From Bacteroidota bacterium (GTDB lineage: Bacteria; Bacteroidota; Bacteroidia; B-17B0; Aurantibacillaceae), in NCBI GenBank assembly GCA_021155905.1, contig JAJNBG010000015.1, positions 1-64,000 on the forward strand: 64,000 bases of DNA, given 5' to 3'. Below, piece after piece: positions 1-64,000 of this stretch (position 1 is the first letter of the stretch; every line of letters begins with the position of its first letter). A program made the translations under genes and the position numbers. The notes under the pieces were generated by a model. It worked only from the letters and a program-made list of their open reading frames with translations, was not told the DNA's origin and made no database searches.

Positions 1-1
1 T

Positions 2-1669
2 ATGGGAGGCGGTAAAGAAACACCAAGGCAGAAAATGATCGGTATGATGTACCTCGTATTGACGGCGCTTTTGGCAATGAACGTATCAAAACAAATTTTA
101 CACGGTTATGTGGCAGTAAACGAAAGTATCGAGAAGGCAAAGGAAAATATGCACGAAAATAATGAGCGTCTTTTCAAAGCCTTTGAAGATATGGCAGGTA
201 ATACTGCAGCCGCAAAACCTTATCTGGAAAAAGCTATTCTAGCCCAGAAAGAGATCATGGAAGTTTACAAATACATTGGTGTTGTAAAAACTAAAGTGAT
301 TGCTTTTACTGAAAAGAAAGATGAGAAAACAGCTGATACCATGCGTCTTGAGATGATGGAGAAAACCGGACAGATTGATAATTATGATGCACCAAGTGGA
401 TTTTTAATTGGTTCGGAAGCGGCGTCACCAAAAACAGGTGAATTTACTGCAAGTGAATTGAAAGGAAAATTAAAAGGCTTATATGATCATTTAATTGGAA
501 TTGTGGATGGTATGCAAAAAGACCCTAAAATTAAATTGCCACAGGATGATTATGATGCTTTGAAAAAGAAATTGAAATCTATTGAACCGGATGAAACACC
601 TTTCATGGAAGGTAATGTGAAATTTGGCTGGGAAGCAAAAAACTTTTACCATTTACCTGAAGCGGCTGTTGTTACTACTTTAAACAAAATGCAGGCTGAT
701 TTAAAAAACGTAGAGGCTGATATCTTACAGGTATTCTCCGGTGCAAGTGGTAAATTAGCCATTAAATTTGACGCCATCAAAGCGCGTGTTGTTGCTCCGT
801 CTTCTTATATTCAGGCAGGCCAACCGTATATGGCGGATATCTTCTTAGCAGCGTCTTCTTCTAAATTAGCAGCAGGTGATATGGAAATTATCATTGGTGT
901 GGATTCTGCAGCGGCGGCGAATGGTGCTAAAGGCACTTTGGTTCCTATCGTATCAGGTGAAGGTAAATATGAAGTTGGAACCGGTGGCGAAGGCGACCAG
1001 GAATACAAGGGTGTTATCAAATACAAAAACCCTGATGGAACTTTTAAATATTATCCTTTCCAGCAGTCATACAAAGTAGCTAAATCAGCTGCAACTGTTT
1101 CTGCTGATCAGATGAATGTATTCTATGCAGGTGTTCCGAATCCTGTAACTGCTGCAGCTGCTGGTATTTCTCCTGCGGACATCAGTGTAAGTGCAACCGG
1201 TGCAGGTGTAAAAGTTGCAGGTAAAGGAAATGGTAAATACGAATTTACTTTTACCGGTACCGGTGAATGTATGGTTTCTGTTTCTGCTAAAACAAAAGAT
1301 GGTGTTAAGTCTCAGGGACCTCCTATTAAATTCCGTGTGAAGCCTTTACCAAAACCTGAATTGAAATTAGGTGGTAAGTTCGCTCCTCAGGAATTAAAGA
1401 AAGGTGAACTTTCTTTAGTAAGTGGTTTAGGAGCCGGAGCAAACGGATTTGATTTCCAGGCGAACTATGTGGTGCAGTCATGGGAAGTTGTTGGTAAAGC
1501 TAATGGTAAATTACAATCATCTCAAGGTAACGGTAACAATTTAGACGCAATGGGTAAACAGGTATTGGCAAAAGCTGATGTTGGTTCAAAAGTTTATATT
1601 GATGCGAAGATTAAAGGACCGGATGGAAAAATAACTTCCGTGACTTGTGCAATTAAAGTTGCTCGATAA
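2..1669 (+). CDS. gldM: gliding motility / type IX secretion motor protein GldM
   Basis: GldM (PorM) pairs with GldL to form the inner-membrane proton-driven motor that powers type IX secretion and gliding; its long periplasmic part reaches the GldK/GldN ring. The 555-residue product begins with the family's short cytoplasmic end (GGGKETPRQKM), followed by one membrane helix at about residues 12-34 and then a periplasmic region. The central and C-terminal parts are rich in beta-type Gly/Ala/Val sequence, as in the D2-D4 domains. The ATG at position 2 fits the family's usual start, so the gene is probably complete although it touches the window edge. gldN follows after 15 bp. gldK and gldL would be expected just upstream, outside the window. 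Confidence 0.95.
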   Translation: MGGGKETPRQKMIGMMYLVLTALLAMNVSKQILHGYVAVNESIEKAKENMHENNERLFKAFEDMAGNTAAAKPYLEKAILAQKEIMEVYKYIGVVKTKVIAFTEKKDEKTADTMRLEMMEKTGQIDNYDAPSGFLIGSEAASPKTGEFTASELKGKLKGLYDHLIGIVDGMQKDPKIKLPQDDYDALKKKLKSIEPDETPFMEGNVKFGWEAKNFYHLPEAAVVTTLNKMQADLKNVEADILQVFSGASGKLAIKFDAIKARVVAPSSYIQAGQPYMADIFLAASSSKLAAGDMEIIIGVDSAAAANGAKGTLVPIVSGEGKYEVGTGGEGDQEYKGVIKYKNPDGTFKYYPFQQSYKVAKSAATVSADQMNVFYAGVPNPVTAAAAGISPADISVSATGAGVKVAGKGNGKYEFTFTGTGECMVSVSAKTKDGVKSQGPPIKFRVKPLPKPELKLGGKFAPQELKKGELSLVSGLGAGANGFDFQANYVVQSWEVVGKANGKLQSSQGNGNNLDAMGKQVLAKADVGSKVYIDAKIKGPDGKITSVTCAIKVAR

Positions 1670-1684
1670 AAACAAAAATAAAAA

Positions 1685-2554
1685 ATGGGTATTATGATAA
1701 ATTTCAAACATGTTTTATTATTAGCTATTTTATATACAGTAGCTCTTAAAGTAAATGCTCAACAAGGTGTTTTCCAACCGGGCGATTATAGAGATGGAAT
1801 TTATGACAAGGAAAACTCTACAAACAGACGTTTTATTCCTTATACTCACCTTCGAGAAGGTGATGTAAACTGGGAGAAACGTGTTTGGAGAAGACTGGAT
1901 ATGCGTGAAAAGCAAAATCACCAGTTATATTACCCTGTTACCCAGGTAACAAGCAGGATTTCTTTAATGCAGGTAATCTCTAAATATATATTAGCAGGAC
2001 AAATCATTGCTTTTAAAGATGAGGAGTTTTTGGAGCCAATGGAATTATCTAATATCCGTGATAAGATGGTGATTCGTGAGGATTCTGCTGACGTGGAAGA
2101 GTACGATGCGAATGGAAATGCTTACATGGTGAAAAAACCGGGAGCTATTGATTCTACATGGACATTCGAATTTTTCTCATCTTTAGAATTGAAAGAAGAC
2201 TGGTTCTTTGACAAACAAAAGTCAGTTTTGGAAGTGAGAATTTTAGCTATGGGCTTTAATGTAATTAATCCAAAGAAACCGGATTTAGGGGAGTTTAATT
2301 TGTTTTATACATATTTTCCTGCTTGCCGTCCTTTCTTCGCGAAACATGAAGTGTATAATGCTAAAAATGATTCTGAGCGCAGAACATTTGAAGACATATT
2401 CTGGAAGCGTCAGTTTACATCGACAGCGATCAAAGAAACTAACGTGTATGACAGATCAATTGACCGTTATTCAAAAGGAATCGACGCCTTATTAGAATCT
2501 GATCGCATTAAAAACGACATTTTCAAATGGGAACATGATTTATGGCATTTCTAA
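1685..2554 (+). CDS. gldN: gliding motility / type IX secretion ring protein GldN
   Basis: GldN (PorN) is the periplasmic protein that forms a ring with the lipoprotein GldK and contacts GldM in the type IX secretion system. The 289-residue product has a signal peptide (hydrophobic stretch at about residues 8-22, likely cleavage after NAQ) and a Trp/Tyr/Arg-rich body containing WEKRVWRRLDMREKQN, characteristic of the family. A second in-frame ATG at 1694 (MINFK) would give a more conventional signal peptide and may be the true start. The gene lies 15 bp after gldM and is followed by a strong terminator, so the two form the end of an operon. Confidence 0.93.
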   Translation: MGIMINFKHVLLLAILYTVALKVNAQQGVFQPGDYRDGIYDKENSTNRRFIPYTHLREGDVNWEKRVWRRLDMREKQNHQLYYPVTQVTSRISLMQVISKYILAGQIIAFKDEEFLEPMELSNIRDKMVIREDSADVEEYDANGNAYMVKKPGAIDSTWTFEFFSSLELKEDWFFDKQKSVLEVRILAMGFNVINPKKPDLGEFNLFYTYFPACRPFFAKHEVYNAKNDSERRTFEDIFWKRQFTSTAIKETNVYDRSIDRYSKGIDALLESDRIKNDIFKWEHDLWHF

Positions 2555-2572
2555 TTGCCTGTTGTGAAATTG

Positions 2573-2608
2573 AAAAACCTTCCGCCAATTGTCGGAAGGT
2601 TTTTTTTT
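2573..2608 (+). terminator. intrinsic terminator after gldN
   Basis: A 7-bp GC-rich stem (CCTTCCG 2578-2584 with CGGAAGG 2593-2599) is extended by A:T pairs and followed by a run of nine T. It lies 20 bp after gldN. An A-run on the other side means it could also stop the convergent UbiD-type gene. Confidence 0.85.
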
Positions 2609-2619
2609 GATCCTAGTTT

Positions 2620-4455
2620 TTATTTGATGGAACTCAAACTACCACCCTTTTCAAATAGTTTATCGACGCGCTTTTCAATGTCTGGATTTCTTTCCAACAC
2701 GGGGGCGTGATGTGGTTTAATCCGTGCGTCAATGATCATATTGTCACAACCAAAATGTTTGAACTGTGTAAAAGAGTTAATACCATATACATCGTGGCTT
2801 GGGTTGGAACGGGTGAACGTTATCCAAAGCCAGTTGTTTAAAGTTGCAGCGGTAAATGAAGAATCATCCACTAACACGATTAAAGGAAAACCGTTTAGGT
2901 CGATTTGTTTTTGTTTTATTTCTTCGTTAAAGTTTTTGAATTCCTCCTGCGCTTTTTCATAGCTTTCAAATTTGGAGCTTTGAAAAACAAGTACGCCGGG
3001 CAGAGCAATCTGTGGATAAAAAAATGTTTTTAACTCCTTTAATGACAAATTAAGTTCTTTCGCTAATGTTCTGACTTTATCGCCATAGGCGGCAACTACT
3101 AACTTGCTTCCGCTGTTTAAACCGGTACCGCTATAATCGAGGGTATCTATACTGGTGTTGGTGTAAAAATGTAGATCGCGTTTTAGATCAATACGCTCCA
3201 ATATATACTGATAAAATTCAGCCTCCTTATGTGTTGAAAGTTTGTTTGTGTCATCCGCCGTGATGAATAAATATTTTGCCAGGCTTAGTTGTCCTTTTCC
3301 TAAAATGTGATTGGCAATCGTTAACAGCTCCGCCGGTTGCTTGGTTTGATTATAAGGTGTATAACGTTCACTTCCTATTGCCAATAATAAGGGATGAACA
3401 CCGGCAGCGTCTACCGCATGCACTTCTTTCACACCTGGCAGTTCATGCTTAATCGCGTTCCCTGTGAGTTCATGAATGATCTGCCCGAAGCTGGTGTCTT
3501 CCTGCGGTGGTCTCCCAACGACTGTAAAAGGCCAGATGGCACCCTCCCGGTGATATACTTTGTGAACCCGCATTAACGGGAAATCATGTTTTAAACTATA
3601 ATAACCTAAATGGTCACCAAAGGGACCTTCAGGTTTATTTTCATTGGGGTAAACTTCCCCCGTAATGACAAAATCGGCATCCGTACTCACGCAAAAACCG
3701 TCCTGGTATGCGTATCTGAATCTTCGGTTGCCTAATGCCCCGGCAAAGGTCATTTCACTTAATCCTTCCGGCAAAGGCATTACAGCCGCCACCGCATGAC
3801 TTGGTGGCCCGCCAATAAACACCGATACCTTTAATGGTTTGCCGGCTTTATTGGCTTTACTTTGATGAACGCCAATACCGCGGTGTAATTGATAGTGCAA
3901 TCCTATTTCTTTATTTAACAGATAATCGTTTCCGTTCAATTGAATCCGGTACATGCCCAAATTGGAATTCATAATGCCGGGTTTATCTATGTCTTCACTG
4001 TATACCTGGGGAAGAGTCACAAAAGCACCACCATCCATCGGCCAGTGTTTAATGAGAGGTAATTGATCAATGGTTGTTTCTTTAAATAAAACAGGTTTTG
4101 ACAATGGATTTTTTAAAGGTAAGGCGGAAAGTGCTGCCATTGAAACACCGGCATATTTAAAAGGATTTTTAAAAGCTTTAACAGGATTATTTTTTATTTC
4201 AATAAGGTCCTGGATTTTAGAAAACGTATCCCTGAAAATAAATTTACTACGTTCTAAAGTGCCATATATATTAGAAGCACATTGAAACTGAGTTCCTTTT
4301 ACATTTTCATAAAGTAAAGCCGGGCCGCCCATTTCATAAACGCGCAAATGAATAGCTGCCATTTCCAGATTAGGATCAACTTCTTCCTTTATCCGGATGA
4401 GGTGGTTGTTTTTTTCCAGATCATCCAGGCAGTCCTTTAAACTTTTGTATCCCAT
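2620..4455 (-). CDS. UbiD family prenylated-FMN decarboxylase
   Basis: UbiD-family enzymes remove the aromatic or enoic carboxyl group of their substrate using prenylated FMN made by UbiX. In Bacteroidota this 600-residue form is usually assigned to menaquinone synthesis, but no menaquinone gene lies nearby. The 611-residue product shows the family's NSNLGMYR segment (163-170, with the cofactor-binding Arg) and the signature PEGPFGDHLGYYS (275-287), whose acidic residues belong to the catalytic Glu/Arg set. FIGGPPSHAVAAVMPLPEG lies around 213-231. The length fits the long menaquinone-type subgroup. It is transcribed convergently to gldN and is monocistronic. The substrate is inferred only from family. 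Confidence 0.88.
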   Translation of the reverse strand: MGYKSLKDCLDDLEKNNHLIRIKEEVDPNLEMAAIHLRVYEMGGPALLYENVKGTQFQCASNIYGTLERSKFIFRDTFSKIQDLIEIKNNPVKAFKNPFKYAGVSMAALSALPLKNPLSKPVLFKETTIDQLPLIKHWPMDGGAFVTLPQVYSEDIDKPGIMNSNLGMYRIQLNGNDYLLNKEIGLHYQLHRGIGVHQSKANKAGKPLKVSVFIGGPPSHAVAAVMPLPEGLSEMTFAGALGNRRFRYAYQDGFCVSTDADFVITGEVYPNENKPEGPFGDHLGYYSLKHDFPLMRVHKVYHREGAIWPFTVVGRPPQEDTSFGQIIHELTGNAIKHELPGVKEVHAVDAAGVHPLLLAIGSERYTPYNQTKQPAELLTIANHILGKGQLSLAKYLFITADDTNKLSTHKEAEFYQYILERIDLKRDLHFYTNTSIDTLDYSGTGLNSGSKLVVAAYGDKVRTLAKELNLSLKELKTFFYPQIALPGVLVFQSSKFESYEKAQEEFKNFNEEIKQKQIDLNGFPLIVLVDDSSFTAATLNNWLWITFTRSNPSHDVYGINSFTQFKHFGCDNMIIDARIKPHHAPVLERNPDIEKRVDKLFEKGGSLSSIK

Positions 4456-4495
4456 ACTTTAACTCATTAAATGCGGGGCTAAAGATACAAAATAA

Positions 4496-5917
4496 TTATG
4501 CTTTATTGATGGAAGTAACGATCCAGTCGAATTCAGGAGTGTTGATTTTCTGGTTACAATAACTACATGAGGTACTGGTTGAATCTTTGTGCGGAGCACC
4601 GCAGTGAGAACATTCGTAACTCCAGAGTTTACTTTTAGTGTGAGCTTTTCCTTCTTTTCTGCTCAGGGTAATTTCGCCCCAGCGTGTTTCAATATCATCA
4701 TCCAGTTTTTTTACTTTGTTATTGGCAAGTCGCACGCGTTGCGAGGTATACACCACGGTAAAGTTCATATGGTACATTTGCTTTTCAAAAACGCAATCAG
4801 AAAAAGTCACACGGTTCACATACATCCGGTTGTAAATGTAGGGTTCATCACTTTCTTTTTGTAATTCTGCTACAACTTCATCGGTTCCGAAACGGTTAAA
4901 ATACTCCGGTTTATTCCAGGCAGAGGCAAACAAATAATGAATAAACGCATTGGCGGCCTTGTCTTCCATCGTTTGGGTACAAACGTCTTCATTATTCCTG
5001 AGTGTGAGTAAATGTTCTTCATTCGGATCATAATCAATATCATCTTCATAATCGTCTTCTTGAGTAATTTCTGATAGAACCCAGTCATAATCGCCGAGAT
5101 AAGTAATAGTTTCGCAGGACGGACATTTACTCACCTCACCGCCGTTTTTATTCAGTTCATTTCCGCAGTTAGGGCAGGAATTATCGCTATAAAGGTTTTT
5201 ATCAATGGCACCCGATTTTTTAATGAAAGTCCAGTATTCCATGGCATGTTCGGCAATATAATTTTCATTTAACTCAGGCAGTTTCTCTGAAATAAACTGG
5301 TCATTCATTTTAAAGTAGATGGCAACTGTCAGGATACTATAATTCCCTTCAATAGCAGCTTTTACAAATTCGGTTTTTGTTATAGAAATGTTTGATAAAC
5401 GATTTGTCTGTCCCAGTTGCTTCATCATATCAAACTGCAAGCAGAACCGCTGGTATACGCCATCACTGATCCAGTTTCTGACTTTAGAAAGATCCTGTTC
5501 CTGCCAGGCATTTTGTATTGCCAGGAATGCTGTTTTTACTTTTGTTTTAAAAGCATCTTTATCAAAACCGGGGTTGGCTTTTGTAAACGCTTCCGTAATG
5601 ACAGGACCTGAATTTTGCTTCCGGGATTTATTTTCGGAAAGCTCCGGGTGCTTCTTTGAATAAATAATTGCTTTAGTAATGACAATAATGAAAAAGAGTA
5701 CAACGCAGATCACGATCCCTACGACGATTTTCACAACCCAGGGAGGCGCCTGAGTTCCGTGTCCCGACGAACGATGTGAAGAAGAGGAATGGGAAGAGGA
5801 GTGAGAGGAAGATGAGCTTGAATGACTGCTTCCACCACCGCCTCCGCCTGCGCGGGAAAATGCCTGTGTTGAATAAATCAGGAAAGCGAACAAAAACATT
5901 TTAAGAATCAATTTCAT
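4496..5917 (-). CDS. TIM44-like membrane protein with two zinc ribbons
   Basis: A 473-residue protein with a signal-like N-terminus (1-20), a Gly/Ser/His-rich low-complexity stretch (about 24-54), a membrane helix at about 60-84, and then a region resembling the TIM44-like fold (about 115-240). A zinc ribbon follows (CPNC 248-251, CPSC 265-268), then a second TIM44-like stretch (about 315-430) and a second zinc ribbon (CSHC 436-439, CSYC 451-454). TIM44-like domains bind membranes or proteins; the bacterial function is unknown. The duplicated order (domain, ribbon, domain, ribbon) suggests internal duplication. The gene stands alone, 40 bp upstream of the UbiD gene on the same strand, and could be co-transcribed with it. 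Confidence 0.7.
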   Translation of the reverse strand: MKLILKMFLFAFLIYSTQAFSRAGGGGGGSSHSSSSSSHSSSHSSSSHRSSGHGTQAPPWVVKIVVGIVICVVLFFIIVITKAIIYSKKHPELSENKSRKQNSGPVITEAFTKANPGFDKDAFKTKVKTAFLAIQNAWQEQDLSKVRNWISDGVYQRFCLQFDMMKQLGQTNRLSNISITKTEFVKAAIEGNYSILTVAIYFKMNDQFISEKLPELNENYIAEHAMEYWTFIKKSGAIDKNLYSDNSCPNCGNELNKNGGEVSKCPSCETITYLGDYDWVLSEITQEDDYEDDIDYDPNEEHLLTLRNNEDVCTQTMEDKAANAFIHYLFASAWNKPEYFNRFGTDEVVAELQKESDEPYIYNRMYVNRVTFSDCVFEKQMYHMNFTVVYTSQRVRLANNKVKKLDDDIETRWGEITLSRKEGKAHTKSKLWSYECSHCGAPHKDSTSTSCSYCNQKINTPEFDWIVTSINKA

Positions 5918-6019
5918 AAGTGATTGTATTTTGAATGTGCGAATGTTGTATTAAAAATAGTAAATATTTGCAATCGTGTAAACATTAATACCGTTATATT
6001 TAATGCTGAAAATAATTTT

Positions 6020-6382
6020 ATGTCAGCATCAGAAAATAAACAAATTGCCTTGAAATGGTTCGCCGCCTTTAACGAACATCACCTGGAAAATTTATTATCC
6101 TTATATCATGAAAACGCCCAACATTACAGCCCAAAATTGAAAGTCAGGCAACCTGAGACAGAGGGGCTGATCAAAGGTAAAGCTGCTTTGCGTTCCTGGT
6201 GGCAGGATGCTTTTGACCGTTTGCCATCTTTAAGATATGAAGTGATTAAATTGACGGCTGATGAGGAGCAGGTGTTCATGGAATACATCCGTCATGTGGA
6301 TGGAGAAACTGATTTATCAGTGGGTGAAGTGCTGCAGATTGAAAACGGATTAATCGTTTTTTCACGCGTTTACCATGGTTAA
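6020..6382 (+). CDS. SnoaL-like (NTF2 fold) protein
   Basis: A 120-residue protein starting MSASENKQIALKWFAAFNEH, the usual opening of SnoaL/NTF2-like proteins: an alpha helix followed by LLSLYHENAQHYSP and later ALRSWWQDAFDRLPSLRYEV. The family includes small polyketide cyclases, isomerases and many proteins of unknown role, so no substrate can be named. The open frame extends upstream to 5924, but that part (Cys/Asn/Ile-rich, no family similarity) is untranslated leader; the ATG at 6020 is the family-like start. It is divergent from the TIM44-like gene. A TATATTTA box at 5995-6002 is a poor match to a Bacteroidota -7 element and would give a very short leader. Confidence 0.75.
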   Translation: MSASENKQIALKWFAAFNEHHLENLLSLYHENAQHYSPKLKVRQPETEGLIKGKAALRSWWQDAFDRLPSLRYEVIKLTADEEQVFMEYIRHVDGETDLSVGEVLQIENGLIVFSRVYHG

Positions 6383-6440
6383 TAAATTAACAGCTATTAA
6401 CTAGCTAAAAAAAAATGATTTCTGTACCTTAGACTTTGTC

Positions 6441-7706
6441 ATGAAAAAACTATTTCTTCTTCCATTATTCTTCTTAATAACAATCCACTGCTTTGGAAGT
6501 TATATTTTAATCCCAATGGATGAAACACAGAAGAATCATTTAAAAGCATATGGAATTGCCTATTGGGCGTTAAAAGGGGAACTGGAGATTCAATGGTTGA
6601 CTAATTATCGCGGAGGAAGTTTTTTAATTCCCAACTCTAAACCGGTAACTTCAGAATGCACGATCCGCGGCATTAGTTATGAAATTATTTCTGATGCTCA
6701 GTCGAACGGGGTTCTTGCTGAAATTGCAAATCCTGAAGTAAATCAAGATGCAATAAAATTGGAGAAGGCACCCAGGATCGCGGTGTATTCTCCAAAAATT
6801 AAACAGCCCTGGGATGATGCGGTAACTATGGTTTTAAAGTACGCGGAAATTCCCTACGATGTGGTTTATGATGAAGAGATTTTAAGCGATAAGTTAGCCG
6901 ACTACGATTGGTTGCATTTGCACCATGAAGATTTTACCGGCCAGTACGGGCGATTTTACGCAGGTTTTCATCAGGCCGCCTGGTATCAAACCGAAGTAAA
7001 AGACAATGAAGAAAGAGCAAAAAAATTGGGTTTTTCTAAAGTTTCTCAGTTGAAATTAGCAGTTGCCAAAAAGATCAACGACTATGTGTTTACCGGTGGA
7101 TTTTTGTTTGCGATGTGCAGCGCGACGGACAGTTACGATATTGCCCTGGCTTCGGAAGGAATTGATATTTGCGAAACCATGTTTGATCATGACCCGGCTG
7201 ATCCTGCGATGAATAAAAAGATCAATTATGAAAAGGGATATGCTTTCGAAAAATACCAGTTAAGTACAAATCCTTACGAGTATGAATTTTCTACGATTGA
7301 TGCGACCACTCCAAGAAGGCAGTATGGCATGAACAAGGATAATGATGTATTCACCTTATTTGAATTTTCAGCGAAATGGGACCCGGTTCCAACAATGCTG
7401 TGTCAGAATCATGAGCAAACGATTAAAGGCTTTTATGGGCAGACCACAGCTTTTACAAAGACCTACATCAAAAAAAACATTTTAATCCTCGGAGAAGCCA
7501 AGGCATACAATGAAGCACGTTACATTCATGGTGATCACGGAAAAGGCACCTGGACATTTTATGGCGGGCATGATCCTGAGGATTATGAGCATAGAGTAGA
7601 GGACCCGCCAACCGATTTGAGTTTACATCCGAATTCTCCTGGTTACAGATTGATCTTAAATAACATTCTGTTCCCTGCCGCTAAAAAGAAAAAACAAAAG
7701 ACTTAG
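6441..7706 (+). CDS. conserved secreted Bacteroidota protein (often labelled asparagine synthetase B)
   Basis: A 421-residue protein with a signal peptide (about 1-19, MKKLFLLPLFF) followed by SYILIPMDETQKNHLKAYG, the conserved start of a Bacteroidota family that, as I recall, databases often call 'asparagine synthetase B'. I see neither an N-terminal catalytic Cys of a glutaminase domain nor an SGGxD pyrophosphatase loop, so that name is not supported here. The middle has PRIAVYSPKIKQPWDDAV and LHLHHEDFTGQYG, and the C-terminal part has TWTFYGGHDPEDY. The export signal places it in the periplasm or beyond. The GHDPED and HHEDFTG segments suggest a possible metal- or sugar-binding fold, but the function is unknown. 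It is monocistronic, 58 bp after the SnoaL-like gene. Confidence 0.75.
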   Translation: MKKLFLLPLFFLITIHCFGSYILIPMDETQKNHLKAYGIAYWALKGELEIQWLTNYRGGSFLIPNSKPVTSECTIRGISYEIISDAQSNGVLAEIANPEVNQDAIKLEKAPRIAVYSPKIKQPWDDAVTMVLKYAEIPYDVVYDEEILSDKLADYDWLHLHHEDFTGQYGRFYAGFHQAAWYQTEVKDNEERAKKLGFSKVSQLKLAVAKKINDYVFTGGFLFAMCSATDSYDIALASEGIDICETMFDHDPADPAMNKKINYEKGYAFEKYQLSTNPYEYEFSTIDATTPRRQYGMNKDNDVFTLFEFSAKWDPVPTMLCQNHEQTIKGFYGQTTAFTKTYIKKNILILGEAKAYNEARYIHGDHGKGTWTFYGGHDPEDYEHRVEDPPTDLSLHPNSPGYRLILNNILFPAAKKKKQKT

Positions 7707-7726
7707 TATTTGTTTGTTAAAAATTT

Positions 7727-7821
7727 GGGCGTGACCCTCCTATCGTCGGGTCGGGCTTTTCGCTTCAATCTTTTACTTCACTCCGTTTCGTAAAGGATTT
7801 CTCGCTACAATCCCTCACGCG
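7727..7821. repeat. structured intergenic element, three nested hairpins
   Basis: A roughly 95-bp GC-richer block between the 6441-7706 gene and lysA. The outer arms are GCGTGA (7729-7734) and TCACGC (7815-7820). Inside are GACCC/GGGTC (7733-7737 with 7748-7752) and AATCTTTTAC/GTAAAGGATT (7767-7776 with 7790-7799, one G:T pair). The layout recalls dispersed intergenic elements I remember from other Bacteroidota genomes; no second copy was found in this window. It could act as a 3' structure for either flanking transcript. Confidence 0.45.
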
Positions 7822-7829
7822 AAAAATTA

Positions 7830-8981
7830 TCACTCACTAAAATAACTTCTCACGTCGTCCCGCAGATTATAACGACTAGCCATTACTTCACCGTAGGCGC
7901 CAGCGCTACGAATGGCAATGATATCACCACGTTTTGTTTCAGGTAATTCTACAGCTTTTCCAAAACAATCACTGCTTTCACAAATAGGCCCAACAACATC
8001 GTATTTAATCGTCGAAGTAGAAGAAGAGGAAATATTTTCGATTTTATGGTAGGCCTGGTACAAAGCAGGTCGGATTAACTCCGTCATTCCGGCATCCAGT
8101 ATTGCGAAATTTGTATTGATACCGTTCTTGATATAGAGCACTCTACTGATCAGGTTTCCGCATTGCCCCACGATAGCTCGTCCTAACTCAAAATGTAATT
8201 CCTGATTTTTTCGAAGTTCCATAAAATCATGAAACACTTTAAAGTAAGTCGCAAAGTCGAGGATGTTTTCTTTATCCGGTTCCTGGTAATTAATGCCAAT
8301 ACCACCGCCAACATTAATGACGGGAAGGTCATAGCCTCTGTTGAAAAAGAATTGGTTGATTTCGTTGACTTTTAAACATAATTTTTTGAAAGGACCCAGA
8401 TCCGTGATTTGAGAGCCGATATGAAAATGAAGGCCAATCAGTTTCAGGTTTGGCAATGTCTTGAGTTTCCCGATCACTGTTTCAAATTCATAAGGATTGA
8501 TCCCGAATTTGTTTTCTTCTAATCCTGTAGTAATGTATTTGTGTGTGTGTGCATCTACATTAGGATTAATGCGCAAGGCAATAGAAGCAACTTTGTTTTG
8601 TTTGATAGCAAGGTCATTGATCACGTCCAGTTCCTGCATGCTTTCACAGTTAAAGCAAAAGATGTTTTTGTCAAGGGCATAATTAATTTCATCATCGCTT
8701 TTTCCGACACCGGCAAAAACAATTTTTGAAACGTCAAATCCGTTTTCGACAGCACATTTCACTTCGTTGCCGCTCACGCAGTCTGCACCTAAACCGGACC
8801 TCTCAATTTCCTGAATGATCCTTGGATTCGTGTTTGCTTTGAACGCGTAATGCACATGGTAATGATACCTGCTGCTTTCTGCTTTCAGTGAATTTAATGT
8901 TTGCTGAAGCAGTGCTATATCGTAATAATAGAAAGGCGTTTTGTGCTGCGATATATATTTAATGAGTTTTTCTCTAAGCAT
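7830..8981 (-). CDS. lysA: diaminopimelate decarboxylase
   Basis: LysA removes the D-centre carboxyl of meso-diaminopimelate to give lysine, the last step of the pathway, using PLP. The 383-residue product is an alanine-racemase-type barrel with the PLP lysine in YAFKAN (Lys48), the LHFHIGSQI segment, the phosphate-binding NVGGGIGI loop, and a C-terminal CESSDCF motif that supplies an active-site Cys. It ends with the usual GAYGEVMASRYN segment. It lies 11 bp downstream of lysC on the same strand, so feedback-controlled aspartokinase and the terminal decarboxylase are co-transcribed. The length is at the short end for the family, but no domain is missing. Confidence 0.95.
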   Translation of the reverse strand: MLREKLIKYISQHKTPFYYYDIALLQQTLNSLKAESSRYHYHVHYAFKANTNPRIIQEIERSGLGADCVSGNEVKCAVENGFDVSKIVFAGVGKSDDEINYALDKNIFCFNCESMQELDVINDLAIKQNKVASIALRINPNVDAHTHKYITTGLEENKFGINPYEFETVIGKLKTLPNLKLIGLHFHIGSQITDLGPFKKLCLKVNEINQFFFNRGYDLPVINVGGGIGINYQEPDKENILDFATYFKVFHDFMELRKNQELHFELGRAIVGQCGNLISRVLYIKNGINTNFAILDAGMTELIRPALYQAYHKIENISSSSTSTIKYDVVGPICESSDCFGKAVELPETKRGDIIAIRSAGAYGEVMASRYNLRDDVRSYFSE

Positions 8982-8992
8982 AAAATTTTAAA

Positions 8993-10309
8993 TTAATAAC
9001 CAAATAATCCCTTGTTTAACGCAACCAGCGCTTCTTTTTTATGAACTGAATTGACCAACACACTGATATTGTTGGCACTTCCGCCGTACGAAACCATTCT
9101 TAAAGGAATATCTTTCAATGCTTCCAAAACTTTAAAACCATAACCTGATTTGTTTTTTGGTAAGTTGCCAACGATACAGATAATGGTTTGTTCCTGGTCA
9201 ATATCAACATTCGCAAACTCTTCCAGTTCTTTGGTGATTTCACGCAAATACGTGGTATTGTCGATAGTTAGTGAAACGGCTATCTCTGATGTTGTAATCA
9301 TGTCAATGGATGTTTTGTAGCGCTCAAATATTTCGAATACGGCTCTTAAAAAACCATGGGCCAGTAACATCCGGTCACTGCGGATATTAATAGCACAAAT
9401 ACCGTCCTTTGCGGCAACTGCTTTTAAGCCTTCTACAGGGTCGATATTTGAGATACGCGTTCCGGTTGCTTCCGGCTGCATTGTATTTTTAAGCAACACA
9501 GGAATGTTACGTTTTTGTGCGGGTAAAATACAGGTTGGATGAAGTATTTTGGCGCCGAAATACGCTAACTCTGCTGCTTCATCAAAACTCAGTTCATGAA
9601 TAGGATGCGTTTTTGAAACAATTCGTGGATCGTTATTATGCATACCGTCAATATCCGTCCAGATCTGGACTTCGTTTGCACGGATCGCTGCACCAACGAT
9701 GGACGCTGTATAATCGCTACCCCCTCTTTTTAAATTATCGATCTCACCAAAGGCATTGCGGCAAATGTAACCCTGTGTGATGAATAAATCTGTTGAAGGA
9801 TATTTATTCAATTCTGCCTCTAAATTTTTTTCTATATAGCTTAACTGAGGTTCGTCATTTTCGTCAATGCGCATAAAATTAAGCGCTGGCAGTAATGCTG
9901 AATTGATTCCGATTTCCTGAAGGTGAAAATGGAACATAGCAGTGCTTAACAATTCTCCCTGTGCTAAAATTGCTTTTTCCTCATTCACGGTGAACATATC
10001 CAGTGTAAAAGAACGCAGGTAATTGAAGTGGTTTCTGATCAGGTCATTGCCCTTTGTTTTATATTCTTCAGTTGCGTATAGTTTTTGAGCTTCCGATAAA
10101 TACAATGTTTCTAAACGATTGATGATGGCATTGGCCTGATCGCTTTGTTTATTGTATAGTGCCTGGCATATTTCAACCAGGGTATTGGTTGTTCCGCTCA
10201 TGGCAGATAAAACCACGATCTTTTTGTCACTACCCGAAACCAGTTTTACCAGAGCTTTCATTCGTTCCGCGGTTCCTACACTGGTGCCTCCAAATTTTAA
10301 AATATTCAT
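8993..10309 (-). CDS. lysC: aspartokinase (monofunctional)
   Basis: Aspartokinase phosphorylates aspartate at the entry to lysine, threonine and methionine synthesis. The 438-residue protein has the N-terminal KFGGTSVG nucleotide-binding motif (5-12), an amino-acid kinase domain with RGGSDYTASIVGAA and WTDIDGMHNNDPR, and two C-terminal ACT-type domains (about 290-438) for allosteric control. There is no homoserine dehydrogenase domain, so this is a monofunctional LysC-type enzyme. Co-transcription with lysA suggests it supplies the lysine branch. The start is the only Met that leaves KFGGTS at the expected distance. The upstream region has two hairpins that could be leader structures. Confidence 0.95.
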   Translation of the reverse strand: MNILKFGGTSVGTAERMKALVKLVSGSDKKIVVLSAMSGTTNTLVEICQALYNKQSDQANAIINRLETLYLSEAQKLYATEEYKTKGNDLIRNHFNYLRSFTLDMFTVNEEKAILAQGELLSTAMFHFHLQEIGINSALLPALNFMRIDENDEPQLSYIEKNLEAELNKYPSTDLFITQGYICRNAFGEIDNLKRGGSDYTASIVGAAIRANEVQIWTDIDGMHNNDPRIVSKTHPIHELSFDEAAELAYFGAKILHPTCILPAQKRNIPVLLKNTMQPEATGTRISNIDPVEGLKAVAAKDGICAINIRSDRMLLAHGFLRAVFEIFERYKTSIDMITTSEIAVSLTIDNTTYLREITKELEEFANVDIDQEQTIICIVGNLPKNKSGYGFKVLEALKDIPLRMVSYGGSANNISVLVNSVHKKEALVALNKGLFGY

Positions 10310-10510
10310 AGATGTATAATTAACGTTAGGCTGTTTTTTAACAGATTTAAATGTAATGAAGTTTTATTGATTTTTTGTTGTATGAGAACCAATCCCTGGT
10401 TCCTGCATACGGAATTAAATATGGCTCGGGCGAGCCTTACGTTTACACTTGGATTTTATGTAAAGTTTTTTTGTCATTTAATCATGCAAATAAAAAGATA
10501 AAAATCTGAA
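10310..10510 (-). other. lysC upstream region with two hairpins
   Basis: There is no gene here. Given on the plus strand, one hairpin pairs TATG (10381-10384) with CATA (10406-10409) and GAACCA (10386-10391) with TGGTTC (10397-10402). A second is GGCTC (10423-10427) with GAGCC (10432-10436). They would lie in a lysC leader if the promoter is further upstream. No known lysine-riboswitch core is recognisable. The CCTTACGTTT next to the second hairpin also occurs, reverse-complemented as AAACGTAAGG, near 29260, so part of this may be a dispersed repeat. Confidence 0.35.
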
Positions 10511-10512
10511 CC

Positions 10513-10548
10513 ACAAAAAAAAACGTCCGGGATTTTTCCCGGACGTTT
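10513..10548 (-). terminator. intrinsic terminator of the T9SS-sorted protein gene
   Basis: A perfect 12-bp stem (10521-10532 with 10537-10548, core ACGTCCGGGA) with a TTTT loop is followed on the minus strand by a T-run (A-run 10514-10523 on plus). It lies 20 bp beyond the minus-strand gene that ends at 10568. Confidence 0.9.
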
Positions 10549-10567
10549 TAAATAATTTTTTTTGAAA

Positions 10568-12472
10568 TTACTGTTTCAAAATTTTATAGGTTTTTGAAGA
10601 GTCTTTTGTATCCAGTTTTAAATAATAGATACCATCTGCCAGATTATCGAGGTTAACGTTTTTGGTAATCATGCCGTTTCCGGTAATATTGACATCATAA
10701 ACCAATTTACTATCGATTGTCATGATGGATATATGCGCGTTTATTTCTTCCGTCGCATCCAACTCAATTGTAAAAACTCCTGTTGTTGGATTTGGAAAAA
10801 TATTCAATCCAAAATTCGATGATAGTTCTTCAACACCAACACATGCATTTACAACCAAAGTGTCTTTTGCAGTATTTGAACATCCGTTCGCCCCGGTGTA
10901 ATTGTAAAGGATAATATGAGAGCCTTGTGTCGCTGTCGTTGGATTAAAATAGCTACCTGTAGTTGTTGCCGTGACACCAGCGCCAATATAAGTGCCGTTT
11001 GCCGGGCTACCTTCTGTCAATAACCGATTCACGTTATCATTTTCACAGAAAGATTTTATACCGCCGAAAACCAGTGATACGGATGGTTTTGGTTTTGAAG
11101 AGACGTTAATGATATCTGATGACTGGCAGCCTACACTACTTGTAACCACTACCGAATAAGACCCTGTTGTTCCTACAGCAATGGAAGATGTAGTGGCGCC
11201 ATTGCTCCACATATAGTTGTTTCCTGCTCCGGACCCGGCATACAGGTTGATCGTACTTCCCTGACAAAAGGCCGTGTCAGAGCCTAAGGTCACAATCGGA
11301 AAACTTCCCAGTGAAACGAGAATGGTATCGGAGTTGGTACAGCCATTGGAATTAGTTGTTCTGATCCAGTATTTACCGGATGACGTCACATTTAAACTGG
11401 AACTGATAGACCCATTGTTCCATAAATAGCTATTAGCACTTGTATTAGCATTGAGAATAACGGGTAAACTACAGTATAAAGAATCATTTCCTAGGTTCGG
11501 TATTGGAGTAATGCTTTTAGTAATAACAGAGGTAGTTGTATCGTTTGTCGCAAAGCCATCGCCTGCTATAGTTATATAACCTTTGAAATTATAAATGCCT
11601 GCGGTATACATCGCGTAATTGGTAGTTATTGTATAATCCTTCGTAGCACAAGCTCCAAGAGTGCCGGAAATTAGGGCAAGAGAAAGTGTATTGACACTGG
11701 CCCCCGATACGTTAATATTTATGACCGCCGGTGTAACAGAAAAATCGGTTATTGCAGTACCATAATTTTTTACGGACGCAATGATCGTATCTGTTCCAAA
11801 ACAGCCTTTGCTCGTTAAAGGCTTCAATAGCGAGGTGAGCGTGAAATCTATAGCAGGAACGTTGGTTAATTCAAATTGTATTTGCGGTTTGTTAGTTGAT
11901 GTCGTGCTACATGAAACACCACACTGAGGTGAACTATCTGAGCGCACGAAAATAAACCCATTCGTTACGGCAGCACTATAGGTTCTTATCGTACCGGTAG
12001 ACGTAAAAGCGGATACCTGGTCAAAACATACATCTACGAGTATATTACTTGTCCCGTCCCAGACAAATGGAGTGTTTAATGTGAGCATATCAAATCCCCC
12101 GGCAACCGGAGTGTAACTTGCATTATTGTAAACTGTAGTCAGGCCGGTTCCATCATAGGTCGCGGCATTTAAAGCGGTGGTATGCTTTAATTTAATGGTA
12201 TAATTAGGGATAACATTCGTAACGCCTGTATTTATAAAAAATCCAAGTTTGGTAATGGTGCCGGAACTAATACAGGCAGCATTCAATTCAGCGGCTGTAT
12301 AAACCATCTGGCAGTGTAAACTCCGGTAAAATTGATTAATTGGGCTGGCAGTTGTATTAGAGGTAACAACTGTTCCGGAGCCTAAAGTAATAATTACCTG
12401 AGCGGACAAAGAGCCGAAGATAAGCATCACAGTAATTAGTGCCATTCTGATATTAAAATAAATTTTTTTCAT
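10568..12472 (-). CDS. secreted protein with T9SS type A sorting domain
   Basis: A 634-residue exported protein. It has a signal peptide at about 1-24 (ending SLSAQ), a Thr/Ser/Asn-rich adhesin-like body, and repeated Ig/PKD-like segments such as YLWNNGS, YMWSNGATTSSIAV and GSYSVVVTSSVGCQSSD. The C-terminal domain of about 80 residues begins NIFPNPTTGVFTIEL and ends YYLKLDTKDSSKTYKILKQ, the pattern of the type A sorting signal recognised by the type IX system. It should therefore be exported by the machinery that includes GldM and GldN and be anchored at, or released from, the cell surface. The passenger has no recognisable catalytic motif; an adhesin or matrix role is an inference from composition. 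Confidence 0.9.
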   Translation of the reverse strand: MKKIYFNIRMALITVMLIFGSLSAQVIITLGSGTVVTSNTTASPINQFYRSLHCQMVYTAAELNAACISSGTITKLGFFINTGVTNVIPNYTIKLKHTTALNAATYDGTGLTTVYNNASYTPVAGGFDMLTLNTPFVWDGTSNILVDVCFDQVSAFTSTGTIRTYSAAVTNGFIFVRSDSSPQCGVSCSTTSTNKPQIQFELTNVPAIDFTLTSLLKPLTSKGCFGTDTIIASVKNYGTAITDFSVTPAVININVSGASVNTLSLALISGTLGACATKDYTITTNYAMYTAGIYNFKGYITIAGDGFATNDTTTSVITKSITPIPNLGNDSLYCSLPVILNANTSANSYLWNNGSISSSLNVTSSGKYWIRTTNSNGCTNSDTILVSLGSFPIVTLGSDTAFCQGSTINLYAGSGAGNNYMWSNGATTSSIAVGTTGSYSVVVTSSVGCQSSDIINVSSKPKPSVSLVFGGIKSFCENDNVNRLLTEGSPANGTYIGAGVTATTTGSYFNPTTATQGSHIILYNYTGANGCSNTAKDTLVVNACVGVEELSSNFGLNIFPNPTTGVFTIELDATEEINAHISIMTIDSKLVYDVNITGNGMITKNVNLDNLADGIYYLKLDTKDSSKTYKILKQ

Positions 12473-12676
12473 AGTTTCTTTTTTAACAAAATAAGTTGCC
12501 TTGTATACTTCTAAAATGACACATAGATTCTGTGTAATTACAGTTACAGTTCACTTCTGAGGCGACTTATAACACTTACAAAAATATAATATTAATTTCT
12601 GAAATCCTATCAGTCCGATTAACAAAAAATAGCCGATATCTTGCAGAAATCACTTCTTTTCTTTCATTCTTATTTG

Positions 12677-12684
12677 TACTTTTG
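12677..12684 (+). promoter_or_regulatory. candidate -7 element of tatA operon
   Basis: TACTTTTG is an exact match to the Bacteroidota primary-sigma -7 consensus TAnnTTTG. It ends 5 nt before the tatA ATG, so the predicted transcript would begin at or next to the start codon. No good -33 TTG is found at the usual spacing. Confidence 0.45.
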
Positions 12685-12689
12685 TTTCC

Positions 12690-12950
12690 ATGGATTTTCT
12701 TTTTGTTTTATTTTTAAACTTAGGCGGTGGTGAAGTTGTACTTATCCTGCTTGTCATATTATTAATGTTTGGAGGAAAAGGTGTTCCGAATATTGCCAAA
12801 GCTTTAGGAAAGGGAATCAGAGAATTTAAGGATGCCGCAAACGGTATTCAAAAAGATGTTATGCAAAGTACAGGCGGCATCACAAATACTATCCAGGAAC
12901 ATATCCAGGAAGTGAAAAAGGAAGTTGACACGCTTTCCGATAATAAATAG
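12690..12950 (+). CDS. tatA: Sec-independent translocase TatA/TatB-like protein
   Basis: An 86-residue protein with one N-terminal membrane helix (about 10-27), the short hinge FGGKGVP, and an amphipathic helix (IAKALGKGIREFKDAANGI), followed by a charged tail. This is the standard TatA/TatB layout; TatA oligomers form the twin-arginine export path for folded proteins. TatC is not in the window. It is the first gene of an operon with four peptidyl-prolyl isomerases (15 bp to the next gene). The N-terminus starts with MDFLFVLFLNLGGGE, giving the polar residue before the helix that is common in TatA. Confidence 0.9.
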   Translation: MDFLFVLFLNLGGGEVVLILLVILLMFGGKGVPNIAKALGKGIREFKDAANGIQKDVMQSTGGITNTIQEHIQEVKKEVDTLSDNK

Positions 12951-12965
12951 TTTTCAGAAAAATTA

Positions 12966-13532
12966 ATGAGATTCACCATCGGTATAAATAATCTTTTCAT
13001 TTATTTACCCGGTTTTGTTCTATGTTTATTTTCTGCCTGCCAGCCAAATCATGATAGTGAAAAACACGATTCTTTCGATAAAGAAAAAGTGAAACAGCAA
13101 TTTGTAAAAGCAAATCAGCAGGTTGTGGTTAAGGAAAATGATGAAATGGATTATTACCAGAAATCGCATAACATGCCTTTTATAAAAACCACCGGAGGTA
13201 TTCGCTATTATGTGTATGCGCCTTCCGCCAAAGGTGATTCTATTAAAACGGATGATATCATTACAATCAACTATACCGTTTTTTTATTGGATGGAACGGA
13301 ATGTTATTCTTCTAAAACCGATGGAGCAAAAGAATTTAAAGTGGGAATGGAAAACATAGAGAATGGCCTTCATAAGGCTGTACTGTTTTTAAAATCGGGC
13401 GATAAAGCACGTATTTTAATTCCTTCACACCTGGCACATGGCTTATTGGGTGATTCTAAAAAGATTCCGCCTCAGTCTCCTATTCTGTATGACCTGGAGA
13501 TTCTTTCCGTAAAAAAACAACAGCAAAATTAA
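12966..13532 (+). CDS. GldI-like FKBP-type peptidyl-prolyl isomerase lipoprotein
   Basis: A 188-residue lipoprotein with a signal peptide and lipobox FSAC (lipidated Cys25), a charged spacer, then one FKBP domain (about 85-185) ending ILYDLEILSV. The segment IPSHLAHGLLGDSKKIPPQSP matches the FKBP flap-and-loop region and resembles GldI, a lipoprotein isomerase needed for gliding in Flavobacterium. It should help fold exported proteins in the periplasm. Several usual FKBP active-site aromatics are replaced: the typical AYG is AHG, and VIxGW is IENGL. Catalytic activity may therefore be weak. It is second in the tatA operon. Confidence 0.82.
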   Translation: MRFTIGINNLFIYLPGFVLCLFSACQPNHDSEKHDSFDKEKVKQQFVKANQQVVVKENDEMDYYQKSHNMPFIKTTGGIRYYVYAPSAKGDSIKTDDIITINYTVFLLDGTECYSSKTDGAKEFKVGMENIENGLHKAVLFLKSGDKARILIPSHLAHGLLGDSKKIPPQSPILYDLEILSVKKQQQN

Positions 13533-13538
13533 AATTGT

Positions 13539-14420
13539 ATGTTGACTAAGATCATTTCCTGTATCGCCGTAATATTGCTCTTCGTTGGGTGCAACCGTCA
13601 TGAACAACTTAATGGTTATACCAGGAATTCAGACGGATTTTATTATAAGTTACTGTCCATAGGTGATGGAAATGAAAACCCTGCAAAAGATAACGTGCTG
13701 GTATTTGATGCGGTTATGAAAACGACATCGGATTCAGTTTTTTGGGATACACGTCACGATGCGACAAATGGTTTTTATGTGGATTTAGATTTAGCTGCTG
13801 CTCCGGGTTCCTGCCACAGCCATTTTTTTAAAATGGTGGAAGGTGATAGCGTGTCTTTTTTAATAAAGCCAGCTACTCTCTTCAGGAATTATTTTGATAC
13901 CATCGTACCGGAGTTTTGCAGAAAGGATTCTTTGATTAAACTGGATGTGAAATTGAATCAGATCATTTCAAAAGCGGAGTATACCGCCATGATGAAAAAT
14001 GCCGAAGGTGAGGATGTCGAGGAAGATACCGAGCTGCAGGAATTGCAAGCCATCGATTGTTTTTTAGTTCAAAACTATAAAGCGGTAAAAGCGGACGCTC
14101 ATGGTATTTATGTGTTGGAGCGAACACGCACTAATCTTGAAGAAGTAGGTCTTGGAAAGCGAATCAGAGTGACTTACCAGGGAGCTTTTATGGATGGCCG
14201 CTTAATTGATAAAACGGAACAAACCATGGAGTATGTCTATGGCACTCCTGATCAACAGATTAAAGGGTTAAATATTGTTATCGGTTCATTAAAAAAAGGC
14301 GAAACTACAAAAATAATAGTACCTTCGCGGCTGGCTTTTGGCGAATTGGGAAGTAGCAATGGTTCTATTCCACCTTATACACCTCTTGTCTACACACTAA
14401 AAATAATTGATATAAAATAA
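13539..14420 (+). CDS. FKBP-type isomerase lipoprotein with a degenerate N-terminal FKBP-like domain
   Basis: A 293-residue lipoprotein (lipobox FVGC, Cys18). The C-terminal third (about 190-293) is an FKBP domain with IRVTYQGAFMDGRLID, QIKGLNIVIGSLKKGE and VPSRLAFGELG, ending VYTLKIIDIK. The N-terminal part (about 25-150) follows the same strand order (VLVFDAVMKTTSDSVFWDT, then MVEGDSVSFLIKP, then LIKLDVKLNQII) and looks like a decayed FKBP domain. Such tandem arrays act as periplasmic chaperones in other bacteria. It starts 6 bp after the previous gene and ends 6 bp before the next. The Trp of the usual IxGW motif is Leu here. Confidence 0.82.
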   Translation: MLTKIISCIAVILLFVGCNRHEQLNGYTRNSDGFYYKLLSIGDGNENPAKDNVLVFDAVMKTTSDSVFWDTRHDATNGFYVDLDLAAAPGSCHSHFFKMVEGDSVSFLIKPATLFRNYFDTIVPEFCRKDSLIKLDVKLNQIISKAEYTAMMKNAEGEDVEEDTELQELQAIDCFLVQNYKAVKADAHGIYVLERTRTNLEEVGLGKRIRVTYQGAFMDGRLIDKTEQTMEYVYGTPDQQIKGLNIVIGSLKKGETTKIIVPSRLAFGELGSSNGSIPPYTPLVYTLKIIDIK

Positions 14421-14426
14421 AAAAAA

Positions 14427-15374
14427 ATGAACAAAATCACTATGTTATTAGGTTCTGCAATGTTAGCAGGACTTTTTGCCTGTAACAAATCAGAATTCGA
14501 TGGTTTCACAAAAGCGGAGAATGGATTGCATTACAAATTTTTTACCCAGGATGAAAGCGGAGTAAAAGCGGTTGAAGGTGACGGGGTAAGCATTAAAATC
14601 ATTTATGCTTTAAAAAAGCCTACAACCGATTCAGTTTTATTTGATTCAAAATTAAATTCCGAAGATGGTTCCGGTACCGTGCGTTACATCCTTCCAAAAT
14701 CATCTTTCAAGGGAAGTCTGGAAGATGCAATCGCGATGATGGCGAAAAACGACAGTGCAGCGTTTATTATCAGTGCAGATTCTTTCTTCCTGAAAACAAA
14801 CCATATGCAGGCACTGCCTGAATTTGCAAAACCTGGCGATAAGTTAGTTATTACTATTAAAATGGTGGAAATAAAATCTAAAAAAGAACTGGAAGAAAAT
14901 CAGAAAAAACAGGAAGCTGAAGTAGCCCAACTGTCTGAGCAGGAAAAACCACTTTTAGATGCGTATTTAGCTGAAAAGAAAATTACAGCAACTCCTACTG
15001 AAAGTGGATTAATTTTAATCGAAACAAAAAAAGGAAGTGGAGCAAAACCAAAAGCAGGTGACGAAGTGTCTGTTAATTACACAGGTCGTTTATTGGATGG
15101 AACTATGTTTGATACATCCATTGAAGCTGATGCTAAATCCGGAAACGTTTATAATCCTCAAAGACCTTATGAACCGATTAAGTTTGCATTGGATCAGGGT
15201 CAGGTGATTAAAGGATGGGATGAAGCCATAAAAATGTTATCGAAGGGTGGTAAAGCACAATTAATTATTCCTTCAAGCCTGGCTTACGGACCAAGAGGCG
15301 GCGGACCAATTCCTCCCTTCGCGACTTTATTATTTGACGTGGAATTAGTAGATATTAAACCAGCTGGAAAATAA
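14427..15374 (+). CDS. FKBP-type isomerase lipoprotein, tandem FKBP-like architecture
   Basis: A 315-residue lipoprotein (lipobox LFAC, Cys19). It has a degenerate FKBP-like N-terminal half (about 30-150), a charged helical linker (about 150-190, KKELEENQKKQEAEVAQLSE), and a C-terminal FKBP domain with VNYTGRLLDGTMFDTS, VIKGWDEAIKMLSKGGKA and IPSSLAYGPRGGGPIPPFA. The C-terminal domain keeps the active-site aromatics (GW and AYG), so it should be catalytically active. The layout resembles SlyD/FkpA-like chaperone isomerases. It is the fourth gene of the tatA operon and paralogous to the preceding gene. Confidence 0.88.
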   Translation: MNKITMLLGSAMLAGLFACNKSEFDGFTKAENGLHYKFFTQDESGVKAVEGDGVSIKIIYALKKPTTDSVLFDSKLNSEDGSGTVRYILPKSSFKGSLEDAIAMMAKNDSAAFIISADSFFLKTNHMQALPEFAKPGDKLVITIKMVEIKSKKELEENQKKQEAEVAQLSEQEKPLLDAYLAEKKITATPTESGLILIETKKGSGAKPKAGDEVSVNYTGRLLDGTMFDTSIEADAKSGNVYNPQRPYEPIKFALDQGQVIKGWDEAIKMLSKGGKAQLIIPSSLAYGPRGGGPIPPFATLLFDVELVDIKPAGK

Positions 15375-15423
15375 TCAGGGTCTTCAATCGTTTTTAATAA
15401 ACCATTATACTAATAAATAAAAA

Positions 15424-16485
15424 ATGAAAAAAGTAATTTTAGCATCTCTGTTTGCCTTAGTATCCCTGGGATTAGTAGCGCAAGACAAACCTAAAAAACC
15501 TAAAAAAGTAAAATTAACTAAAATGGATAAAGAATTTTTAAGTAAACAACCGGATGGCATGTATGCCAAATTTGAAACATCAAAAGGAGATATTTACTGT
15601 GCATTGGAATTTCAAAAGACACCAATGACGGTTGCTAATTTTGTTGGCCTTGCAGAAGGTGCCATTAAAAACACAGCAAAAGCAGAAGGTGTTCCATATT
15701 ACGACAGTTTGAAATTTCACCGTGTGATTCCTAATTTCATGATCCAGGGTGGTTGTCCGCTTGGAACTGGTACAGGAGATCCGGGTTACAAATTCGGAGA
15801 TGAATTTGATGAGACTTTAAAACATACAGGTCCTGGTATTTTATCAATGGCCAATGCAGGCCCAGGTACCAATGGAAGCCAGTTTTTCATCACGCATGTG
15901 AAAACGGAATGGTTAGATGGCAAGCATACTGTATTTGGACATGTAGTGACCGGCCAGGCTGTAGTTGATTCCATTAAAGGAAATGATGTATTAAAGCATT
16001 TGGTGATTTTACGTAAAGGTAAAGAAGCGGAAGCGTTTGATGCACCAAAAGTATTTGAATTTGAGAAAGCTAATGTAGGCGCTAAAGCGGAAGCAAAAGC
16101 AAAAGCAGAAAAAGAGAAAATGGATAAAGTATTAAACGAGACCTATGGTGCTGCTAAAACAACTCCAAGTGGGTTACGTTATATTATAGAGAAAGAAGGA
16201 GAGGGAACTCCTCCTACTGCTACTTCACAGGTAACAGTTCACTATACAGGTTACTTATTAAACGGAAGCAAATTTGATAGTTCCGTGGATCGCGGACAAC
16301 CTGCTACATTTGGTTTAAACCAGGTGATCAAAGGCTGGACAGAAGGTCTTCAGTTATTAAAACCAGGTGGAAAAGCAAAATTGATCATTCCTGCAGAGTT
16401 AGGTTATGGTGCAAACGGTTATCCTCCGGTTATTCCTCCAAACTCCTGGTTGGTGTTTGATGTGGAATTGATTAAGGTAAACTAG
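15424..16485 (+). CDS. cyclophilin-FKBP fusion (dual-family immunophilin), exported
   Basis: A 353-residue protein with two unrelated isomerase folds in one chain. A signal peptide (1-20) is followed by a Lys-rich spacer, a cyclophilin domain (about 35-205) with [25 protein letters not shown] and [10 protein letters not shown], an Ala/Lys/Glu linker (about 208-235), then an FKBP domain (about 245-353) with [28 protein letters not shown] and LGYGANG. The catalytic Arg and Gln of the cyclophilin site and the Trp/Tyr of the FKBP site are all present. Fusions of this order have been reported in Flavobacterium. It is the last gene of the tatA operon and is closed by a terminator. Confidence 0.93.
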
Positions 16486-16502
16486 TTTTAGAATAATTAA
16501 AC

Positions 16503-16534
16503 AAAAAAGGCTTCTCATTCGAGAAGCCTTTTTT
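16503..16534 (+). terminator. intrinsic terminator of the tatA-immunophilin operon
   Basis: GGCTTCTC (16509-16516) pairs with GAGAAGCC (16521-16528) around an ATTC loop, flanked by an A-run and followed by TTTTTTGTTT. It lies 17 bp after the fusion gene. Confidence 0.92.
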
Positions 16535-16553
16535 GTTTATTACAGTATGGCTC

Positions 16554-16580
16554 TGTCATTTCGAGCGTAGTCGAGAACTA
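16554..16580. repeat. short dispersed palindrome, copy 1
   Basis: TGTCATTTCGAGCGTAGTCG followed by AGAACTA. A second copy with the core CACTTCGAGCGGAGTCGAG lies at 34105-34132. In both places it sits about 35-40 bp before a reverse copy of the pseudoknot-like element. Confidence 0.55.
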
Positions 16581-16620
16581 AGGTTCATTTTTTACGGTCA
16601 AATTTTAAACTTTTAGTACT

Positions 16621-16662
16621 AACTTTTTGTCTTGATACAAAAAGTTAACAAAAAGATCAAGG
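16621..16662 (-). repeat. pseudoknot-like intergenic element, reverse copy A
   Basis: The hairpin arms are AACTTTTTGT (16621-16630) and ACAAAAAGTT (16637-16646). The six-base loop CTTGAT (16631-16636) is complementary to ATCAAG (16656-16661) outside the hairpin. Read on the minus strand, this gives the same order as the forward copies. Confidence 0.6.
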
Positions 16663-16797
16663 CTTATTAAAATTTAGCTAAAATCTGCGCGGTATCAAGC
16701 TGATGCTTTGAAAGCGCTTCGCGAACAGCCCAAACCATCTGCGCGCAGACCCTCGCATTTGATACCGCTTGATTTTTTCTCTAAATTTTAATAGGCC
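16661..16797. repeat. 137-bp inverted-repeat element
   Basis: The terminal 17-bp arms are GGCTTATTAAAATTTAG (16661-16677) and CTAAATTTTAATAGGCC (16781-16797), with one mismatch. A second, inner pair is GCGGTATC (16689-16696) with GATACCGC (16761-16768). The interior is much GC-richer than its flanks. It has a MITE-like form, but no target duplication was recognised. Confidence 0.55.
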
Positions 16798-16918
16798 AAA
16801 AATACATAGTCGGATGTTCATCATGCTATTGTGAGATATCGAGGTGCTATAAAACTTCGGCTGGATATTTCATTTTGAGTCATGAGTGAATATAGCCTAA
16901 ATAAAACATTAGCGGTAT

Positions 16919-17021
16919 GGCGTTCGTTCTTGATTTTTTTGTTACTTTTTTCATCAAGGAAAAAAGTAAGATAAAGAAGCTTTTGGATACTCCCGATAGC
17001 TATCGGGATCGCAAAAGTATC
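16919..17021 (+). repeat. pseudoknot-like intergenic element, forward copy B, with nested palindrome
   Basis: The arms are TTACTTTTTT (16942-16951) and AAAAAAGTAA (16960-16969). The loop holds ATCAAG (16953-16958), complementary to CTTGAT (16929-16934) upstream. The attached tail GCTTTTGGATAC...GCAAAAGTATC is shared with the copy at 34477, but here it is interrupted by CCCGATAGCTATCGGG (16992-17007). Confidence 0.6.
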
Positions 17022-17051
17022 AAAGAGATAAAAATCTGTATCTTTAAATTC

Positions 17052-18497
17052 ATGCTTGACCACGTTAAACATATCACAAATCGTTTTGTGTTTCCTGTTC
17101 TCACAGGAACACTAATATTATATGTGATTGCACGTGGTTGCATGGTAGACATCACCGATGACGAAGCCTGGTCGTTTTTTAATGTGAAGAATTTCTGGTA
17201 CGTGGAAACACTCTGCACTGGAAACACGCACTGGTTTAATTTCGCTGCTATTAAAGCTGCAATCCTTTTGGGTTGCGAAAGAACCTGGCAGATCCGTTGG
17301 TTCAGTATGTTATCCGGGATTGGTTTTATTTATGTCGTGTATGTATGGCTCAGAACCATAAAAGTGTTTTATTTAAAATGTTTTGCCTTTTGTTTCCTAT
17401 TGCTGAATCCTTATTTGATCGAGTACTTGTCACTGGCACGGGGTTACACAACCGCCTTGTTTTTTCTGGCACTGAGTCTTTTGTTTTTAATGAGGGCGCA
17501 AAACGCCAAGGAGCGGCGTTATTTATTTTTAGCATTGCTGTTCGCGGGATTAAGCGCTGTCGCCAATTTTAATTTTCTCTATTTTTTTGCAGCTTTTTGC
17601 CTGGTTTATTTTTATGAATGTTATTTTAAAAATGGTTTGGGATTTTTAAAGCAAAAGCAATTTTACACCGACTTTGTTTTTTCAATTTGTACCCTGGCCA
17701 TTGTTTTAGTGGCTTTCCGCTTTATTGTGATCTGTTCCAATGACATTGCCGCGCATGGTGGAAGGGAGCTGGTTCCGGCCATATTTTCCAGTTTCATTGA
17801 TACGTTGTTGTACCGCAATTTCTCACTTTCTCAAAATGTCGTTATTGTTTCGGCCTATGTTCTTCTTGTTTTGATACTCTTTGCCATTGGGTTTGGGATG
17901 CTAAAATACAACACTCACCAAAATAGGTTGTATTTATATGCAAGCTGGATACTTGCCCTCATGCTCTTATTTTGTGTGATCAATAAATGGTGCTTTAATG
18001 TGCTGTATCCCAATGACAGGACCACTTTGATGTTTTACCCTTTAATAGCGATTGTACTGGTTGGTTTGCTGCATCACATCTTCACCTATTTTTTGTTTGA
18101 AAGAATCCTGATCTGTCTGTTGGCAGGATTTTTATTTTTTAATTTCATAAAGAGCATCAACGTGGATACCGGTTATGATCATCCCTATTGCAAAGACACT
18201 GAACGGTACTTCAAAGATCTCAAAAAGCTGAACGCAAAAAATATCGGGATGTCTGTTGAATTTTACTGTGTATTCTATAAATATTACCAGGTAACCGATC
18301 CTGTACTCAAAGGTGAATCCATCAATACCCTGGGCGTTTATAGCCGCTGGATCAAAGAAAGCCCTTTAACAGATTTTGATTACATAGTATTACTTCCCGG
18401 AAGCACCCTAAGCTGGTATAGGAATAGTTCTGTGAAACTGGAGCTGGTTCATTTTTATCCCGATACCAAAGTATCCGTTTTCAGAGTTGTTAAGTAG
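17052..18497 (+). CDS. GT-C-like multi-pass membrane protein, copy 1
   Basis: A 481-residue protein with roughly ten or more hydrophobic helices. After the first helix comes an acidic pair in ITDDEAWSFF, then ETLCTGNTHWFNF, then another helix, as expected for membrane glycosyltransferases of the GT39/ArnT type that use lipid-phosphate sugars. The C-terminal 90 residues are soluble (YFKDLKKLNAKNIGMS). The open frame extends to 16917, but its first 45 codons are the repeat element, so the ATG at 17052 is the likely start. A paralogue follows at 18649 with the same motifs. Sugar donor and acceptor cannot be inferred. Confidence 0.72.
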   Translation: MLDHVKHITNRFVFPVLTGTLILYVIARGCMVDITDDEAWSFFNVKNFWYVETLCTGNTHWFNFAAIKAAILLGCERTWQIRWFSMLSGIGFIYVVYVWLRTIKVFYLKCFAFCFLLLNPYLIEYLSLARGYTTALFFLALSLLFLMRAQNAKERRYLFLALLFAGLSAVANFNFLYFFAAFCLVYFYECYFKNGLGFLKQKQFYTDFVFSICTLAIVLVAFRFIVICSNDIAAHGGRELVPAIFSSFIDTLLYRNFSLSQNVVIVSAYVLLVLILFAIGFGMLKYNTHQNRLYLYASWILALMLLFCVINKWCFNVLYPNDRTTLMFYPLIAIVLVGLLHHIFTYFLFERILICLLAGFLFFNFIKSINVDTGYDHPYCKDTERYFKDLKKLNAKNIGMSVEFYCVFYKYYQVTDPVLKGESINTLGVYSRWIKESPLTDFDYIVLLPGSTLSWYRNSSVKLELVHFYPDTKVSVFRVVK

Positions 18498-18504
18498 TAA
18501 ATAC

Positions 18505-18617
18505 ATTTAACCACATAGGTACATAGTCTTTGTCTTCCTGAGCGCAGCGACGCTCTATGGATTCTAACAATACCCATTTCGCTTTCCGGGACATCCTATG
18601 TCTCTATGTGGTTAAAT
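18505..18617. repeat. 113-bp inverted-repeat element between GT-C-like paralogues
   Basis: The 22-bp arms (18505-18526 and 18596-18617) read ATTTAACCACATAGGTACAT AG and its reverse complement with two mismatches. The inside carries GAGCGCAGCGACGCTC. It lies in the 151-bp gap between the paired membrane-protein genes. It resembles TTTAACCACATAGA-type dispersed repeats I recall in other Bacteroidota. Confidence 0.5.
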
Positions 18618-18648
18618 CACCATTCAATACTTTTTGTATATTTATTAA

Positions 18649-20103
18649 ATGCAAAGCATCAAAAAACAAATCCTCACTAACTCCATCTTCTTTTTGTTGG
18701 TGTACGCGTTGATGTTTTATGTGGTGCTCCGGGCTGTCAGTATGGTCATGACCCATGACGAAGCTTATTCCTTTTACAATGCGAAACATTTCTGGTGGGT
18801 AGAAACTCTTTGTACCGGTAACACACATTGGTTCAATTTCCTGGCTATGAAGACCTGCATACTGTTTGGTTTGGAAAAAGCCAGCCAGCTGCGTTGGTTC
18901 AGTTTATTGTCCTCCGGTGTTTTTTTAACGGTCATTTATTTCTGGCTCAAAGACATCAAAGAATTGCCTGTTAAGATGTTTGCTTTTTCGGTGGGTGTAT
19001 TGAATCCTTTTTTAATTGATTATCTATCCCTGGCCCGTGGTTATTCTACTGCCCTGATGTTTGAAGCTTTAAGCATTACCTGCTATTGCCTCGCACTGAA
19101 AAACGATAGACGTTCCACAGCAACTTTCTCCTTATTCTTTGCCGGCATGGCGGCCATTGCCAATTTTAATTTCTTTTATTTTTTTGCTGCTTTCTGTTTG
19201 ATCTATTTTTTCCGATTTCATTTCAAGCGTGACTTCTCGTTCTTAAAAAACAAATTGTTTTACGCGGAAAGTTTATTTGCATTAGGCATTACGGCTTTAG
19301 TCATCAAAGCGCTGCAGTTCATTACCACTTGCTCTAATGATATAGGAGCCTACGGAGGAGAAGACCTGGTGAGTGGTATTTTCATGGGTTTTGTGCATAC
19401 CCTGATTTATAGGCAATCTGGCAATGAACCTGTTCTTCGTGCAGCCGCTTATGGATTATGTATGATGGCGCTAATGGCTTGTGTGTATGGGATTCGAATG
19501 ATAAAGCAGCACCGCTGCTTATGGTATTCCTTTTCTTCAGGACTGTTATTGCTCATGTTGATTTTAACCCTGTTCACTAAATTTTGTTTTGGTGTGTTAT
19601 ATCCCACTTACCGAACCGCTCTGATGTTCTATCCTTTGATTGCACTTGTATTGGTAGGTTTTTTCAATGCCATATTATCTAATCAAAAGATCAAAAAAAT
19701 TACCTTGTATGGCTTCAGTTCTTTGTTGGCCCTGCACTTCATTCTGAACATGAGCCTTCGTAAAAGTTTCGACTACTGGCAACAGGCAGATACCAAAGCC
19801 TGCTTCATCTATCTTGACACTCTGCAAGCTAAAAAAGTGGGCATTACACCTGAGCTTTATGGTGTTTACCGCAACTACTATCAGTTAACGGATTGCTACG
19901 CATTCAAATTTGAAGGTAAAAGCATCAACACTGCATTTCCAAATGGATTGGATACTAACCAGGAGTTAAAGAATTTTCAATACCTGGTGTTGTTTCCTCC
20001 TTACAATTTAAGCTTTTATAAAAATAACCGGGTGAAGTTTGAAGGAGTGAACTATTATAAGAGCACGGGAACTTTGATAATAAAGGTTTTATCTGGACAA
20101 TAG
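18649..20103 (+). CDS. GT-C-like multi-pass membrane protein, copy 2
   Basis: A 484-residue protein, clearly paralogous to the one at 17052. It shares the MTHDEAYSFYNAKHFWWVE opening (acidic pair after helix 1), the ETLCTGNTHWFNF segment, the LNPFLIDYLSLARGYSTAL segment, NFNFFYFFAAFCLIYF and the YPTYRTALMFYPLIALVLVG segment. The soluble C-terminal tail is also shared (AKKVGITPELYGVYRNYYQLTD). The pair therefore arose by tandem duplication and then diverged substantially. A glycosyltransferase role is inferred from topology and the acidic motif only. An O-antigen-ligase-like or simple membrane-transferase role is also possible. Confidence 0.72.
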   Translation: MQSIKKQILTNSIFFLLVYALMFYVVLRAVSMVMTHDEAYSFYNAKHFWWVETLCTGNTHWFNFLAMKTCILFGLEKASQLRWFSLLSSGVFLTVIYFWLKDIKELPVKMFAFSVGVLNPFLIDYLSLARGYSTALMFEALSITCYCLALKNDRRSTATFSLFFAGMAAIANFNFFYFFAAFCLIYFFRFHFKRDFSFLKNKLFYAESLFALGITALVIKALQFITTCSNDIGAYGGEDLVSGIFMGFVHTLIYRQSGNEPVLRAAAYGLCMMALMACVYGIRMIKQHRCLWYSFSSGLLLLMLILTLFTKFCFGVLYPTYRTALMFYPLIALVLVGFFNAILSNQKIKKITLYGFSSLLALHFILNMSLRKSFDYWQQADTKACFIYLDTLQAKKVGITPELYGVYRNYYQLTDCYAFKFEGKSINTAFPNGLDTNQELKNFQYLVLFPPYNLSFYKNNRVKFEGVNYYKSTGTLIIKVLSGQ

Positions 20104-20285
20104 GATTGAGTCCAGGGAGAAAAACATTCTTTATACCTTAATGTCTACTAAATGAAAAATGGAGAAATCTTTTAATTTACTTTCACTGCGTCTGATTTAA
20201 CATTGTGTTACTATAAGAAACATACTTTAGTACATTATGGAGAGTTATTTAGTACATATAAATTAGACCCTGAGTTGTGAGCCCG

Positions 20286-20293
20286 TAACTTTG
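20286..20293 (+). promoter_or_regulatory. candidate -7 element of XRE gene 1
   Basis: TAACTTTG matches TAnnTTTG exactly and ends 4 nt before the ATG at 20298. The same box with the same spacing precedes the paralogue at 20864. Confidence 0.45.
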
Positions 20294-20297
20294 GTTG

Positions 20298-20663
20298 ATG
20301 GCAATTCATATCGGCAAGAGAATAAAAGAAGAGCTCTATAGAAAGAATATTTCTGTGAGTGACTTTGCTAAGAAAATCAACAAAAGCAGGAATGTTATCT
20401 ATAATATTTTTGAAAGAGTAAGTATTGATACTGAATTGCTTAATAAAATAGGTAAGACCCTGAACTGTGATTTTTTCTCTCTCTATTCAGCTCAAAAAGA
20501 GTTTGAAGCTAATTTCGTGAGGCATTTTCATGCCAACGGGCATAATGTCAACTACTACAATGACCAGTTAAATGCCGTTCAAAAACATAATGAGGTAATG
20601 GAAAATGAAATAGCCTATCTTAAGAAGATCATTGCTCTGATGGAAAGCCAAAAAGAGAAATAG
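20298..20663 (+). CDS. XRE-family DNA-binding protein with C-terminal coiled coil, copy 1
   Basis: A 121-residue protein with an XRE-type helix-turn-helix (about 1-60: RIKEELYRKNISVSDFAKK then SRNVIYNIFE) and a C-terminal coiled coil (about 85-120: QLNAVQKHNEVMENEIAYLK). It likely dimerises through the coil and binds operator DNA. A TTG codon at 20295 could extend it by one residue, but the ATG at 20298 matches the start of its paralogue (MAIHIGKRIKEEL). A partly conserved His-rich patch, HFHANGHNVNYY, sits between HTH and coil. The regulated genes are unknown; no partner toxin gene is adjacent. Confidence 0.75.
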   Translation: MAIHIGKRIKEELYRKNISVSDFAKKINKSRNVIYNIFERVSIDTELLNKIGKTLNCDFFSLYSAQKEFEANFVRHFHANGHNVNYYNDQLNAVQKHNEVMENEIAYLKKIIALMESQKEK

Positions 20664-20851
20664 ACGAATATTTTACATTAATTTAATATCCGCATCGCTT
20701 TTTCACGTTGAGAATGTTAATTTTTGGGAGAATATTTATCTTTTTATTAAATTTGCATTGCCAGGTTTTTTGTGACTAAGCGCAAAGTAATTTCGGGCAT
20801 ATTGAAAAGATATTTGTTACAGAAAAATTAAAAACATTGTAGGGAGGCAGT

Positions 20852-20859
20852 TAACTTTG
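20852..20859 (+). promoter_or_regulatory. candidate -7 element of XRE gene 2
   Basis: TAACTTTG, exact TAnnTTTG match, 4 nt before the ATG at 20864. The stretch AACTTTGGTT is shared with the first copy. AGGGAGG lies further upstream (20841-20847), before the box. Confidence 0.45.
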
Positions 20860-20863
20860 GTTA

Positions 20864-21244
20864 ATGGCAATTCATATCGGTAAAAGAATAAAAGAAGAAC
20901 TCAACCGGCAGAATATTTCAGTGAGCGATTTCGCAAAGAAAATCAACAGGAGTAGGAATGTAATTTACGATATCTTCGAAAGGGAAAGTATTGATACCGG
21001 TTTGTTGAATAAAATCGGCAAGATCCTGTGTTGCGATTTTTTTTCCCTGTATTCATCGCAAAAAGAATTCGCATCTGATGATGTTAAGCATTTTCATGCC
21101 AGCGGACATAATTTAAATTATTATTCAGAACAGATCGATGCGATTCAGAAACAGAATCACATATTGGAAAGTGAAATTATTTATCTCAAAAAGATAATTA
21201 CCTTAATGGAAGGCAAAAAAGAAAAAGTGAAAGTAAAAAAATAG
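20864..21244 (+). CDS. XRE-family DNA-binding protein with C-terminal coiled coil, copy 2
   Basis: A 126-residue paralogue of the preceding regulator, alignable end to end. The HTH (RIKEELNRQNISVSDFAKK, SRNVIYDIFE), the patch HFHASGHNLNYYSEQ and the coiled coil QIDAIQKQNHILESEIIYLK are all kept, and the tail is Lys-rich. The near-identical N-terminus (MAIHIGKRIKEEL) points to similar DNA targets, while the divergent coils could favour homodimers over heterodimers. The pair is separated by 200 bp with its own candidate promoter for each copy. A 16-bp palindrome (21306-21321) lies 60 bp downstream. Confidence 0.75.
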   Translation: MAIHIGKRIKEELNRQNISVSDFAKKINRSRNVIYDIFERESIDTGLLNKIGKILCCDFFSLYSSQKEFASDDVKHFHASGHNLNYYSEQIDAIQKQNHILESEIIYLKKIITLMEGKKEKVKVKK

Positions 21245-21814
21245 TTGTAATCCTGGATTTGTAAAAAGATTCACTTAATTAAGCTTCCGCTTCATATATA
21301 GATTCGTCAGGTTTACCTGACTTATATATAAATCCATTTGCAGTTCGTATTGATTAATCAGTTTTACGAACTTCACTTGCGTAATTTTCATCAAAGTATA
21401 CTTCCGCGAAGCGTTATCCACGAGGAAAAGGTTTACGATGTTTTTTGCTTCTCTTACAGTAGTCAGGTATTCGCCATGATAATATCCGTTTGGTCAAAAA
21501 GACATAATGAATTGAAGAAGGTAACGTTATTGCTATATTTTTTTTGGATTTATTTAAACTGATTGGATCATAGGTCTTCTTTTTGACCTAAGGATTGCTC
21601 TAAATACCTGTGCAAATTTAGATGGCCTTGTACCAAAGCATATAATTATTTGATAAGGTACTCTTTAAAATAACTAAAAGCATTTATTTTAAAAGACAAT
21701 GGTATCAGTATTTTCAATACTTTTTTAATTCTAACGATAAAATTTGCCGTCTTAACTAAAGTTGTCTCAGATTTTAATAAAGACGTTTAATTTTCCAATA
21801 CAAAAGACATTTTG
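21245..21814. other. intergenic region without a convincing gene
   Basis: About 570 bp. It contains the palindrome GTCAGGT-TT-ACCTGAC (21306-21321), a small hairpin TAGGTC/GACCTA (21571-21576 with 21585-21590), a 38-codon minus-strand frame (21391-21275, MKITQVKFVKLINQ start) and an unsupported 74-codon plus-strand frame overlapping it. Neither frame shows a recognisable domain or a good start context. Confidence 0.4.
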
Positions 21815-22018
21815 ATGCCGCGTTTACATAAAATAAGAGGTTTGTTTTTCCTGGAAATCAGCAAAAATATGACGTGTGTCCACCAGCATTTGATGTTAGA
21901 AAAGACAAGTGGTGAAACTATTTGCATGCATTGTGGCCGCACAATTTATATGCGTAGGAAGCCTGACAAATTATTGGGAGATGAATTCACAGGCAATACG
22001 AATTCATCCGATTCATAA
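21815..22018 (+). CDS. small zinc-ribbon-like protein
   Basis: A 67-residue frame from the ATG at 21815. An alternative start at Met19 gives MTCVHQHLMLEKTSGETICM. The pattern C-x-H-x-H followed by CMHCGR about 13 residues later looks like a compact zinc-binding site, and the tail is acidic and polar (GDEFTGNTNSSDS). No family is recognised. It is isolated among repeats and orphan frames, so it could be a remnant of a larger gene, but the Cys/His spacing argues for a real product. Confidence 0.4.
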   Translation: MPRLHKIRGLFFLEISKNMTCVHQHLMLEKTSGETICMHCGRTIYMRRKPDKLLGDEFTGNTNSSDS

Positions 22019-22396
22019 AAACGCCAACATCAATTACATATCGGCAGGCAAAACCCCACTATAAAACATCTACTGCATAGATAACGACCGGCAGTTCAGG
22101 ATCCTATGAATGTAGACGCCTACACCCTGAACTGCCGCCTTTCCGGTTGTGCCCCATAATTTGGACAGATTTGACTAATGCTTTTTATTAAGATTATGTC
22201 ATTAAGTAAGGGTATTTGCCATATTTAATGCAGGCCTATCTGATTTAAATATCACTACCACAATTGCTTAAATAGCAAAAAACTGCTTTTATATTGGTAC
22301 ACATATTTTTATTTATCTGGTATTTGTTCATTATTTTGTTACATATTTGTGTAACATTGCACTTCTTAAATTGGTCTACATTCGCCCTCTCTTTAA
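22019..22396. other. intergenic region with inverted repeat and IS-end-like segment
   Basis: About 380 bp with no gene. A perfect 12-bp inverted repeat CGGCAGTTCAGG/CCTGAACTGCCG (22089-22100 with 22126-22137) encloses a small TGTAG/CTACA hairpin. Just after it, GTGCCCCATAATTTGGACA (22148-22166) looks like an insertion-sequence terminal repeat, but no transposase frame follows. Confidence 0.4.
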
Positions 22397-22714
22397 ATGG
22401 ATAAAAACGACTTGAGTGTAATTTTTGGAAAGACCGCCATCTGGGACTTTTACATGAACAATGAGCATGTGGAAAGCCTCAGATATGATGCGCAAAATAA
22501 TTTCATTACTAACAATGGAAGCGCTTATAGTATTTCAAAAATTGACATATGTGTGGAATCAGGAGTACTCTCTTTCGAGAAGAAAGCGCCGGGTTCAAAG
22601 GCGGTAAAAGCAAGCCTTGTTTTTATTAAGGATAAATCCATGCTGGTGGGCTTTGAAGGAAGCAAACAGGTGAAGTATGTTAAAACCGGGAAGAAATCAT
22701 TCTCATGTTCTTAA
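22397..22714 (+). CDS. hypothetical protein, 105 residues
   Basis: A soluble protein of 105 residues with alternating hydrophobic and polar residues suggesting a beta-rich fold (WDFYMNNEHVESLRYDAQNN, ASLVFIKDKSMLVGFEGSKQ). There is no signal peptide, helix bundle or known motif. The frame opens at a proper ATG and codon use is like the neighbours, so it is probably real. It lies alone between the IS-end-like segment and the Mesh1-like gene, 14 bp before a decayed copy of the pseudoknot-like repeat. Function is unknown. Confidence 0.5.
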   Translation: MDKNDLSVIFGKTAIWDFYMNNEHVESLRYDAQNNFITNNGSAYSISKIDICVESGVLSFEKKAPGSKAVKASLVFIKDKSMLVGFEGSKQVKYVKTGKKSFSCS

Positions 22715-22727
22715 ATGGTTTTTTTAT

Positions 22728-22753
22728 TTTACTTTTTTCACTAAAAAAGTAAA
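22728..22753 (-). repeat. pseudoknot-like element, decayed reverse copy
   Basis: The arms TTTACTTTTTT (22728-22738) and AAAAAAGTAAA (22743-22753) keep the hairpin, but the loop is only CACT. The outside partner has become AGTCAAAACGCAACTC, which has lost the AAG of the intact copies. Both halves of the second pairing are gone together. Confidence 0.45.
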
Positions 22754-22789
22754 TAAAATCTAAGTCAAAACGCAACTCATTGAATCAGC

Positions 22790-23377
22790 TCACTTTTGTT
22801 GCTTTTTAACCGTACGTTTCTTTTTTTCTGCTAATGATTCAATCGCGCCATTTACAAGTGCCCAGGCTTCATTATACAATTCTTTATTTCCTTTGTCCAA
22901 TTTTTTGAGATTAGTTCTGCATTCGTATAAAAAAACTCTGGCAAAGTCCGGATCATGATTTACGATTTCGATTGAATTGTCAATAATGTCCGCGTATTTA
23001 ATCGTTTGCGAGTCAGGACTTGTGTTCTCGAGCCGTGCGAGTTCATTAGCTTTTCTTGCACGTCTGTTTAGTTTTGGATAATCTTTTTTAATAAAAACGT
23101 CCGTCAGGTCAATCACCATATCTAAAGTCCGATGCGCCATGTCATCCGGCATAACAGATTTTAGAAAGTCACCCAGTTCATTTTTTTGTACAGGAGTATC
23201 CTCCAACACATCATGAAGCAGTGCTGCAGATAATATGCAGATATCATTAGTGAAACGTCTGCAGGTTTTCATCACCCGAATAGGGTGGACGATATAGCGT
23301 TCCGGTGTATATTTTCTCATCTGTTCGCCATGGGCGTTGTCAGCGTATTCTGTAATTTTATCAAGCAGATCTTCCAT
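22790..23377 (-). CDS. HD-domain hydrolase resembling Mesh1/SpoT alarmone hydrolases
   Basis: A 195-residue protein with the HD pattern of RelA/SpoT-type hydrolases: AHGEQMRKYTPERYIVHP (His16, Arg21-Lys22, His31), ALLHDVLEDT (His55-Asp56, Glu59-Asp60), and later IKYADIIDN, equivalent to the conserved Asp/Asn segment. These residues bind Mn and the (p)ppGpp 3' pyrophosphate in Mesh1 and SpoT. There is no synthetase, TGS or ACT domain, and the length matches stand-alone Mesh1-type small alarmone hydrolases. NADPH phosphatase activity, known for Mesh1, is an alternative. The C-terminus is Lys-rich. It is monocistronic in the accessory stretch. Confidence 0.72.
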   Translation of the reverse strand: MEDLLDKITEYADNAHGEQMRKYTPERYIVHPIRVMKTCRRFTNDICILSAALLHDVLEDTPVQKNELGDFLKSVMPDDMAHRTLDMVIDLTDVFIKKDYPKLNRRARKANELARLENTSPDSQTIKYADIIDNSIEIVNHDPDFARVFLYECRTNLKKLDKGNKELYNEAWALVNGAIESLAEKKKRTVKKQQK

Positions 23378-23586
23378 TTTACCCGATACATTTTTTCAAT
23401 AATACTATCGCTTTTTCGAACATGAGAATAGTTTCGATAACATGACTTTATTCATAGCCCGAATTTTATCAGTTAAACTCCAGGCTCTTTGATTTAGTTG
23501 TTATTGACAAAAAGACCCGTTCTGATACAATAAAAATATTATACATTTTCCTTGAATTGTGCAAGGCCCGAAGAGCTATGATTTGA

Positions 23587-23594
23587 TACATTTG
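23587..23594 (+). promoter_or_regulatory. candidate -7 element of small lipoprotein gene
   Basis: TACATTTG is an exact TAnnTTTG match ending 18 nt before the ATG at 23613. No -33 element stands out. Confidence 0.35.
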
Positions 23595-23612
23595 CTTGAA
23601 TTAAAAAAAACT

Positions 23613-23768
23613 ATGAAGACGATTACTCTATTCTCATTTTTGGCCGCTTTGTTAGCAATATCATGCACAGGAACTGATAATTCCGGTAACAACCATCGCA
23701 CCGTCCCTGATAAAGGGCCTTATCAATATCGAAACGATTCTGCAGCAACGGATTCAACATCTCATTAA
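23613..23768 (+). CDS. small lipoprotein, 51 residues
   Basis: A 51-residue protein with a signal peptide (MKTITLFSFLAALL) and a lipobox AISC (lipidated Cys17), followed by a short polar tail rich in Asp, Asn, Ser and Thr. Its mature part is only about 35 residues, so it is a membrane-tethered peptide of unknown role. The frame is open upstream to 23559, but the ATG at 23613, preceded by an A-run, gives the proper signal peptide. Similar tiny lipoproteins are common in Bacteroidota. Confidence 0.6.
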   Translation: MKTITLFSFLAALLAISCTGTDNSGNNHRTVPDKGPYQYRNDSAATDSTSH

Positions 23769-24051
23769 GGAGTCATCACCTGTGAGCGTTGATTAAATTG
23801 GACTGGGTTGCCCTATTGCCATTAGTCCGTTCCCTTACCTTCCTTGTATGTCATAATGCCTTTGCCAATATTATAGCAGTGTAATTGACAGGCATATTGT
23901 TTTTATTGACAGTATCTTAGTAGAAAAGCTTTTTACGAAAGCACCTGTCTGCCTGACCAAAATCACCTCCAAATCTTATGAACAGCCTGTTTAAAAATCA
24001 GACGGTGAAAAGCCCTTTTTTTCGTAAATTAGCACCTCTAAAAACAAGCAC

Positions 24052-26928
24052 ATGACCACTGATAAATTTGTGTCCCGTCATAACGGGCCCCGCGAAACTG
24101 AAATTAAACAAATGCTGGCCAAGATTGGCGTTTCTTCTGTTGATGAACTGATCAGCCAAACGGTTCCTTCCGGTATCCGTTTAAAGCAGCCGTTACGCGT
24201 GGCGCCTGCCATGAGTGAGTATCAATACGCCAAACACTTAAAAGCCTTAGGCAAAAAAAATAAAGTCTTCCGTTCTTATATTGGATTGGGTTATTATAAT
24301 AACATTTTACCGGCTGTTATCCAGCGTAATGTATTGGAGAACCCGGGTTGGTACACGGCTTACACGCCTTACCAGGCGGAGATCGCTCAAGGGCGTTTGG
24401 AAGCTATCCTGAATTTCCAGACGATGGTGATGGATTTAACGGCCATGCCAATTGCCAACGCTTCTTTATTGGATGAAGCAACAGCTGCGGCTGAAGCCTT
24501 GTTCATGTTTTTCAGTCACCGCAGTAAAGACAAAATTAAAAACGGCGGAAATAAGTTCTTCGTGAGTAATACGGTATTTCCTCAAACCATTGACGTGGTA
24601 AGAACCCGTGCGGTTCCTTACCATATTGAACTGGTAATTGGTGATGCCAATACCGTTAAGCTGGATGATTCTTTCTTCGGGGCGTTAATTCAATACCCGG
24701 ACATGAACGGCGAAGCGAATGATTATAAAGCGTTTGTGGAAGCTGCACATACTAAAGAAATCCAGGTAGCAGTGGCAACCGATTTATTGGCTTTAGCACT
24801 ATTAACACCTCCGGGCGAGTGGGGCGCTGACTGTGTAGTGGGTAATTCACAACGTTTTGGTGTGCCATTGGGTTACGGTGGACCTCATGCCGCTTTCTTT
24901 ACCTGCAAGGAAGATTACAAACGTCTAATTCCGGGACGTATCATTGGCGTATCGGTGGATACTGAAGGAAATCCTGCTTTGCGCATGGCATTGCAAACCC
25001 GTGAGCAACACATCAAACGCGATAAGGCAACGTCTAATATTTGTACGGCACAGGCTCTATTGGCAATCATGGCCAGTATGTATGCAGTGTATCACGGACA
25101 GGAAGGTGTTAAAGCCATTGCTAACGGTGTGCATAATGCAACCGGTTTTGTAGCTTCTGAGTTACAAAAGTTAGGTTACGAAATCAAAACCAAATTATAT
25201 TTTGATACCATTGTTGTGGCGGTTGCCGACTCCAATAAAATCAAAGCTATTGCTGAAGGAAAAGAAATTAATTTCAGATATATTGATGACAAACACGTAG
25301 GTATTTCTTTAGATCAAACGGTAGAAGAAAATGATGTGAATGATGTGATTGCCATTTTTGCGGAAGCCCTTGGTAAAGCATTCAATGCGGCAGATTGTAA
25401 GGATTGTAATTTAATCGGCACTTCCGGTTTAAAACGTACTTCTGAGTTCTTAACCCATCCAACGTTTAACACATACCATAGCGAAAGCGAAATGATGCGT
25501 TACATCAAACGTCTGGAGAATAAAGATTTGTCATTGGTTCACTCCATGATTTCTTTGGGTTCCTGTACCATGAAATTAAATGCAGCTTCTGAATTATTGC
25601 CAATTACATGGCCTGAGTTCGCTCATATTCATCCATTTGTTCCTTTGAACCAGGCACAGGGATATACAGAATTAATTGAGCAATTGAACAAAGATCTTTC
25701 TGAGATCACCGGTTTCGCGCGCATGAGTTTCCAGCCAAATTCAGGTGCTCAGGGTGAGTACGCTGGTTTAATGGTGATCAGGGCTTATCATATTGCCAAC
25801 GGGCAGGCTCACAGAAATGTGGCCTTGATACCTTCTTCGGCGCATGGTACAAACCCAGCCTCTGCAGCGATGGCGGGTATGACCATCATTGTGACGAAGT
25901 GTGATGAAAAAGGAAATATTGATTTAATTGATTTGCGTGCCAAAGCAGAAATGCATAAGGATAATTTATCCTGTTTAATGGTAACCTATCCTTCCACGCA
26001 TGGAGTGTATGAAGAGTCCATTACGGAGATCACCAAGATGATCCACGATAACGGCGGATTGGTTTATATGGATGGCGCGAACATGAATGCGCAGGTAGGC
26101 TTAACGTCACCCGGTAACATCGGAGCAGACGTATGTCACTTAAACCTGCATAAAACATTTGCAATTCCTCACGGTGGTGGCGGTCCTGGCATGGGGCCAA
26201 TTGGCGTAGTAGAAAAATTAGTGCCGTTTTTGCCATCTCACACGATTGTAAACACAAGTGGTGATAAAGGAATCACAGCAGTTTCTGCAGCTCCTTATGG
26301 AAGTGCCTTGATCTTATTGATCTCTTACGGTTATATTAAGATGTTAGGTGGCGAAGGTTTAAAACAAGCCACAGAAATGGCTATTTTAAATGCCAACTAC
26401 ATGAAAGAAATTTTATCCGGCAGCTATAAAATTTTGTACACCGGTAAAAACGGACGTTGTGCCCATGAAATGATTTTAGATTGCAATGAATTTAAAATGG
26501 CATCCGGTGTTGAGGTAGCCGATATGGCTAAGCGTTTAATGGACTATGGTTTTCATGCGCCGACAGTTGCCTTCCCTGTGGTGAATACGTTGATGGTAGA
26601 ACCAACTGAATCGGAATCCAAAGCTGAACTGGATCGTTTTTGTGAAGCGATGATCGCCATTCGTAAAGAGATCAAAGAGATCGAAGATGGTAAATACGAC
26701 AAGACAGATAACGTGATCAAGAATGCGCCACACACTTGTAAATTGGTGGTGGCAGATGACTGGAAGAAACCTTACACCCGTCAGAAAGCAGCTTATCCAT
26801 TGAACTGGGTGCGTGATAATAAATTCTGGCCAAGTGTTGCCCGGGTAGATAACGCATACGGCGATCGCAATTTGGTTTGCTCTTGTGCGCCAATAGAAGC
26901 ATACATGGAAGAATCGGTTAGTGCTTAA
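24052..26928 (+). CDS. gcvP: glycine dehydrogenase (decarboxylating), P-protein of the glycine cleavage system
   Basis: The P-protein decarboxylates glycine with PLP and passes the aminomethyl group to the lipoyl arm of the H-protein. The 958-residue protein is the single-chain form, with two halves each resembling the aminotransferase fold. The N-terminal half has FRSYIGLGYY and the C-terminal half has GSCTMKLNAASE, the Gly-rich GGGGPGMGP stretch and the PLP lysine in NLHKTF (Lys701). The length matches the homodimeric P-protein of eukaryotes and Bacteroidota. gcvT and gcvH are not adjacent. It ends at a good terminator. No glycine riboswitch core is visible upstream. Confidence 0.96.
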   Translation: MTTDKFVSRHNGPRETEIKQMLAKIGVSSVDELISQTVPSGIRLKQPLRVAPAMSEYQYAKHLKALGKKNKVFRSYIGLGYYNNILPAVIQRNVLENPGWYTAYTPYQAEIAQGRLEAILNFQTMVMDLTAMPIANASLLDEATAAAEALFMFFSHRSKDKIKNGGNKFFVSNTVFPQTIDVVRTRAVPYHIELVIGDANTVKLDDSFFGALIQYPDMNGEANDYKAFVEAAHTKEIQVAVATDLLALALLTPPGEWGADCVVGNSQRFGVPLGYGGPHAAFFTCKEDYKRLIPGRIIGVSVDTEGNPALRMALQTREQHIKRDKATSNICTAQALLAIMASMYAVYHGQEGVKAIANGVHNATGFVASELQKLGYEIKTKLYFDTIVVAVADSNKIKAIAEGKEINFRYIDDKHVGISLDQTVEENDVNDVIAIFAEALGKAFNAADCKDCNLIGTSGLKRTSEFLTHPTFNTYHSESEMMRYIKRLENKDLSLVHSMISLGSCTMKLNAASELLPITWPEFAHIHPFVPLNQAQGYTELIEQLNKDLSEITGFARMSFQPNSGAQGEYAGLMVIRAYHIANGQAHRNVALIPSSAHGTNPASAAMAGMTIIVTKCDEKGNIDLIDLRAKAEMHKDNLSCLMVTYPSTHGVYEESITEITKMIHDNGGLVYMDGANMNAQVGLTSPGNIGADVCHLNLHKTFAIPHGGGGPGMGPIGVVEKLVPFLPSHTIVNTSGDKGITAVSAAPYGSALILLISYGYIKMLGGEGLKQATEMAILNANYMKEILSGSYKILYTGKNGRCAHEMILDCNEFKMASGVEVADMAKRLMDYGFHAPTVAFPVVNTLMVEPTESESKAELDRFCEAMIAIRKEIKEIEDGKYDKTDNVIKNAPHTCKLVVADDWKKPYTRQKAAYPLNWVRDNKFWPSVARVDNAYGDRNLVCSCAPIEAYMEESVSA

Positions 26929-26946
26929 CTAAAAATAGTTTTGATT

Positions 26947-26979
26947 AAAAGACCTGCGCTTTTTGGTGCAGGTTTTTTT
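26947..26979 (+). terminator. intrinsic terminator after gcvP
   Basis: ACCTGCGC (26952-26959) pairs with GTGCAGGT (26966-26973) with one G:T pair, a TTTTTG loop and a following T-run. It lies 24 bp beyond gcvP. Confidence 0.85.
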
Positions 26980-27102
26980 ATATCTTTAATTTATCTTGAA
27001 AAAATTAGTCGTTTTAATAGTTTGTTTTGCACTAGCACAAACTAAACGGGAGAAAAGATTACGTTGACTTTTAAAGCCCTGCATAATACGATCCGGCGCC
27101 TG

Positions 27103-27129
27103 ACGCGGTATATCGGCATTCGCATTTAA
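27103..27129 (+). pseudogene. echo of a SpoIIE-gene 3' end, upstream copy
   Basis: In frame, this stretch reads TRYIGIRI followed by TAA; the gene starting at 27208 ends VCIIGIRI with TAA. It lies 78 bp upstream of that gene. About 50 bp around it align loosely with the second echo at 29172-29223. It may be a remnant of a lost paralogue or part of a palindromic repeat. Confidence 0.35.
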
Positions 27130-27207
27130 GAACAACCTGCCGGACCCGTCGGATTCAAAATTCCCTGATGATGATGCATTGTATTTGGAATTAATTATAT
27201 TTGATAA

Positions 27208-29160
27208 ATGCATTTTATGTCCCGGCTCTTTTTTATCATCATTTTGTGTTTTGTTTTCTTTTTCGCGCGCGGACAGAAAAATTCCAGGTTTGAAGCTCTG
27301 GTGGATTCTGCCAATAAGTATGAGCACATAGATTGGAACCTGTCATACTCATATGCAAAAATGGCTTTGCAGAATAAGGACGCCAACTTTTCCTACGAAG
27401 ACATCATCAGTCTGAATACCATTTTCGACACGTACTATCAAAAGCTGAATATGCTGGACTCTGCCTTTAGCATCAACAAGCAATCTCTCAAACTGGCCAC
27501 CGAGCACAAGGATACGATGTTGATTGCCTACAGTTTAAACAATATGGCAGGCATTTATGACCTGACAGGAAATTACAGCGTTTCTATCCAGATCTATAAA
27601 AAAGCACTGGCGATGCTGGAGAAAATGAAAGATGTCAGACAGATAGGGAATACCAACCATAATATGGCGATACCTTATTCAAAACTCCTGATGTATGATT
27701 CTGCAAAATATTATACGGATATCGCTTTGATGAATTATCAGAAAGTAAATGATTATTCAGGGATCGCCTTATGCTATGATTCTTATGGTTCGGAAGCAGA
27801 CCGCCTGGGAAATTATGAGGAAGCCATTAAATATTATAAAATGGAAATTCAGAATTTTAAGCTCGCCAACGAGGCTGCTAATCTGATCATTCCTTATCAA
27901 AACATCGCAGGTACTTATTTAAAACTGAAGGATTATGTGTCTTGTAAACAATACCTGGACCTGGCAATGGCATTAGCGGTTGAGCTTGGCTCTAAAGTGG
28001 ATATGTACGATGTTTCAAGTACATACGCACAGTATTATGAGGCAACCGGTGATTATAAAACAGCCAATTTCTATATGCGCCGTTATTATGAAGGAAAGGA
28101 TACGATGATCAATACGCAGTTGAAAACAGAATTATCGGATCAGAAAAGTGAGTTTGATCGGGAAAATGCTAAAGCCATGTTGACCATTCAGAAAATGGAA
28201 GCAGAAAAAAATTTACGTTCAAAAGAATCAGTGACCTGGGTACTGGTGTTGTCATCCGTATTTTTCATTATCGTACTGATTTTGTCGGTTAACAAATACA
28301 GGGCGAAACAAAAGTCATTCGTGAAGTTAAACGAATATAAAAACCAGCTCATCTTTCAAAAAGAAAAAATTGAGGATGCACAAAAGGAAATCATCGACAG
28401 TATCAATTATGCCAAGCGGATCCAATCGGCGATTATGCCGAAAGAAGAGGATGTGTTGGCGTATTTTCCGGAGAGCTTTTTACTCTACAAACCAAAGGAT
28501 ATTGTGGCCGGCGACTTTTACTTTTTTGAATCTACCGCAACGCACGTTTTTTATGCAGCAGCAGACTGCACAGGACATGGGGTTCCGGGAGCTTTGGTAA
28601 GTGTGATCTGTTCGAATGCTCTCACCCGTTGCGTGCATGAATTTAATTTGGTGGAGCCTGGAAAAATTCTGGATAAGACAAGTGAACTGGTTTTGAAAAC
28701 ATTTCAACGAAGTGGCAAGAACGTGACGGATGGAATGGATATCAGTTTATGCGTGTTTGAAAAAGACAGCCTGAAAAACGATGGCGCGATTCCGGTTTCC
28801 TGGGCAGGGGCCAATAATTCATTGTGGTACGTTAATTTTAAAGATGGAAAAGCGGAGTTGAATAAAATAAAAGCGGACAAGCAGGCGATCGGGTATAACG
28901 AAAAACCGGAGGCTTATACAACTCATCATTTCGATTTAAGAAAAGGGGATATGCTCTATTTGTTCACGGACGGTTATGCGGATCAGTTTGGCGGAGTGAA
29001 ACAGAAAAAATTCAAACAGGCTCATCTCGAAGAAACTATCAATTCTATTTGTGTCCGCAACCCTCAGGAACAAAAAGTAATTCTCGAAAAAGGATTCAAC
29101 CAATGGAAGGGCAGCCTGGAGCAGGTAGACGATGTATGCATTATCGGCATTCGTATTTAA
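27208..29160 (+). CDS. TPR sensor with SpoIIE-type PP2C phosphatase output, copy 1
   Basis: A 650-residue membrane protein, or 647 from the Met at 27217. A signal peptide (about 4-22, cleavage near ARGQ) is followed by periplasmic TPR repeats (about 30-310), a membrane helix (about 333-353), a coiled-coil linker (YKNQLIFQKEKIEDAQKEI), and a cytoplasmic SpoIIE/PP2C domain (about 410-650) with DIVAGDFYFFES, AADCTGHGVPGALVS and DGMD, the metal-binding Asp segments. Such proteins dephosphorylate anti-anti-sigma or related switch proteins in response to outside signals. The target is unknown. The last codons form half of a hairpin with the downstream DNA. Confidence 0.86.
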   Translation: MHFMSRLFFIIILCFVFFFARGQKNSRFEALVDSANKYEHIDWNLSYSYAKMALQNKDANFSYEDIISLNTIFDTYYQKLNMLDSAFSINKQSLKLATEHKDTMLIAYSLNNMAGIYDLTGNYSVSIQIYKKALAMLEKMKDVRQIGNTNHNMAIPYSKLLMYDSAKYYTDIALMNYQKVNDYSGIALCYDSYGSEADRLGNYEEAIKYYKMEIQNFKLANEAANLIIPYQNIAGTYLKLKDYVSCKQYLDLAMALAVELGSKVDMYDVSSTYAQYYEATGDYKTANFYMRRYYEGKDTMINTQLKTELSDQKSEFDRENAKAMLTIQKMEAEKNLRSKESVTWVLVLSSVFFIIVLILSVNKYRAKQKSFVKLNEYKNQLIFQKEKIEDAQKEIIDSINYAKRIQSAIMPKEEDVLAYFPESFLLYKPKDIVAGDFYFFESTATHVFYAAADCTGHGVPGALVSVICSNALTRCVHEFNLVEPGKILDKTSELVLKTFQRSGKNVTDGMDISLCVFEKDSLKNDGAIPVSWAGANNSLWYVNFKDGKAELNKIKADKQAIGYNEKPEAYTTHHFDLRKGDMLYLFTDGYADQFGGVKQKKFKQAHLEETINSICVRNPQEQKVILEKGFNQWKGSLEQVDDVCIIGIRI

Positions 29161-29178
29161 CGAATGCCATGATAATGC
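29138..29178. repeat. hairpin spanning the stop codon of the SpoIIE gene
   Basis: GCATTATCGGCATTCG (29138-29153) pairs with CGAATGCC-AT-GATAATGC (29161-29178) with a two-base bulge and the loop TATTTAA that contains the stop codon. No T-run follows, so it is not a typical terminator. Confidence 0.55.
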
Positions 29179-29190
29179 TATCCGACCTCC

Positions 29191-29223
29191 GGCGTGATAT
29201 GTATTATCGGGATTCGCATTTAA
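29191..29223 (+). pseudogene. echo of a SpoIIE-gene 3' end, downstream copy
   Basis: In frame, the segment reads GVICIIGIRI and TAA, against DDVCIIGIRI and TAA at the end of the gene just upstream. The eight shared residues are coded with three synonymous third-base differences (tgc/tgt, ggc/ggg, cgt/cgc). That would fit the tail of a separate paralogue lost by deletion; a palindromic repeat is an alternative. Confidence 0.4.
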
Positions 29224-29391
29224 TAGAGATATAATGATTTTCCCGGGCGAGTTCTATAGAAATTAAAACGTAAGGTTTTTCTCCGTTCGTCGGATTTAAC
29301 AATTTTCCCAGACTAATTTTATAAACTGTTTTTGCGCACATCTTTTAAAAAAGGATCAAAAAAATTGCTGAATATTCTGTTTCTTTGTATT

Positions 29392-30216
29392 ATGTCTTTG
29401 TTCATCTCTTCATTAAATTCCGGAAGTAATGGTAACTGTTATTATGTAGGTAATAACACTGAAGCTGTTTTGGTAGATGTTGGAATTTCCTGCAAGGAAG
29501 TGGAGAAGCGAATGCTTCGTTCCAATCTTTCCATGAATAAAGTAAAGGCGATTTTTATTTCGCATGAACACAGTGATCATATCAAGGGTGTTCAGGTATT
29601 ATCAAAAAAATACAGTTTACCAGTTTATATTACGCCGCTGACTTTACGAAACTCGCGTTTGGTTTTGGAAAACGATTTGACGCATTCCTTTAACGGATAT
29701 GAGGCTATTCAGATCGGCGGCCTGTCAGTGACACCTTTTCCAAAGCGTCATGATGCATCTGATCCATTCAGTTTTATTGTAGAAGGCAATGGTTTGAAAA
29801 TAGGCGTATTAACCGATATCGGTTCGGCCTGTCAGCATGTGATTGAAAACTTTAAACAATGCCACGCCGCTTTTTTAGAGGCGAATTATGATGAGGGCTT
29901 ATTAGAAAGCGGGTATTATCCTTATTATTTAAAAGAACGCATCAAAAGTGACAGGGGCCATCTATCCAATAAGCAGGCATTGGAGTTATTTGTAAATCAC
30001 AAGCCCGATTTCATGAGCCTTGTGATTTTATCACATTTGTCAAAAGACAATAATTGCCCGGTCATTGTAAAAGATTTGTTTACAAAGCACGCCCTGCAAA
30101 CCCAGGTGGTGGTGGCTTCCCGTTTACAGGAAACTGAAGTGTTTCATATTTCTGATACGTTTGTTGATGAAATACCTGTTTGTACAAAAACTGTAATTCA
30201 AACTTCTTTATTTTAA
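29392..30216 (+). CDS. MBL-fold metallo-hydrolase, YycJ/WalJ type
   Basis: A 274-residue protein with the metallo-beta-lactamase signature SHEHSDH and later SFIVEGNGLKIGVLTDIG and AFLEANYDEG. The start MSLFISSLNSGSNGNCYYVG is the typical opening of YycJ/WalJ-type cytosolic phosphodiesterase-like proteins, some of which are 5'-3' nucleases. The frame is open to 29332, but only a TTG lies there and the family begins at the ATG at 29392. The MFS gene starts 22 bp after its stop. The substrate is probably nucleic acid, by family. Confidence 0.85.
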   Translation: MSLFISSLNSGSNGNCYYVGNNTEAVLVDVGISCKEVEKRMLRSNLSMNKVKAIFISHEHSDHIKGVQVLSKKYSLPVYITPLTLRNSRLVLENDLTHSFNGYEAIQIGGLSVTPFPKRHDASDPFSFIVEGNGLKIGVLTDIGSACQHVIENFKQCHAAFLEANYDEGLLESGYYPYYLKERIKSDRGHLSNKQALELFVNHKPDFMSLVILSHLSKDNNCPVIVKDLFTKHALQTQVVVASRLQETEVFHISDTFVDEIPVCTKTVIQTSLF

Positions 30217-30217
30217 G

Positions 30218-30225
30218 TAATTTTG
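30218..30225 (+). promoter_or_regulatory. candidate -7 element of MFS gene
   Basis: TAATTTTG, exact TAnnTTTG match, 13 nt before the MFS ATG and just past the stop of the MBL gene, so the MFS gene may have its own promoter. Confidence 0.4.
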
Positions 30226-30238
30226 CACCTTATCAGTT

Positions 30239-31459
30239 ATGCTAGGGCGCACTATTTCCTTATATAAAATTTCGTTTACCGGACTTTCCAGGGAGTCGTG
30301 GCTGCTGTCGTTTATCATGCTGATCAACCGAAGCGGCACCATGGTATTACCCTTCATGACCTTATACCTCACCGGGAAAGAAATGAACCGGAGTTTGAGC
30401 GAAGCCGGATTTGTGATGGCGCTATTTGGTTTTGGTTCTATTGTCGGTGCTTACTTCGGCGGTAAATTTTCAGATAAAATTGGTTTTTATAAGGTGCAGC
30501 TGTTCGCACTTTTAGGAGGAGGTCTCATGTTTTTCATTCTTGGGCAGGTTAAATCATATCCTCTGATTTGCGCGTCTACGTTCCTCTTAAGTATGGTGAA
30601 TGAAGCCTTCCGTCCCGCGAATTCATCCGCTATCGCTTTTTACAGTACTGCAGAAAACAGGACCCGCTCTTATTCCTTAAACCGTTTGTCCATTAATTTG
30701 GGTTGGGCAGTCGGCGCTTCTCTCGGCGGATTAATTGCAGCCTTTAATTATGAATTATTATTCTGGGTGGATGGTATCACGAATTTACTGGCCGCTTTTT
30801 TATTGTTTACATTTTTAAAACCGGCACTTCAAAAGAAAAAAGAGGAAGTATCTTCCGAAGAAGTACCTGAAACCTTATCGGCCTACAAAGACAAAACATA
30901 CCTTTGGTTTTTGGTGCTGATGACGTTGTTCTCGATTTGTTTCGTTCAGTTATTTACTACGGTTCCGAAGTATTTCCGGGACGACCTGCTGCTGAATGAG
31001 AAATACATCGGATTAATGATGGCGGTTAACGGAATCATTATTGTTGCCATTGAAATGGTGATGGTTTATACGCTTGAGAAAAAGAACAGGGGAATTACCT
31101 ACATAGTAATCGGAGTGGTGATGTGTGCTGTTTCTTTTTTATCCCTGCTTTTGCCCGGTAATTCCAAATGTATTGCCCTTGTCATGATTTTATTCATCTC
31201 GTTTGGAGAAATCATGGCCATGCCTTTCATGACAACGTTTTGGATCCAAAGAACCAACGACAAAAACAGGGGACAATACGCAGCGCTATATACCATTTCA
31301 TGGGGACTGGGAAACACACTCGGCCCGTTTCTAGTATCAACACTCGTGGACGCCTCTGAATTCAAGGTTGCTTTTATTGCCCTTGGTTTTATTTTATTGG
31401 GTTCAGCGTATGGATTCTATAAATTGGGTTCACAGACTTCCAAAAAACAGCTCTCATAA
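30239..31459 (+). CDS. MFS transporter
   Basis: A 406-residue protein with twelve predicted membrane helices in two halves. The major-facilitator loop motif lies between helices 2 and 3 (GAYFGGKFSDKIGFYKVQ), and the first half has NRSGTMVLPFMTLYLTG and the conserved NLGWAVGASLGG in helix 5. A Lys/Glu-rich central loop (KKKEEVSSEEVPE) separates the halves. It resembles bacterial drug/H+ antiporter-type exporters, but no substrate motif can be assigned. It is preceded by the YycJ-type gene and followed by the second SpoIIE gene. Confidence 0.88.
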   Translation: MLGRTISLYKISFTGLSRESWLLSFIMLINRSGTMVLPFMTLYLTGKEMNRSLSEAGFVMALFGFGSIVGAYFGGKFSDKIGFYKVQLFALLGGGLMFFILGQVKSYPLICASTFLLSMVNEAFRPANSSAIAFYSTAENRTRSYSLNRLSINLGWAVGASLGGLIAAFNYELLFWVDGITNLLAAFLLFTFLKPALQKKKEEVSSEEVPETLSAYKDKTYLWFLVLMTLFSICFVQLFTTVPKYFRDDLLLNEKYIGLMMAVNGIIIVAIEMVMVYTLEKKNRGITYIVIGVVMCAVSFLSLLLPGNSKCIALVMILFISFGEIMAMPFMTTFWIQRTNDKNRGQYAALYTISWGLGNTLGPFLVSTLVDASEFKVAFIALGFILLGSAYGFYKLGSQTSKKQLS

Positions 31460-31531
31460 CATTTCACAGGTTAACTGCTTTAAGTTTTGATAGTGAATTT
31501 GTAAAATAAATGCTATTTTCAGGCATCATTT

Positions 31532-33568
31532 ATGAGAACTGGACTTGTTATAATTTTGATACTGCTTTCCTGCTTTTTAAAAGCTCAAAATTCTGTAAGC
31601 TTATCTTCGGACAGTTTAATACGCAGGGCTAAGTTGATCTACCAGAATGATCCCGTTCAGGGATTTAATTATTCAAAACAAGCCATTGAAAAAGCAAGAC
31701 AGGAGGGATCAGAGCTCAATAGCGGTATGGCTTACGAAATGCTGGCTATTTCGTTTGATTACCTTGGGCAGCTGGATTCGGCCCTGTTGTATTTTGACCA
31801 TTCCATTGAACTTTTAAAAAACCAAAAAAATAAAATTTTTATTGCAAGGGTGTATACCTCCAAAGCGAACAGTCTTTTTCTGTTAAACAAAAATAAGGAA
31901 GCGCTCATGTATTACACGAAGAGTTACGAGATCTTTAAAGCACTGAAAAGCCAGAAAGACGAAACTTCTTCTCTCATGGGCATCGGCAATGTTTATTCAA
32001 ACATGAAATCCTATGACCTTTCGCTCAAATACTATGATCAGGCTTTGGCCTTTTATGTAGAGACGAAAGATTCCGCTTTCATTTCCTATGTACTCACTAA
32101 TATTTCAGAAGTGTATGCAGCCATGAAAGTTTTTGACAAGGAGCTGGAATATCAGAGAAGGTCATTAAGCATCAAGGAGAAATTGGGGGATGATTATGGC
32201 CTGGTATATTCCTACACGAATATGGCAGGATTAATGTCCAGGGAAAACAAAAAAGATTCCGCGCTGTATTTTGCTGATAAAGCCATTGCAACATCTGTTA
32301 AAATCAATAACCAGGAATTTCTTGCATCTTCCTTCCAGGCTTTGGCGGATGTGCATTACCATTTCAACCAATACAAGGAGGCGGTCCGTTATTACCAGCA
32401 GGCCCTCGACATGGCCAGGAAGTTGAAGAATTCAAAAACAGAATCTTCCGTATTAAAATTACTGGCTGATGCTCAAATCAAATCAGGTGATCATCTCGGG
32501 GGATCTCAATCGCTTTTACAATTCATTGCCATTAACGACAGTGTAAATAGTGTGGAGATGCAAAGATCGTTTAATGAATTACAGACGCAGTATGAAACCG
32601 ACAAGAAGGAGAAAGAAATTTCGCTATTGAATGAAAGAGATAAGAAACGTCAGGTAGTCATTTATTCCATCATTGCATTAAGTTTATTATTAGGACTTTT
32701 ATCTTTTGTATTATTTAACCGCTTTCGCTTGAAAAAACGAACGGCTAATGAATTGGAAATTAGAAATACAGAAATCTCAAAACAAAAAGATATCATTGAA
32801 GAAAAGCAAAAGGAAATAACAGACAGTATTCATTACGCCAAGCGCATTCAGAATACATTATTGGCTCACAAAGAATTTGTCAATCGGTTTATTCCCGAAA
32901 ACTTTATCCTGTTTAAGCCTAAAGACATTGTCAGCGGAGATTTTTACTGGGCCACAGAATACCAGGATAAGTTTTACCTGGCGGTGTGCGACAGTACGGG
33001 ACATGGCGTTCCCGGCGCTTTCATGAGCTTATTAAACATCGGGTTCCTGAGTGAAGCTATTAAGGAGAAGAACATTACAAGGCCAAATGAGATCTTTGAT
33101 TATGTGAGGCAACGGTTAATCGATAGTATCGGAAATGAAGGTCAGAAAGACGGGATGGATGCAATCCTCATTTGCATTGATTTGGCGCCGAAGGAGAATC
33201 AGCCAACAAGAACAATTCAATATGCCGCTGCAAATAATGAACCGATTTTAGTTAACGGCAACCAGCTCATTGAATTAACCAAAGATAAAATGCCGGTCGG
33301 GCATGGAGAAAGAAAAGAGAATTTTATTTTGCATACCATTCACTACACGCCCGGAGACGTGTTGTATCTTTACACGGATGGATTCGCTGATCAGTTTGGC
33401 GGACCAAAAGGAAAAAAATTCAAATACAAGTCGCTGAACAATTACTTACTATCGGTTTCAAAAATGTCCATGGAAGAGCAACACTCCAAACTGAATCACC
33501 TGTTTGACGAATGGAAAGGAAACCTGGAACAGGTAGATGATGTCTGTATTATTGGAATTAAATTATAA
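31532..33568 (+). CDS. TPR sensor with SpoIIE-type PP2C phosphatase output, copy 2
   Basis: A 678-residue paralogue of the protein at 27208: signal peptide (1-18, ending LKAQ), TPR repeats (about 25-340), membrane helix (about 375-393), a coiled coil (EIRNTEISKQKDIIEEKQKE), and a SpoIIE/PP2C domain (about 440-678) with DIVSGDFYWATE, AVCDSTGHGVPGAFMS and DGMD. All metal-binding Asp segments are present, so it should be active. The C-terminus DDVCIIGIKL matches the other copy. The two genes, 2.4 kb apart, probably sense different stimuli through their divergent TPR parts and may share a target. Confidence 0.88.
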   Translation: MRTGLVIILILLSCFLKAQNSVSLSSDSLIRRAKLIYQNDPVQGFNYSKQAIEKARQEGSELNSGMAYEMLAISFDYLGQLDSALLYFDHSIELLKNQKNKIFIARVYTSKANSLFLLNKNKEALMYYTKSYEIFKALKSQKDETSSLMGIGNVYSNMKSYDLSLKYYDQALAFYVETKDSAFISYVLTNISEVYAAMKVFDKELEYQRRSLSIKEKLGDDYGLVYSYTNMAGLMSRENKKDSALYFADKAIATSVKINNQEFLASSFQALADVHYHFNQYKEAVRYYQQALDMARKLKNSKTESSVLKLLADAQIKSGDHLGGSQSLLQFIAINDSVNSVEMQRSFNELQTQYETDKKEKEISLLNERDKKRQVVIYSIIALSLLLGLLSFVLFNRFRLKKRTANELEIRNTEISKQKDIIEEKQKEITDSIHYAKRIQNTLLAHKEFVNRFIPENFILFKPKDIVSGDFYWATEYQDKFYLAVCDSTGHGVPGAFMSLLNIGFLSEAIKEKNITRPNEIFDYVRQRLIDSIGNEGQKDGMDAILICIDLAPKENQPTRTIQYAAANNEPILVNGNQLIELTKDKMPVGHGERKENFILHTIHYTPGDVLYLYTDGFADQFGGPKGKKFKYKSLNNYLLSVSKMSMEEQHSKLNHLFDEWKGNLEQVDDVCIIGIKL

Positions 33569-33588
33569 CATTTGTAAAAAGTTCAACA

Positions 33589-34092
33589 ATGCCTGAAGAA
33601 TACGTCATACTGGTGGATGAAAACGACAATGAAATGGGCGTGATGGAAAAAATGAAGGCGCACCGTGAAGGTGTATTGCACCGTGCTTTTTCCGTTTTTA
33701 TTTTTAATGATAAGGAAGAATTATTGCTGCAGCAAAGGGCGTCAAACAAATACCACAGCGCTCGTCTCTGGACCAATACCTGCTGTTCTCATCCACGTCC
33801 TAATGAAACGATTAAAGACGCTGCTCATCGCCGTTTATTTGAAGAGATGGGCATAAGCTGCGACCTGACCATTAAAACCAATTTTATTTATAAATCTCCT
33901 TTCGAAAATGGTTTAACCGAACACGAATTGGATTATGTTCTGATTGGAAAGACAAATAAGAATCCGCAGATCAATATTGAGGAAGTGAAAAATTTCAAAT
34001 GGATGTCTATCTCGGATATTAAAAAGCAGTTGCAGTCTAATCCCGAAAATTACACGATCTGGTTCAAAATTGCGATGGAGAAACTGTTTTAA
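33589..34092 (+). CDS. idi: isopentenyl-diphosphate delta-isomerase, type 1
   Basis: Converts isopentenyl diphosphate to dimethylallyl diphosphate. The 167-residue protein is a Nudix-fold type 1 enzyme with HRAFSVFIFNDKEELLLQQR, TNTCCSHPRPNE (catalytic Cys in the CSHP context), RRLFEEMG (Nudix-like metal-binding Glu) and ENGLTEHELDYV (catalytic Glu). The start ATG is 21 bp after the SpoIIE gene. Downstream is a 600-bp repeat region, so it ends this transcription unit. Confidence 0.95.
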   Translation: MPEEYVILVDENDNEMGVMEKMKAHREGVLHRAFSVFIFNDKEELLLQQRASNKYHSARLWTNTCCSHPRPNETIKDAAHRRLFEEMGISCDLTIKTNFIYKSPFENGLTEHELDYVLIGKTNKNPQINIEEVKNFKWMSISDIKKQLQSNPENYTIWFKIAMEKLF

Positions 34093-34104
34093 GTTTTTTT
34101 AAAA

Positions 34105-34132
34105 TGTCACTTCGAGCGGAGTCGAGAAGTGT
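34105..34132. repeat. short dispersed palindrome, copy 2
   Basis: TGTCACTTCGAGCGGAGTCG then AGAAGTGT. The CACTTC/AGAAGTG ends could pair. It is related to 16554-16580. Confidence 0.55.
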
Positions 34133-34166
34133 CTTTCGATTCGCCAACAATTCTCTTACTATTTGC

Positions 34167-34228
34167 TTACTTTTTTCCTTGACGAAAAAAGTAAAAAAAA
34201 AAGTCAAGAACGAACGCCAACTCCAATC
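34167..34228 (-). repeat. pseudoknot-like intergenic element, reverse copy C
   Basis: The arms are TTACTTTTTT (34167-34176) and AAAAAAGTAA (34185-34194). The loop contains CTTGAC (34178-34183), complementary to GTCAAG (34203-34208). The outer flank GAACGAACGCCAACTCC matches, in reverse, the flank of the copy at 38952. Confidence 0.6.
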
Positions 34229-34370
34229 TTTTTAGGGGCGCATAGCGCAAGAACCCCTAAAAAAATGTAGTTCACACTGTTCGTCCACGTCCCTGCGCCA
34301 TCTGGAGTTATGGCTTTGTCAATCTCTCGTGAGATATAGATCTCCAATAGCATAGCGCTAGCAACTCTCT

Positions 34371-34416
34371 CATACGTTGGTGATAGTGCGGCTGATTTTG
34401 GCGAAAGAGAGCGAAC
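34371..34416. repeat. dispersed repeat module, copy 1
   Basis: Starts CATACGTTGG and includes AGTGCGGCTGATTTTGGCGA. It matches 38860-38905 at 39 of 46 positions. On the minus strand both copies encode similar spurious peptides (SPKSAALSPTY, SPKPAALLPIY). Confidence 0.55.
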
Positions 34417-34476
34417 CGTCATTTTTCACTCCGTTTCCTGGGCAGCCCTGTGCGCGAAAAATGTCGAATGGTCTTT

Positions 34477-34555
34477 CGCCTTGAATTTTTGTTTCTTTTT
34501 GTTCAAGCAAAAAGAAAAGAGAAGTTTGCTTTTGGATACTTTTGCAAAAGTATCA
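34477..34555 (+). repeat. pseudoknot-like intergenic element, forward copy D
   Basis: The arms are TTTCTTTTTG (34492-34501) and CAAAAAGAAA (34508-34517). The loop TTCAAG (34502-34507) is complementary to CTTGAA (34480-34485). The tail carries the uninterrupted palindrome GATACTTTTGCAAAAGTATC. Confidence 0.6.
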
Positions 34556-34664
34556 AATCGAAAGTTTAGCGCTAAAGGTTTAAGTCAATATTCATTTTAA
34601 CAAAATATTTTTCAACCCCCTGTTTATCAGTAAATTAATAATTTCCATATTTCAGATAAATCCT

Positions 34665-34672
34665 TATTTTTG
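34665..34672 (+). promoter_or_regulatory. candidate -7 element of hppA
   Basis: TATTTTTG, exact TAnnTTTG match, 22 nt before the hppA ATG. No clear -33 TTG. Confidence 0.45.
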
Positions 34673-34694
34673 CACCCTTTAATTTATACAACAT

Positions 34695-37469
34695 ATGAAC
34701 GATTTAGTGATTTACATGATCCCGGTACTGGGAATCTTAGGTTTAGTGGTAATGGCAATCAAATCTGCCTGGGTTAGCAAGCAGGATGCCGGTGATAAGA
34801 ACATGCAGGAATTGGCGGGTTATATTGCCGATGGTGCGATGGCCTTCTTAAAAGCAGAATGGAAAGTATTAAGCATTTTCGTGGTTTTTGCAGCCGCTTT
34901 ATTAGCTTATTCCGGAACAATACATGAAGTTAACGGTAAAGAGATCCACTCCAGCTGGATTATTTCTATTGCCTTTATTATAGGAGCAGTTTTCTCTGCA
35001 ACAGCAGGATATATTGGTATGAAAGTAGCTACCAAAGCGAACGTCCGTACTACACAAGCTGCCCGTACAAGTTTAAAACAGGCTTTAAAAGTATCTTTTA
35101 CAGGTGGTACTGTAATGGGCTTAGGAGTTGCCGGTTTGGCAATCTTAGGTTTAGGTGGTTTATTCATTGTTTTCCTGGGGGTCTTTGGTGATTTAGGAGA
35201 AAATACAGTGAAAACAGCGATTGAAGTATTAACCGGTTTCTCTTTGGGAGCAGAGTCGATTGCATTATTTGCCCGTGTTGGTGGTGGTATTTATACCAAA
35301 GCAGCTGACGTTGGTGCTGACTTAGTTGGTAAAGTAGAAGCAGGTATTCCTGAAGATGACGTTCGTAACCCTGCAACTATTGCTGATAATGTAGGTGATA
35401 ACGTTGGTGACGTAGCTGGTATGGGCGCCGATTTATTCGGTTCTTATGTAGCCACCATTTTAGCGACTATGGTATTGGGTCAGGAAATCGATGCGTCGAA
35501 TGATGCATTCGGTGGTATGTCTCCTATCTTATTACCAATGGTAATTTGTGGTTTAGGTATTTTATTCTCAATCGTTGGTACATGGTTCGTAACCATTAAA
35601 GATGACAAATCAAATGTTCAGAACGCTTTGAATTTAGGAAACTGGGCATCTATGATCTTAACAGTGATTGCTTCTTACTTCATCGTAATGTATATGTTGC
35701 CTGCAACATTAAGCTTACGTGGTTATGAGTTCTCAAGTTTAAATGTATTCTTCGCGATTGTAGTTGGTACCATTGTAGGTGCAATTATGAGTATTGTAAC
35801 TGAGTATTACACTGCGATGGGTAAGGCTCCTGTTTTATCTATCATTCAACAATCTTCTACAGGTCATGCAACTAACATCATAGGTGGTTTATCAGTTGGT
35901 ATGAAATCTACTGTGATTCCTATCTTAACATTAGCAGGTGGTATCATGGCTTCTTATTATTTCGCAGGTTTATACGGTGTGGCTATTGCAGCTGCAGGTA
36001 TGATGGCAACTACAGCTATGCAATTAGCAATTGATGCATTTGGTCCAATTGCTGATAACGCGGGTGGTATTGCAGAAATGAGCCAGTTACCTCCTGAAGT
36101 TCGTGAGCGTACGGATAACCTGGATGCAGTTGGTAACACAACAGCAGCAACCGGAAAAGGTTTCGCCATCGCTTCAGCGGCTTTAACATCATTAGCTTTA
36201 TTTGCAGCTTTCGTAGGAATTGCAGGAATTGACGCGATTGATATTTACAAAGCACCGGTATTAGCTGGTTTATTTGTAGGTGGTATGATTCCATTCATTT
36301 TCTCTGCATTATGTATCCAGGCAGTTGGTAAAGCGGCTATGGACATGGTACAGGAAGTACGTCGCCAGTTCCGTGAAATTCCAGGTATCATGGAATACAA
36401 AGCAAAACCGGAATACGAAAAATGTGTGGCTATTTCTACCAAAGCATCTATCCGTGAAATGATGATGCCAGGTGCTATTGCTTTAATTACTCCTTTAATT
36501 GTCGGTTTCGTATTCGGACCGGAAGTATTAGGTGGTTTATTGGCAGGTGTAACTGTATCAGGTGTGTTAATGGGTATCTTCCAGTCTAACGCAGGTGGTG
36601 CATGGGATAACGCTAAAAAATCTTTTGAGAAAGGTGTATTGATCAACGGTGAAATGTTCTACAAAAAATCAGAACCGCACAAAGCATCAGTTACTGGTGA
36701 TACAGTTGGAGATCCGTTCAAAGATACTTCAGGGCCTTCTATGAACATTTTGATTAAATTAATGTCTATCGTGTCTTTGGTTATTGCTCCTTACATTGCT
36801 GTAGTTGGCGGAGAAGAAGCTTGCTGCACAAATGGTATGGTAACTGAAGAAGTAATTAAATGTAACATCAACGGACAGGAGTATACCTGCAACAGCAAAG
36901 CGCAATGCGATAGCATCATGAATGCTAACAAAAAAGACATTGCTGAGTTAAAAGGAATGTACGAAGTAGATGGATCTCACTCTTCGGTTGATTTCAGTAT
37001 CAAGCATATTGTAACCAATACGAAAGGTACAATGAATATTGATAGCGGTTATATTAACCTGGATAACGCGGGAACTAAAATCTTTATCCGTATGGATGCA
37101 AAATCCATGAACACGCAAAGTGCAGGACGTGATGAGCATTTATTAAGCGCTGATTTCTTCGACGCTGCTAAATTCCCTCACATCGTTTTCGAAGCGACTG
37201 AAGTTGTAAAAGATTCTACCAGCATGGATTATAGTTACATCGCTAAAGGCAAATTAACCATCAAAGGACTTACCAAAGAAACCAACATTCCATTCAATTT
37301 CGTAGGAGTTGAAATGAAAGACATGGGTGAGCATGGTAAATACAATGTAGGTGGTTTCGAAGGAAAAACTGTGATCAACCGTACTGATTTCCAAATTGGT
37401 AAATCAGGTGGATTAGGTGAAAACGTAACCATCAGCATTAACCTTGAGGTGATGCAGGAGGTTAAGTAA
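34695..37469 (+). CDS. hppA: ion-pumping membrane pyrophosphatase fused to a YceI-like domain
   Basis: A 924-residue fusion. Residues 1 to about 705 form a membrane pyrophosphatase that pumps Na+ or H+ using PPi. The PPi/Mg sites are visible in [18 protein letters not shown] and [18 protein letters not shown], with a third acidic motif in [11 protein letters not shown]. The sequence [10 protein letters not shown] has Ala484 where K+-independent enzymes have Lys, so it should be K+-dependent. A linker (about 706-755) contains a CC pair and three more Cys (IKCN, TCN, QCD). Residues 756-924 are a YceI-like lipocalin-type domain ([18 protein letters not shown]). Known topology puts the C-terminus outside, where YceI proteins act. 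No stop or frameshift separates the parts. Confidence 0.92.
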
Positions 37470-37490
37470 TTTCTTCTTTAAGATAATTAG

Positions 37491-37524
37491 AAAGCCTGTC
37501 TATGAATTAGACAGGCTTTTTTTA
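37491..37524 (+). terminator. intrinsic terminator after hppA
   Basis: A perfect 12-bp stem (37491-37502 with 37508-37519, core AGCCTGTCTA), TGAAT loop and a T-run. Confidence 0.9.
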
Positions 37525-37681
37525 TGAAAATAGGAATAGATAATCACCAAAGACCGCATCTGTTTGTAATGCGGACGGACACCAAAGTGATTATGGTAAA
37601 TGCCGTTTCGCACAAGTCATTTTCATTTGGCAAATGTCCAAAAAGCAGTTAGCTTTGTTAGTAGCATTAGGAAATCGAAAC

Positions 37682-38812
37682 ATGAAATACCTTTCTTCAA
37701 TAGTAGTAATCCTGTTTCTGTTTGGTTTCACAACAAGTACGGTCAATCCGGAAGAAAGATCCATCGAAGACATCACGGCGGACTTAGTGAAGGAAGTCGC
37801 TAAAGACAATATAGGTAGCCTGTCCATTTCTATATTAAAACATGACAGTATTACTTACTTCAGGTCGTACGGGAAAATAAATAAGTTCAATAAATTCATA
37901 CCGGACACTTCTACGTTGTTTAGAATTGCGTCTGTTTCCAAATCATTCGCGGCTGTGCTGATGTTGAAACTGATGGAAGAAGGCTATTTCAAATTGGATG
38001 ATCCCATCGAAAACTACCTGCCCGAAGTTAAATTACTCATCGGCTATTCGGATTCCACTAAAATAACCTTCAGGCAATTGGCAAGCCATACTGCCGGCAT
38101 TCAAAGAAACTCAAATCCGAATGGAGGACAGAGCGGTGCCACATCTGACTGGGAAAAGAAAACAGTATCATCCATTTCTCATACTAAATTTATTTTCAGG
38201 CCAAATACCAAAATGGTTTATTCAAACGTAGGCTATGCCATCCTTGGATTGGCCATGTCAAGAGCCGCCAATACTTCCTATATTAAATTAATGAGTGATA
38301 AAATATTTGTTCCTTTAAAAATGGACAATACGTTTTTCGATGTTCCGGAAAATAAATTGAACAAATTAGCAGACGGGACATGTGACTGCGGATTACTTAA
38401 CGGTAAAAACCGACGAGTGCCAAGAGAAGGACAAAAAGGATTGGGCTATGATGTACCGGGAGGAGGAATATTTACTACTTCCTCTGATCTTTCAAAATTA
38501 TTGGCGGTATTAATGGGAACATCCAAACAAAGAATAATTACAGAACAATCTCTTTTAGATATGCAAACTGGTGTCATGAAATACCCGGACGCTATCCGGC
38601 GAACGTTTAAAAATGTGAAGTATGGACTAGGCACTGTTGTTTACCATTTAGATAATGATATGACTGTTTTTGCTCATAGTGGATCTACACCTGGTTATTG
38701 GACAACGTACGCATATGACCCTGCAAAAAAAGTGGCTGTCATCATTATGCTTAATTATGACAAACATTTAGACAATGAAGGCACCGTCGTAAAAATATTA
38801 AATCAGTTGTGA
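37682..38812 (+). CDS. serine hydrolase of the class C beta-lactamase / DD-peptidase type
   Basis: A 376-residue exported protein: signal peptide (about 1-20), then a penicillin-binding-protein-like fold with the nucleophile motif SVSK (Ser84, Lys87), the Tyr-x-Asn motif YSN (180-182) and the third motif HSG (332-334). All three active-site motifs of the beta-lactamase/esterase/DD-peptidase group are present. The His in place of Lys in the KTG box is common in esterases and EstB-type hydrolases, so it is not necessarily a beta-lactamase. The frame is open to 37634, but the ATG at 37682 gives the clean signal peptide. Confidence 0.87.
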   Translation: MKYLSSIVVILFLFGFTTSTVNPEERSIEDITADLVKEVAKDNIGSLSISILKHDSITYFRSYGKINKFNKFIPDTSTLFRIASVSKSFAAVLMLKLMEEGYFKLDDPIENYLPEVKLLIGYSDSTKITFRQLASHTAGIQRNSNPNGGQSGATSDWEKKTVSSISHTKFIFRPNTKMVYSNVGYAILGLAMSRAANTSYIKLMSDKIFVPLKMDNTFFDVPENKLNKLADGTCDCGLLNGKNRRVPREGQKGLGYDVPGGGIFTTSSDLSKLLAVLMGTSKQRIITEQSLLDMQTGVMKYPDAIRRTFKNVKYGLGTVVYHLDNDMTVFAHSGSTPGYWTTYAYDPAKKVAVIIMLNYDKHLDNEGTVVKILNQL

Positions 38813-38859
38813 AGTGTTAAGTAAAAAAAAGGAGTGGCAGATTTCTTTATGCATCCCTG

Positions 38860-38905
38860 CATATATTGGTAATAGTGCGGCTGGTTTTGGCGAAACGGTG
38901 CGAAC
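38860..38905. repeat. dispersed repeat module, copy 2
   Basis: Starts CATATATTGG and includes AGTGCGGCTGGTTTTGGCGA. It matches 34371-34416 at 39 of 46 positions. It lies 43 bp before the flank of the forward pseudoknot-like copy at 38952. Confidence 0.55.
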
Positions 38906-38951
38906 TACAATTTTTTCGGCGGTATTGCGGAGGTTTTTCGAGTGAGAAAAA

Positions 38952-39009
38952 GATTGGAGTTGGCGTTTCGCCTTGACTTTTTGGTTCTTTTTCGTCAAGG
39001 AAAAAGAAC
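38952..39009 (+). repeat. pseudoknot-like intergenic element, forward copy E
   Basis: The flank GATTGGAGTTGGCG leads into CCTTGAC (38971-38977). The arms are GTTCTTTTTC (38984-38993) and GAAAAAGAAC (39000-39009). The loop GTCAAG (38994-38999) is complementary to CTTGAC (38972-38977). It ends 44 bp before the RsmH-like gene. Confidence 0.6.
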
Positions 39010-39053
39010 GATAGAAAAGAAGAAAAGCTAAGCATTAAACCTTAGCTTTACAT

Positions 39054-40103
39054 ATGAGCGATGAGGAACCAAAAGGTCCCAGGCGTGTCCGTTACAAAGG
39101 CACTCACCCAAAATCTTTTAAAGAAAAATACAAAGAGCTGCAACCACAAAATTATTCTGAGGATATAGCCAAGGTGATACAACAGGGGCGAACCCCGGCA
39201 GGCATGCATCGTTCTATTTGTGTGACCGAGATATTGGAATTTTTACAGATCCTTCCCGGGCAGACTGGTTTGGATGCCACATTGGGTTATGGTGGGCATA
39301 GTTTAGAGATGCTCAAATGCCTGGCCCCCGGAGGAATGTTATACGCGATGGACGTGGATCCTTTTGAATTGCCGAGAACACAGGAGCGTTTACTGGCCTT
39401 GGGTTACGGACCTGAATCCGTTGTGTTTAAAAAAATGAATTTCTCAGCCATTGATCAGGTTGCCTTAGAATCGGGGCCACTTAATTTTGTATTAGCCGAT
39501 CTGGGTGTTTCCTCCATGCAGATCGATAATCCCGAAAGAGGCTTTTCGTTTAAAATTGATGGTCCATTGGATCTCAGATTAAATCCGGAGAAGGGACGAT
39601 CGGCTGCGGCGCTTTTAAAGATAATGGAACCTCGCAGAATGGCAGAAGTGTTTTTTGAAAATTCTGACGAACCGCATTATGAAGCCATTACCTTAGCAAT
39701 TGTCGCAAAACTGGAAAAAGGAATTGCCATTACTACAACAATTGATTTACAAAAGACCATTGCTGAAGCCTTGAATTTTCTTCCCGAAAATACACGCCAG
39801 GAAGATATTAAAAAATCCTGTCAGCGTTGCTTCCAGGCATTGCGGATTGAAGTGAACGATGAATTTGGTGTACTGGATGAATTTTTAGAAAAACTTCCTT
39901 ATGTATTAGCGCCCGGAGGAAGAGTAGCTATTCTTTCTTTTCATTCGGGTGAGGATCGTCGTGTCAAAAAATCATTCCAGGCATTATCCCGTGCCGGTAT
40001 TTATTCGGAAGTAGCACCGGATCCTATCCGTCCTTCAGCAGAAGAAAGCTATACCAACCCGCGCGCACGTTCCGCTAAATTGCGCTGGGCAATTAAAGCC
40101 TGA
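39054..40103 (+). CDS. rsmH: RsmH-like 16S rRNA (cytosine-N4) methyltransferase
   Basis: RsmH methylates N4 of C1402 in 16S rRNA using S-adenosylmethionine. The 349-residue protein has a Rossmann-type SAM site (DATLGYGGHS), LADLGVSSMQIDNPERGFSF, RLNPEKG, and the C-terminal ILSFHSGEDRRVKKSFQAL and RARSAKLRWA, all characteristic of RsmH. Two points differ from a standard copy. There is an extra N-terminal stretch of about 45 basic residues, and the usual start HxPVLLxE appears as HRSICVTEIL. It is also outside the mraZ-ftsI cell-division cluster where rsmH normally lies, so it may be a second paralogue. It abuts the convergent TPR gene. Confidence 0.85.
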   Translation: MSDEEPKGPRRVRYKGTHPKSFKEKYKELQPQNYSEDIAKVIQQGRTPAGMHRSICVTEILEFLQILPGQTGLDATLGYGGHSLEMLKCLAPGGMLYAMDVDPFELPRTQERLLALGYGPESVVFKKMNFSAIDQVALESGPLNFVLADLGVSSMQIDNPERGFSFKIDGPLDLRLNPEKGRSAAALLKIMEPRRMAEVFFENSDEPHYEAITLAIVAKLEKGIAITTTIDLQKTIAEALNFLPENTRQEDIKKSCQRCFQALRIEVNDEFGVLDEFLEKLPYVLAPGGRVAILSFHSGEDRRVKKSFQALSRAGIYSEVAPDPIRPSAEESYTNPRARSAKLRWAIKA

Positions 40104-41537
40104 TTATTTACAGCCATTCTTCACCAATTCTTCTCCTGCACTTTCATGCCCAAGCACTTGTGCCTGTTTCAAATCAGAGCATGAACCCGGTAAATCATTC
40201 ATGTATTTTTTTAACTTCCCACGATAATAGAAAGCCCTCGATGATTTAGCATCCATCTCGATGGCGCGACTAAGATCAGCCATGGCCAATGCATCTTTTT
40301 CGGTCTGGTAATAGGCGATCCCTCTTTCTAAGGTAGCGAGTCTGTAGTCCGGTTTTAACTTGAGAGATTCATTAAAATCATCAATGGCTCCCTGGTAATC
40401 TTTTAAATTATATTTGCTGATGCCTCGCTGGTAATAGGTGTCATGCGACTTATTAACGGCCAGTGCCTGGTTGCAATCTTCAATCACGCCCTTATCGTCC
40501 TGCTGGTCATACTTAATCAATGCACGGTAGTAATACCCCCATTCTGACTGGTTATCCTTTTGAATGGTAATGTTGAGGTCCGACATAGCCTCTGAATATT
40601 TTTTCAGGTAATAATAATTAATGCCGCGCCATAAGTGATGTTTGGCTGTATTTAGCTTCAGGTCAATGGCAGCGTTGAAATCCGGTTCAGCCTCTTTATA
40701 TTTCCCCAATTGGTATTTGGACAGCGCGCGGTTATAGTAAGCTTCCGGTTTGGTGGGATCTATTTCCAGAGATTTATTATTATCGGCTAATGATCTTTCG
40801 TAGTTCTTCTCATCGTAATAAACGATGGCACGGTTGTAATAGGCTTTCGCATATTTAGGATCATGGGCAATCACGGTGTCATAATCGTTAACAGATTCCT
40901 TGTAACGTTTGAGGTTATGGTAATGCAAGCCGCGCCAGAAATAAGTTTCGTAATAGTTTTTAATCGCGAGTGATTGGTTGCAGTCAGCCAAACCTCCTTC
41001 AAAATCTTTCAGGTAGTATTTAGTAATGGATCTGAAAAAATAAGAATTATCATATTTTGGATCGGAGGCTACTGCCTCGTTCAAAACAGGAAGAGCCTCC
41101 TTGTATTTTTTCAGTTCATTCAATGCAGCTCCTTTGTAGGTCAATGCTTTTGCATAATTCGGCCTCAGGGAAATTGCGGTGTCAAAATCAGCAATCGCTA
41201 AACTGAAATTATCTAAATTGTAATTGCATAAACCGCGACTGTAAAATGCATCGGCTCTTCTTCTTCCCAGGGAAATACTCTTGTCGAAATTGGTAATTCC
41301 GTCTTTGTAGTCTTTCATTTCAAAGGCACATAAACCACGGTTATAAAAGGCATTGGGATCTTTTGGCTTTTTAATGAGGTAAGTAGAGTAGTCGAGGTAA
41401 GAGCCAGAATAATCTTTGTTTTCGTATTTCTTAAAAGCACTGGTAAACATTGGATCCACTTCCTCTTTATCTCTTTGTGAAAAAAGAGGGCTATTGATGA
41501 TCAGGAAAGTAATCAGGAAAAAATAAATTGATTTCAT
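40104..41537 (-). CDS. exported TPR-repeat protein
   Basis: A 477-residue protein with a signal peptide (about 1-20) followed by about twelve tandem TPR units of 34 residues (AFYNRGLCAFEMKDYKDGI, AFYSRGLCNYNLDNFSLAI and so on, with the typical W/Y-L-G/A-Y-P positions). The repeat array fills the protein, so it is a solenoid scaffold for protein contacts in the periplasm. There is no enzymatic domain. The stop codon directly abuts that of the convergent rsmH-like gene, with no base between. Confidence 0.85.
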   Translation of the reverse strand: MKSIYFFLITFLIINSPLFSQRDKEEVDPMFTSAFKKYENKDYSGSYLDYSTYLIKKPKDPNAFYNRGLCAFEMKDYKDGITNFDKSISLGRRRADAFYSRGLCNYNLDNFSLAIADFDTAISLRPNYAKALTYKGAALNELKKYKEALPVLNEAVASDPKYDNSYFFRSITKYYLKDFEGGLADCNQSLAIKNYYETYFWRGLHYHNLKRYKESVNDYDTVIAHDPKYAKAYYNRAIVYYDEKNYERSLADNNKSLEIDPTKPEAYYNRALSKYQLGKYKEAEPDFNAAIDLKLNTAKHHLWRGINYYYLKKYSEAMSDLNITIQKDNQSEWGYYYRALIKYDQQDDKGVIEDCNQALAVNKSHDTYYQRGISKYNLKDYQGAIDDFNESLKLKPDYRLATLERGIAYYQTEKDALAMADLSRAIEMDAKSSRAFYYRGKLKKYMNDLPGSCSDLKQAQVLGHESAGEELVKNGCK

Positions 41538-41564
41538 TGAATTTTAAATTGGGTTTAAAAATTA

Positions 41565-42533
41565 TTAAGAAGAAAGAACGTCCAGGATACGCATCATTTC
41601 GGGGTTAAGGTCCTCAATATGCTTCACGGCATCTCTGAAATGTGTGTAAGACACCTGTTTGTTCACGATGCCGATCATCTCATTGTTATGTCCGTTCTGC
41701 AAAGCCTTCACGGCATAGTAGCCCATAATACTGGCATTAACCCTTTCCATGCAGGTTGGGTTTCCGCCACGCTGGATATGTCCCAGAATTGAAATACGGA
41801 TATCAAACTCGGGCCATTCCTTTTTTAATAAATTTCCGATACCAACTGCTCCTCCGTTTTCATCACCTTCGGCTACAATAATAATTCGACTCTTTTTGGT
41901 GAGACGCCAGGTTTTTTTATTTTCTAATAAAATCTGTAAATCATTTTTACGCTCCGGAATCAGTATGGCTTCGGCTCCGCAAGCAATTGCACTTCTAAGG
42001 GCAATTAAACCTGCATCTCTTCCCATCACTTCCACCACAAAAATCCGGTCATGACTCTCCGCTGTGTCCCTGATCTTATCCACGGCTTCCACAACCGTGT
42101 TGGTGGCTGTGTCATAACCGATAGTGAAATCAGTGCCAATCAAATCATTATCAATGGTGCCGGGACAGCCTACGATTTTGATATTATGCAACGTACTAAA
42201 CTCAAGCGCCCCTTTGAAGCTTCCATCGCCACCAATCACGATGAAACCATCGATGTTATGTTTCTGAAGAGTTTCAAGTGCCTTCTTCATTCCTTCCTGT
42301 GTAGTAAAGCGTTTACTGCGGGCTGTTTTTAATATCGTTCCACCGCGATGAATAATATTGGATACTTTACTTTTAGTGAGGTGAATATGGTCATCATCGA
42401 TCAATCCTTCATATCCCCTGTAAAATCCCATAACATCAATGTGTTCCGCACGGGCAGTTCTCACAATGGCTCTGATGCAGGCGTTCATTCCGGGGGAATC
42501 GCCGCCTGAGGTAATTAAAGCGATTTTTTTCAT
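41565..42533 (-). CDS. pfkA: ATP-dependent 6-phosphofructokinase
   Basis: PfkA phosphorylates fructose 6-phosphate, the committed step of glycolysis. The 322-residue protein has the N-terminal ITSGGDSPGMNACIRA, the phosphate-binding GGDGSFKGA, the catalytic PGTIDNDLIGTD, MGRDAG and ILGHIQRGGNPT. The GGDGS form is that of ATP-dependent, allosteric enzymes. The frame is open to 42560, overlapping the GNAT gene, but the ATG at 42533 (MKKIALITSGGD) is the standard start. It is co-directional with the GNAT gene and ends about 27 bp before the TPR gene start. Confidence 0.95.
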   Translation of the reverse strand: MKKIALITSGGDSPGMNACIRAIVRTARAEHIDVMGFYRGYEGLIDDDHIHLTKSKVSNIIHRGGTILKTARSKRFTTQEGMKKALETLQKHNIDGFIVIGGDGSFKGALEFSTLHNIKIVGCPGTIDNDLIGTDFTIGYDTATNTVVEAVDKIRDTAESHDRIFVVEVMGRDAGLIALRSAIACGAEAILIPERKNDLQILLENKKTWRLTKKSRIIIVAEGDENGGAVGIGNLLKKEWPEFDIRISILGHIQRGGNPTCMERVNASIMGYYAVKALQNGHNNEMIGIVNKQVSYTHFRDAVKHIEDLNPEMMRILDVLSS

Positions 42534-42543
42534 AGCTGAAATA

Positions 42544-43041
42544 TTATTTCCTGATTGCATAAATTAATTCATCTAAAAATTCGTTGTTCTTGAAGATCGT
42601 TTTTTCAAAACGCCCCTCCAGTTTAAAACCTGATTTCTCTACCGCTTTTTGTGATGGAAGATTCGTTCCATAAATCCTGGCAAAGATCCTTACAATATCC
42701 ATGTTCTTAAAACCATAATCTACTATTTGGGGAATCGCTTTTTTGATAATGCCTCTGCCCCAATGCGCTTCTCCCAACCAATATCCGATCTCCGCATTCT
42801 TTCTTAAAATATCCGATTGTAAATGCAGGCCAATGCTTCCAACCGGTTTATTGTTAACGATAATCGCGAAAATTTTTGAGGTAGGGTTGGAAGTGGCAAA
42901 GGCAATAAAGGTTTTGCCATTTTCAATGGAGTAGGGATGAGGAAAGACATCAGCCATAAACTGCGCCACATTTTTATTATTCGCCAGGGCCACCAGTTCA
43001 TCCAGATCGTCCAATTTCCAGGGTCGTAAGCTAACTTCCAT
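42544..43041 (-). CDS. GNAT-family N-acetyltransferase, RimJ/RimL-like
   Basis: A 165-residue protein with the GNAT fold: the opening VSLRPWKLDDLDELVALANN, the AIIVNNKPVGSIGL strand, the acetyl-CoA-binding IGYWLGEAHWGRGI and the late motif NLPSQKAVEKSGFKLEGRF. This is the RimJ/RimL/Acetyltransf_3 layout that acetylates protein N-termini or small amines; the substrate cannot be specified. It sits 10 bp from pfkA and 5 bp from the MMPL gene, so it is in an operon with both. Confidence 0.88.
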   Translation of the reverse strand: MEVSLRPWKLDDLDELVALANNKNVAQFMADVFPHPYSIENGKTFIAFATSNPTSKIFAIIVNNKPVGSIGLHLQSDILRKNAEIGYWLGEAHWGRGIIKKAIPQIVDYGFKNMDIVRIFARIYGTNLPSQKAVEKSGFKLEGRFEKTIFKNNEFLDELIYAIRK

Positions 43042-43046
43042 ACAAA

Positions 43047-45305
43047 CTATTTCTTTTTATTTCCTAAGATCCAAAACAATAACACAGGGAGTAAAAATAT
43101 GTCAGCAATCACTGCAATTATGATGGTGATGCAAATTAAAAATCCAAAATAAAAGGTGCTTTGGAAATCACTCACCATCAGGCTGACAAAGCCTCCCATT
43201 AAAATAAAGGTAGTTAATAAAATTGGTTTCCCTGTTTCAAAATAGGTCCTTTTAAAAGCATAAACTAAAGATTTTCCATAACCTAATTCTATTTTTAACC
43301 TGGAGATAAAATGGATGGTATCATCTGTGGCCACCCCAAAGGCAATGCTGAATACCAAAGAAGTAGCTGCTTTTAGTTCAATGCCCGAAAATCCCATGAT
43401 CCCGGCAATAATCAAAAGCGGAATAAAATTGGGTAAAATAAACACCAGCACCATTCGCCAGCTGCGGTGTAAAAAATAGGTCAGCAAAGCAATCACAATA
43501 ATAGAAAATAAAAACCCTTGTGTCATATTAGTGACCATGTACTCATTGTTCCGGTCTATTAAATGTGCAGCTCCCGTTATTTTGATTTCGATATCCTTAG
43601 AGTTCAGATGTGAATGGATAAAATCCTTTAAGTGTGTATTGAGTTCATTCACCTTCAGGCTGCCAATGTCACTGATCTTACCATTAATGCGTGCAAATTT
43701 TCCATCAGGTGTGATGATCCGTTTAATGTCTTTATTTTTTTTGTTGCCAATCAGTTGTTTTTTAATGGCTTCATAATCTTCTTCGTTTGGAAATTTTCCT
43801 TCCCCGGAAGTTTCGTCATTCAATGCTTTGTTAATATTTTTAGCGAGCATCGCCGGTGAATACATAAAGCCGGCATGGTATTCTTTCTTTAAAAATTCAT
43901 CTACCTCATTTAACTGCCGCATGATTTCGTAATCCCAAGCCGTTTTGTTATTTTTAATTTCTACCGCCAGTTCCAATGGTCTCACACCGCTGTAATGCTT
44001 GTCGAAAAACATAAAATCCTGTTTAATTCGCACACTGTCCGATAGATCTTCCAGCAAAATATTATTCACCCGGATCTTATACACACCTATAATAGAAAGC
44101 GTTACTACGACACAGGTTGTTATGATGATTGTTTTTTGGTGGCGGAAGATCCAGAATAAAATTTTACGCATTACATTATGAGTTCTGTTGTTGTGGTCAT
44201 GAACGGCTACTAATTTTTTCGGTGTAAAGAAATAGAGCAGGGCAGGAAGCAGGGTATAGGTTAAGGCAAAAGCAATCACAATACCTACTGTAGTATATAT
44301 CCCGAAATCTTTAATTGGTTTGATGCTCGAGAAGAGCAATGATAAAAATCCAACAGCAGTTGTAATTAATGTCAGGAAGGTTGGGAAACCAACTTCTTTC
44401 AGGATCAGTGGATAGATCTTTTGTTTTTCAGTTCCCCTTGCCACTTCTTCAAAATATTTTGAGAAAAAATGAACCACGTCGCTCATCCCTGCAATAAAGA
44501 TCATCGTTGGTAACATACAAGTCATGATGTCCAGTGACTGGTGCATCATCGCCATGATTCCTAATGTCCAGAAAATAGAAATCATCACAATGGTCATAGG
44601 AACAATCACCCCGTATGCCGAGCGAAATGATAGCCATAGAAATAGCATAACAAGTACAAATGAGATCCCGAGGAAATAGACGAATTCTTTTTCCAGGTTT
44701 TTTAAATACACGTCTTGCGCTACGATCCTTCCTACAAAATGAACTTCATCGAAATTATATTTTTTAAATGCTTTTTCAATATTACGGGCAAGACTGTCGC
44801 TTTTATTTTTACTTAAGCCTTCTTTCGTTTTAATAAAAATAGAAATGGATTTGGCGTCTTTTGGAAAAAAAGAGCCGATGAGTTCAGGAGTATTGTAAAT
44901 ATTGATACTGTCTTCTTTGTATAAAGTCTCATCATCAATATGCAGTAGTCTTTTCTGAACTGGCGCTAAACCGCTTAAGGAAATGTTCTTGATATTGGTT
45001 GGAGATATGATCCTGTCAGTATGCGGGATGTTTTTTAATTCATTGGAAAGGGATTCTATTTTTTCAAGAAAGTCTTTTCTGAAAATTCCAGCTTTGTTTT
45101 CAATACCCAGCAAAACGAATTCATTGTCCCATTCAAAACGGGTACGGTGTGTTTCGTAAACACCCAGCTCATTATCTTCATTCGGGAAAAATGCTTCAAA
45201 GTCATAGTTAAATTTCAGATCCTTAATTTTGAAGCCACAGAATACGCTGAAAGCAATGACAAAAATAAGAATTGAAGAATGAAGTATTTTTTGAGGTATT
45301 TTCAT
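43047..45305 (-). CDS. MMPL/RND-superfamily membrane exporter
   Basis: A 752-residue protein with twelve predicted membrane helices in two sterol-sensing/MMPL-like halves. After the first helix comes a large periplasmic loop (FNYDFEAFFPNEDNELGVYE), then five clustered helices with TCMLPTMIFIAGMSDVVHFF, and a second half with FGVATDDTIHFISRL in the corresponding helix. The acidic residues in the fourth and tenth helices fit proton-driven RND transport. It resembles hopanoid/lipid exporters, but the cargo is unknown. A TTG at 45308 could add one residue; the ATG at 45305 is preferred. A 40-codon frame ends 3 bp upstream of this start. Confidence 0.85.
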   Translation of the reverse strand: MKIPQKILHSSILIFVIAFSVFCGFKIKDLKFNYDFEAFFPNEDNELGVYETHRTRFEWDNEFVLLGIENKAGIFRKDFLEKIESLSNELKNIPHTDRIISPTNIKNISLSGLAPVQKRLLHIDDETLYKEDSINIYNTPELIGSFFPKDAKSISIFIKTKEGLSKNKSDSLARNIEKAFKKYNFDEVHFVGRIVAQDVYLKNLEKEFVYFLGISFVLVMLFLWLSFRSAYGVIVPMTIVMISIFWTLGIMAMMHQSLDIMTCMLPTMIFIAGMSDVVHFFSKYFEEVARGTEKQKIYPLILKEVGFPTFLTLITTAVGFLSLLFSSIKPIKDFGIYTTVGIVIAFALTYTLLPALLYFFTPKKLVAVHDHNNRTHNVMRKILFWIFRHQKTIIITTCVVVTLSIIGVYKIRVNNILLEDLSDSVRIKQDFMFFDKHYSGVRPLELAVEIKNNKTAWDYEIMRQLNEVDEFLKKEYHAGFMYSPAMLAKNINKALNDETSGEGKFPNEEDYEAIKKQLIGNKKNKDIKRIITPDGKFARINGKISDIGSLKVNELNTHLKDFIHSHLNSKDIEIKITGAAHLIDRNNEYMVTNMTQGFLFSIIVIALLTYFLHRSWRMVLVFILPNFIPLLIIAGIMGFSGIELKAATSLVFSIAFGVATDDTIHFISRLKIELGYGKSLVYAFKRTYFETGKPILLTTFILMGGFVSLMVSDFQSTFYFGFLICITIIIAVIADIFLLPVLLFWILGNKKK

Positions 45306-45308
45306 CAA

Positions 45309-45431
45309 CTACTTTTGTTCAGCTAAGCAGTTGAGTGAAGCAATATCCACGGAGCGCTTATTATCCGGAGAAATAATCCGTGATGTGAAAATTAGGAATA
45401 AAGTAAAAAGGAAGATCGAATGCTCACTCAT
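45309..45431 (-). CDS. possible 40-residue leader-like peptide upstream of the MMPL gene
   Basis: A 40-codon frame (MSEHSIFLFTLFLIFTSRII...) with a hydrophobic N-terminus like a signal peptide or single helix and a polar tail (PDNKRSVDIASLNCLAEQK). Its TAG stop lies 3 bp before the MMPL ATG, so translational coupling is possible. No homologue is recognised. It is too short for firm support, and its hydrophobic start may be chance. Confidence 0.3.
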   Translation of the reverse strand: MSEHSIFLFTLFLIFTSRIISPDNKRSVDIASLNCLAEQK

Positions 45432-45475
45432 AATTTATTTAACTAAATAATGAGTTAAAGGTACAATTTTAAAAG

Positions 45476-46156
45476 TTAAAACTGCCCGGCTTCAATTAAT
45501 TTGATAGCTCTTTCTGTCATGATGTCTTCTCCGTTCGGGTCATATTCGGATTTCATATTACTGCCGAATAAGCGGGCAAGACTTTGCCACATAAAAGCCT
45601 GGAAACCGCCTCTTAAATCTTTCACCAATTCATAACTTGAATTCCCGGTTTCGCGATCAATCAGTTTCAACAGGATTTTTCCCTGAGTGATGGTCAGGTC
45701 TTTTAATGGCTCTTCAAATTCTGCTTTTAATTCATTTTCCACAGTTTTCATGTAAGCTTTCCTGATTTTTTCATCTGGCATTTTTTCTAAAATACGATTG
45801 TATTCTTTTAGTTTGGCGGCGGCAAGAATGGCATACGGATACACTTTTTTTACATTGTATTTGGTGCGTGACCAGGCCTCGTATTGCTTTTTATTTTTGT
45901 AACTGTATTCAGCAAACACCCATACGTCAGGTAAGCGTACGCTGGGAACTGTATCGCCATTTACTACTTCGGCCCATACTTTATAAACAGGCTTTGAATT
46001 TTCTAATGGAAGAGGTGCTGCAACAGCAGTTTGAGAAAAATTTGAAAAAGGGAAAAGAATACAAATAAAGAATATAAATCTGCAAACAAAAGATGCAATG
46101 TCCTGGAATGTTCCCGGACTTACATTTTTATCAGTTAATTTATAGATTGGTTTCAT
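45476..46156 (-). CDS. DUF4294-domain protein
   Basis: A 226-residue protein with an N-terminal hydrophobic export segment (about 25-48, FVCRFIFFICILFPFSNFS) and the characteristic DUF4294 opening NGDTVPSVRLPDVWVFAEYS followed by NVKKVYPYAILAAAKLKEYN and ITQGKILLKLIDRETG. The family is restricted mostly to Bacteroidota and has no known activity. The export segment places it in the periplasm or membrane. It is separated from the MMPL gene by 167 bp and from accC by 50 bp containing a terminator. Confidence 0.85.
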   Translation of the reverse strand: MKPIYKLTDKNVSPGTFQDIASFVCRFIFFICILFPFSNFSQTAVAAPLPLENSKPVYKVWAEVVNGDTVPSVRLPDVWVFAEYSYKNKKQYEAWSRTKYNVKKVYPYAILAAAKLKEYNRILEKMPDEKIRKAYMKTVENELKAEFEEPLKDLTITQGKILLKLIDRETGNSSYELVKDLRGGFQAFMWQSLARLFGSNMKSEYDPNGEDIMTERAIKLIEAGQF

Positions 46157-46174
46157 TTACTTGTTTATTCCTTA

Positions 46175-46204
46175 AACGAAAAAGGTAACCCGTAGGTTAC
46201 CTTT
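46175..46204 (-). terminator. intrinsic terminator after accC
   Basis: GGTTACC-type stem: AAAGGTAACC (46181-46190) with GGTTACCTTT (46195-46204), CGTA loop, and a short T-run on the minus strand. It begins 3 bp after the accC stop codon. Confidence 0.78.
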
Positions 46205-46206
46205 CT

Positions 46207-47688
46207 TTATACACGGTTTAACCGCCATTTTGACTTCCCTGACGAAGTTGGGACATGCTCATTGGCTTTGCTGGCAATGCCGGCAGACATAAATGCGCCA
46301 AAAATGGAGGCAATTTCCTCCTCCTGGTCGTTAGATTTATTTAACATTTCAGGCTTAAAATATTTAGGAATAAAGCCCGTGTCAAATTTACCGCTTACAA
46401 AGGCTTCGTGCTTTAACACAAAGGAGCAAAACGGCAAGGTAGTTTCAACTCCGGTAATCTGGTAATCCTGAATGGCACGCAGCATTTTATCAATCGCGTC
46501 CGTACGATCTTTACCGTGAACGATTAATTTTGCGATCATCGGATCATAATAGATTGGAATGTCCATACCTTCTTCAAATGAATCATCCACTCTTACACCA
46601 GGTCCTGAAGGAATGCGGTAAGTTTTTAAATTGCCGATATCTGGTAAGAAATTATTGGTCGGGTCTTCCGCACAAACACGCACTTCAATAGAGTGACCAT
46701 TAATTTTCAAATCTTCCTGGGTAAATGATAATTTTTCACCACGGGCTACTTTAATCTGTTCTTTTACTAAATCGAGTCCTGTAATCATTTCAGAAACCGG
46801 GTGTTCCACTTGTAAACGGGTGTTCATTTCCAGGAAATAAAAATTAAGCTTATCGTCCACTAAAAATTCAACCGTTCCGGCTCCACTGTAATTGCAGGCT
46901 TTTGCTACATTCACAGCGCATTCGCCCATTTGTTTACGAAGTTCCGGAGTTAACACACAGGAAGGTGCTTCTTCAATCACCTTCTGGTGACGTCGCTGGA
47001 TGCTACATTCCCGCTCGAACAAATACACATAATTTCCGTGATTGTCTGCTAATAACTGGATTTCAATATGTCTCGGACCGGTTGCATATTTTTCAATAAA
47101 CACGGCACCGTTTCCAAATGCAGAAATGGCTTCGCTAATGGCTAACTTCATTTGTTCTTCTACTTCACTTTCTTTTTCTACCAATCGCATGCCTTTACCA
47201 CCGCCACCGGCAGAAGCTTTAATCAATAATGGAAAACCGATTTCTTTGGCAAGTTTAGTTGCCTCGGCAAGGTCACTGATGGCTCCCTCTGATCCGGGAA
47301 TCATGGGTACTTTATATTTTTTGGCGGTTGCCTTGGCGCTTAATTTATCACCCATCAGGTCCATGGCTTCAGCACTTGGGCCAATAAATGTAATTCCGGC
47401 TTTCTGGACTTTTCTCACGAAATCAGCGTTTTCTGACAAAAAACCATAACCAGGGTGAATCCCATCCACACCTAATTCTTTACAGATTGCGATGATTTTA
47501 TCTCCCTGTAAATAAGACTGTGCGCTTGGGGGCGGACCAACACAAACGGCTTCATCTGCATAACGCACAAAAGGAGCATTTCGGTCTGCCTCACTATAAA
47601 TAGCAACGGTTTGTATTCCCATTTCTTTGGCACTACGCATCACCCTTAAAGCAATTTCCCCGCGGTTGGCTATTAGTATTTTCTTCAT
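46207..47688 (-). CDS. accC: biotin carboxylase (acetyl/acyl-CoA carboxylase subunit)
   Basis: Biotin carboxylase carboxylates the biotin of the carrier protein with ATP and bicarbonate. The 493-residue ATP-grasp enzyme shows the N-terminal ILIANRGEIALRVMRS, the glycine-rich SAGGGGKGMR, ECSIQRRHQKVIEE, and the catalytic FLEMNTRLQVEHPV. The C-terminus extends about 40 residues beyond a typical AccC (DQEEEIASIFGAFMSAG), without a biotin-carrier domain, as in many Bacteroidota acyl-CoA carboxylases. The partner biotin-carrier and carboxyltransferase genes are not in the window. Acetyl-CoA against propionyl-CoA use cannot be decided from this subunit. Confidence 0.95.
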   Translation of the reverse strand: MKKILIANRGEIALRVMRSAKEMGIQTVAIYSEADRNAPFVRYADEAVCVGPPPSAQSYLQGDKIIAICKELGVDGIHPGYGFLSENADFVRKVQKAGITFIGPSAEAMDLMGDKLSAKATAKKYKVPMIPGSEGAISDLAEATKLAKEIGFPLLIKASAGGGGKGMRLVEKESEVEEQMKLAISEAISAFGNGAVFIEKYATGPRHIEIQLLADNHGNYVYLFERECSIQRRHQKVIEEAPSCVLTPELRKQMGECAVNVAKACNYSGAGTVEFLVDDKLNFYFLEMNTRLQVEHPVSEMITGLDLVKEQIKVARGEKLSFTQEDLKINGHSIEVRVCAEDPTNNFLPDIGNLKTYRIPSGPGVRVDDSFEEGMDIPIYYDPMIAKLIVHGKDRTDAIDKMLRAIQDYQITGVETTLPFCSFVLKHEAFVSGKFDTGFIPKYFKPEMLNKSNDQEEEIASIFGAFMSAGIASKANEHVPTSSGKSKWRLNRV

Positions 47689-47849
47689 ATAATGTCGAGC
47701 TAATTATGAGTCACGAATATAATCATTGAGACGTTTAATTTGGTAGAATTTCCAAAGAAAAATCTGTTTGTTGATAGTTTGTGAATACTCTTAAAGCCAG
47801 TTATAACTGCTTTTTTTTAATATTTGTTAAAATACTAAAGTGCCCCATT

Positions 47850-50210
47850 ATGAGAAAACGTTTATTATCATTTGTCCTTTTATTTTTTGCTATTGTAACT
47901 CAGGCCCAGGATAATTTCAACATGGATGAATTACCCGGTATCCTCGTAAGAGAATTAAATAGTTTTAGGATGAAAAACGGTCTTGATACATTTGAAGTGA
48001 ACCAGGTATTGATTGATGCTGCTGCAATAGACGCCAAAGCCTTTGCAAAATCAGGAGTTGCTAAAGTGGATCAGGAAAAGGTGAAGAAGAACCTGGTGAA
48101 GGCCGGAGGTACAAAAAAGGGAGAGGAAGTTGCAATGCTTACGCCGATCAGTAAGGGCAGAGATAATCAAAAGACAGCAGATGTAGCGAAAGTCATCTGG
48201 ACACGCTGGGAAAACAATAAAAAGGACAAGGAGATTTTGCTGAAAGCCCAATACATGTTAATCGGAATCAAGTGTGAGTTGCAAAAAGACGGTAAGAAGA
48301 TTGTAGTAACAGCAGTATTTGGTGGTTATGACAGTTTTAATACAGGTGCTAAAATGAAAAAAGAATTAGCGGCACCATATAATACAAAATCAAAAAAATT
48401 ATTAGCACCGGATGCCAAAGCTTGTAAAACCTGCGACAAATGGAAGAACTATGATCTGCTTCAAAAAGGATTGAAAGTGGAAAACGGAAAGATCTATCTG
48501 GAGTACGCGAATCTGAAAGATCTGAAACGTATTTTAAAGAAAACCAAAGATGGGTTAGCTGTGGATGTGGTACAGCGCGCCCAATACGAAAAAGCCGATT
48601 ATAACATCGTGGATAATAATTTGTTGAATAAGGGAATCATGCAAAAGGTCATTACCAAGGACCAGGTATTTTCTAAAAATTTAATTAAGCCCGATCCGAA
48701 GGCAAAAAAGAAAGTGAAAATCAATAAATTAAAACTGGAGATGGGGAAATTTGATCCAAAAATCAAGGGCCCTTACGAGTTGAATTTAATTGTTATTCAG
48801 GACGGACACGTGTGTAAAACGGTTACCAGAAGTTACCTGGAAAAAGGAGATCAGGAAAGTAGCACTCCTGTTGGCTTACTTCCGGCAGAGGAGAGTGTTG
48901 GATTGAAACCACCCTTTGAACCAAAGTCAGAAAGTTCCATTTTAAATTTTACGATCCCTTTTGAAAAAAATAAATCGGAGTTTAAGCCTGAAGATATTGC
49001 CCCTTTCATTAAGGCATTGAATGAGCCTGATTTTGTAATTGATGGATTATATATCTACGCCTATTCTTCCATTGAGGGAGATGCAAATTCTAACGCGAAA
49101 TTACAGCGAAAGCGTGCAGAAAGTGTGACGAAGGTTTTGCAGAGTATGCAGCAAAACAAAATCACACCAAGCATTGAGACCAAAGACTCCTGGAATTTAT
49201 TTGAACTGGAAATGGAAGATGGAAAGTATGCAGACCTTGTAAAAATGGGTAAGGAAAAGGCGGTTAAGAAAATAAACAACGATGCAGCTTTATTGAAGGA
49301 ACTGGAGCCTGTTTTAGCTAAGCAGCGTTTTGCTCAAATGGTGATGGATGTAACTTATGACATCACAGGTGACAAGGAACAAAAGTTCACTACGGTTTCC
49401 TTTAACAGGGCCATCAAAGCGAATAAAATCCCACAGGCTTATAAAATCATGGAGTATGCTTTCGGGAAGAAGATGGGAAATCAATATTCCGAAGATGTTT
49501 TGGATAGTATGAAAATCCCTAATGATCCTAAGTTTGTGAACATGATGAATAATAAAACCTACTATAATTACCTGGCAAATAGCAGTATCGTGGACGAAGA
49601 TGACTACGCAGAATTTAAGAGATTAGAGAAACTGGATCCTGCTAATGATATTGTACGGTTTAACCGGATTTTCTGTTCTATTAAAATTGATTCAACACTA
49701 GGAACAAAAGAACAGCAGGGTAAGATGCAACAGGAAATTGATGCGTTGTATAAAAGCAAGATCAACAAAAAATTAGTGGATGGACTGAATATTGAATGGC
49801 AGTTCAAGATCATTGAATCATTGGATACAATCGATGATGCTGAGCCTTTAATAGAAGCCTGTATTAATAAAATTAAAGGATTCTATAACTTCAAAGAAGC
49901 AAGCTGGCAAAATGCATTGAAATTGGCGTATGTATTTACAAGAGGAAAAGACTATAAATTTTCTTCTTCTGTTCTGGAACCTTTCTTGAAAGTGGAGAAT
50001 GTCAGCGAAGATTTATTGTTTAGCTATATTTCCATTGCGTCACATTTACCCGAAAAATTTTATAGCAGAACATTTAGCGATGCCTTGCATAAAGCCAAAG
50101 AAAAAAATCCGGAAAGATACTGCCGTTTATTTGGTGAGCCTTATATGTCTTTCCAGGTATTGGATAATCCAAATGCGAAAAAGGATTATCGCGAAGCAGG
50201 TTGTAGATAA
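47850..50210 (+). CDS. exported CAP-like / OmpA-like multi-domain protein
   Basis: A 786-residue protein with a signal peptide (about 1-20, ending TQAQ), a CAP/SCP-like N-terminal domain (about 27-160, ILVRELNSFRMKNGLDTFEV then IWTRWENNKKDKEILL) that lacks an obvious catalytic His/Glu pair, a Lys-rich middle with a CKTCDKW pair, and an OmpA-like domain (about 370-450, IPFEKNKSEFKPEDIAPF then IYAYSSIEGDANSN). A helical, possibly repeat-type C-terminal half follows. It is likely a periplasmic or outer-membrane-attached protein linked to peptidoglycan. The frame is open to 47781, but the ATG at 47850 gives the signal peptide. Function is unknown. Confidence 0.75.
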   Translation: MRKRLLSFVLLFFAIVTQAQDNFNMDELPGILVRELNSFRMKNGLDTFEVNQVLIDAAAIDAKAFAKSGVAKVDQEKVKKNLVKAGGTKKGEEVAMLTPISKGRDNQKTADVAKVIWTRWENNKKDKEILLKAQYMLIGIKCELQKDGKKIVVTAVFGGYDSFNTGAKMKKELAAPYNTKSKKLLAPDAKACKTCDKWKNYDLLQKGLKVENGKIYLEYANLKDLKRILKKTKDGLAVDVVQRAQYEKADYNIVDNNLLNKGIMQKVITKDQVFSKNLIKPDPKAKKKVKINKLKLEMGKFDPKIKGPYELNLIVIQDGHVCKTVTRSYLEKGDQESSTPVGLLPAEESVGLKPPFEPKSESSILNFTIPFEKNKSEFKPEDIAPFIKALNEPDFVIDGLYIYAYSSIEGDANSNAKLQRKRAESVTKVLQSMQQNKITPSIETKDSWNLFELEMEDGKYADLVKMGKEKAVKKINNDAALLKELEPVLAKQRFAQMVMDVTYDITGDKEQKFTTVSFNRAIKANKIPQAYKIMEYAFGKKMGNQYSEDVLDSMKIPNDPKFVNMMNNKTYYNYLANSSIVDEDDYAEFKRLEKLDPANDIVRFNRIFCSIKIDSTLGTKEQQGKMQQEIDALYKSKINKKLVDGLNIEWQFKIIESLDTIDDAEPLIEACINKIKGFYNFKEASWQNALKLAYVFTRGKDYKFSSSVLEPFLKVENVSEDLLFSYISIASHLPEKFYSRTFSDALHKAKEKNPERYCRLFGEPYMSFQVLDNPNAKKDYREAGCR

Positions 50211-50224
50211 TGTTTAACAATATA

Positions 50225-50256
50225 AAAAAAACTCCCGATCAGATCGGGAGTTTTTT
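50225..50256. terminator. bidirectional terminator
   Basis: CTCCCGAT (50232-50239) pairs with ATCGGGAG (50243-50250), with an A-run before and a T-run after it. It serves the convergent genes ending at 50210 and 50255. Confidence 0.88.
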
Positions 50257-52243
50257 ATTTTAGAATACCCTGATTTAAAAGTTCTTCAAAGTAGTACTTC
50301 TCACCTTTATAAACGGCAATAATAAACGCATCTTTAATGCCATTTTTTTTTGCCTTACTAAGTATTGCGTTGGTTTCATTTAGCGTTGTATACGAACCCA
50401 ATGTAAAGCGTGTGATGTTGTCCGGAAAAGTCCTCCTTAGTGCTTTTGGTAAGCCAATGAGTTTTGAATAATTAAAATTTTCCAGAATCCTGTAAGCTCC
50501 AATTTGAACAGTATAGTTTAAGCTGTCAATCACTGTATTTCCATATTTTGCCAGCAAATCTTCATAGGTCAGGCCGATCGGTCGCAAATCATCCGGTTTA
50601 AAAGCAGATGAATCAATTTTGGCAAAATTCAGCCGCAGGTATTCATGCGAAAATAGTTCGGCGTCAATTTCAATTTTAGCAAAGGAGTCGATGGTGGCCG
50701 TGGAAATATCTTTTGTAAGAGTTGTGTTTAAATATTTATAAACTATCTCATATTCGTTTCCCGCCGGAAGATTCACGAGGTATCCACCTGTGATGGAATT
50801 TGAATTGAACGTCCCAGAAAAATCCTTACGGTTTAATTTTGAGCGAACAAAGATATCGGCTTTTACTGGAGCATTATCATACTTTACATTTCCTGAGATC
50901 ATGATAAGTGATGTTGGTTTTCCGAATAAACCCGGTTCCACCATATAAATATCCTGTAAGCCTTTGCCGTCTTTTTTTTCAGTTGAATAATACCCTCTTT
51001 CTCCGTCAGAAGAAACGATATAAAATTTGTCATCCTGCATTGTATTAACAGGTTTTCCCACGTTATATGGAACAGACCATTTCCCTTGTTTTAATTCACT
51101 CTTAAAAATGTCATAACCTCCTATGGTATTATGTCCGGTCGATGCAAAAAATAATGTTTTTCCATCCGAATGAATAAATGGTGCGTCTTCGTCAAAGCTC
51201 GTATTTATTTCAGGACCTAAATTTTTCACATTTCCCCAACTGCCGTCTGCGAGTAGCTGTGCAACGTATATGTCCCGTCCACCCATTCCTCCCTGCCGGT
51301 CGCTTGAAAAATAGATGTTTTTTTCATCGGGTGATAAGCAAACACTCCCTTCCCAAAAATTGGAATTAATACCTTTTACTTTTTCGGGCGCTCCCCAGTT
51401 GAGTCCATCCAGTTTGCTGACATAAATATCACCGCTTCCCACACCAACATTCCTGTATGTAAATAATCGTTGGCCATCATGAGATATATGAACAACGGCA
51501 TCGTGGCCATTGGTATTAATGGCATTGATAGGTTGTGGTTCGGTCCAGTTTCCGTTTTGGTCTTTTTGCGCAATCATCACGTCTTCAAAATAGACCCCGT
51601 TTTTCATATCAATTCTGTTTGGAAGAATCTGTTTACCACCCATTGATTTTTCTCCCCGGTAGGTGAAAACCATAAAGCTTTCATTGGATGGAAACAGTGG
51701 CGTATATTCGGCCCCCGACGTATTAATGGGTGGACCGATGTTTGTAATTTTAGCTACTGCTGATTTGTTTTCCATAGCAATCGCACTTTTACAAATGGCA
51801 ATCTGGTGATCCACTTCAATTTTCGTGTCTTTATTTAACGGATTTAATTTATATTTTTCAAATTGAAGAACGGCATCGTTGAACTTATCATTTACCAGAT
51901 ACGCTTTACCTAAAAAATAATCATAATCCGGAAGTTTTGATTTTATTGTTTCAGCAGCTTTAATCAGTGGTTCAGCAAGTGCCTGATATTTCGAGTCATA
52001 AACACTGCATGAACCCAGTAAATAGCTAATATAAATGTTTGACTTATGTCTTTTATAAAGGCTGTCATAAGTCGGTCTTGCAAAAAGATATTCCTGGTTA
52101 CTGAAATATTTATCGGCATAATTTAACTTCTGCCGATCCTTAAGCGGCCAGTTCGATGTGTATTCCTCTTTTAAATCGATATTAATCTGACCGTAAAATA
52201 TGGCACATTGAATAAGAATAAATATGGACAGTAGTATTTTCAC
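50255..52243 (-). CDS. PorE-like PD40 protein with C-terminal SPOR domain
   Basis: A 662-residue exported protein. A signal peptide (about 1-18) precedes a TPR-like region (about 35-150), a PD40/WD40-like propeller (about 175-430, with CLSPDEKNIYFSSDR and FIHSDGKTLFFASTGHN blades), a carboxypeptidase-regulatory-like beta domain (about 445-530), and a C-terminal SPOR domain (about 585-662, YTVQIGAYRILENF then ITRFTLGSYTTLNETNAIL). PorE of the type IX system has TPR, propeller, beta domain and OmpA-like domain; here SPOR takes the place of OmpA, and both bind peptidoglycan. A role at the cell wall, perhaps in type IX secretion, is inferred. Confidence 0.85.
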   Translation of the reverse strand: MKILLSIFILIQCAIFYGQINIDLKEEYTSNWPLKDRQKLNYADKYFSNQEYLFARPTYDSLYKRHKSNIYISYLLGSCSVYDSKYQALAEPLIKAAETIKSKLPDYDYFLGKAYLVNDKFNDAVLQFEKYKLNPLNKDTKIEVDHQIAICKSAIAMENKSAVAKITNIGPPINTSGAEYTPLFPSNESFMVFTYRGEKSMGGKQILPNRIDMKNGVYFEDVMIAQKDQNGNWTEPQPINAINTNGHDAVVHISHDGQRLFTYRNVGVGSGDIYVSKLDGLNWGAPEKVKGINSNFWEGSVCLSPDEKNIYFSSDRQGGMGGRDIYVAQLLADGSWGNVKNLGPEINTSFDEDAPFIHSDGKTLFFASTGHNTIGGYDIFKSELKQGKWSVPYNVGKPVNTMQDDKFYIVSSDGERGYYSTEKKDGKGLQDIYMVEPGLFGKPTSLIMISGNVKYDNAPVKADIFVRSKLNRKDFSGTFNSNSITGGYLVNLPAGNEYEIVYKYLNTTLTKDISTATIDSFAKIEIDAELFSHEYLRLNFAKIDSSAFKPDDLRPIGLTYEDLLAKYGNTVIDSLNYTVQIGAYRILENFNYSKLIGLPKALRRTFPDNITRFTLGSYTTLNETNAILSKAKKNGIKDAFIIAVYKGEKYYFEELLNQGILK

Positions 52244-52517
52244 CTTACAATGAAGTTATTGAATTTTTTTGAATAGTCTTTATTCATTCACCTCTTTTTT
52301 AGAATAGGCTCTAGTTAACGTAAATGATTTGTTTAGGTAAACAGGGGGTTTTATTTAAATAATCTTTCGCTATATACTGATCTGATAGAACCAAAAAATC
52401 ATAAAAGATATATATCTTAAAGTTTTATATGATTTTGGTAAGCAGTTTAATGAGTTAAATCATTAATTTTAATACCGGAATTACACGACTATGCTAATCA
52501 CTAAAATTAAAAAAGAA

Positions 52518-53495
52518 ATGAAACAACCACGCGCGCTGTTAATGATATTGTTATTATTGATAGGGTTTTATAGCACCCAATGTCAGAATACAAGCCATCC
52601 CGAAAACATCGCCAAAAAATCAACTATAAAAAAAGATACACCTATGAAATTAAACCCCTTAACTAAAGAAGAGCAGCATGTTATTTTAAACAAAGGTACC
52701 GAACGCCCGTTTACCGGAGAATACACAGATCATTTTGAAAAAGGAACGTACATCTGTAAGCAGTGTAATGCTCCTTTATACACCTCTGACTCGAAATTTC
52801 ACTCCGGTTGCGGCTGGCCAAGTTTTGATGATGAGATAAAGGGCGCTGTAAAAAAGACATTGGATGCGGATGGACAAAGAACAGAGATTACGTGTGCAAA
52901 TTGCGGTGGACATCTGGGACATGTTTTTTACGGAGAAGGATTAACTGATAAGGATACACGTCACTGTGTGAATTCGACGTCGATGCTGTTTATTGAAGGC
53001 AAAGAAAAGAAAGAAACGGCAAAAGCCATATTTGCAGGTGGTTGCTTTTGGGGGGTTGAATATTATTTTCAGCAGGCAAAAGGAGTGTTAAGTACCCAGG
53101 TTGGATATATCGGAGGATTTACGGAAAACCCTACTTATAAAGAAGTGTGTGCCCACAAAACAGGACATATCGAAGCATTGGAGGTGACGTATGATCCAAA
53201 GCAAACTTCGTATGAGGAATTAGCTAAATTATTTTTCGAGATACATGATCCGACGCAGGCAAACGGGCAAGGAAATGATGTTGGCCCACAATACCTCTCT
53301 GTTGTGTTTTATATGGACGACAGCCAAAAAGCCACTACTGAGAAGTTAATCGGAATGCTAAAATTAAAAGGCTATAATGTGGCCACGCAATTAAAGAAAG
53401 CATCTGTTTTCTGGCCGGCTGAAGACTATCACCAACAATATTATGAAAAAGGAGGTGGAACGCCTTATTGCCATAAACGGGTGTCGCGGTTTTAG
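52518..53495 (+). CDS. msrBA: MsrB-MsrA methionine sulfoxide reductase fusion, lipoprotein
   Basis: A 325-residue protein that reduces both diastereomers of methionine sulfoxide. The signal peptide ends in a lipobox-like STQC (about residue 22), so it should act outside the cytoplasm. MsrB comes first (about 40-165), with zinc-binding CKQC and CANC pairs and catalytic RHCVNS. MsrA follows (about 172-325), with GGCFWG (catalytic Cys) and YIGGFTENPTYKEVC. The order B-A is the rarer one; A-B is known from Neisseria PilB-type proteins. The frame is open to the ATG at 52491, which would add nine residues; both starts give a signal peptide. Confidence 0.9.
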   Translation: MKQPRALLMILLLLIGFYSTQCQNTSHPENIAKKSTIKKDTPMKLNPLTKEEQHVILNKGTERPFTGEYTDHFEKGTYICKQCNAPLYTSDSKFHSGCGWPSFDDEIKGAVKKTLDADGQRTEITCANCGGHLGHVFYGEGLTDKDTRHCVNSTSMLFIEGKEKKETAKAIFAGGCFWGVEYYFQQAKGVLSTQVGYIGGFTENPTYKEVCAHKTGHIEALEVTYDPKQTSYEELAKLFFEIHDPTQANGQGNDVGPQYLSVVFYMDDSQKATTEKLIGMLKLKGYNVATQLKKASVFWPAEDYHQQYYEKGGGTPYCHKRVSRF

Positions 53496-53508
53496 TTAGT
53501 CCTTCGTT

Positions 53509-53537
53509 AAAAAGCCTTTCATTTATGGAAGGCTTTT
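53509..53537 (+). terminator. intrinsic terminator after msrBA
   Basis: AAAGCCTTTC (53511-53520) pairs with GGAAGGCTTT (53527-53536) with one G:T pair and a loop ATTTAT, followed by a T-run. Confidence 0.85.
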
Positions 53538-53619
53538 TTATTTGAAGAGTTCCGGATATAAAAGGTGCTTTTTGTATAAATGTGTATATTGTCTCGTTAG
53601 AATTTAGTATGAATTATAC

Positions 53620-53627
53620 TAGTTTTG
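53620..53627 (+). promoter_or_regulatory. candidate -7 element of the histidine kinase-regulator operon
   Basis: TAGTTTTG, exact TAnnTTTG match, 18 nt before the kinase ATG. A TTG at 53589-53591 is too far for a standard -33 element. Confidence 0.45.
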
Positions 53628-53645
53628 CATTTAAACTATTTAAAA

Positions 53646-55622
53646 ATGAACCGTCGATTATTATTATTTTTCATCTGCTTAACCTCCGTTTATGTAGCCG
53701 GGAATGCTCAAAATAAAATGATAGAGATGTTAAAAAGCGATTTAAAATCGGCGAAACATGATACCATTCGATGCAGCGTTCTTGATCAGCTTATTGAAGT
53801 GGCGGATGAAGGCGAGTGGCAAAAGTACAATGAGCAGATGATGCAGATATCCCTGAAGAATATCGGATTGAAACCTCAGGGACGGGAATTGAAAGTTTTT
53901 AGTAAATATTATGCCACCGCACTTCATAATCAGGGAATTATTTTTTCAGAACAATCCGATGATGATAAGGCGGTTGAATTTTTTAACCGGAGTATTGATA
54001 TAAGTAAAAAGTCAGGTAATAAAAATGAAATAGCGATTTCATTACAGGCTATTGCGCAGATTGACATCCGGAGAGGGAACAATACCAAGGCTTTGAATCA
54101 GTTGTACGAATGTCTGAAAATTTTTGAGGAAGTGGGTGATGAAATCGGCATTGCCGATGTTCATTTAAGTATTGGCGATATTTGTTTTTTGCAAAATGAT
54201 TACCATCGGGCGATCGAACATCATAAAAAGAGCCACGCACTTTATATTAAAAATAAATACGAAGTGGCCTTAAGCACCATCAATTTTAAAATCGGGGTGG
54301 ATTATAATGCCTTGAAAGATTATTCAAGGGCGTTGGAATATCTGCAGAAAAGTATTGATTTAATTGAGAGTTCGGATTATGGCGTTAACTCCGTGGCATA
54401 CCTGAATATCGCACAAATCTATATTTATCAATTCAGGTATGATAAGGCCCTGGAGTATGCATTGAAAGGTTTGAAGATTTCGGAAAGTATGCAGAACAAA
54501 GTGGAAATCAATCACGGCCATATTGTACTGAGTAAAATATTCAAATTACAAAAAAAATATGGTCTTTCTGTTTCTCATGCAGAAGAAGCATTAAAAATTG
54601 GACAGGAAACGGAACATCCTGCAGAAATCAGTATGGCCGCAAAACAGTTGTATGACATATACACTGAAACAAAAGAACCGGAAAAGGCTAACCGGTTTCA
54701 CCAGCTGTATATTGAAACAAAAGCCATACTCGATAACCAGGAATCCAAGAATGCATTACTGGAACAGAAACTGAAATATGAATATGAGAAAAAAGAACTC
54801 ATCAATAAAGCCGAAAGTGAGAAGAAACTGGTTGAATTAGCTTCGGAAAATCAAAAACGAAATTTATTGAAAAATATCTGGCTGATTGTATTTGGTTCTG
54901 TTTTGGTTTTAGTAAGTGTCAGTGTTTTTTTTGTTTACAGAAATTTTAAACAAAAAAGCGTTATTACCAATCAGAAAAACAATTTACTCAAACAAAAACT
55001 CCTGGTTTCGCAAATGAACCCTCATTTTATATTCAACTCTCTCAATGCCATTCAGAATTACATATTTAAGCAGGACAGTCTCAAAGCCGGTAATTACCTG
55101 ACGCAGTTTTCTGAACTGATCAGGATGATTCTTGATTTCTCAAGAAAGGATTATATTTCTGTGGAATCTGAAGTAAAGCTTTTAAATACTTACCTGGAAC
55201 TACAGAAACTGAGGTTTGAGAGTAAGTTTGATTATCAGATCAGTGTGGACGAAAAAATAGACAGAGAAACTGTGCATATTCCACCGATGTTGGCACAGCC
55301 GTTTATTGAAAACGCGATCGAGCACGGAATTTTTTACAAAAAAGAAAAAGGCCGTGTTGATGTACGACTATATTATGAAAGAAGTTTGTTGGTGTACGAG
55401 ATCGAAGATGATGGAGTAGGTATGGAGGAAGCGATGAAGCTTAAGAATAAATTGAAATCGTCCTATGAATCATTGGCGACAATTATCACTAAGGAACGAA
55501 TGGATACATTGAATGAGCAATCCAAAAGTGATATAGAAATAGAGATTATTGATAAGAAAAACAATACTGCCGGAGATTCGGGAGTAAAAGTTAAATTTGT
55601 AGTTCCATTTAAAGAAATATAG
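53646..55622 (+). CDS. TPR sensor histidine kinase, LytS type
   Basis: A 658-residue membrane kinase: signal peptide (about 1-21), TPR repeats (about 70-360), a membrane helix (about 417-437), a coiled coil, then a His_kinase domain with QMNPHFIFNSLNAIQNYI (phospho-acceptor His) and an ATP-binding region with PPMLAQPFIENAIEHGI and EDDGVGM. It has the same signal-TPR-helix-coil plan as the two SpoIIE proteins, with a different output. The response-regulator gene begins 2 bp after its stop, so the two form a two-component system. The frame opens at a TTG at 53625; the ATG at 53646 is the likely start. Confidence 0.92.
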   Translation: MNRRLLLFFICLTSVYVAGNAQNKMIEMLKSDLKSAKHDTIRCSVLDQLIEVADEGEWQKYNEQMMQISLKNIGLKPQGRELKVFSKYYATALHNQGIIFSEQSDDDKAVEFFNRSIDISKKSGNKNEIAISLQAIAQIDIRRGNNTKALNQLYECLKIFEEVGDEIGIADVHLSIGDICFLQNDYHRAIEHHKKSHALYIKNKYEVALSTINFKIGVDYNALKDYSRALEYLQKSIDLIESSDYGVNSVAYLNIAQIYIYQFRYDKALEYALKGLKISESMQNKVEINHGHIVLSKIFKLQKKYGLSVSHAEEALKIGQETEHPAEISMAAKQLYDIYTETKEPEKANRFHQLYIETKAILDNQESKNALLEQKLKYEYEKKELINKAESEKKLVELASENQKRNLLKNIWLIVFGSVLVLVSVSVFFVYRNFKQKSVITNQKNNLLKQKLLVSQMNPHFIFNSLNAIQNYIFKQDSLKAGNYLTQFSELIRMILDFSRKDYISVESEVKLLNTYLELQKLRFESKFDYQISVDEKIDRETVHIPPMLAQPFIENAIEHGIFYKKEKGRVDVRLYYERSLLVYEIEDDGVGMEEAMKLKNKLKSSYESLATIITKERMDTLNEQSKSDIEIEIIDKKNNTAGDSGVKVKFVVPFKEI

Positions 55623-55624
55623 GC

Positions 55625-56371
55625 ATGATTAAAGCAATAATTGTAGATGACGAAACTAATAACCAGGAATTAATTTCCAATTTGCTGAAGTCTTATGCTG
55701 ATAACATACAGGTGGTTGGTTTAGCCAACTCTGTAGAAACGGCTTATAATGCGATCATGGAACATCATCCTGACCTTATATTTTTGGATATTCAGATGCC
55801 CGACGGAACCGGATTTGATCTTTTGAAGAAGTTTGACAAAATTAATTTCAAAATAATTTTTGTCACCGCACACCAGGAATTTGCCATAGAAGCTTTCAAA
55901 TATAGTGCGCTGGATTATTTATTAAAGCCTTTATCACCCACCAATTTAATTGAGGCCGTTAAAAAAGTTGAAGAATCGATGAGTAGTGAGGATTTAAATT
56001 TGAAATTAAAAATCCTGTTAAGTAATATGGCGGAGCCTATCAAGAATAAGAAAAAGATAGTGCTCAAAACCATGGAACGGATTTACTCTGTAGATATTGA
56101 TGATATTATTCGCTTAGAATCTGATGGAGGATACACTAAGGTGTACCTCGTGGATGGCAAGCGTATTATGGTTTCCAGGACAATGAAAGAATTTGATGAT
56201 TTACTGATTGATGTCGGTTTTTTGCGTGTTCATCATTCGCATTTGGTGAACATGAATCATTTGTTTTGTTTTGAAAAATCGGAAGGACATTTGGTTATGA
56301 AAGATGAATCCATTGTGCCGGTTTCGAACCGGAAAAAAGACCAGTTGCTTGAGCTTCTGAATATGCTTTAA
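55625..56371 (+). CDS. LytTR-family response regulator
   Basis: A 248-residue regulator with a receiver domain (about 1-120; phospho-acceptor Asp55 in LIFLDIQMPDG, Thr/Lys in VTAHQE and LLKPLSP) and a C-terminal LytTR DNA-binding domain (about 140-245; LVDGKRIMVSRTMKEFDDLL then FLRVHHSHLVNMNHLFCFEK). It is the cognate partner of the LytS-type kinase that ends 2 bp upstream. Targets are unknown. The next gene, a universal stress protein, has its own candidate promoter about 200 bp on. Confidence 0.95.
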   Translation: MIKAIIVDDETNNQELISNLLKSYADNIQVVGLANSVETAYNAIMEHHPDLIFLDIQMPDGTGFDLLKKFDKINFKIIFVTAHQEFAIEAFKYSALDYLLKPLSPTNLIEAVKKVEESMSSEDLNLKLKILLSNMAEPIKNKKKIVLKTMERIYSVDIDDIIRLESDGGYTKVYLVDGKRIMVSRTMKEFDDLLIDVGFLRVHHSHLVNMNHLFCFEKSEGHLVMKDESIVPVSNRKKDQLLELLNML

Positions 56372-56547
56372 TTTTTTTGTTTCGCTATTCCTGTTTGCCA
56401 TTGAGTTCGATTCAATGAGCTCGGGTATAATACCCCGGAAGTAATCGACTTGCATAAAAGCAAGATTATTGAGAACAAGTTTCGCATTTCTGATAGATAT
56501 CATGATAATGCATGTAATTATGAAACATAAAATGCTTCGCTTTTAAC

Positions 56548-56555
56548 TAGCTTTG
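56548..56555 (+). promoter_or_regulatory. candidate -7 element of Usp gene 1
   Basis: TAGCTTTG, exact TAnnTTTG match, 15 nt before the Usp ATG. The identical box occurs at 60721-60728 before the Lys-rich peptide gene. Confidence 0.45.
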
Positions 56556-56570
56556 TTTAAAACAAATATC

Positions 56571-57398
56571 ATGAATACAATCCTGGTACCGGTTGATTTT
56601 TCTGAAACATCAGATAACGCCTTATCCTATGCCGTTCATCTTGCAAATTATTTGTCTGCAAGTATTGTTTTGCTTCATGTAAATTCCATCCCGGTTTATA
56701 ATAACGAGAATGATGTACTAATTTATACCATGCATGACAGTAAGGTAAATAGTCAGAAACTTTTAAAGGAAAAGGCAGAGAAGTTGAAAATCACAAACCA
56801 GCTTATGGGCAACGTTGAATGTTTTGTGGAGATTGGTGATCTCGAAACCAGCATTTCTGATTATATCATCAGTAAAAATATTAATCTCATTGTCATGGGA
56901 ATTACGGACCATTCAAAAATAGGCCAACTGATACTTGGAAGTAATGCCATTGATATAGCAAGGGAAAGCAGTGTTCCTGTATTTATTGTTCCTACCCATT
57001 GCCGCTATAAAAAAATAAATAATATAGCCTATGCGAGCGAATATGATGTTCATATTACTGAACAGACCGGTTTGATTCAGATCAAATATATTGCTTCATT
57101 ATTTGGTGCAAATTTGAGCGTGCTCCATGTGATCCCTGACGATCACATGCTCAACGAGGTCGAGTCAGAAACGGATTTGTTTGTTGAACAAAAACTGGAG
57201 CATACTGAGCACAAGACATTTATCCTTTCTGAAACTAAGGTGGCTACCGCGTTGCTGGATTTTATAAAAGTTCACGATGTGGATGTGATTGTTTTGGAGC
57301 AAAAGACCCACTCCTTTTTACATAATTTGCTTTATGCAAGTACGACTAAGGATGTTGCCTTTAACAGTCCGGTACCTGTTCTTACGATACATAGTTAA
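56571..57398 (+). CDS. tandem-domain universal stress protein
   Basis: A 275-residue protein made of two UspA-like domains (about 1-145 and 150-275). The first has ILVPVDFSETSDNALSYAVH, typical of the family, and IVMGITDHSKIGQLILGSNA, an ATP-loop-like G-x-x-G-x(9)-G segment. The second is more divergent and lacks that loop (NLLYASTTKDVAFNS). UspA proteins support survival under starvation, oxidative or envelope stress. The frame is open to 56553, but the ATG at 56571 is the family start. It leads the stress-type island and is followed after 28 bp by the TerB-like gene. Confidence 0.88.
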   Translation: MNTILVPVDFSETSDNALSYAVHLANYLSASIVLLHVNSIPVYNNENDVLIYTMHDSKVNSQKLLKEKAEKLKITNQLMGNVECFVEIGDLETSISDYIISKNINLIVMGITDHSKIGQLILGSNAIDIARESSVPVFIVPTHCRYKKINNIAYASEYDVHITEQTGLIQIKYIASLFGANLSVLHVIPDDHMLNEVESETDLFVEQKLEHTEHKTFILSETKVATALLDFIKVHDVDVIVLEQKTHSFLHNLLYASTTKDVAFNSPVPVLTIHS

Positions 57399-57426
57399 TT
57401 TAAATAACCTTTTAAAACTAGAAAAA

Positions 57427-57825
57427 ATGGATTCGATAGAAAATTTACATTATGCGATTGGTCAGTTGGCTTTCGCAGTAGCATATGCCGATGGTAAACT
57501 CCAGAAGGAAGAACATGAATGTTTTCAAAACATTGTAATCCAGGAATTAAAGAGCAATGATCATAGTTTTGATGTAGCTGACATTGTCTTCCAAATCCTT
57601 GAAAAAGATAAAATAGATGCTGATACAGTTTATGACTGGGCCATGAACCAAATAAAAACGAACAGCCACTATTTAAGTCCTGAATTGAAAAATAAGTTTA
57701 TTTCAGTTATGGATAAGGTCTCAAAGGCATATCCTCCCGTAACCAAAGAGGAATCTAATATTATTAATCGGTTTAAGAAGGATATCGAAAAGATGCATGG
57801 TGATCCTGTGTATTATGATAAATAG
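57427..57825 (+). CDS. TerB-like protein
   Basis: A 132-residue all-helical protein with the TerB-like pattern IGQLAFAVAYADGKLQKEEH, in which ADGxxxxEE is the metal- or partner-binding loop of TerB proteins, followed by further helices (DTVYDWAMNQIKTNSHYLSP). TerB domains occur in tellurite-resistance and stress systems at the membrane. The frame is open upstream to 57289, overlapping the Usp gene, but the ATG at 57427 after an A-rich run is the clear start. It is 28 bp from the Usp gene and likely in the same operon. Confidence 0.72.
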   Translation: MDSIENLHYAIGQLAFAVAYADGKLQKEEHECFQNIVIQELKSNDHSFDVADIVFQILEKDKIDADTVYDWAMNQIKTNSHYLSPELKNKFISVMDKVSKAYPPVTKEESNIINRFKKDIEKMHGDPVYYDK

Positions 57826-57962
57826 AGATTAACATCTTTGATTCTGCCGTATTAATCATGATATAAACCTGTAATACTTATAAATAAATGCTGTTTGACT
57901 AGCTGTCTTTCCAGTGTATATTTATATACAACCGTCAGGTGCTAATATTAATTTTTTTGAAC

Positions 57963-58262
57963 ATGAGTAATTTTAACGCAATCATAAATTCCAACAAACC
58001 AGTTCTGGTTGATTTTTTTGCTGAATGGTGTGGCCCATGTAAAACCATGTCCCCTATTCTTAAAGAAGTGAAAACTCAGTTGGGTGACAAGTCCACTATT
58101 ATAAAAGTAGACATTGACAAGAATCCGCAGGCAGCCGGTGTTTACCAGGTACGAAGCGTGCCAACTCTGATGATTTTTAAGAATGGAAAAGCAGTCTGGA
58201 AGCAATCCGGAGTGGTTCCCGCCAATGAATTGATCAGACTTTTTAATCAGTTTCAGGAATAG
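57963..58262 (+). CDS. trxA: thioredoxin
   Basis: A 99-residue thioredoxin with the redox-active WCGPC (Cys23 and Cys26), the buried Asp in VLVDFFAEWCG, and the cis-Pro loop in VRSVPTLMIFKNGKAV. It reduces protein disulfides in the cytoplasm; no signal peptide is present. The frame is open to 57939, but the ATG at 57963 (MSNFNAIINSNKPVL) is the usual start. It lies in the stress-type island between the TerB-like gene and the second Usp gene, which is convergent. Confidence 0.94.
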   Translation: MSNFNAIINSNKPVLVDFFAEWCGPCKTMSPILKEVKTQLGDKSTIIKVDIDKNPQAAGVYQVRSVPTLMIFKNGKAVWKQSGVVPANELIRLFNQFQE

Positions 58263-58351
58263 GGTTTATCAATTCGGGCTGTCGCCTCTGCCTATAAATT
58301 TATTAGTATGGAGTAGTAGCCAATTCAATCTAGCAGTTTAAAGAATGCCTC

Positions 58352-59140
58352 TCATTTGTGAACGGAGATCACCGGGATATTGGAAGTAAGTATCATTTTC
58401 TTAGAATGACTATCGACGAATAAACTGTAAAACGCGCCATAATTATTACTGATCAGCATAATCAGGTCAGCTTTCGTTTTCTTTGCGTATGAACTTAATC
58501 CGGTCTTAAAATCCGCTGATTTGATATTTGTGACATTGATTTGCCGGTTGTGTGTTTGCCTGATATTTAATTCGTCTTCGGTGATAACATGCACAAATTC
58601 AGCTTCCATTTTAAGTAAATCAATAATCGCATGAATGCGTTTCGATAATCCCGCTTTAAGATTTTCTTTATTGTCGATCGCGATGATCATTTTTTTCAAA
58701 CTATGGTTTTTGTATTTCTCTGAAACGGTTATCACCGGACAATCTATTCTTCCTGTCAAATCCAGGCTTGTCGTTTTGTTAATGAATGATTCGATCTTTG
58801 TTTTCGTCTCTAACCCTAAAACGACCAGGTTAATTTTTTTATTTTTAGCCAGTTTTTTCACTCTTTCTTTAATGCCCTCATACGTGATTTCCATGTCAAA
58901 TTTTACCGAGCTGTTTTTTTTAGATAAACCGGCTAATAAGGTTTTCATTTCCTTTTCGGCGTCGTTCTTTGCCTTGTTGTTATCCATGAAGACCAAGCCG
59001 GAGGTGGTATGAATCACGGGTGCGGTTAAGGCATGAAACAGCAGAATTTTAGAACCGGATTGTTTAGCCAGTTTAATGGCATAATTAATCGTGTTCTCAG
59101 AGGATTTTGTGAAGTCAACTCCAACTAAGATAGTTTTCAT
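58352..59140 (-). CDS. tandem-domain universal stress protein, second copy
   Basis: A 262-residue protein with two UspA-like halves (about 1-140 and 145-262). The first starts MKTILVGVDFTKSSENTINY and includes INLVVLGLETKTK; the second starts KKMIIAIDNKENLKAGLSKR. The ATP-loop Gly pattern is only partly kept, so nucleotide binding is doubtful. It differs from the Usp at 56571 enough to be an old paralogue. It is transcribed convergently to the thioredoxin gene and divergently from the DUF7793-like gene. Confidence 0.86.
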   Translation of the reverse strand: MKTILVGVDFTKSSENTINYAIKLAKQSGSKILLFHALTAPVIHTTSGLVFMDNNKAKNDAEKEMKTLLAGLSKKNSSVKFDMEITYEGIKERVKKLAKNKKINLVVLGLETKTKIESFINKTTSLDLTGRIDCPVITVSEKYKNHSLKKMIIAIDNKENLKAGLSKRIHAIIDLLKMEAEFVHVITEDELNIRQTHNRQINVTNIKSADFKTGLSSYAKKTKADLIMLISNNYGAFYSLFVDSHSKKMILTSNIPVISVHK

Positions 59141-59479
59141 AGTGTTTGTTTTTATGAATGATAAGGCATTGAAAGTTCTTGATTGAGTGCAGATGTATTC
59201 TAAACAAAGTTAAGTACTAATTCTAATGCAGGTATGATTATAATCATGCAAAAATCCAACATTATTTTATGGTTTTATAATTTTTGGATTTTGAGTGCGC
59301 ACATTGATGCAACATTTCATCTTATAATTTATAACAGTAGCTTTAAAATTACTCATATGGATCCAGGCTAATTGATAAAAATGCGCAAAAATTTTTTGGG
59401 CCGTTAAGGGATAATGTATATAAAAATATGTATCATTTTAAAGGGCAACGAAAGAACATTATCATTATATTTATATTCT
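59141..59479. other. divergent intergenic region with a 14-bp palindrome
   Basis: About 340 bp between the divergent Usp and DUF7793-like genes. It holds a perfect palindrome ATGATTATAATCAT (59234-59247), a possible regulator site. No open frame or RNA gene is convincing. Confidence 0.45.
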
Positions 59480-59881
59480 ATGCAGATTCCTGGTACAGCC
59501 ATAGAACTTAGAGCATACTACACCTGGATGGGTGATGATGGTATTGGAAGAACATGCGTTAAACCAAATGTTGACATTACCCTGGAAGATGCGATCAGTA
59601 ATACGCGGGCGGTGACGGCTCTATATGTGGATAGAAAATTCCCTTTGCTCATCGATTCCAGATCAGTGAAGTCAATGAGCTATGAGGCCAGGCATCATTT
59701 TGCCGTTCGTGACCGTGAAACCAAAGCCAATGCATTTGGTATCATCATCGGTTCGAGCATTAGCAGGGTATTGGGAAATTTTTATTTAGGAATAAATAAG
59801 CCTTCAGTTCCAACAAGGCTTTTTGATAAAGAAACAGAAGCCATTCAATGGCTAAAGCAGTTTGTAAAAAATGGAAATTGA
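59480..59881 (+). CDS. DUF7793-like (STAS/SpoIIAA-like) protein
   Basis: A 133-residue protein starting [20 protein letters not shown], with a central beta-strand ([20 protein letters not shown]) and a C-terminal helix ([19 protein letters not shown]). The layout resembles SpoIIAA-like/STAS-like folds found in front of kinases in Bacteroidota, including the family I recall as DUF7793. It may sense a state or bind the following kinase. It overlaps the kinase gene by 11 bp, so they are translationally coupled. The frame is open to 59414; the ATG at 59480 is the family-like start. Confidence 0.65.
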
Positions 59882-60662
59882 TTTTAGTAGAATATCCCTT
59901 TCGGATAACACCCGGGCAAATGAAATCCTGGAGGTGATCCTCTCTTTTGCGCGGCAGGATTTCGATAAAAAGGTCAAGATTATTGGTGATGACAATTTGT
60001 TGGATGGAATTGGTTCCGGCGTAAATATGTTAGGAGAGGAGCTTCAGCACTCCACGATTTCCTTAAAGGAAAAAGAGCAATTGTTGAAGGAAATTCATCA
60101 CCGCGTTAAGAATAACATGCAAATCATCTCGAGTCTTTTGAGTTTGCAATCGGATGGCGTTGAAGATGAGAAAGTTTTAAGTTTATTACGGGAGAGCAGA
60201 AATAGGATTAATTCCATGGCATTAGTGCATGAGATGCTTTATAAATCTCATAATCTAAGCCAGATTGCGTTGAAAGAGTACATCGAAAGCTTAAGTGTGA
60301 CTGTCCGTAGATCGTATGCCTTACCTGATTCAGTAATAGAATTTTGCTATGATATCGGAGACGATATTTACTTTGACATTGATAAAATGATTCCGATTGG
60401 ATTGATTTTAAATGAGGCAATCAGTAATTCGCTTAAATATGCATTCCCCGATAAAAAAGGATGCATTAATATTTCGCTGGAAAGTAAAGAAACTAAATAT
60501 ACCCTGATCATTAGTGACAATGGCACGGGTCTAAGAGAAGATTTTGATGTGGAACTGCATTCTCATTTAGGAATACAGCTCATACATATGCTCACAGAGC
60601 AATTAGATGGTAAGGTCACGCTTGAAAGTAAGGCCGGTGTTAATTACTCTATTTGTTTTTAA
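59871..60662 (+). CDS. HisKA_2-type histidine kinase
   Basis: A 263-residue soluble kinase. A short N-terminal region is followed by the HisKA_2 dimerisation motif [20 protein letters not shown] (74-93, phospho-acceptor His in HHRVKNN) and an ATP-binding domain with the N-box [12 protein letters not shown] and the G-box DNGTGL. There is no membrane helix or PAS domain, so the upstream DUF7793-like protein may be the input. The cognate receiver is not adjacent. It overlaps the preceding gene by 11 bp. The C-terminus is short, ending soon after the last ATP-domain strand. Confidence 0.88.
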
Positions 60663-60720
60663 TTTTGTTTTATTTTCTGTAGAACTTGAAATAATCCCTG
60701 TAATAGGTGTAAGGGCTTTT

Positions 60721-60728
60721 TAGCTTTG
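60721..60728 (+). promoter_or_regulatory. candidate -7 element of Lys-rich peptide gene
   Basis: TAGCTTTG, exact TAnnTTTG match, 32 nt before the ATG at 60761. Identical to the box in front of the Usp gene at 56571. Confidence 0.45.
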
Positions 60729-60760
60729 ACTTATAATTTCGTTTAATAAATCAAATAGAA

Positions 60761-60958
60761 ATGGCGACAAAGATTTCGGGTGCAGCCAAGAAAAAGAAAA
60801 CGGAAGCCCTTCTGAAAAAGGAAATTTCTTTCCTTGAAAAAAACATGGCGGATTATAAAGCCGAGCGTAAAACAAGCTGGAAATTATTTAAGAGTAAAAT
60901 GCAAGGTGATATTGAAAAGATTAAAAAATCCATCGATGAACTGACAAATCCCGGTTGA
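60761..60958 (+). CDS. small Lys-rich helical protein
   Basis: A 65-residue protein with about 30 percent Lys, starting MATKISGAAKKKKTEALLKK and continuing as a predicted long helix (SFLEKNMADYKAERKTSWKL, then KIKKSIDELTNPG). The composition and helix suggest a nucleic-acid- or membrane-associated peptide, somewhat like histone-H1-type or coiled-coil small proteins. No family is recognised. It has its own candidate promoter and a strong terminator, so it is probably a real, separately expressed gene in the stress-type island. Confidence 0.68.
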   Translation: MATKISGAAKKKKTEALLKKEISFLEKNMADYKAERKTSWKLFKSKMQGDIEKIKKSIDELTNPG

Positions 60959-60972
60959 AAATGTGACAATAA

Positions 60973-61015
60973 ATTAAAAGGAAAGGGGATGAATTTCACC
61001 CCCTTTCCTTTTAAT
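60973..61015. terminator. strong bidirectional terminator
   Basis: A 16-bp stem ATTAAAAGGAAAGGGG (60973-60988) with CCCCTTTCCTTTTAAT (61000-61015) around an 11-base loop. It stands between the convergent Lys-rich peptide and ferritin-like genes. Confidence 0.85.
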
Positions 61016-61050
61016 ATTAAAATTATCGGAATCTTTCCTTTTAATTTAGA

Positions 61051-61650
61051 TTAATACGTTTCTTCTCTTTCCTGTTGACCCATTTCATAAGCTTCATCAT
61101 TTATTTCCTGAGCAAGACCGGTCAGATCTTCATCCGTCATTTCTTCTTCGTCCAGGGTTCTGCCTAAAAGATTCTTAATCTGAGGATATCTTAAAACATC
61201 GGCTAATTCGCAAAGAGATCCGTAGGATGCAATTTCATAATGTTCAACTTTTTGGGCACCAATGATCAGTGCGGAATCACGTACATGACCTTCTTCGTAA
61301 TTTTCGATGATTTTATTTGCCTCTTCAATTAATCCCTCCATGGCTTTGCATGACTCTACCTCGGATTTATCTATTTCCAGACGGTTGAAGATTTTTTCAA
61401 GGCGTTCAACATGACGTTTGGTTTCCTCGAAATGTTTTGTAAACGCATCCTGAAGCTCTTCGCTGAAGGCTGCTTTTGCCATTTTAGGAAGAGCATCTAC
61501 CAATTGCGTTTCAGCACTGTATATGTCTTTTAATTCATCTTTAAAAAGTCCGTCTAATGTTTGCTCTTTTTGTGAGGCTGAGCTTTTGGAACGGCTTGTT
61601 GAAGTTGTTTTTGGTTTTCTGGATGCGATTTTAGTTGCTATTGATGCCAT
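61051..61650 (-). CDS. YciE/YciF-type ferritin-like protein (DUF892)
   Basis: A 199-residue protein. An N-terminal Lys/Ser/Thr-rich tail (about 1-30) precedes a four-helix ferritin-like domain (about 30-190) with LDGLFKDELKDIYSAETQLV, HFEETKRHVERLEKIF and AQKVEHYEIASYGSL. Glu and His at the expected places could bind a di-iron centre. YciE/YciF proteins are stress-induced in enterobacteria; their function is unsettled. The basic tail may bind DNA or target the protein. It lies between the Lys-rich peptide gene and the disordered protein gene, with terminators on both sides. Confidence 0.86.
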   Translation of the reverse strand: MASIATKIASRKPKTTSTSRSKSSASQKEQTLDGLFKDELKDIYSAETQLVDALPKMAKAAFSEELQDAFTKHFEETKRHVERLEKIFNRLEIDKSEVESCKAMEGLIEEANKIIENYEEGHVRDSALIIGAQKVEHYEIASYGSLCELADVLRYPQIKNLLGRTLDEEEMTDEDLTGLAQEINDEAYEMGQQEREETY

Positions 61651-61677
61651 ATTTAATTTTTTAGGATTAGGTAAAAT

Positions 61678-61708
61678 AAATTCAGCGGGTGTTTAGCCCG
61701 CTGAATTT
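61678..61708 (-). terminator. intrinsic terminator of the disordered-protein gene
   Basis: A perfect 12-bp stem AAATTCAGCGGG (61678-61689) with CCCGCTGAATTT (61697-61708), TGTTTAG loop and a T-rich stretch on the minus strand. It lies 7 bp after the minus-strand gene ending at 61715. Confidence 0.85.
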
Positions 61709-61714
61709 GATGAA

Positions 61715-62710
61715 TTAACTATTTCTGTTTCTGCCGGTTGATGAGCTTCTTCCTGTGCGGGTCGACGTTCTGCCTGAACCTGAGCGATTTTCGTTTCTGC
61801 GTGGCTCAGCATAGTTTCTGTCTGTGTTTTCAGAAGACGTATTTCTACGGGAGCTATTCTCATTTCTTCCATAAGTTGAACTATTACCATTCTGCGAAGT
61901 CCTTTCAGACGAATAGGAACCAGTTCCTCTGCGGGAATCATTGTTTGAGTATTCAGAGCCCTGACGTGAATTTCCTCTTTGAGAAGTTGATTCATTACCT
62001 CTGTATGTATTTTCTCTCTGTGAACCGGACCCATTACCTCGGTATGTATTTTCTCTTTGGGATGAATTGCTTCCTCTTTGGCTTGATCCGTTTTGAGATC
62101 CGTTATTGTACCATCCGTCGCGTGAATAGCTTCCTTCTCCACGGTAGCTGTCGTTACGTGGGTTAACTTCGGTATTACCACGTGAACGTCCGTATTCAGA
62201 TGAATACTCTCTGTTTCTGTCGTTATCTCTGTCTCTGTCGTCATCTCTGTCTGTAGAATATGCTCCCATAGATCTACGGTCAGACTGCACGCCGTAACGG
62301 TTCATTCCAGACTCATTTCTTGATGAATACTCATCATCAAAATCTTCTTCGTCGCGATCCATGTCGTACTCGTCATAAGAATCTTCAAAATCATCTTCAT
62401 CTTCCATTCTGCCCTGGTTGTAATATCCGTCACGGTTGTAACCTGTGTTGAAGTCACGGTTGTGGCCATCGTTGTAGTATGGTGAACGACTGCTTCCGGA
62501 GCTTCTGTAATCCTGATCGGATGTTTGCCTGTCTTGAAAACCAACATCCTCAAAACGATCATCATCGTCTAAATCATTTTGTCTGTTCGTGTTATAATTG
62601 GTGGAATTATAACGCGATTGGTTTTCATTGCGGTTACGGCCTTGTGTGGTTTGGCCAGTGTAGCCTCTTTCCTGAGAACGAGTACTTCTGTTTTGTGTTT
62701 TTGTCGTCAT
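61715..62710 (-). CDS. intrinsically disordered Arg/Asn/Ser/Asp-rich protein
   Basis: A 331-residue protein almost without hydrophobic residues: Arg, Asn, Ser, Gly, Asp, Glu and Tyr dominate. A central acidic patch (about 105-130, MEDEDDFEDSYDEYDMDRDE) is followed by an Arg/Ser/Asn-rich tail with short tandem repeats of the form SQRENTYRGNGS. No folded domain, signal peptide or membrane segment is seen. The composition recalls hydrophilins and RNA-binding low-complexity proteins. A second frame of 183 codons (Thr/Glu/His-rich) in the same stretch is a by-product of the repeats. It lies in the stress-type island next to the ferritin-like gene. Function is unknown; a protective or condensate-forming role is only an inference. 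Confidence 0.7.
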   Translation of the reverse strand: MTTKTQNRSTRSQERGYTGQTTQGRNRNENQSRYNSTNYNTNRQNDLDDDDRFEDVGFQDRQTSDQDYRSSGSSRSPYYNDGHNRDFNTGYNRDGYYNQGRMEDEDDFEDSYDEYDMDRDEEDFDDEYSSRNESGMNRYGVQSDRRSMGAYSTDRDDDRDRDNDRNREYSSEYGRSRGNTEVNPRNDSYRGEGSYSRDGWYNNGSQNGSSQRGSNSSQRENTYRGNGSGSQRENTYRGNESTSQRGNSRQGSEYSNNDSRRGTGSYSSERTSQNGNSSTYGRNENSSRRNTSSENTDRNYAEPRRNENRSGSGRTSTRTGRSSSTGRNRNS

Positions 62711-62858
62711 ATTTTTTTGGATTTTATTTGTGTCAAATATCTAATCCGAAAAAGCTGATTCCCTTACATGATTTTTATTTAAAATTATATTTTTTCAAAT
62801 GTTTCCTGAAATTTGTATTTTATTTTACCGTCTTTGGCTATGCTTTTTTGCAAGTCGC

Positions 62859-64000
62859 TTAATTGAACCGTTTATCGGTTTCAATATCCAGCTTCGCCAT
62901 CTTTTGAACTTCGACGGTGGGAACACCAAAGTCATCTACCACTTTTCCCAGAATTAAATACACCCCCCAGCCTCTAAATGGATATGCTTTTAACGATTCT
63001 GAAAAATGAGTGGTGTCGAAAAATTCCCCTTCATGGTCAAAAAAAGTTCCAAAGGCCATTAAATTTTTGTTGGATGTGCGGACAGATTTTTGAGTAACGA
63101 AGTTGCCCATGATCCGCACGGTCTTTCCCACGTAGTTTATGAGCTCAGTCGATTTACAATCACCCCGCGAGGTTGTTTTTAAAAGGTCGAACTCATTTAA
63201 GCTTACCGGAAACTCTAACAGTTCGAGTTCATCGTAAGCATCTTCAATTTTATTTTTTTCCAGTTTCGGTAATTTCCATTTTAACACCGGTTCACTAAAC
63301 ATGCTTAAGGAAATATCTTTTCGTTTTTTTTCATTGGGGTTATACAGCATATGCGCTTCCCACAGCAGTTCGCGTTTGTCCTGCCCGGTAAACCGCAGCG
63401 CATCAATACGGATTAAAATAATTAATTGTTCCAGGGAGATGCCTGTTCGCAATTTAAAATTATCAAGTGAATTATAATTTCCGTTGGTTTCCCGTTCAAT
63501 CTTTATTTTTTTTGAAATGTCTTCATTCAAGGATTTAATATGAATAAATCCAAGGTAAATATTTTTTCCGAAGAGTGTCGTGGTATAGTCGCTTTTATTC
63601 ACGCAGGGTAAATGAACAATGCCCCCTAATTTTTTGGCTTCATTCACATACACGCGGGTTGCATAAAAGCCACCAAAATTATTGATGACTGCCACGATAA
63701 ACTCCAGAGGATAGTGCGCTTTTAAATACAGGCTTTGATAGCTCTCCCCGGCATAGCTGGCGGAATGCCCCTTGGCAAAACTATAACCGGCGAAGGATTC
63801 TATTTGTTTCCAAATAAGTTTTGAAGTATTGGTATTATATTTTTTTTCGTGACAATGTTCAAAGAATTTTCGTTCAATTTCCATGAACTGTTTTTCATCC
63901 CTCGCTTTTCCACTCATCATCCGGCGTAACACGTCTGCATCCGCAAAATCCAATCCGCCATAATGGTGAGCGATTTTTAAAACATCTTCCTGGTATACCA
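62859..64000 (-). CDS. dnaE: DNA polymerase III alpha subunit (DnaE), C-terminal part
   Basis: The C-terminal 380 residues of a C-family DNA polymerase; the gene continues past the right end of the window. In frame from the edge the sequence reads VYQEDVLKIAHHYGGLDFAD, ADVLRRMMSGK (helical thumb/fingers region), then GYSFAKGHSASYAGESYQSL and LKAHYPLEFIVAVINNFGG, typical of DnaE. An OB-fold lies near the C-terminus (about the last 100 residues, VGKTVRIMGNFVTQKSV). The spacing and short C-terminus fit the shorter DnaE type found as a second copy in Bacteroidota, sometimes with imuB, rather than the long replicative form. A TTG inside the window at 63953 is not the start. Confidence 0.9.
   Translation of the reverse strand, partial: VYQEDVLKIAHHYGGLDFADADVLRRMMSGKARDEKQFMEIERKFFEHCHEKKYNTNTSKLIWKQIESFAGYSFAKGHSASYAGESYQSLYLKAHYPLEFIVAVINNFGGFYATRVYVNEAKKLGGIVHLPCVNKSDYTTTLFGKNIYLGFIHIKSLNEDISKKIKIERETNGNYNSLDNFKLRTGISLEQLIILIRIDALRFTGQDKRELLWEAHMLYNPNEKKRKDISLSMFSEPVLKWKLPKLEKNKIEDAYDELELLEFPVSLNEFDLLKTTSRGDCKSTELINYVGKTVRIMGNFVTQKSVRTSNKNLMAFGTFFDHEGEFFDTTHFSESLKAYPFRGWGVYLILGKVVDDFGVPTVEVQKMAKLDIETDKRFN

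Follow-up and report, generated by a model that had tools for sequence, protein, structure and literature searches.

A structured repeat widespread in Bacteroidota, with overlapping covarying pairings and head-to-head halves

REP sequences are structured intergenic repeats that occur in many copies per genome, form head-to-head dimers, are rare in divergent gaps and have no gene of their own. REP-like repeats are usually attributed to RAYT enzymes, which are Y1 HUH proteins. H-type pseudoknots of the telomerase RNA type have a U-rich loop 1 and an A-rich S2 strand. At the ends of IS200/IS605 elements, in the portion of the account drawn on here, a guide sequence pairs with the cleavage site (PMC6006769). 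For CGTC-tagged palindromes, the authors leave RAYTs or other transposases as possible mobilisers, again in the portion considered (PMC3733652).

The repeat described here lies in a stretch of 64,000 nucleotides (the window; contig JAJNBG010000015.1, assembly GCA_021155905.1) of a Bacteroidota bacterium, whose genome we call the own genome. A sequence-only reading had described five copies, all intergenic, each with an A/T hairpin whose loop is complementary to an upstream hexamer. We denote the pairing of CTTGAx with the loop yTCAAG as S1, and the A/T hairpin arms as S2. The five copies are all present, with borders about 10 bases or less from those first given; the loop and partner hexamers and the arm pairs are correct in 5/5, and the double pairing of S1 and S2 is seen. 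The observation goes further than first noted: beyond the double pairing, the element has a third helix, P1, and its copies often form head-to-head pairs. Four of the five copies are the two ends each of two head-to-head elements, an arrangement previously overlooked. The features are as follows.

16620-16661, minus strand: element 1, left end; CTTGAT, CTTTTTGT, hairpin TAACTTTTTGT / loop ATCAAG / ACAAAAAGTTA
16661-16797, minus strand: type IV long hairpin on the left of element 1; its base helix joins 16661-16677 to 16781-16797 and stops at the C of CTTGAT; 8/9 basal pairs
16929-16969, plus strand: element 1, right end; CTTGAT, TTTTTTG, hairpin TTACTTTTTTC / loop ATCAAG / GAAAAAAGTAA; without a good P1 (best 5/9 pairs)
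34167-34208, minus strand: element 2, left end; CTTGAC, eight T, hairpin TTACTTTTTTC / loop GTCAAG / GAAAAAAGTAA
34208-34286, minus strand: type I long hairpin on the left of element 2; P1 arms 34208-34216 and 34278-34286, 7/9 pairs
34400-34480, plus strand: type II long hairpin on the right of element 2; P1 arms GGCGAAAGA (34400-34408) and TCTTTCGCC (34472-34480), 9/9 pairs
34480-34517, plus strand: element 2, right end; CTTGAA, TTTTTG, hairpin TTTCTTTTTG / loop TTCAAG / CAAAAAGAAA
34530-34554, plus strand: outer tail hairpin TTTTGGATACTTTTGCAAAAGTATC
38889-38972, plus strand: single half-element, long hairpin; P1 arms GGCGAAACG (38889-38897) and CGTTTCGCC (38964-38972), 9/9 pairs
38972-39009, plus strand: single half-element, end; CTTGAC, TTTTTG, hairpin GTTCTTTTTC / loop GTCAAG / GAAAAAGAAC

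Scanning the window for CTTGAN..NTCAAG gave one extra site, at 54311 with a spacer of 6, which falls within a called ORF and does not show the design. The intergenic placement holds for the five window copies and fails in part in the wider set, where 7 of 125 listed copies lie inside an automatically called ORF (100-158 aa). Forms of the tail hairpin TTTTGGATACTTTTGCAAAAGTATC occur 3′ of many own-genome copies; by eye, none was seen in the other-genome rows inspected.

The tight pattern CTTTTTNNTCAAGNAAAAAG has 23 matches in the 4.06-Mb own genome, where its reversal has 0, and is present in 46/87 genomes of the family, the reversed control giving 0 in every one. The loose pattern CTTGAN{13,23}TCAAG is weak alone (53 matches versus 41 in the control). 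A wider scan, with the upstream hexamer and y left free, found at least 125 copies, and 23 stretches of the viral_contigs set contain the tight pattern. The sequence-only reading had mentioned similar hairpins in other Bacteroidota, and the element is indeed widespread across genomes of the phylum. The same reading knew of no described function, and we found no account of the element in the open-access literature, supplements apart.

CTTGA is in register in 115 of the 125 wider-scan copies listed, and x:y is Watson-Crick in 115/115 in-register copies among the matches listed (T:A 80, A:T 18, C:G 17). When the loop was left free instead, it was fully complementary in 112/126 copies from the 87 family genomes searched; 9 of the 14 others differ by G.T wobbles. 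In own-genome set A1, whose copies were picked on CTTGA and TCAAG without constraint on x or y, x:y is complementary in 33/34, the exception being A/A in copy L025. Among the 41 distinct rows of the wider scan's listed copies, x:y is a standard pair in 41/41 (one of them U-G), the covariation score is reached by 0/500 shuffles, and doubly changed cells number 65 against a shuffle mean of 20.6; two of the five covariation measures do not discriminate (both-side-changed pairs, 3 versus 3.0; further pair types, 14 versus 12.5). Since CTTGA and TCAAG are nearly invariant, strong covariation within S1 is found at x:y only, and the support for S1 comes mainly from that pair. The pairing is usually kept despite changes of letter, so the fold matters; as first proposed, the constraint acts on base pairing, as judged by covariation of x:y and of the arms.

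The helix overlooked earlier, P1, adjoins S1 and ends exactly at the C of CTTGA. It is usually 9 bp long in the own genome, where 8 or 9 of 9 positions are paired in 34/39 copies. In the wide set, the best helix ending no more than 3 bases from the foot C has at least 8 Watson-Crick pairs in 41/103 copies, compared with 7/103 when the last 12 nt were exchanged between copies; the 62/103 without such a P1 count against the explanation that we favor below. In the own genome the P1 arms are replaced wholesale yet in step (GGCGAAAGA/TCTTTCGCC, GGCAATTCG/CGAATTGCC, GGCGAAACG/CGTTTCGCC, GAACGAAAA/TTTTCGTTC), some of them on near-identical inner domains.

Can S1 and S2 exist together? The design had been likened to an H-type pseudoknot, and the topology, two crossing covarying helices, is indeed of that kind; a standing pseudoknot is not supported by loop geometry and fold energies. 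The 6-nt loop runs straight into the 3′ arm of S2, so that loop 3 has zero length and no linker is left to cross a 6-bp S1. On this structural reasoning, complete S1 and S2 should not form simultaneously. In computed folds, S1 or a close variant forms once the 3′ arm is removed, and with that arm present S2 is favored over S1 by 2.0-6.9 kcal/mol (RNA) or 4.8-6.6 kcal/mol (DNA). These two-dimensional energies would allow an order of S1, then S2. Arms of the form TTTCTTTG, looked for with a possible base-triple arrangement in mind, occur in 0/395 genomes.

Eleven head-to-head pairs of 268-408 bp were examined in the own genome, which has single copies too. In each pair the halves, judged by eye, belong to distinct P1 types; element 1 has a degraded right half. 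Only one site has clear orthologues, and there the element was gained recently: among 20 loci of the genus with the fkbp-like gene, the full pair is in the own genome only, the nearest relative has a degraded, different element, and 8 other relatives keep the same downstream gene without any element. Six relatives lack the element at the rsmH-like gene, a weak sign of gain, as they do not have the same upstream gene. None of the orthologous gaps compared showed exact borders of an insertion or excision. At the outer ends of the 11 pairs the mean longest direct repeat is 4.6, versus 4.4 in mismatched pairs, a weak test of target-site duplication because many ends carry tail modules.

We propose, at a probability of roughly one half, that the element is a REP-like, non-coding, structured mobile repeat with an S1/S2 foldback switch, spread by a trans-acting putative enzyme that would read the folded single strand. 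Read 5′ to 3′, a half-element comprises a long hairpin, closed at its base by P1, the sequence of which is nearly free; CTTGAx sits at the foot, and after a T-rich stretch comes the terminal S2, whose loop yTCAAG is complementary to the foot hexamer. The complete element is made of two such halves of different P1 type, head-to-head. It is tempting to view S1 and S2 as successive states, S1 forming first as the strand emerges and then being displaced by S2. By analogy with the pairing of guide and cleavage site at IS200/IS605 and REP ends, the displacement would hide or expose the hexamer. The overlapping helices suit simple single-base tests, in which x is broken and y restores. Several results weigh against the proposal: no mobilizing enzyme turned up, nor any clear recurrent neighbor gene in 116 loci, target-site duplications and exact insertion or excision were not seen, and there is no replication-strand bias (57/112 copies with positive GC skew), whereas a lagging-strand, IS200-like route would predict one. 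A further possibility, which we regard as doubtful, is that these are phylum-wide mobile repeats whose ends are read by base pairing, the reader being a transposase or nuclease from a group that has so far had no link with REP-like repeats. Recognition would then involve the basal helix and the hexamer-to-loop switch, with exchangeable letters.

Alternatively, the element could act in cis as RNA, in a 3′-UTR or between cistrons, by shielding mRNA ends, causing RNA polymerase to pause or serving as a protein-binding structure. The head-to-head pair offers each direction of transcription one sense copy at the 3′ end, and the element is enriched in convergent gaps (28/87 element gaps versus 66/386 control gaps) and depleted in divergent ones (10/87 versus 93/386), a gap context that resembles that of REPs and also fits the explanation favored above. 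Moreover, G.T-type wobbles outnumber A.C mismatches 8 to 0 at the outer S2 pair (1 to 2 at the closing pair, both with either side free) and 10 to 5 among the 36 mismatches of every type in P1, which hints modestly that it is one strand, in the orientation written, that folds. However, orientation to same-direction neighbors is near even (28 versus 21), no T-run follows the hairpin, and the orthologous gap lacks the element in most relatives. Accordingly, we consider a cis-acting RNA unlikely. It is improbable, too, that quasi-palindrome correction by template switching, rather than selection for structure, maintains the complementarity. It would account for P1 arms that change wholesale and in step, but CTTGA, TCAAG and the T-rich linker stay constant while arms drift, S1 and S2 are both kept although they overlap, and degraded copies are left uncorrected.

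Could the element be an atypical REP of a Bacteroidetes RAYT (TnpA-REP, Y1), for example of subclass 2.6, whose gene was lost in the own genome? Head-to-head dimers, as in REPs, would fit, and Y1 matches are somewhat commoner in family genomes with the element (35/46) than in those without it (22/41; Fisher P 0.04, uncorrected, with confounding by genus and completeness possible). Yet the own genome, 93.9% complete, has 0 Y1 matches, 11/46 element genomes lack Y1, both top-copy genomes among them, and the eight g8 genomes carry Y1 but not the element. The number of copies does not correlate with that of Y1 (Spearman 0.13, P 0.22). At the Y1 loci of relatives the element is at 0/30 examined, of 143 matches listed; one (L102) has a CTTGA..TCAAG match without T-run or hairpin, and most RAYT-like genes read carry other palindromes. 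By eye, no shared GTAG-like guide tetranucleotide precedes the hairpin foot; CTTGA lies instead 3′ of it. We therefore hold the RAYT origin to be quite improbable. That a strongly constrained repeat occurs without a detected Y1 in one of the richest genomes suggests that another enzyme spreads it or that the host keeps it. Finally, a dimeric protein might bind CTTGAx..yTCAAG as an inverted repeat in duplex DNA, without any single-stranded stage. The nearly invariant CTTGA and TCAAG at a spacing of about 16-19 bases would suit this, but it is very improbable: x/y, P1 and both the closing and the outer pair of S2 are free yet complementary, and recognition of letters in the duplex would not call for that.

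Several other candidates were rejected. IS110 (PF01548) and reverse transcriptase (RT; PF00078) proteins have 0 matches in the own genome and occur in 7/46 and 20/46 element genomes, with no significant association over 87 genomes (P 0.53 and 0.12, respectively). Genome G061, the richest in copies, has one RT match. No recurrent neighbor gene is clear in 116 loci; the largest cluster, a transporter-like family named by eye, accounts for just 6/116 at scattered distances, and an adjacent autonomous gene was set aside on that ground. A small unnamed protein lies near the element in 3 loci (-537, 7 and 32 nt). A MITE of a DDE transposon was rejected for lack of excess direct repeats at the outer ends of the 11 pairs (the weak test above), and an intrinsic terminator because the hairpin is A/T rather than G+C-rich and is followed, in the rows inspected, mostly by purine-rich sequence with no T-run. 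No Rfam match above gathering score covers the element in the window or in 8 loci; a sub-threshold Phe_leader match overlaps one copy (L068; 31.9 bits, threshold 55, E 0.076).

Flavo-1 (RF01705), like the element a structured Bacteroidetes motif with repeat-like scatter, matches above threshold in the window and near copy L024, but not over the element itself. With telomerase-type pseudoknots the element shares the order S1, T-rich loop 1, S2, S1′, S2′ and an A-rich S2 strand; it differs in its zero-length loop 3, which should keep the two helices from being complete together. As far as the portions considered describe them, IS200/IS605 ends likewise have a subterminal hairpin and a short foot motif able to interact with a second nearby motif (PMC6006769), whereas in the element six bases pair with a hairpin-loop partner, the ends are inverted, and neither Y1 nor replication-strand bias was found. 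CGTC-tagged palindromes similarly have 8-9 bp stems and mostly head-to-head dimers, with another terminal motif, other loops and, in the portion considered, no loop-to-foot pairing (PMC3733652).

With the REP, REPIN and BIME elements of RAYT systems, the element has in common that it is a structured intergenic repeat of many copies, with head-to-head dimers, few copies in divergent gaps and no gene of its own. It departs from REP in that Y1 was found neither in the own genome nor next to the element in the 30 loci examined, and in having CTTGA at the 3′ foot where REP has a 5′ guide tetranucleotide. A further addition to the REP plan is the terminal hairpin, with its loop complementary to the foot hexamer.

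The five copies that the sequence-only reading had described in the window, with covarying hairpin arms and a loop paired to an upstream hexamer in the topology of an H-type pseudoknot, were read directly and are present with the sequence as noted; the observation holds and is extended here. A half-element consists, 5′ to 3′, of a long hairpin with a basal helix (P1), CTTGAx at its foot, a T-rich stretch and a terminal A/T hairpin (S2) with loop yTCAAG, which pairs with CTTGAx (S1; x:y is the variable pair). The window, part of contig C16 of G000 (4.06 Mb, 67 contigs, 93.9% complete), contains:

16620-16969, element 1, head-to-head pair
34167-34517, element 2, head-to-head pair
38889-39009, single half-element
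7745-7825 (-), match to Flavo-1 (RF01705), Rfam

Scanning of genome_contigs with TTTTTG and TCAAG fixed, the S2 arms largely fixed, and the upstream hexamer, y and the closing and outermost S2 pairs free, gave at least 116 stretches holding at least 125 copies (the wide set). Similar A/T hairpins occur in other Bacteroidota. Of the 80 stretches listed by title among these at least 116, nearly all belong to that phylum; those outside it by title are MAGs of Williamsia (L213) and Neomarinimicrobiota (L220). A tight hairpin pattern found 23 sites in G000 versus 0 for the reversed control, and was positive in 46 of the 87 Aurantibacillaceae genomes with 0 control matches; a loose CTTGA/TCAAG pattern (53 in G000 versus 41 in the control) is uninformative by itself. 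By raw counts, the copies in G000 are clustered, with 14 in C6 (81.5 kb) and 7 in C50 (71 kb), of at least 42 in 4.06 Mb.

Among the 125 wide-set copies listed, 115 have CTTGA in register, all of them with a Watson-Crick x:y pair that changes in step, as had been claimed. In four others (L158, L173, L213, L251) CTTGA is shifted upstream by one base, and the remaining six carry a different string of bases or N in its place. A scan of the 87 family genomes that left the loop free, with CTTGA and TTTTTG fixed and the arms fixed in part, gave 126 copies; in 112 the loop is fully complementary to the hexamer, the other 14 comprising nine G.T wobbles, three G.G, one C.A and one T.C. Copies within a genome are often kin, 33 of the 126 coming from one genome (G061). 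With kinship ignored, the covariation score of 41 distinct rows is 0.236, against 0.060 (sd 0.009) for shuffles and no more than 0.049 on sliding; by two of five measures these rows do not clearly exceed shuffles. Exceptions to S1 in G000 are the copies L025 (A/A) and L035 (G.T), two copies broken next to inserted palindromes (L050, L051), a degraded copy (L036), and L060, which combines an x mismatch with a double change at one pair.

In the same 125 copies, the S2 closing pair is Watson-Crick in 118 (T-A 44, C-G 37, G-C 36, A-T 1) and the outer pair in 116 (otherwise seven G-T, one T-G, one T-T); the pairs between them were set by the scan pattern and hence not free to vary. S2 is probably the outer border of the element in 33 of the 125, since an automatically called ORF begins or ends less than 60 nt beyond it. 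Because S1 uses all six loop bases, with the 3′ arm of S2 starting right after them, full S1 and full S2 should not be buildable together; a 3-bp S1 might, by the same reasoning, stand alongside S2. Fold energies for the five ends in the window plus one common end are -1.0 to -4.1 kcal/mol for the 5′ part by itself; as a whole, the end prefers S2 (-5.6 to -10.6 kcal/mol as RNA, -6.4 to -8.3 as DNA). The single half-element (38880-39015) folds more stably than shuffles (z -3.1), with a less clear excess for element 2 (z -2.1).

P1 is a third helix, absent from the earlier description, which sits directly 5′ of TTGA and ends on the C of CTTGA. As a raw count made with no shuffle comparison, 28 of 39 copies in G000 have 9/9 Watson-Crick pairs, six have 8/9 and five have 7 or fewer. 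The 9/9 helices have six different sequences, and since P1 differs between some copies whose inner domain is near-identical, both arms have changed together. Among the 103 wide-set copies listed for P1, 29 have 9/9 pairs and 15 have 8/9, and a helix search from the foot found at least 8 pairs in 41, versus 7 with ends swapped; by either test, the remaining copies have no such helix.

The folding molecule may be RNA or single-stranded DNA. At positions left free on both sides in the wide-set copies listed, G.T and A.C number 8 versus 0 at the outer S2 pair, 1 versus 2 at the closing pair and 10 versus 5 in P1, which has 21 other mismatches. These counts hint that the strand as written is the one that folds. 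Orientation in these copies is nearly even relative to same-direction genes (28 versus 21) and even relative to GC skew (57/112).

The 11 head-to-head pairs examined in G000 have P1 hairpins inside and S2 hairpins outside, 268-408 bp from CTTGA to CTTGA. Among wide-set matches listed, close pairs occur at few loci, and L224 and L187 (the second a Mucilaginibacter by title) have alternating arrays. A repeat, TGTCAYTTCGAGCG, lies shortly ahead of both complete elements (window 16554-16567 and 34105-34118). It is as if palindromes insert into palindromes, for short perfect ones lie inside or adjoining element hairpins:

window 16992-17008 and loci L026, L051 and L052, CCCGATAGCTATCGGGA
locus L050, TCCGCCAGCTGGCGGA

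A palindromic insert of about 55 bp (GGGCTGAGCG ... AGCGAAGAGCC, with variants) lies within the long hairpin at L016, L017, L022, L023, L024 and L027, in copies of P1 types I, II and IV.

At the fkbp-like gene, the full pair is present only in G000 (L303) among 20 loci of the genus; L305 carries a degraded, different element, and 18 have none, 8 of these retaining the downstream gene. As for candidate enzymes, no RAYT/IS200 transposase (Y1), reverse transcriptase or IS110 was found in the 93.9% complete G000. Of the family genomes, 35 of 46 with the element and 22 of 41 without it have Y1 (P 0.04, uncorrected); Y1 number shows no correlation with element copy number across the 87, and no element was found at the 30 Y1 loci examined of 143. 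In related genomes, most of 20 RAYT-like genes (L124-L143), of about 180-230 aa, have flanking palindromes of their own, which differ between locus groups.

No description of the element was found in open-access literature searches or in passages of PMC6006769 (with its section 25), PMC3733652, PMC12306157, PMC2864571 and PMC9723704. According to the last, Flavo-1 matches lie in sense or antisense orientation indifferently, and thus it may also be a repeat instead of an RNA gene. REP-like repeats are a known kind; what is new here, and sets the element apart from them, is the missing enzyme together with the structure of its ends.
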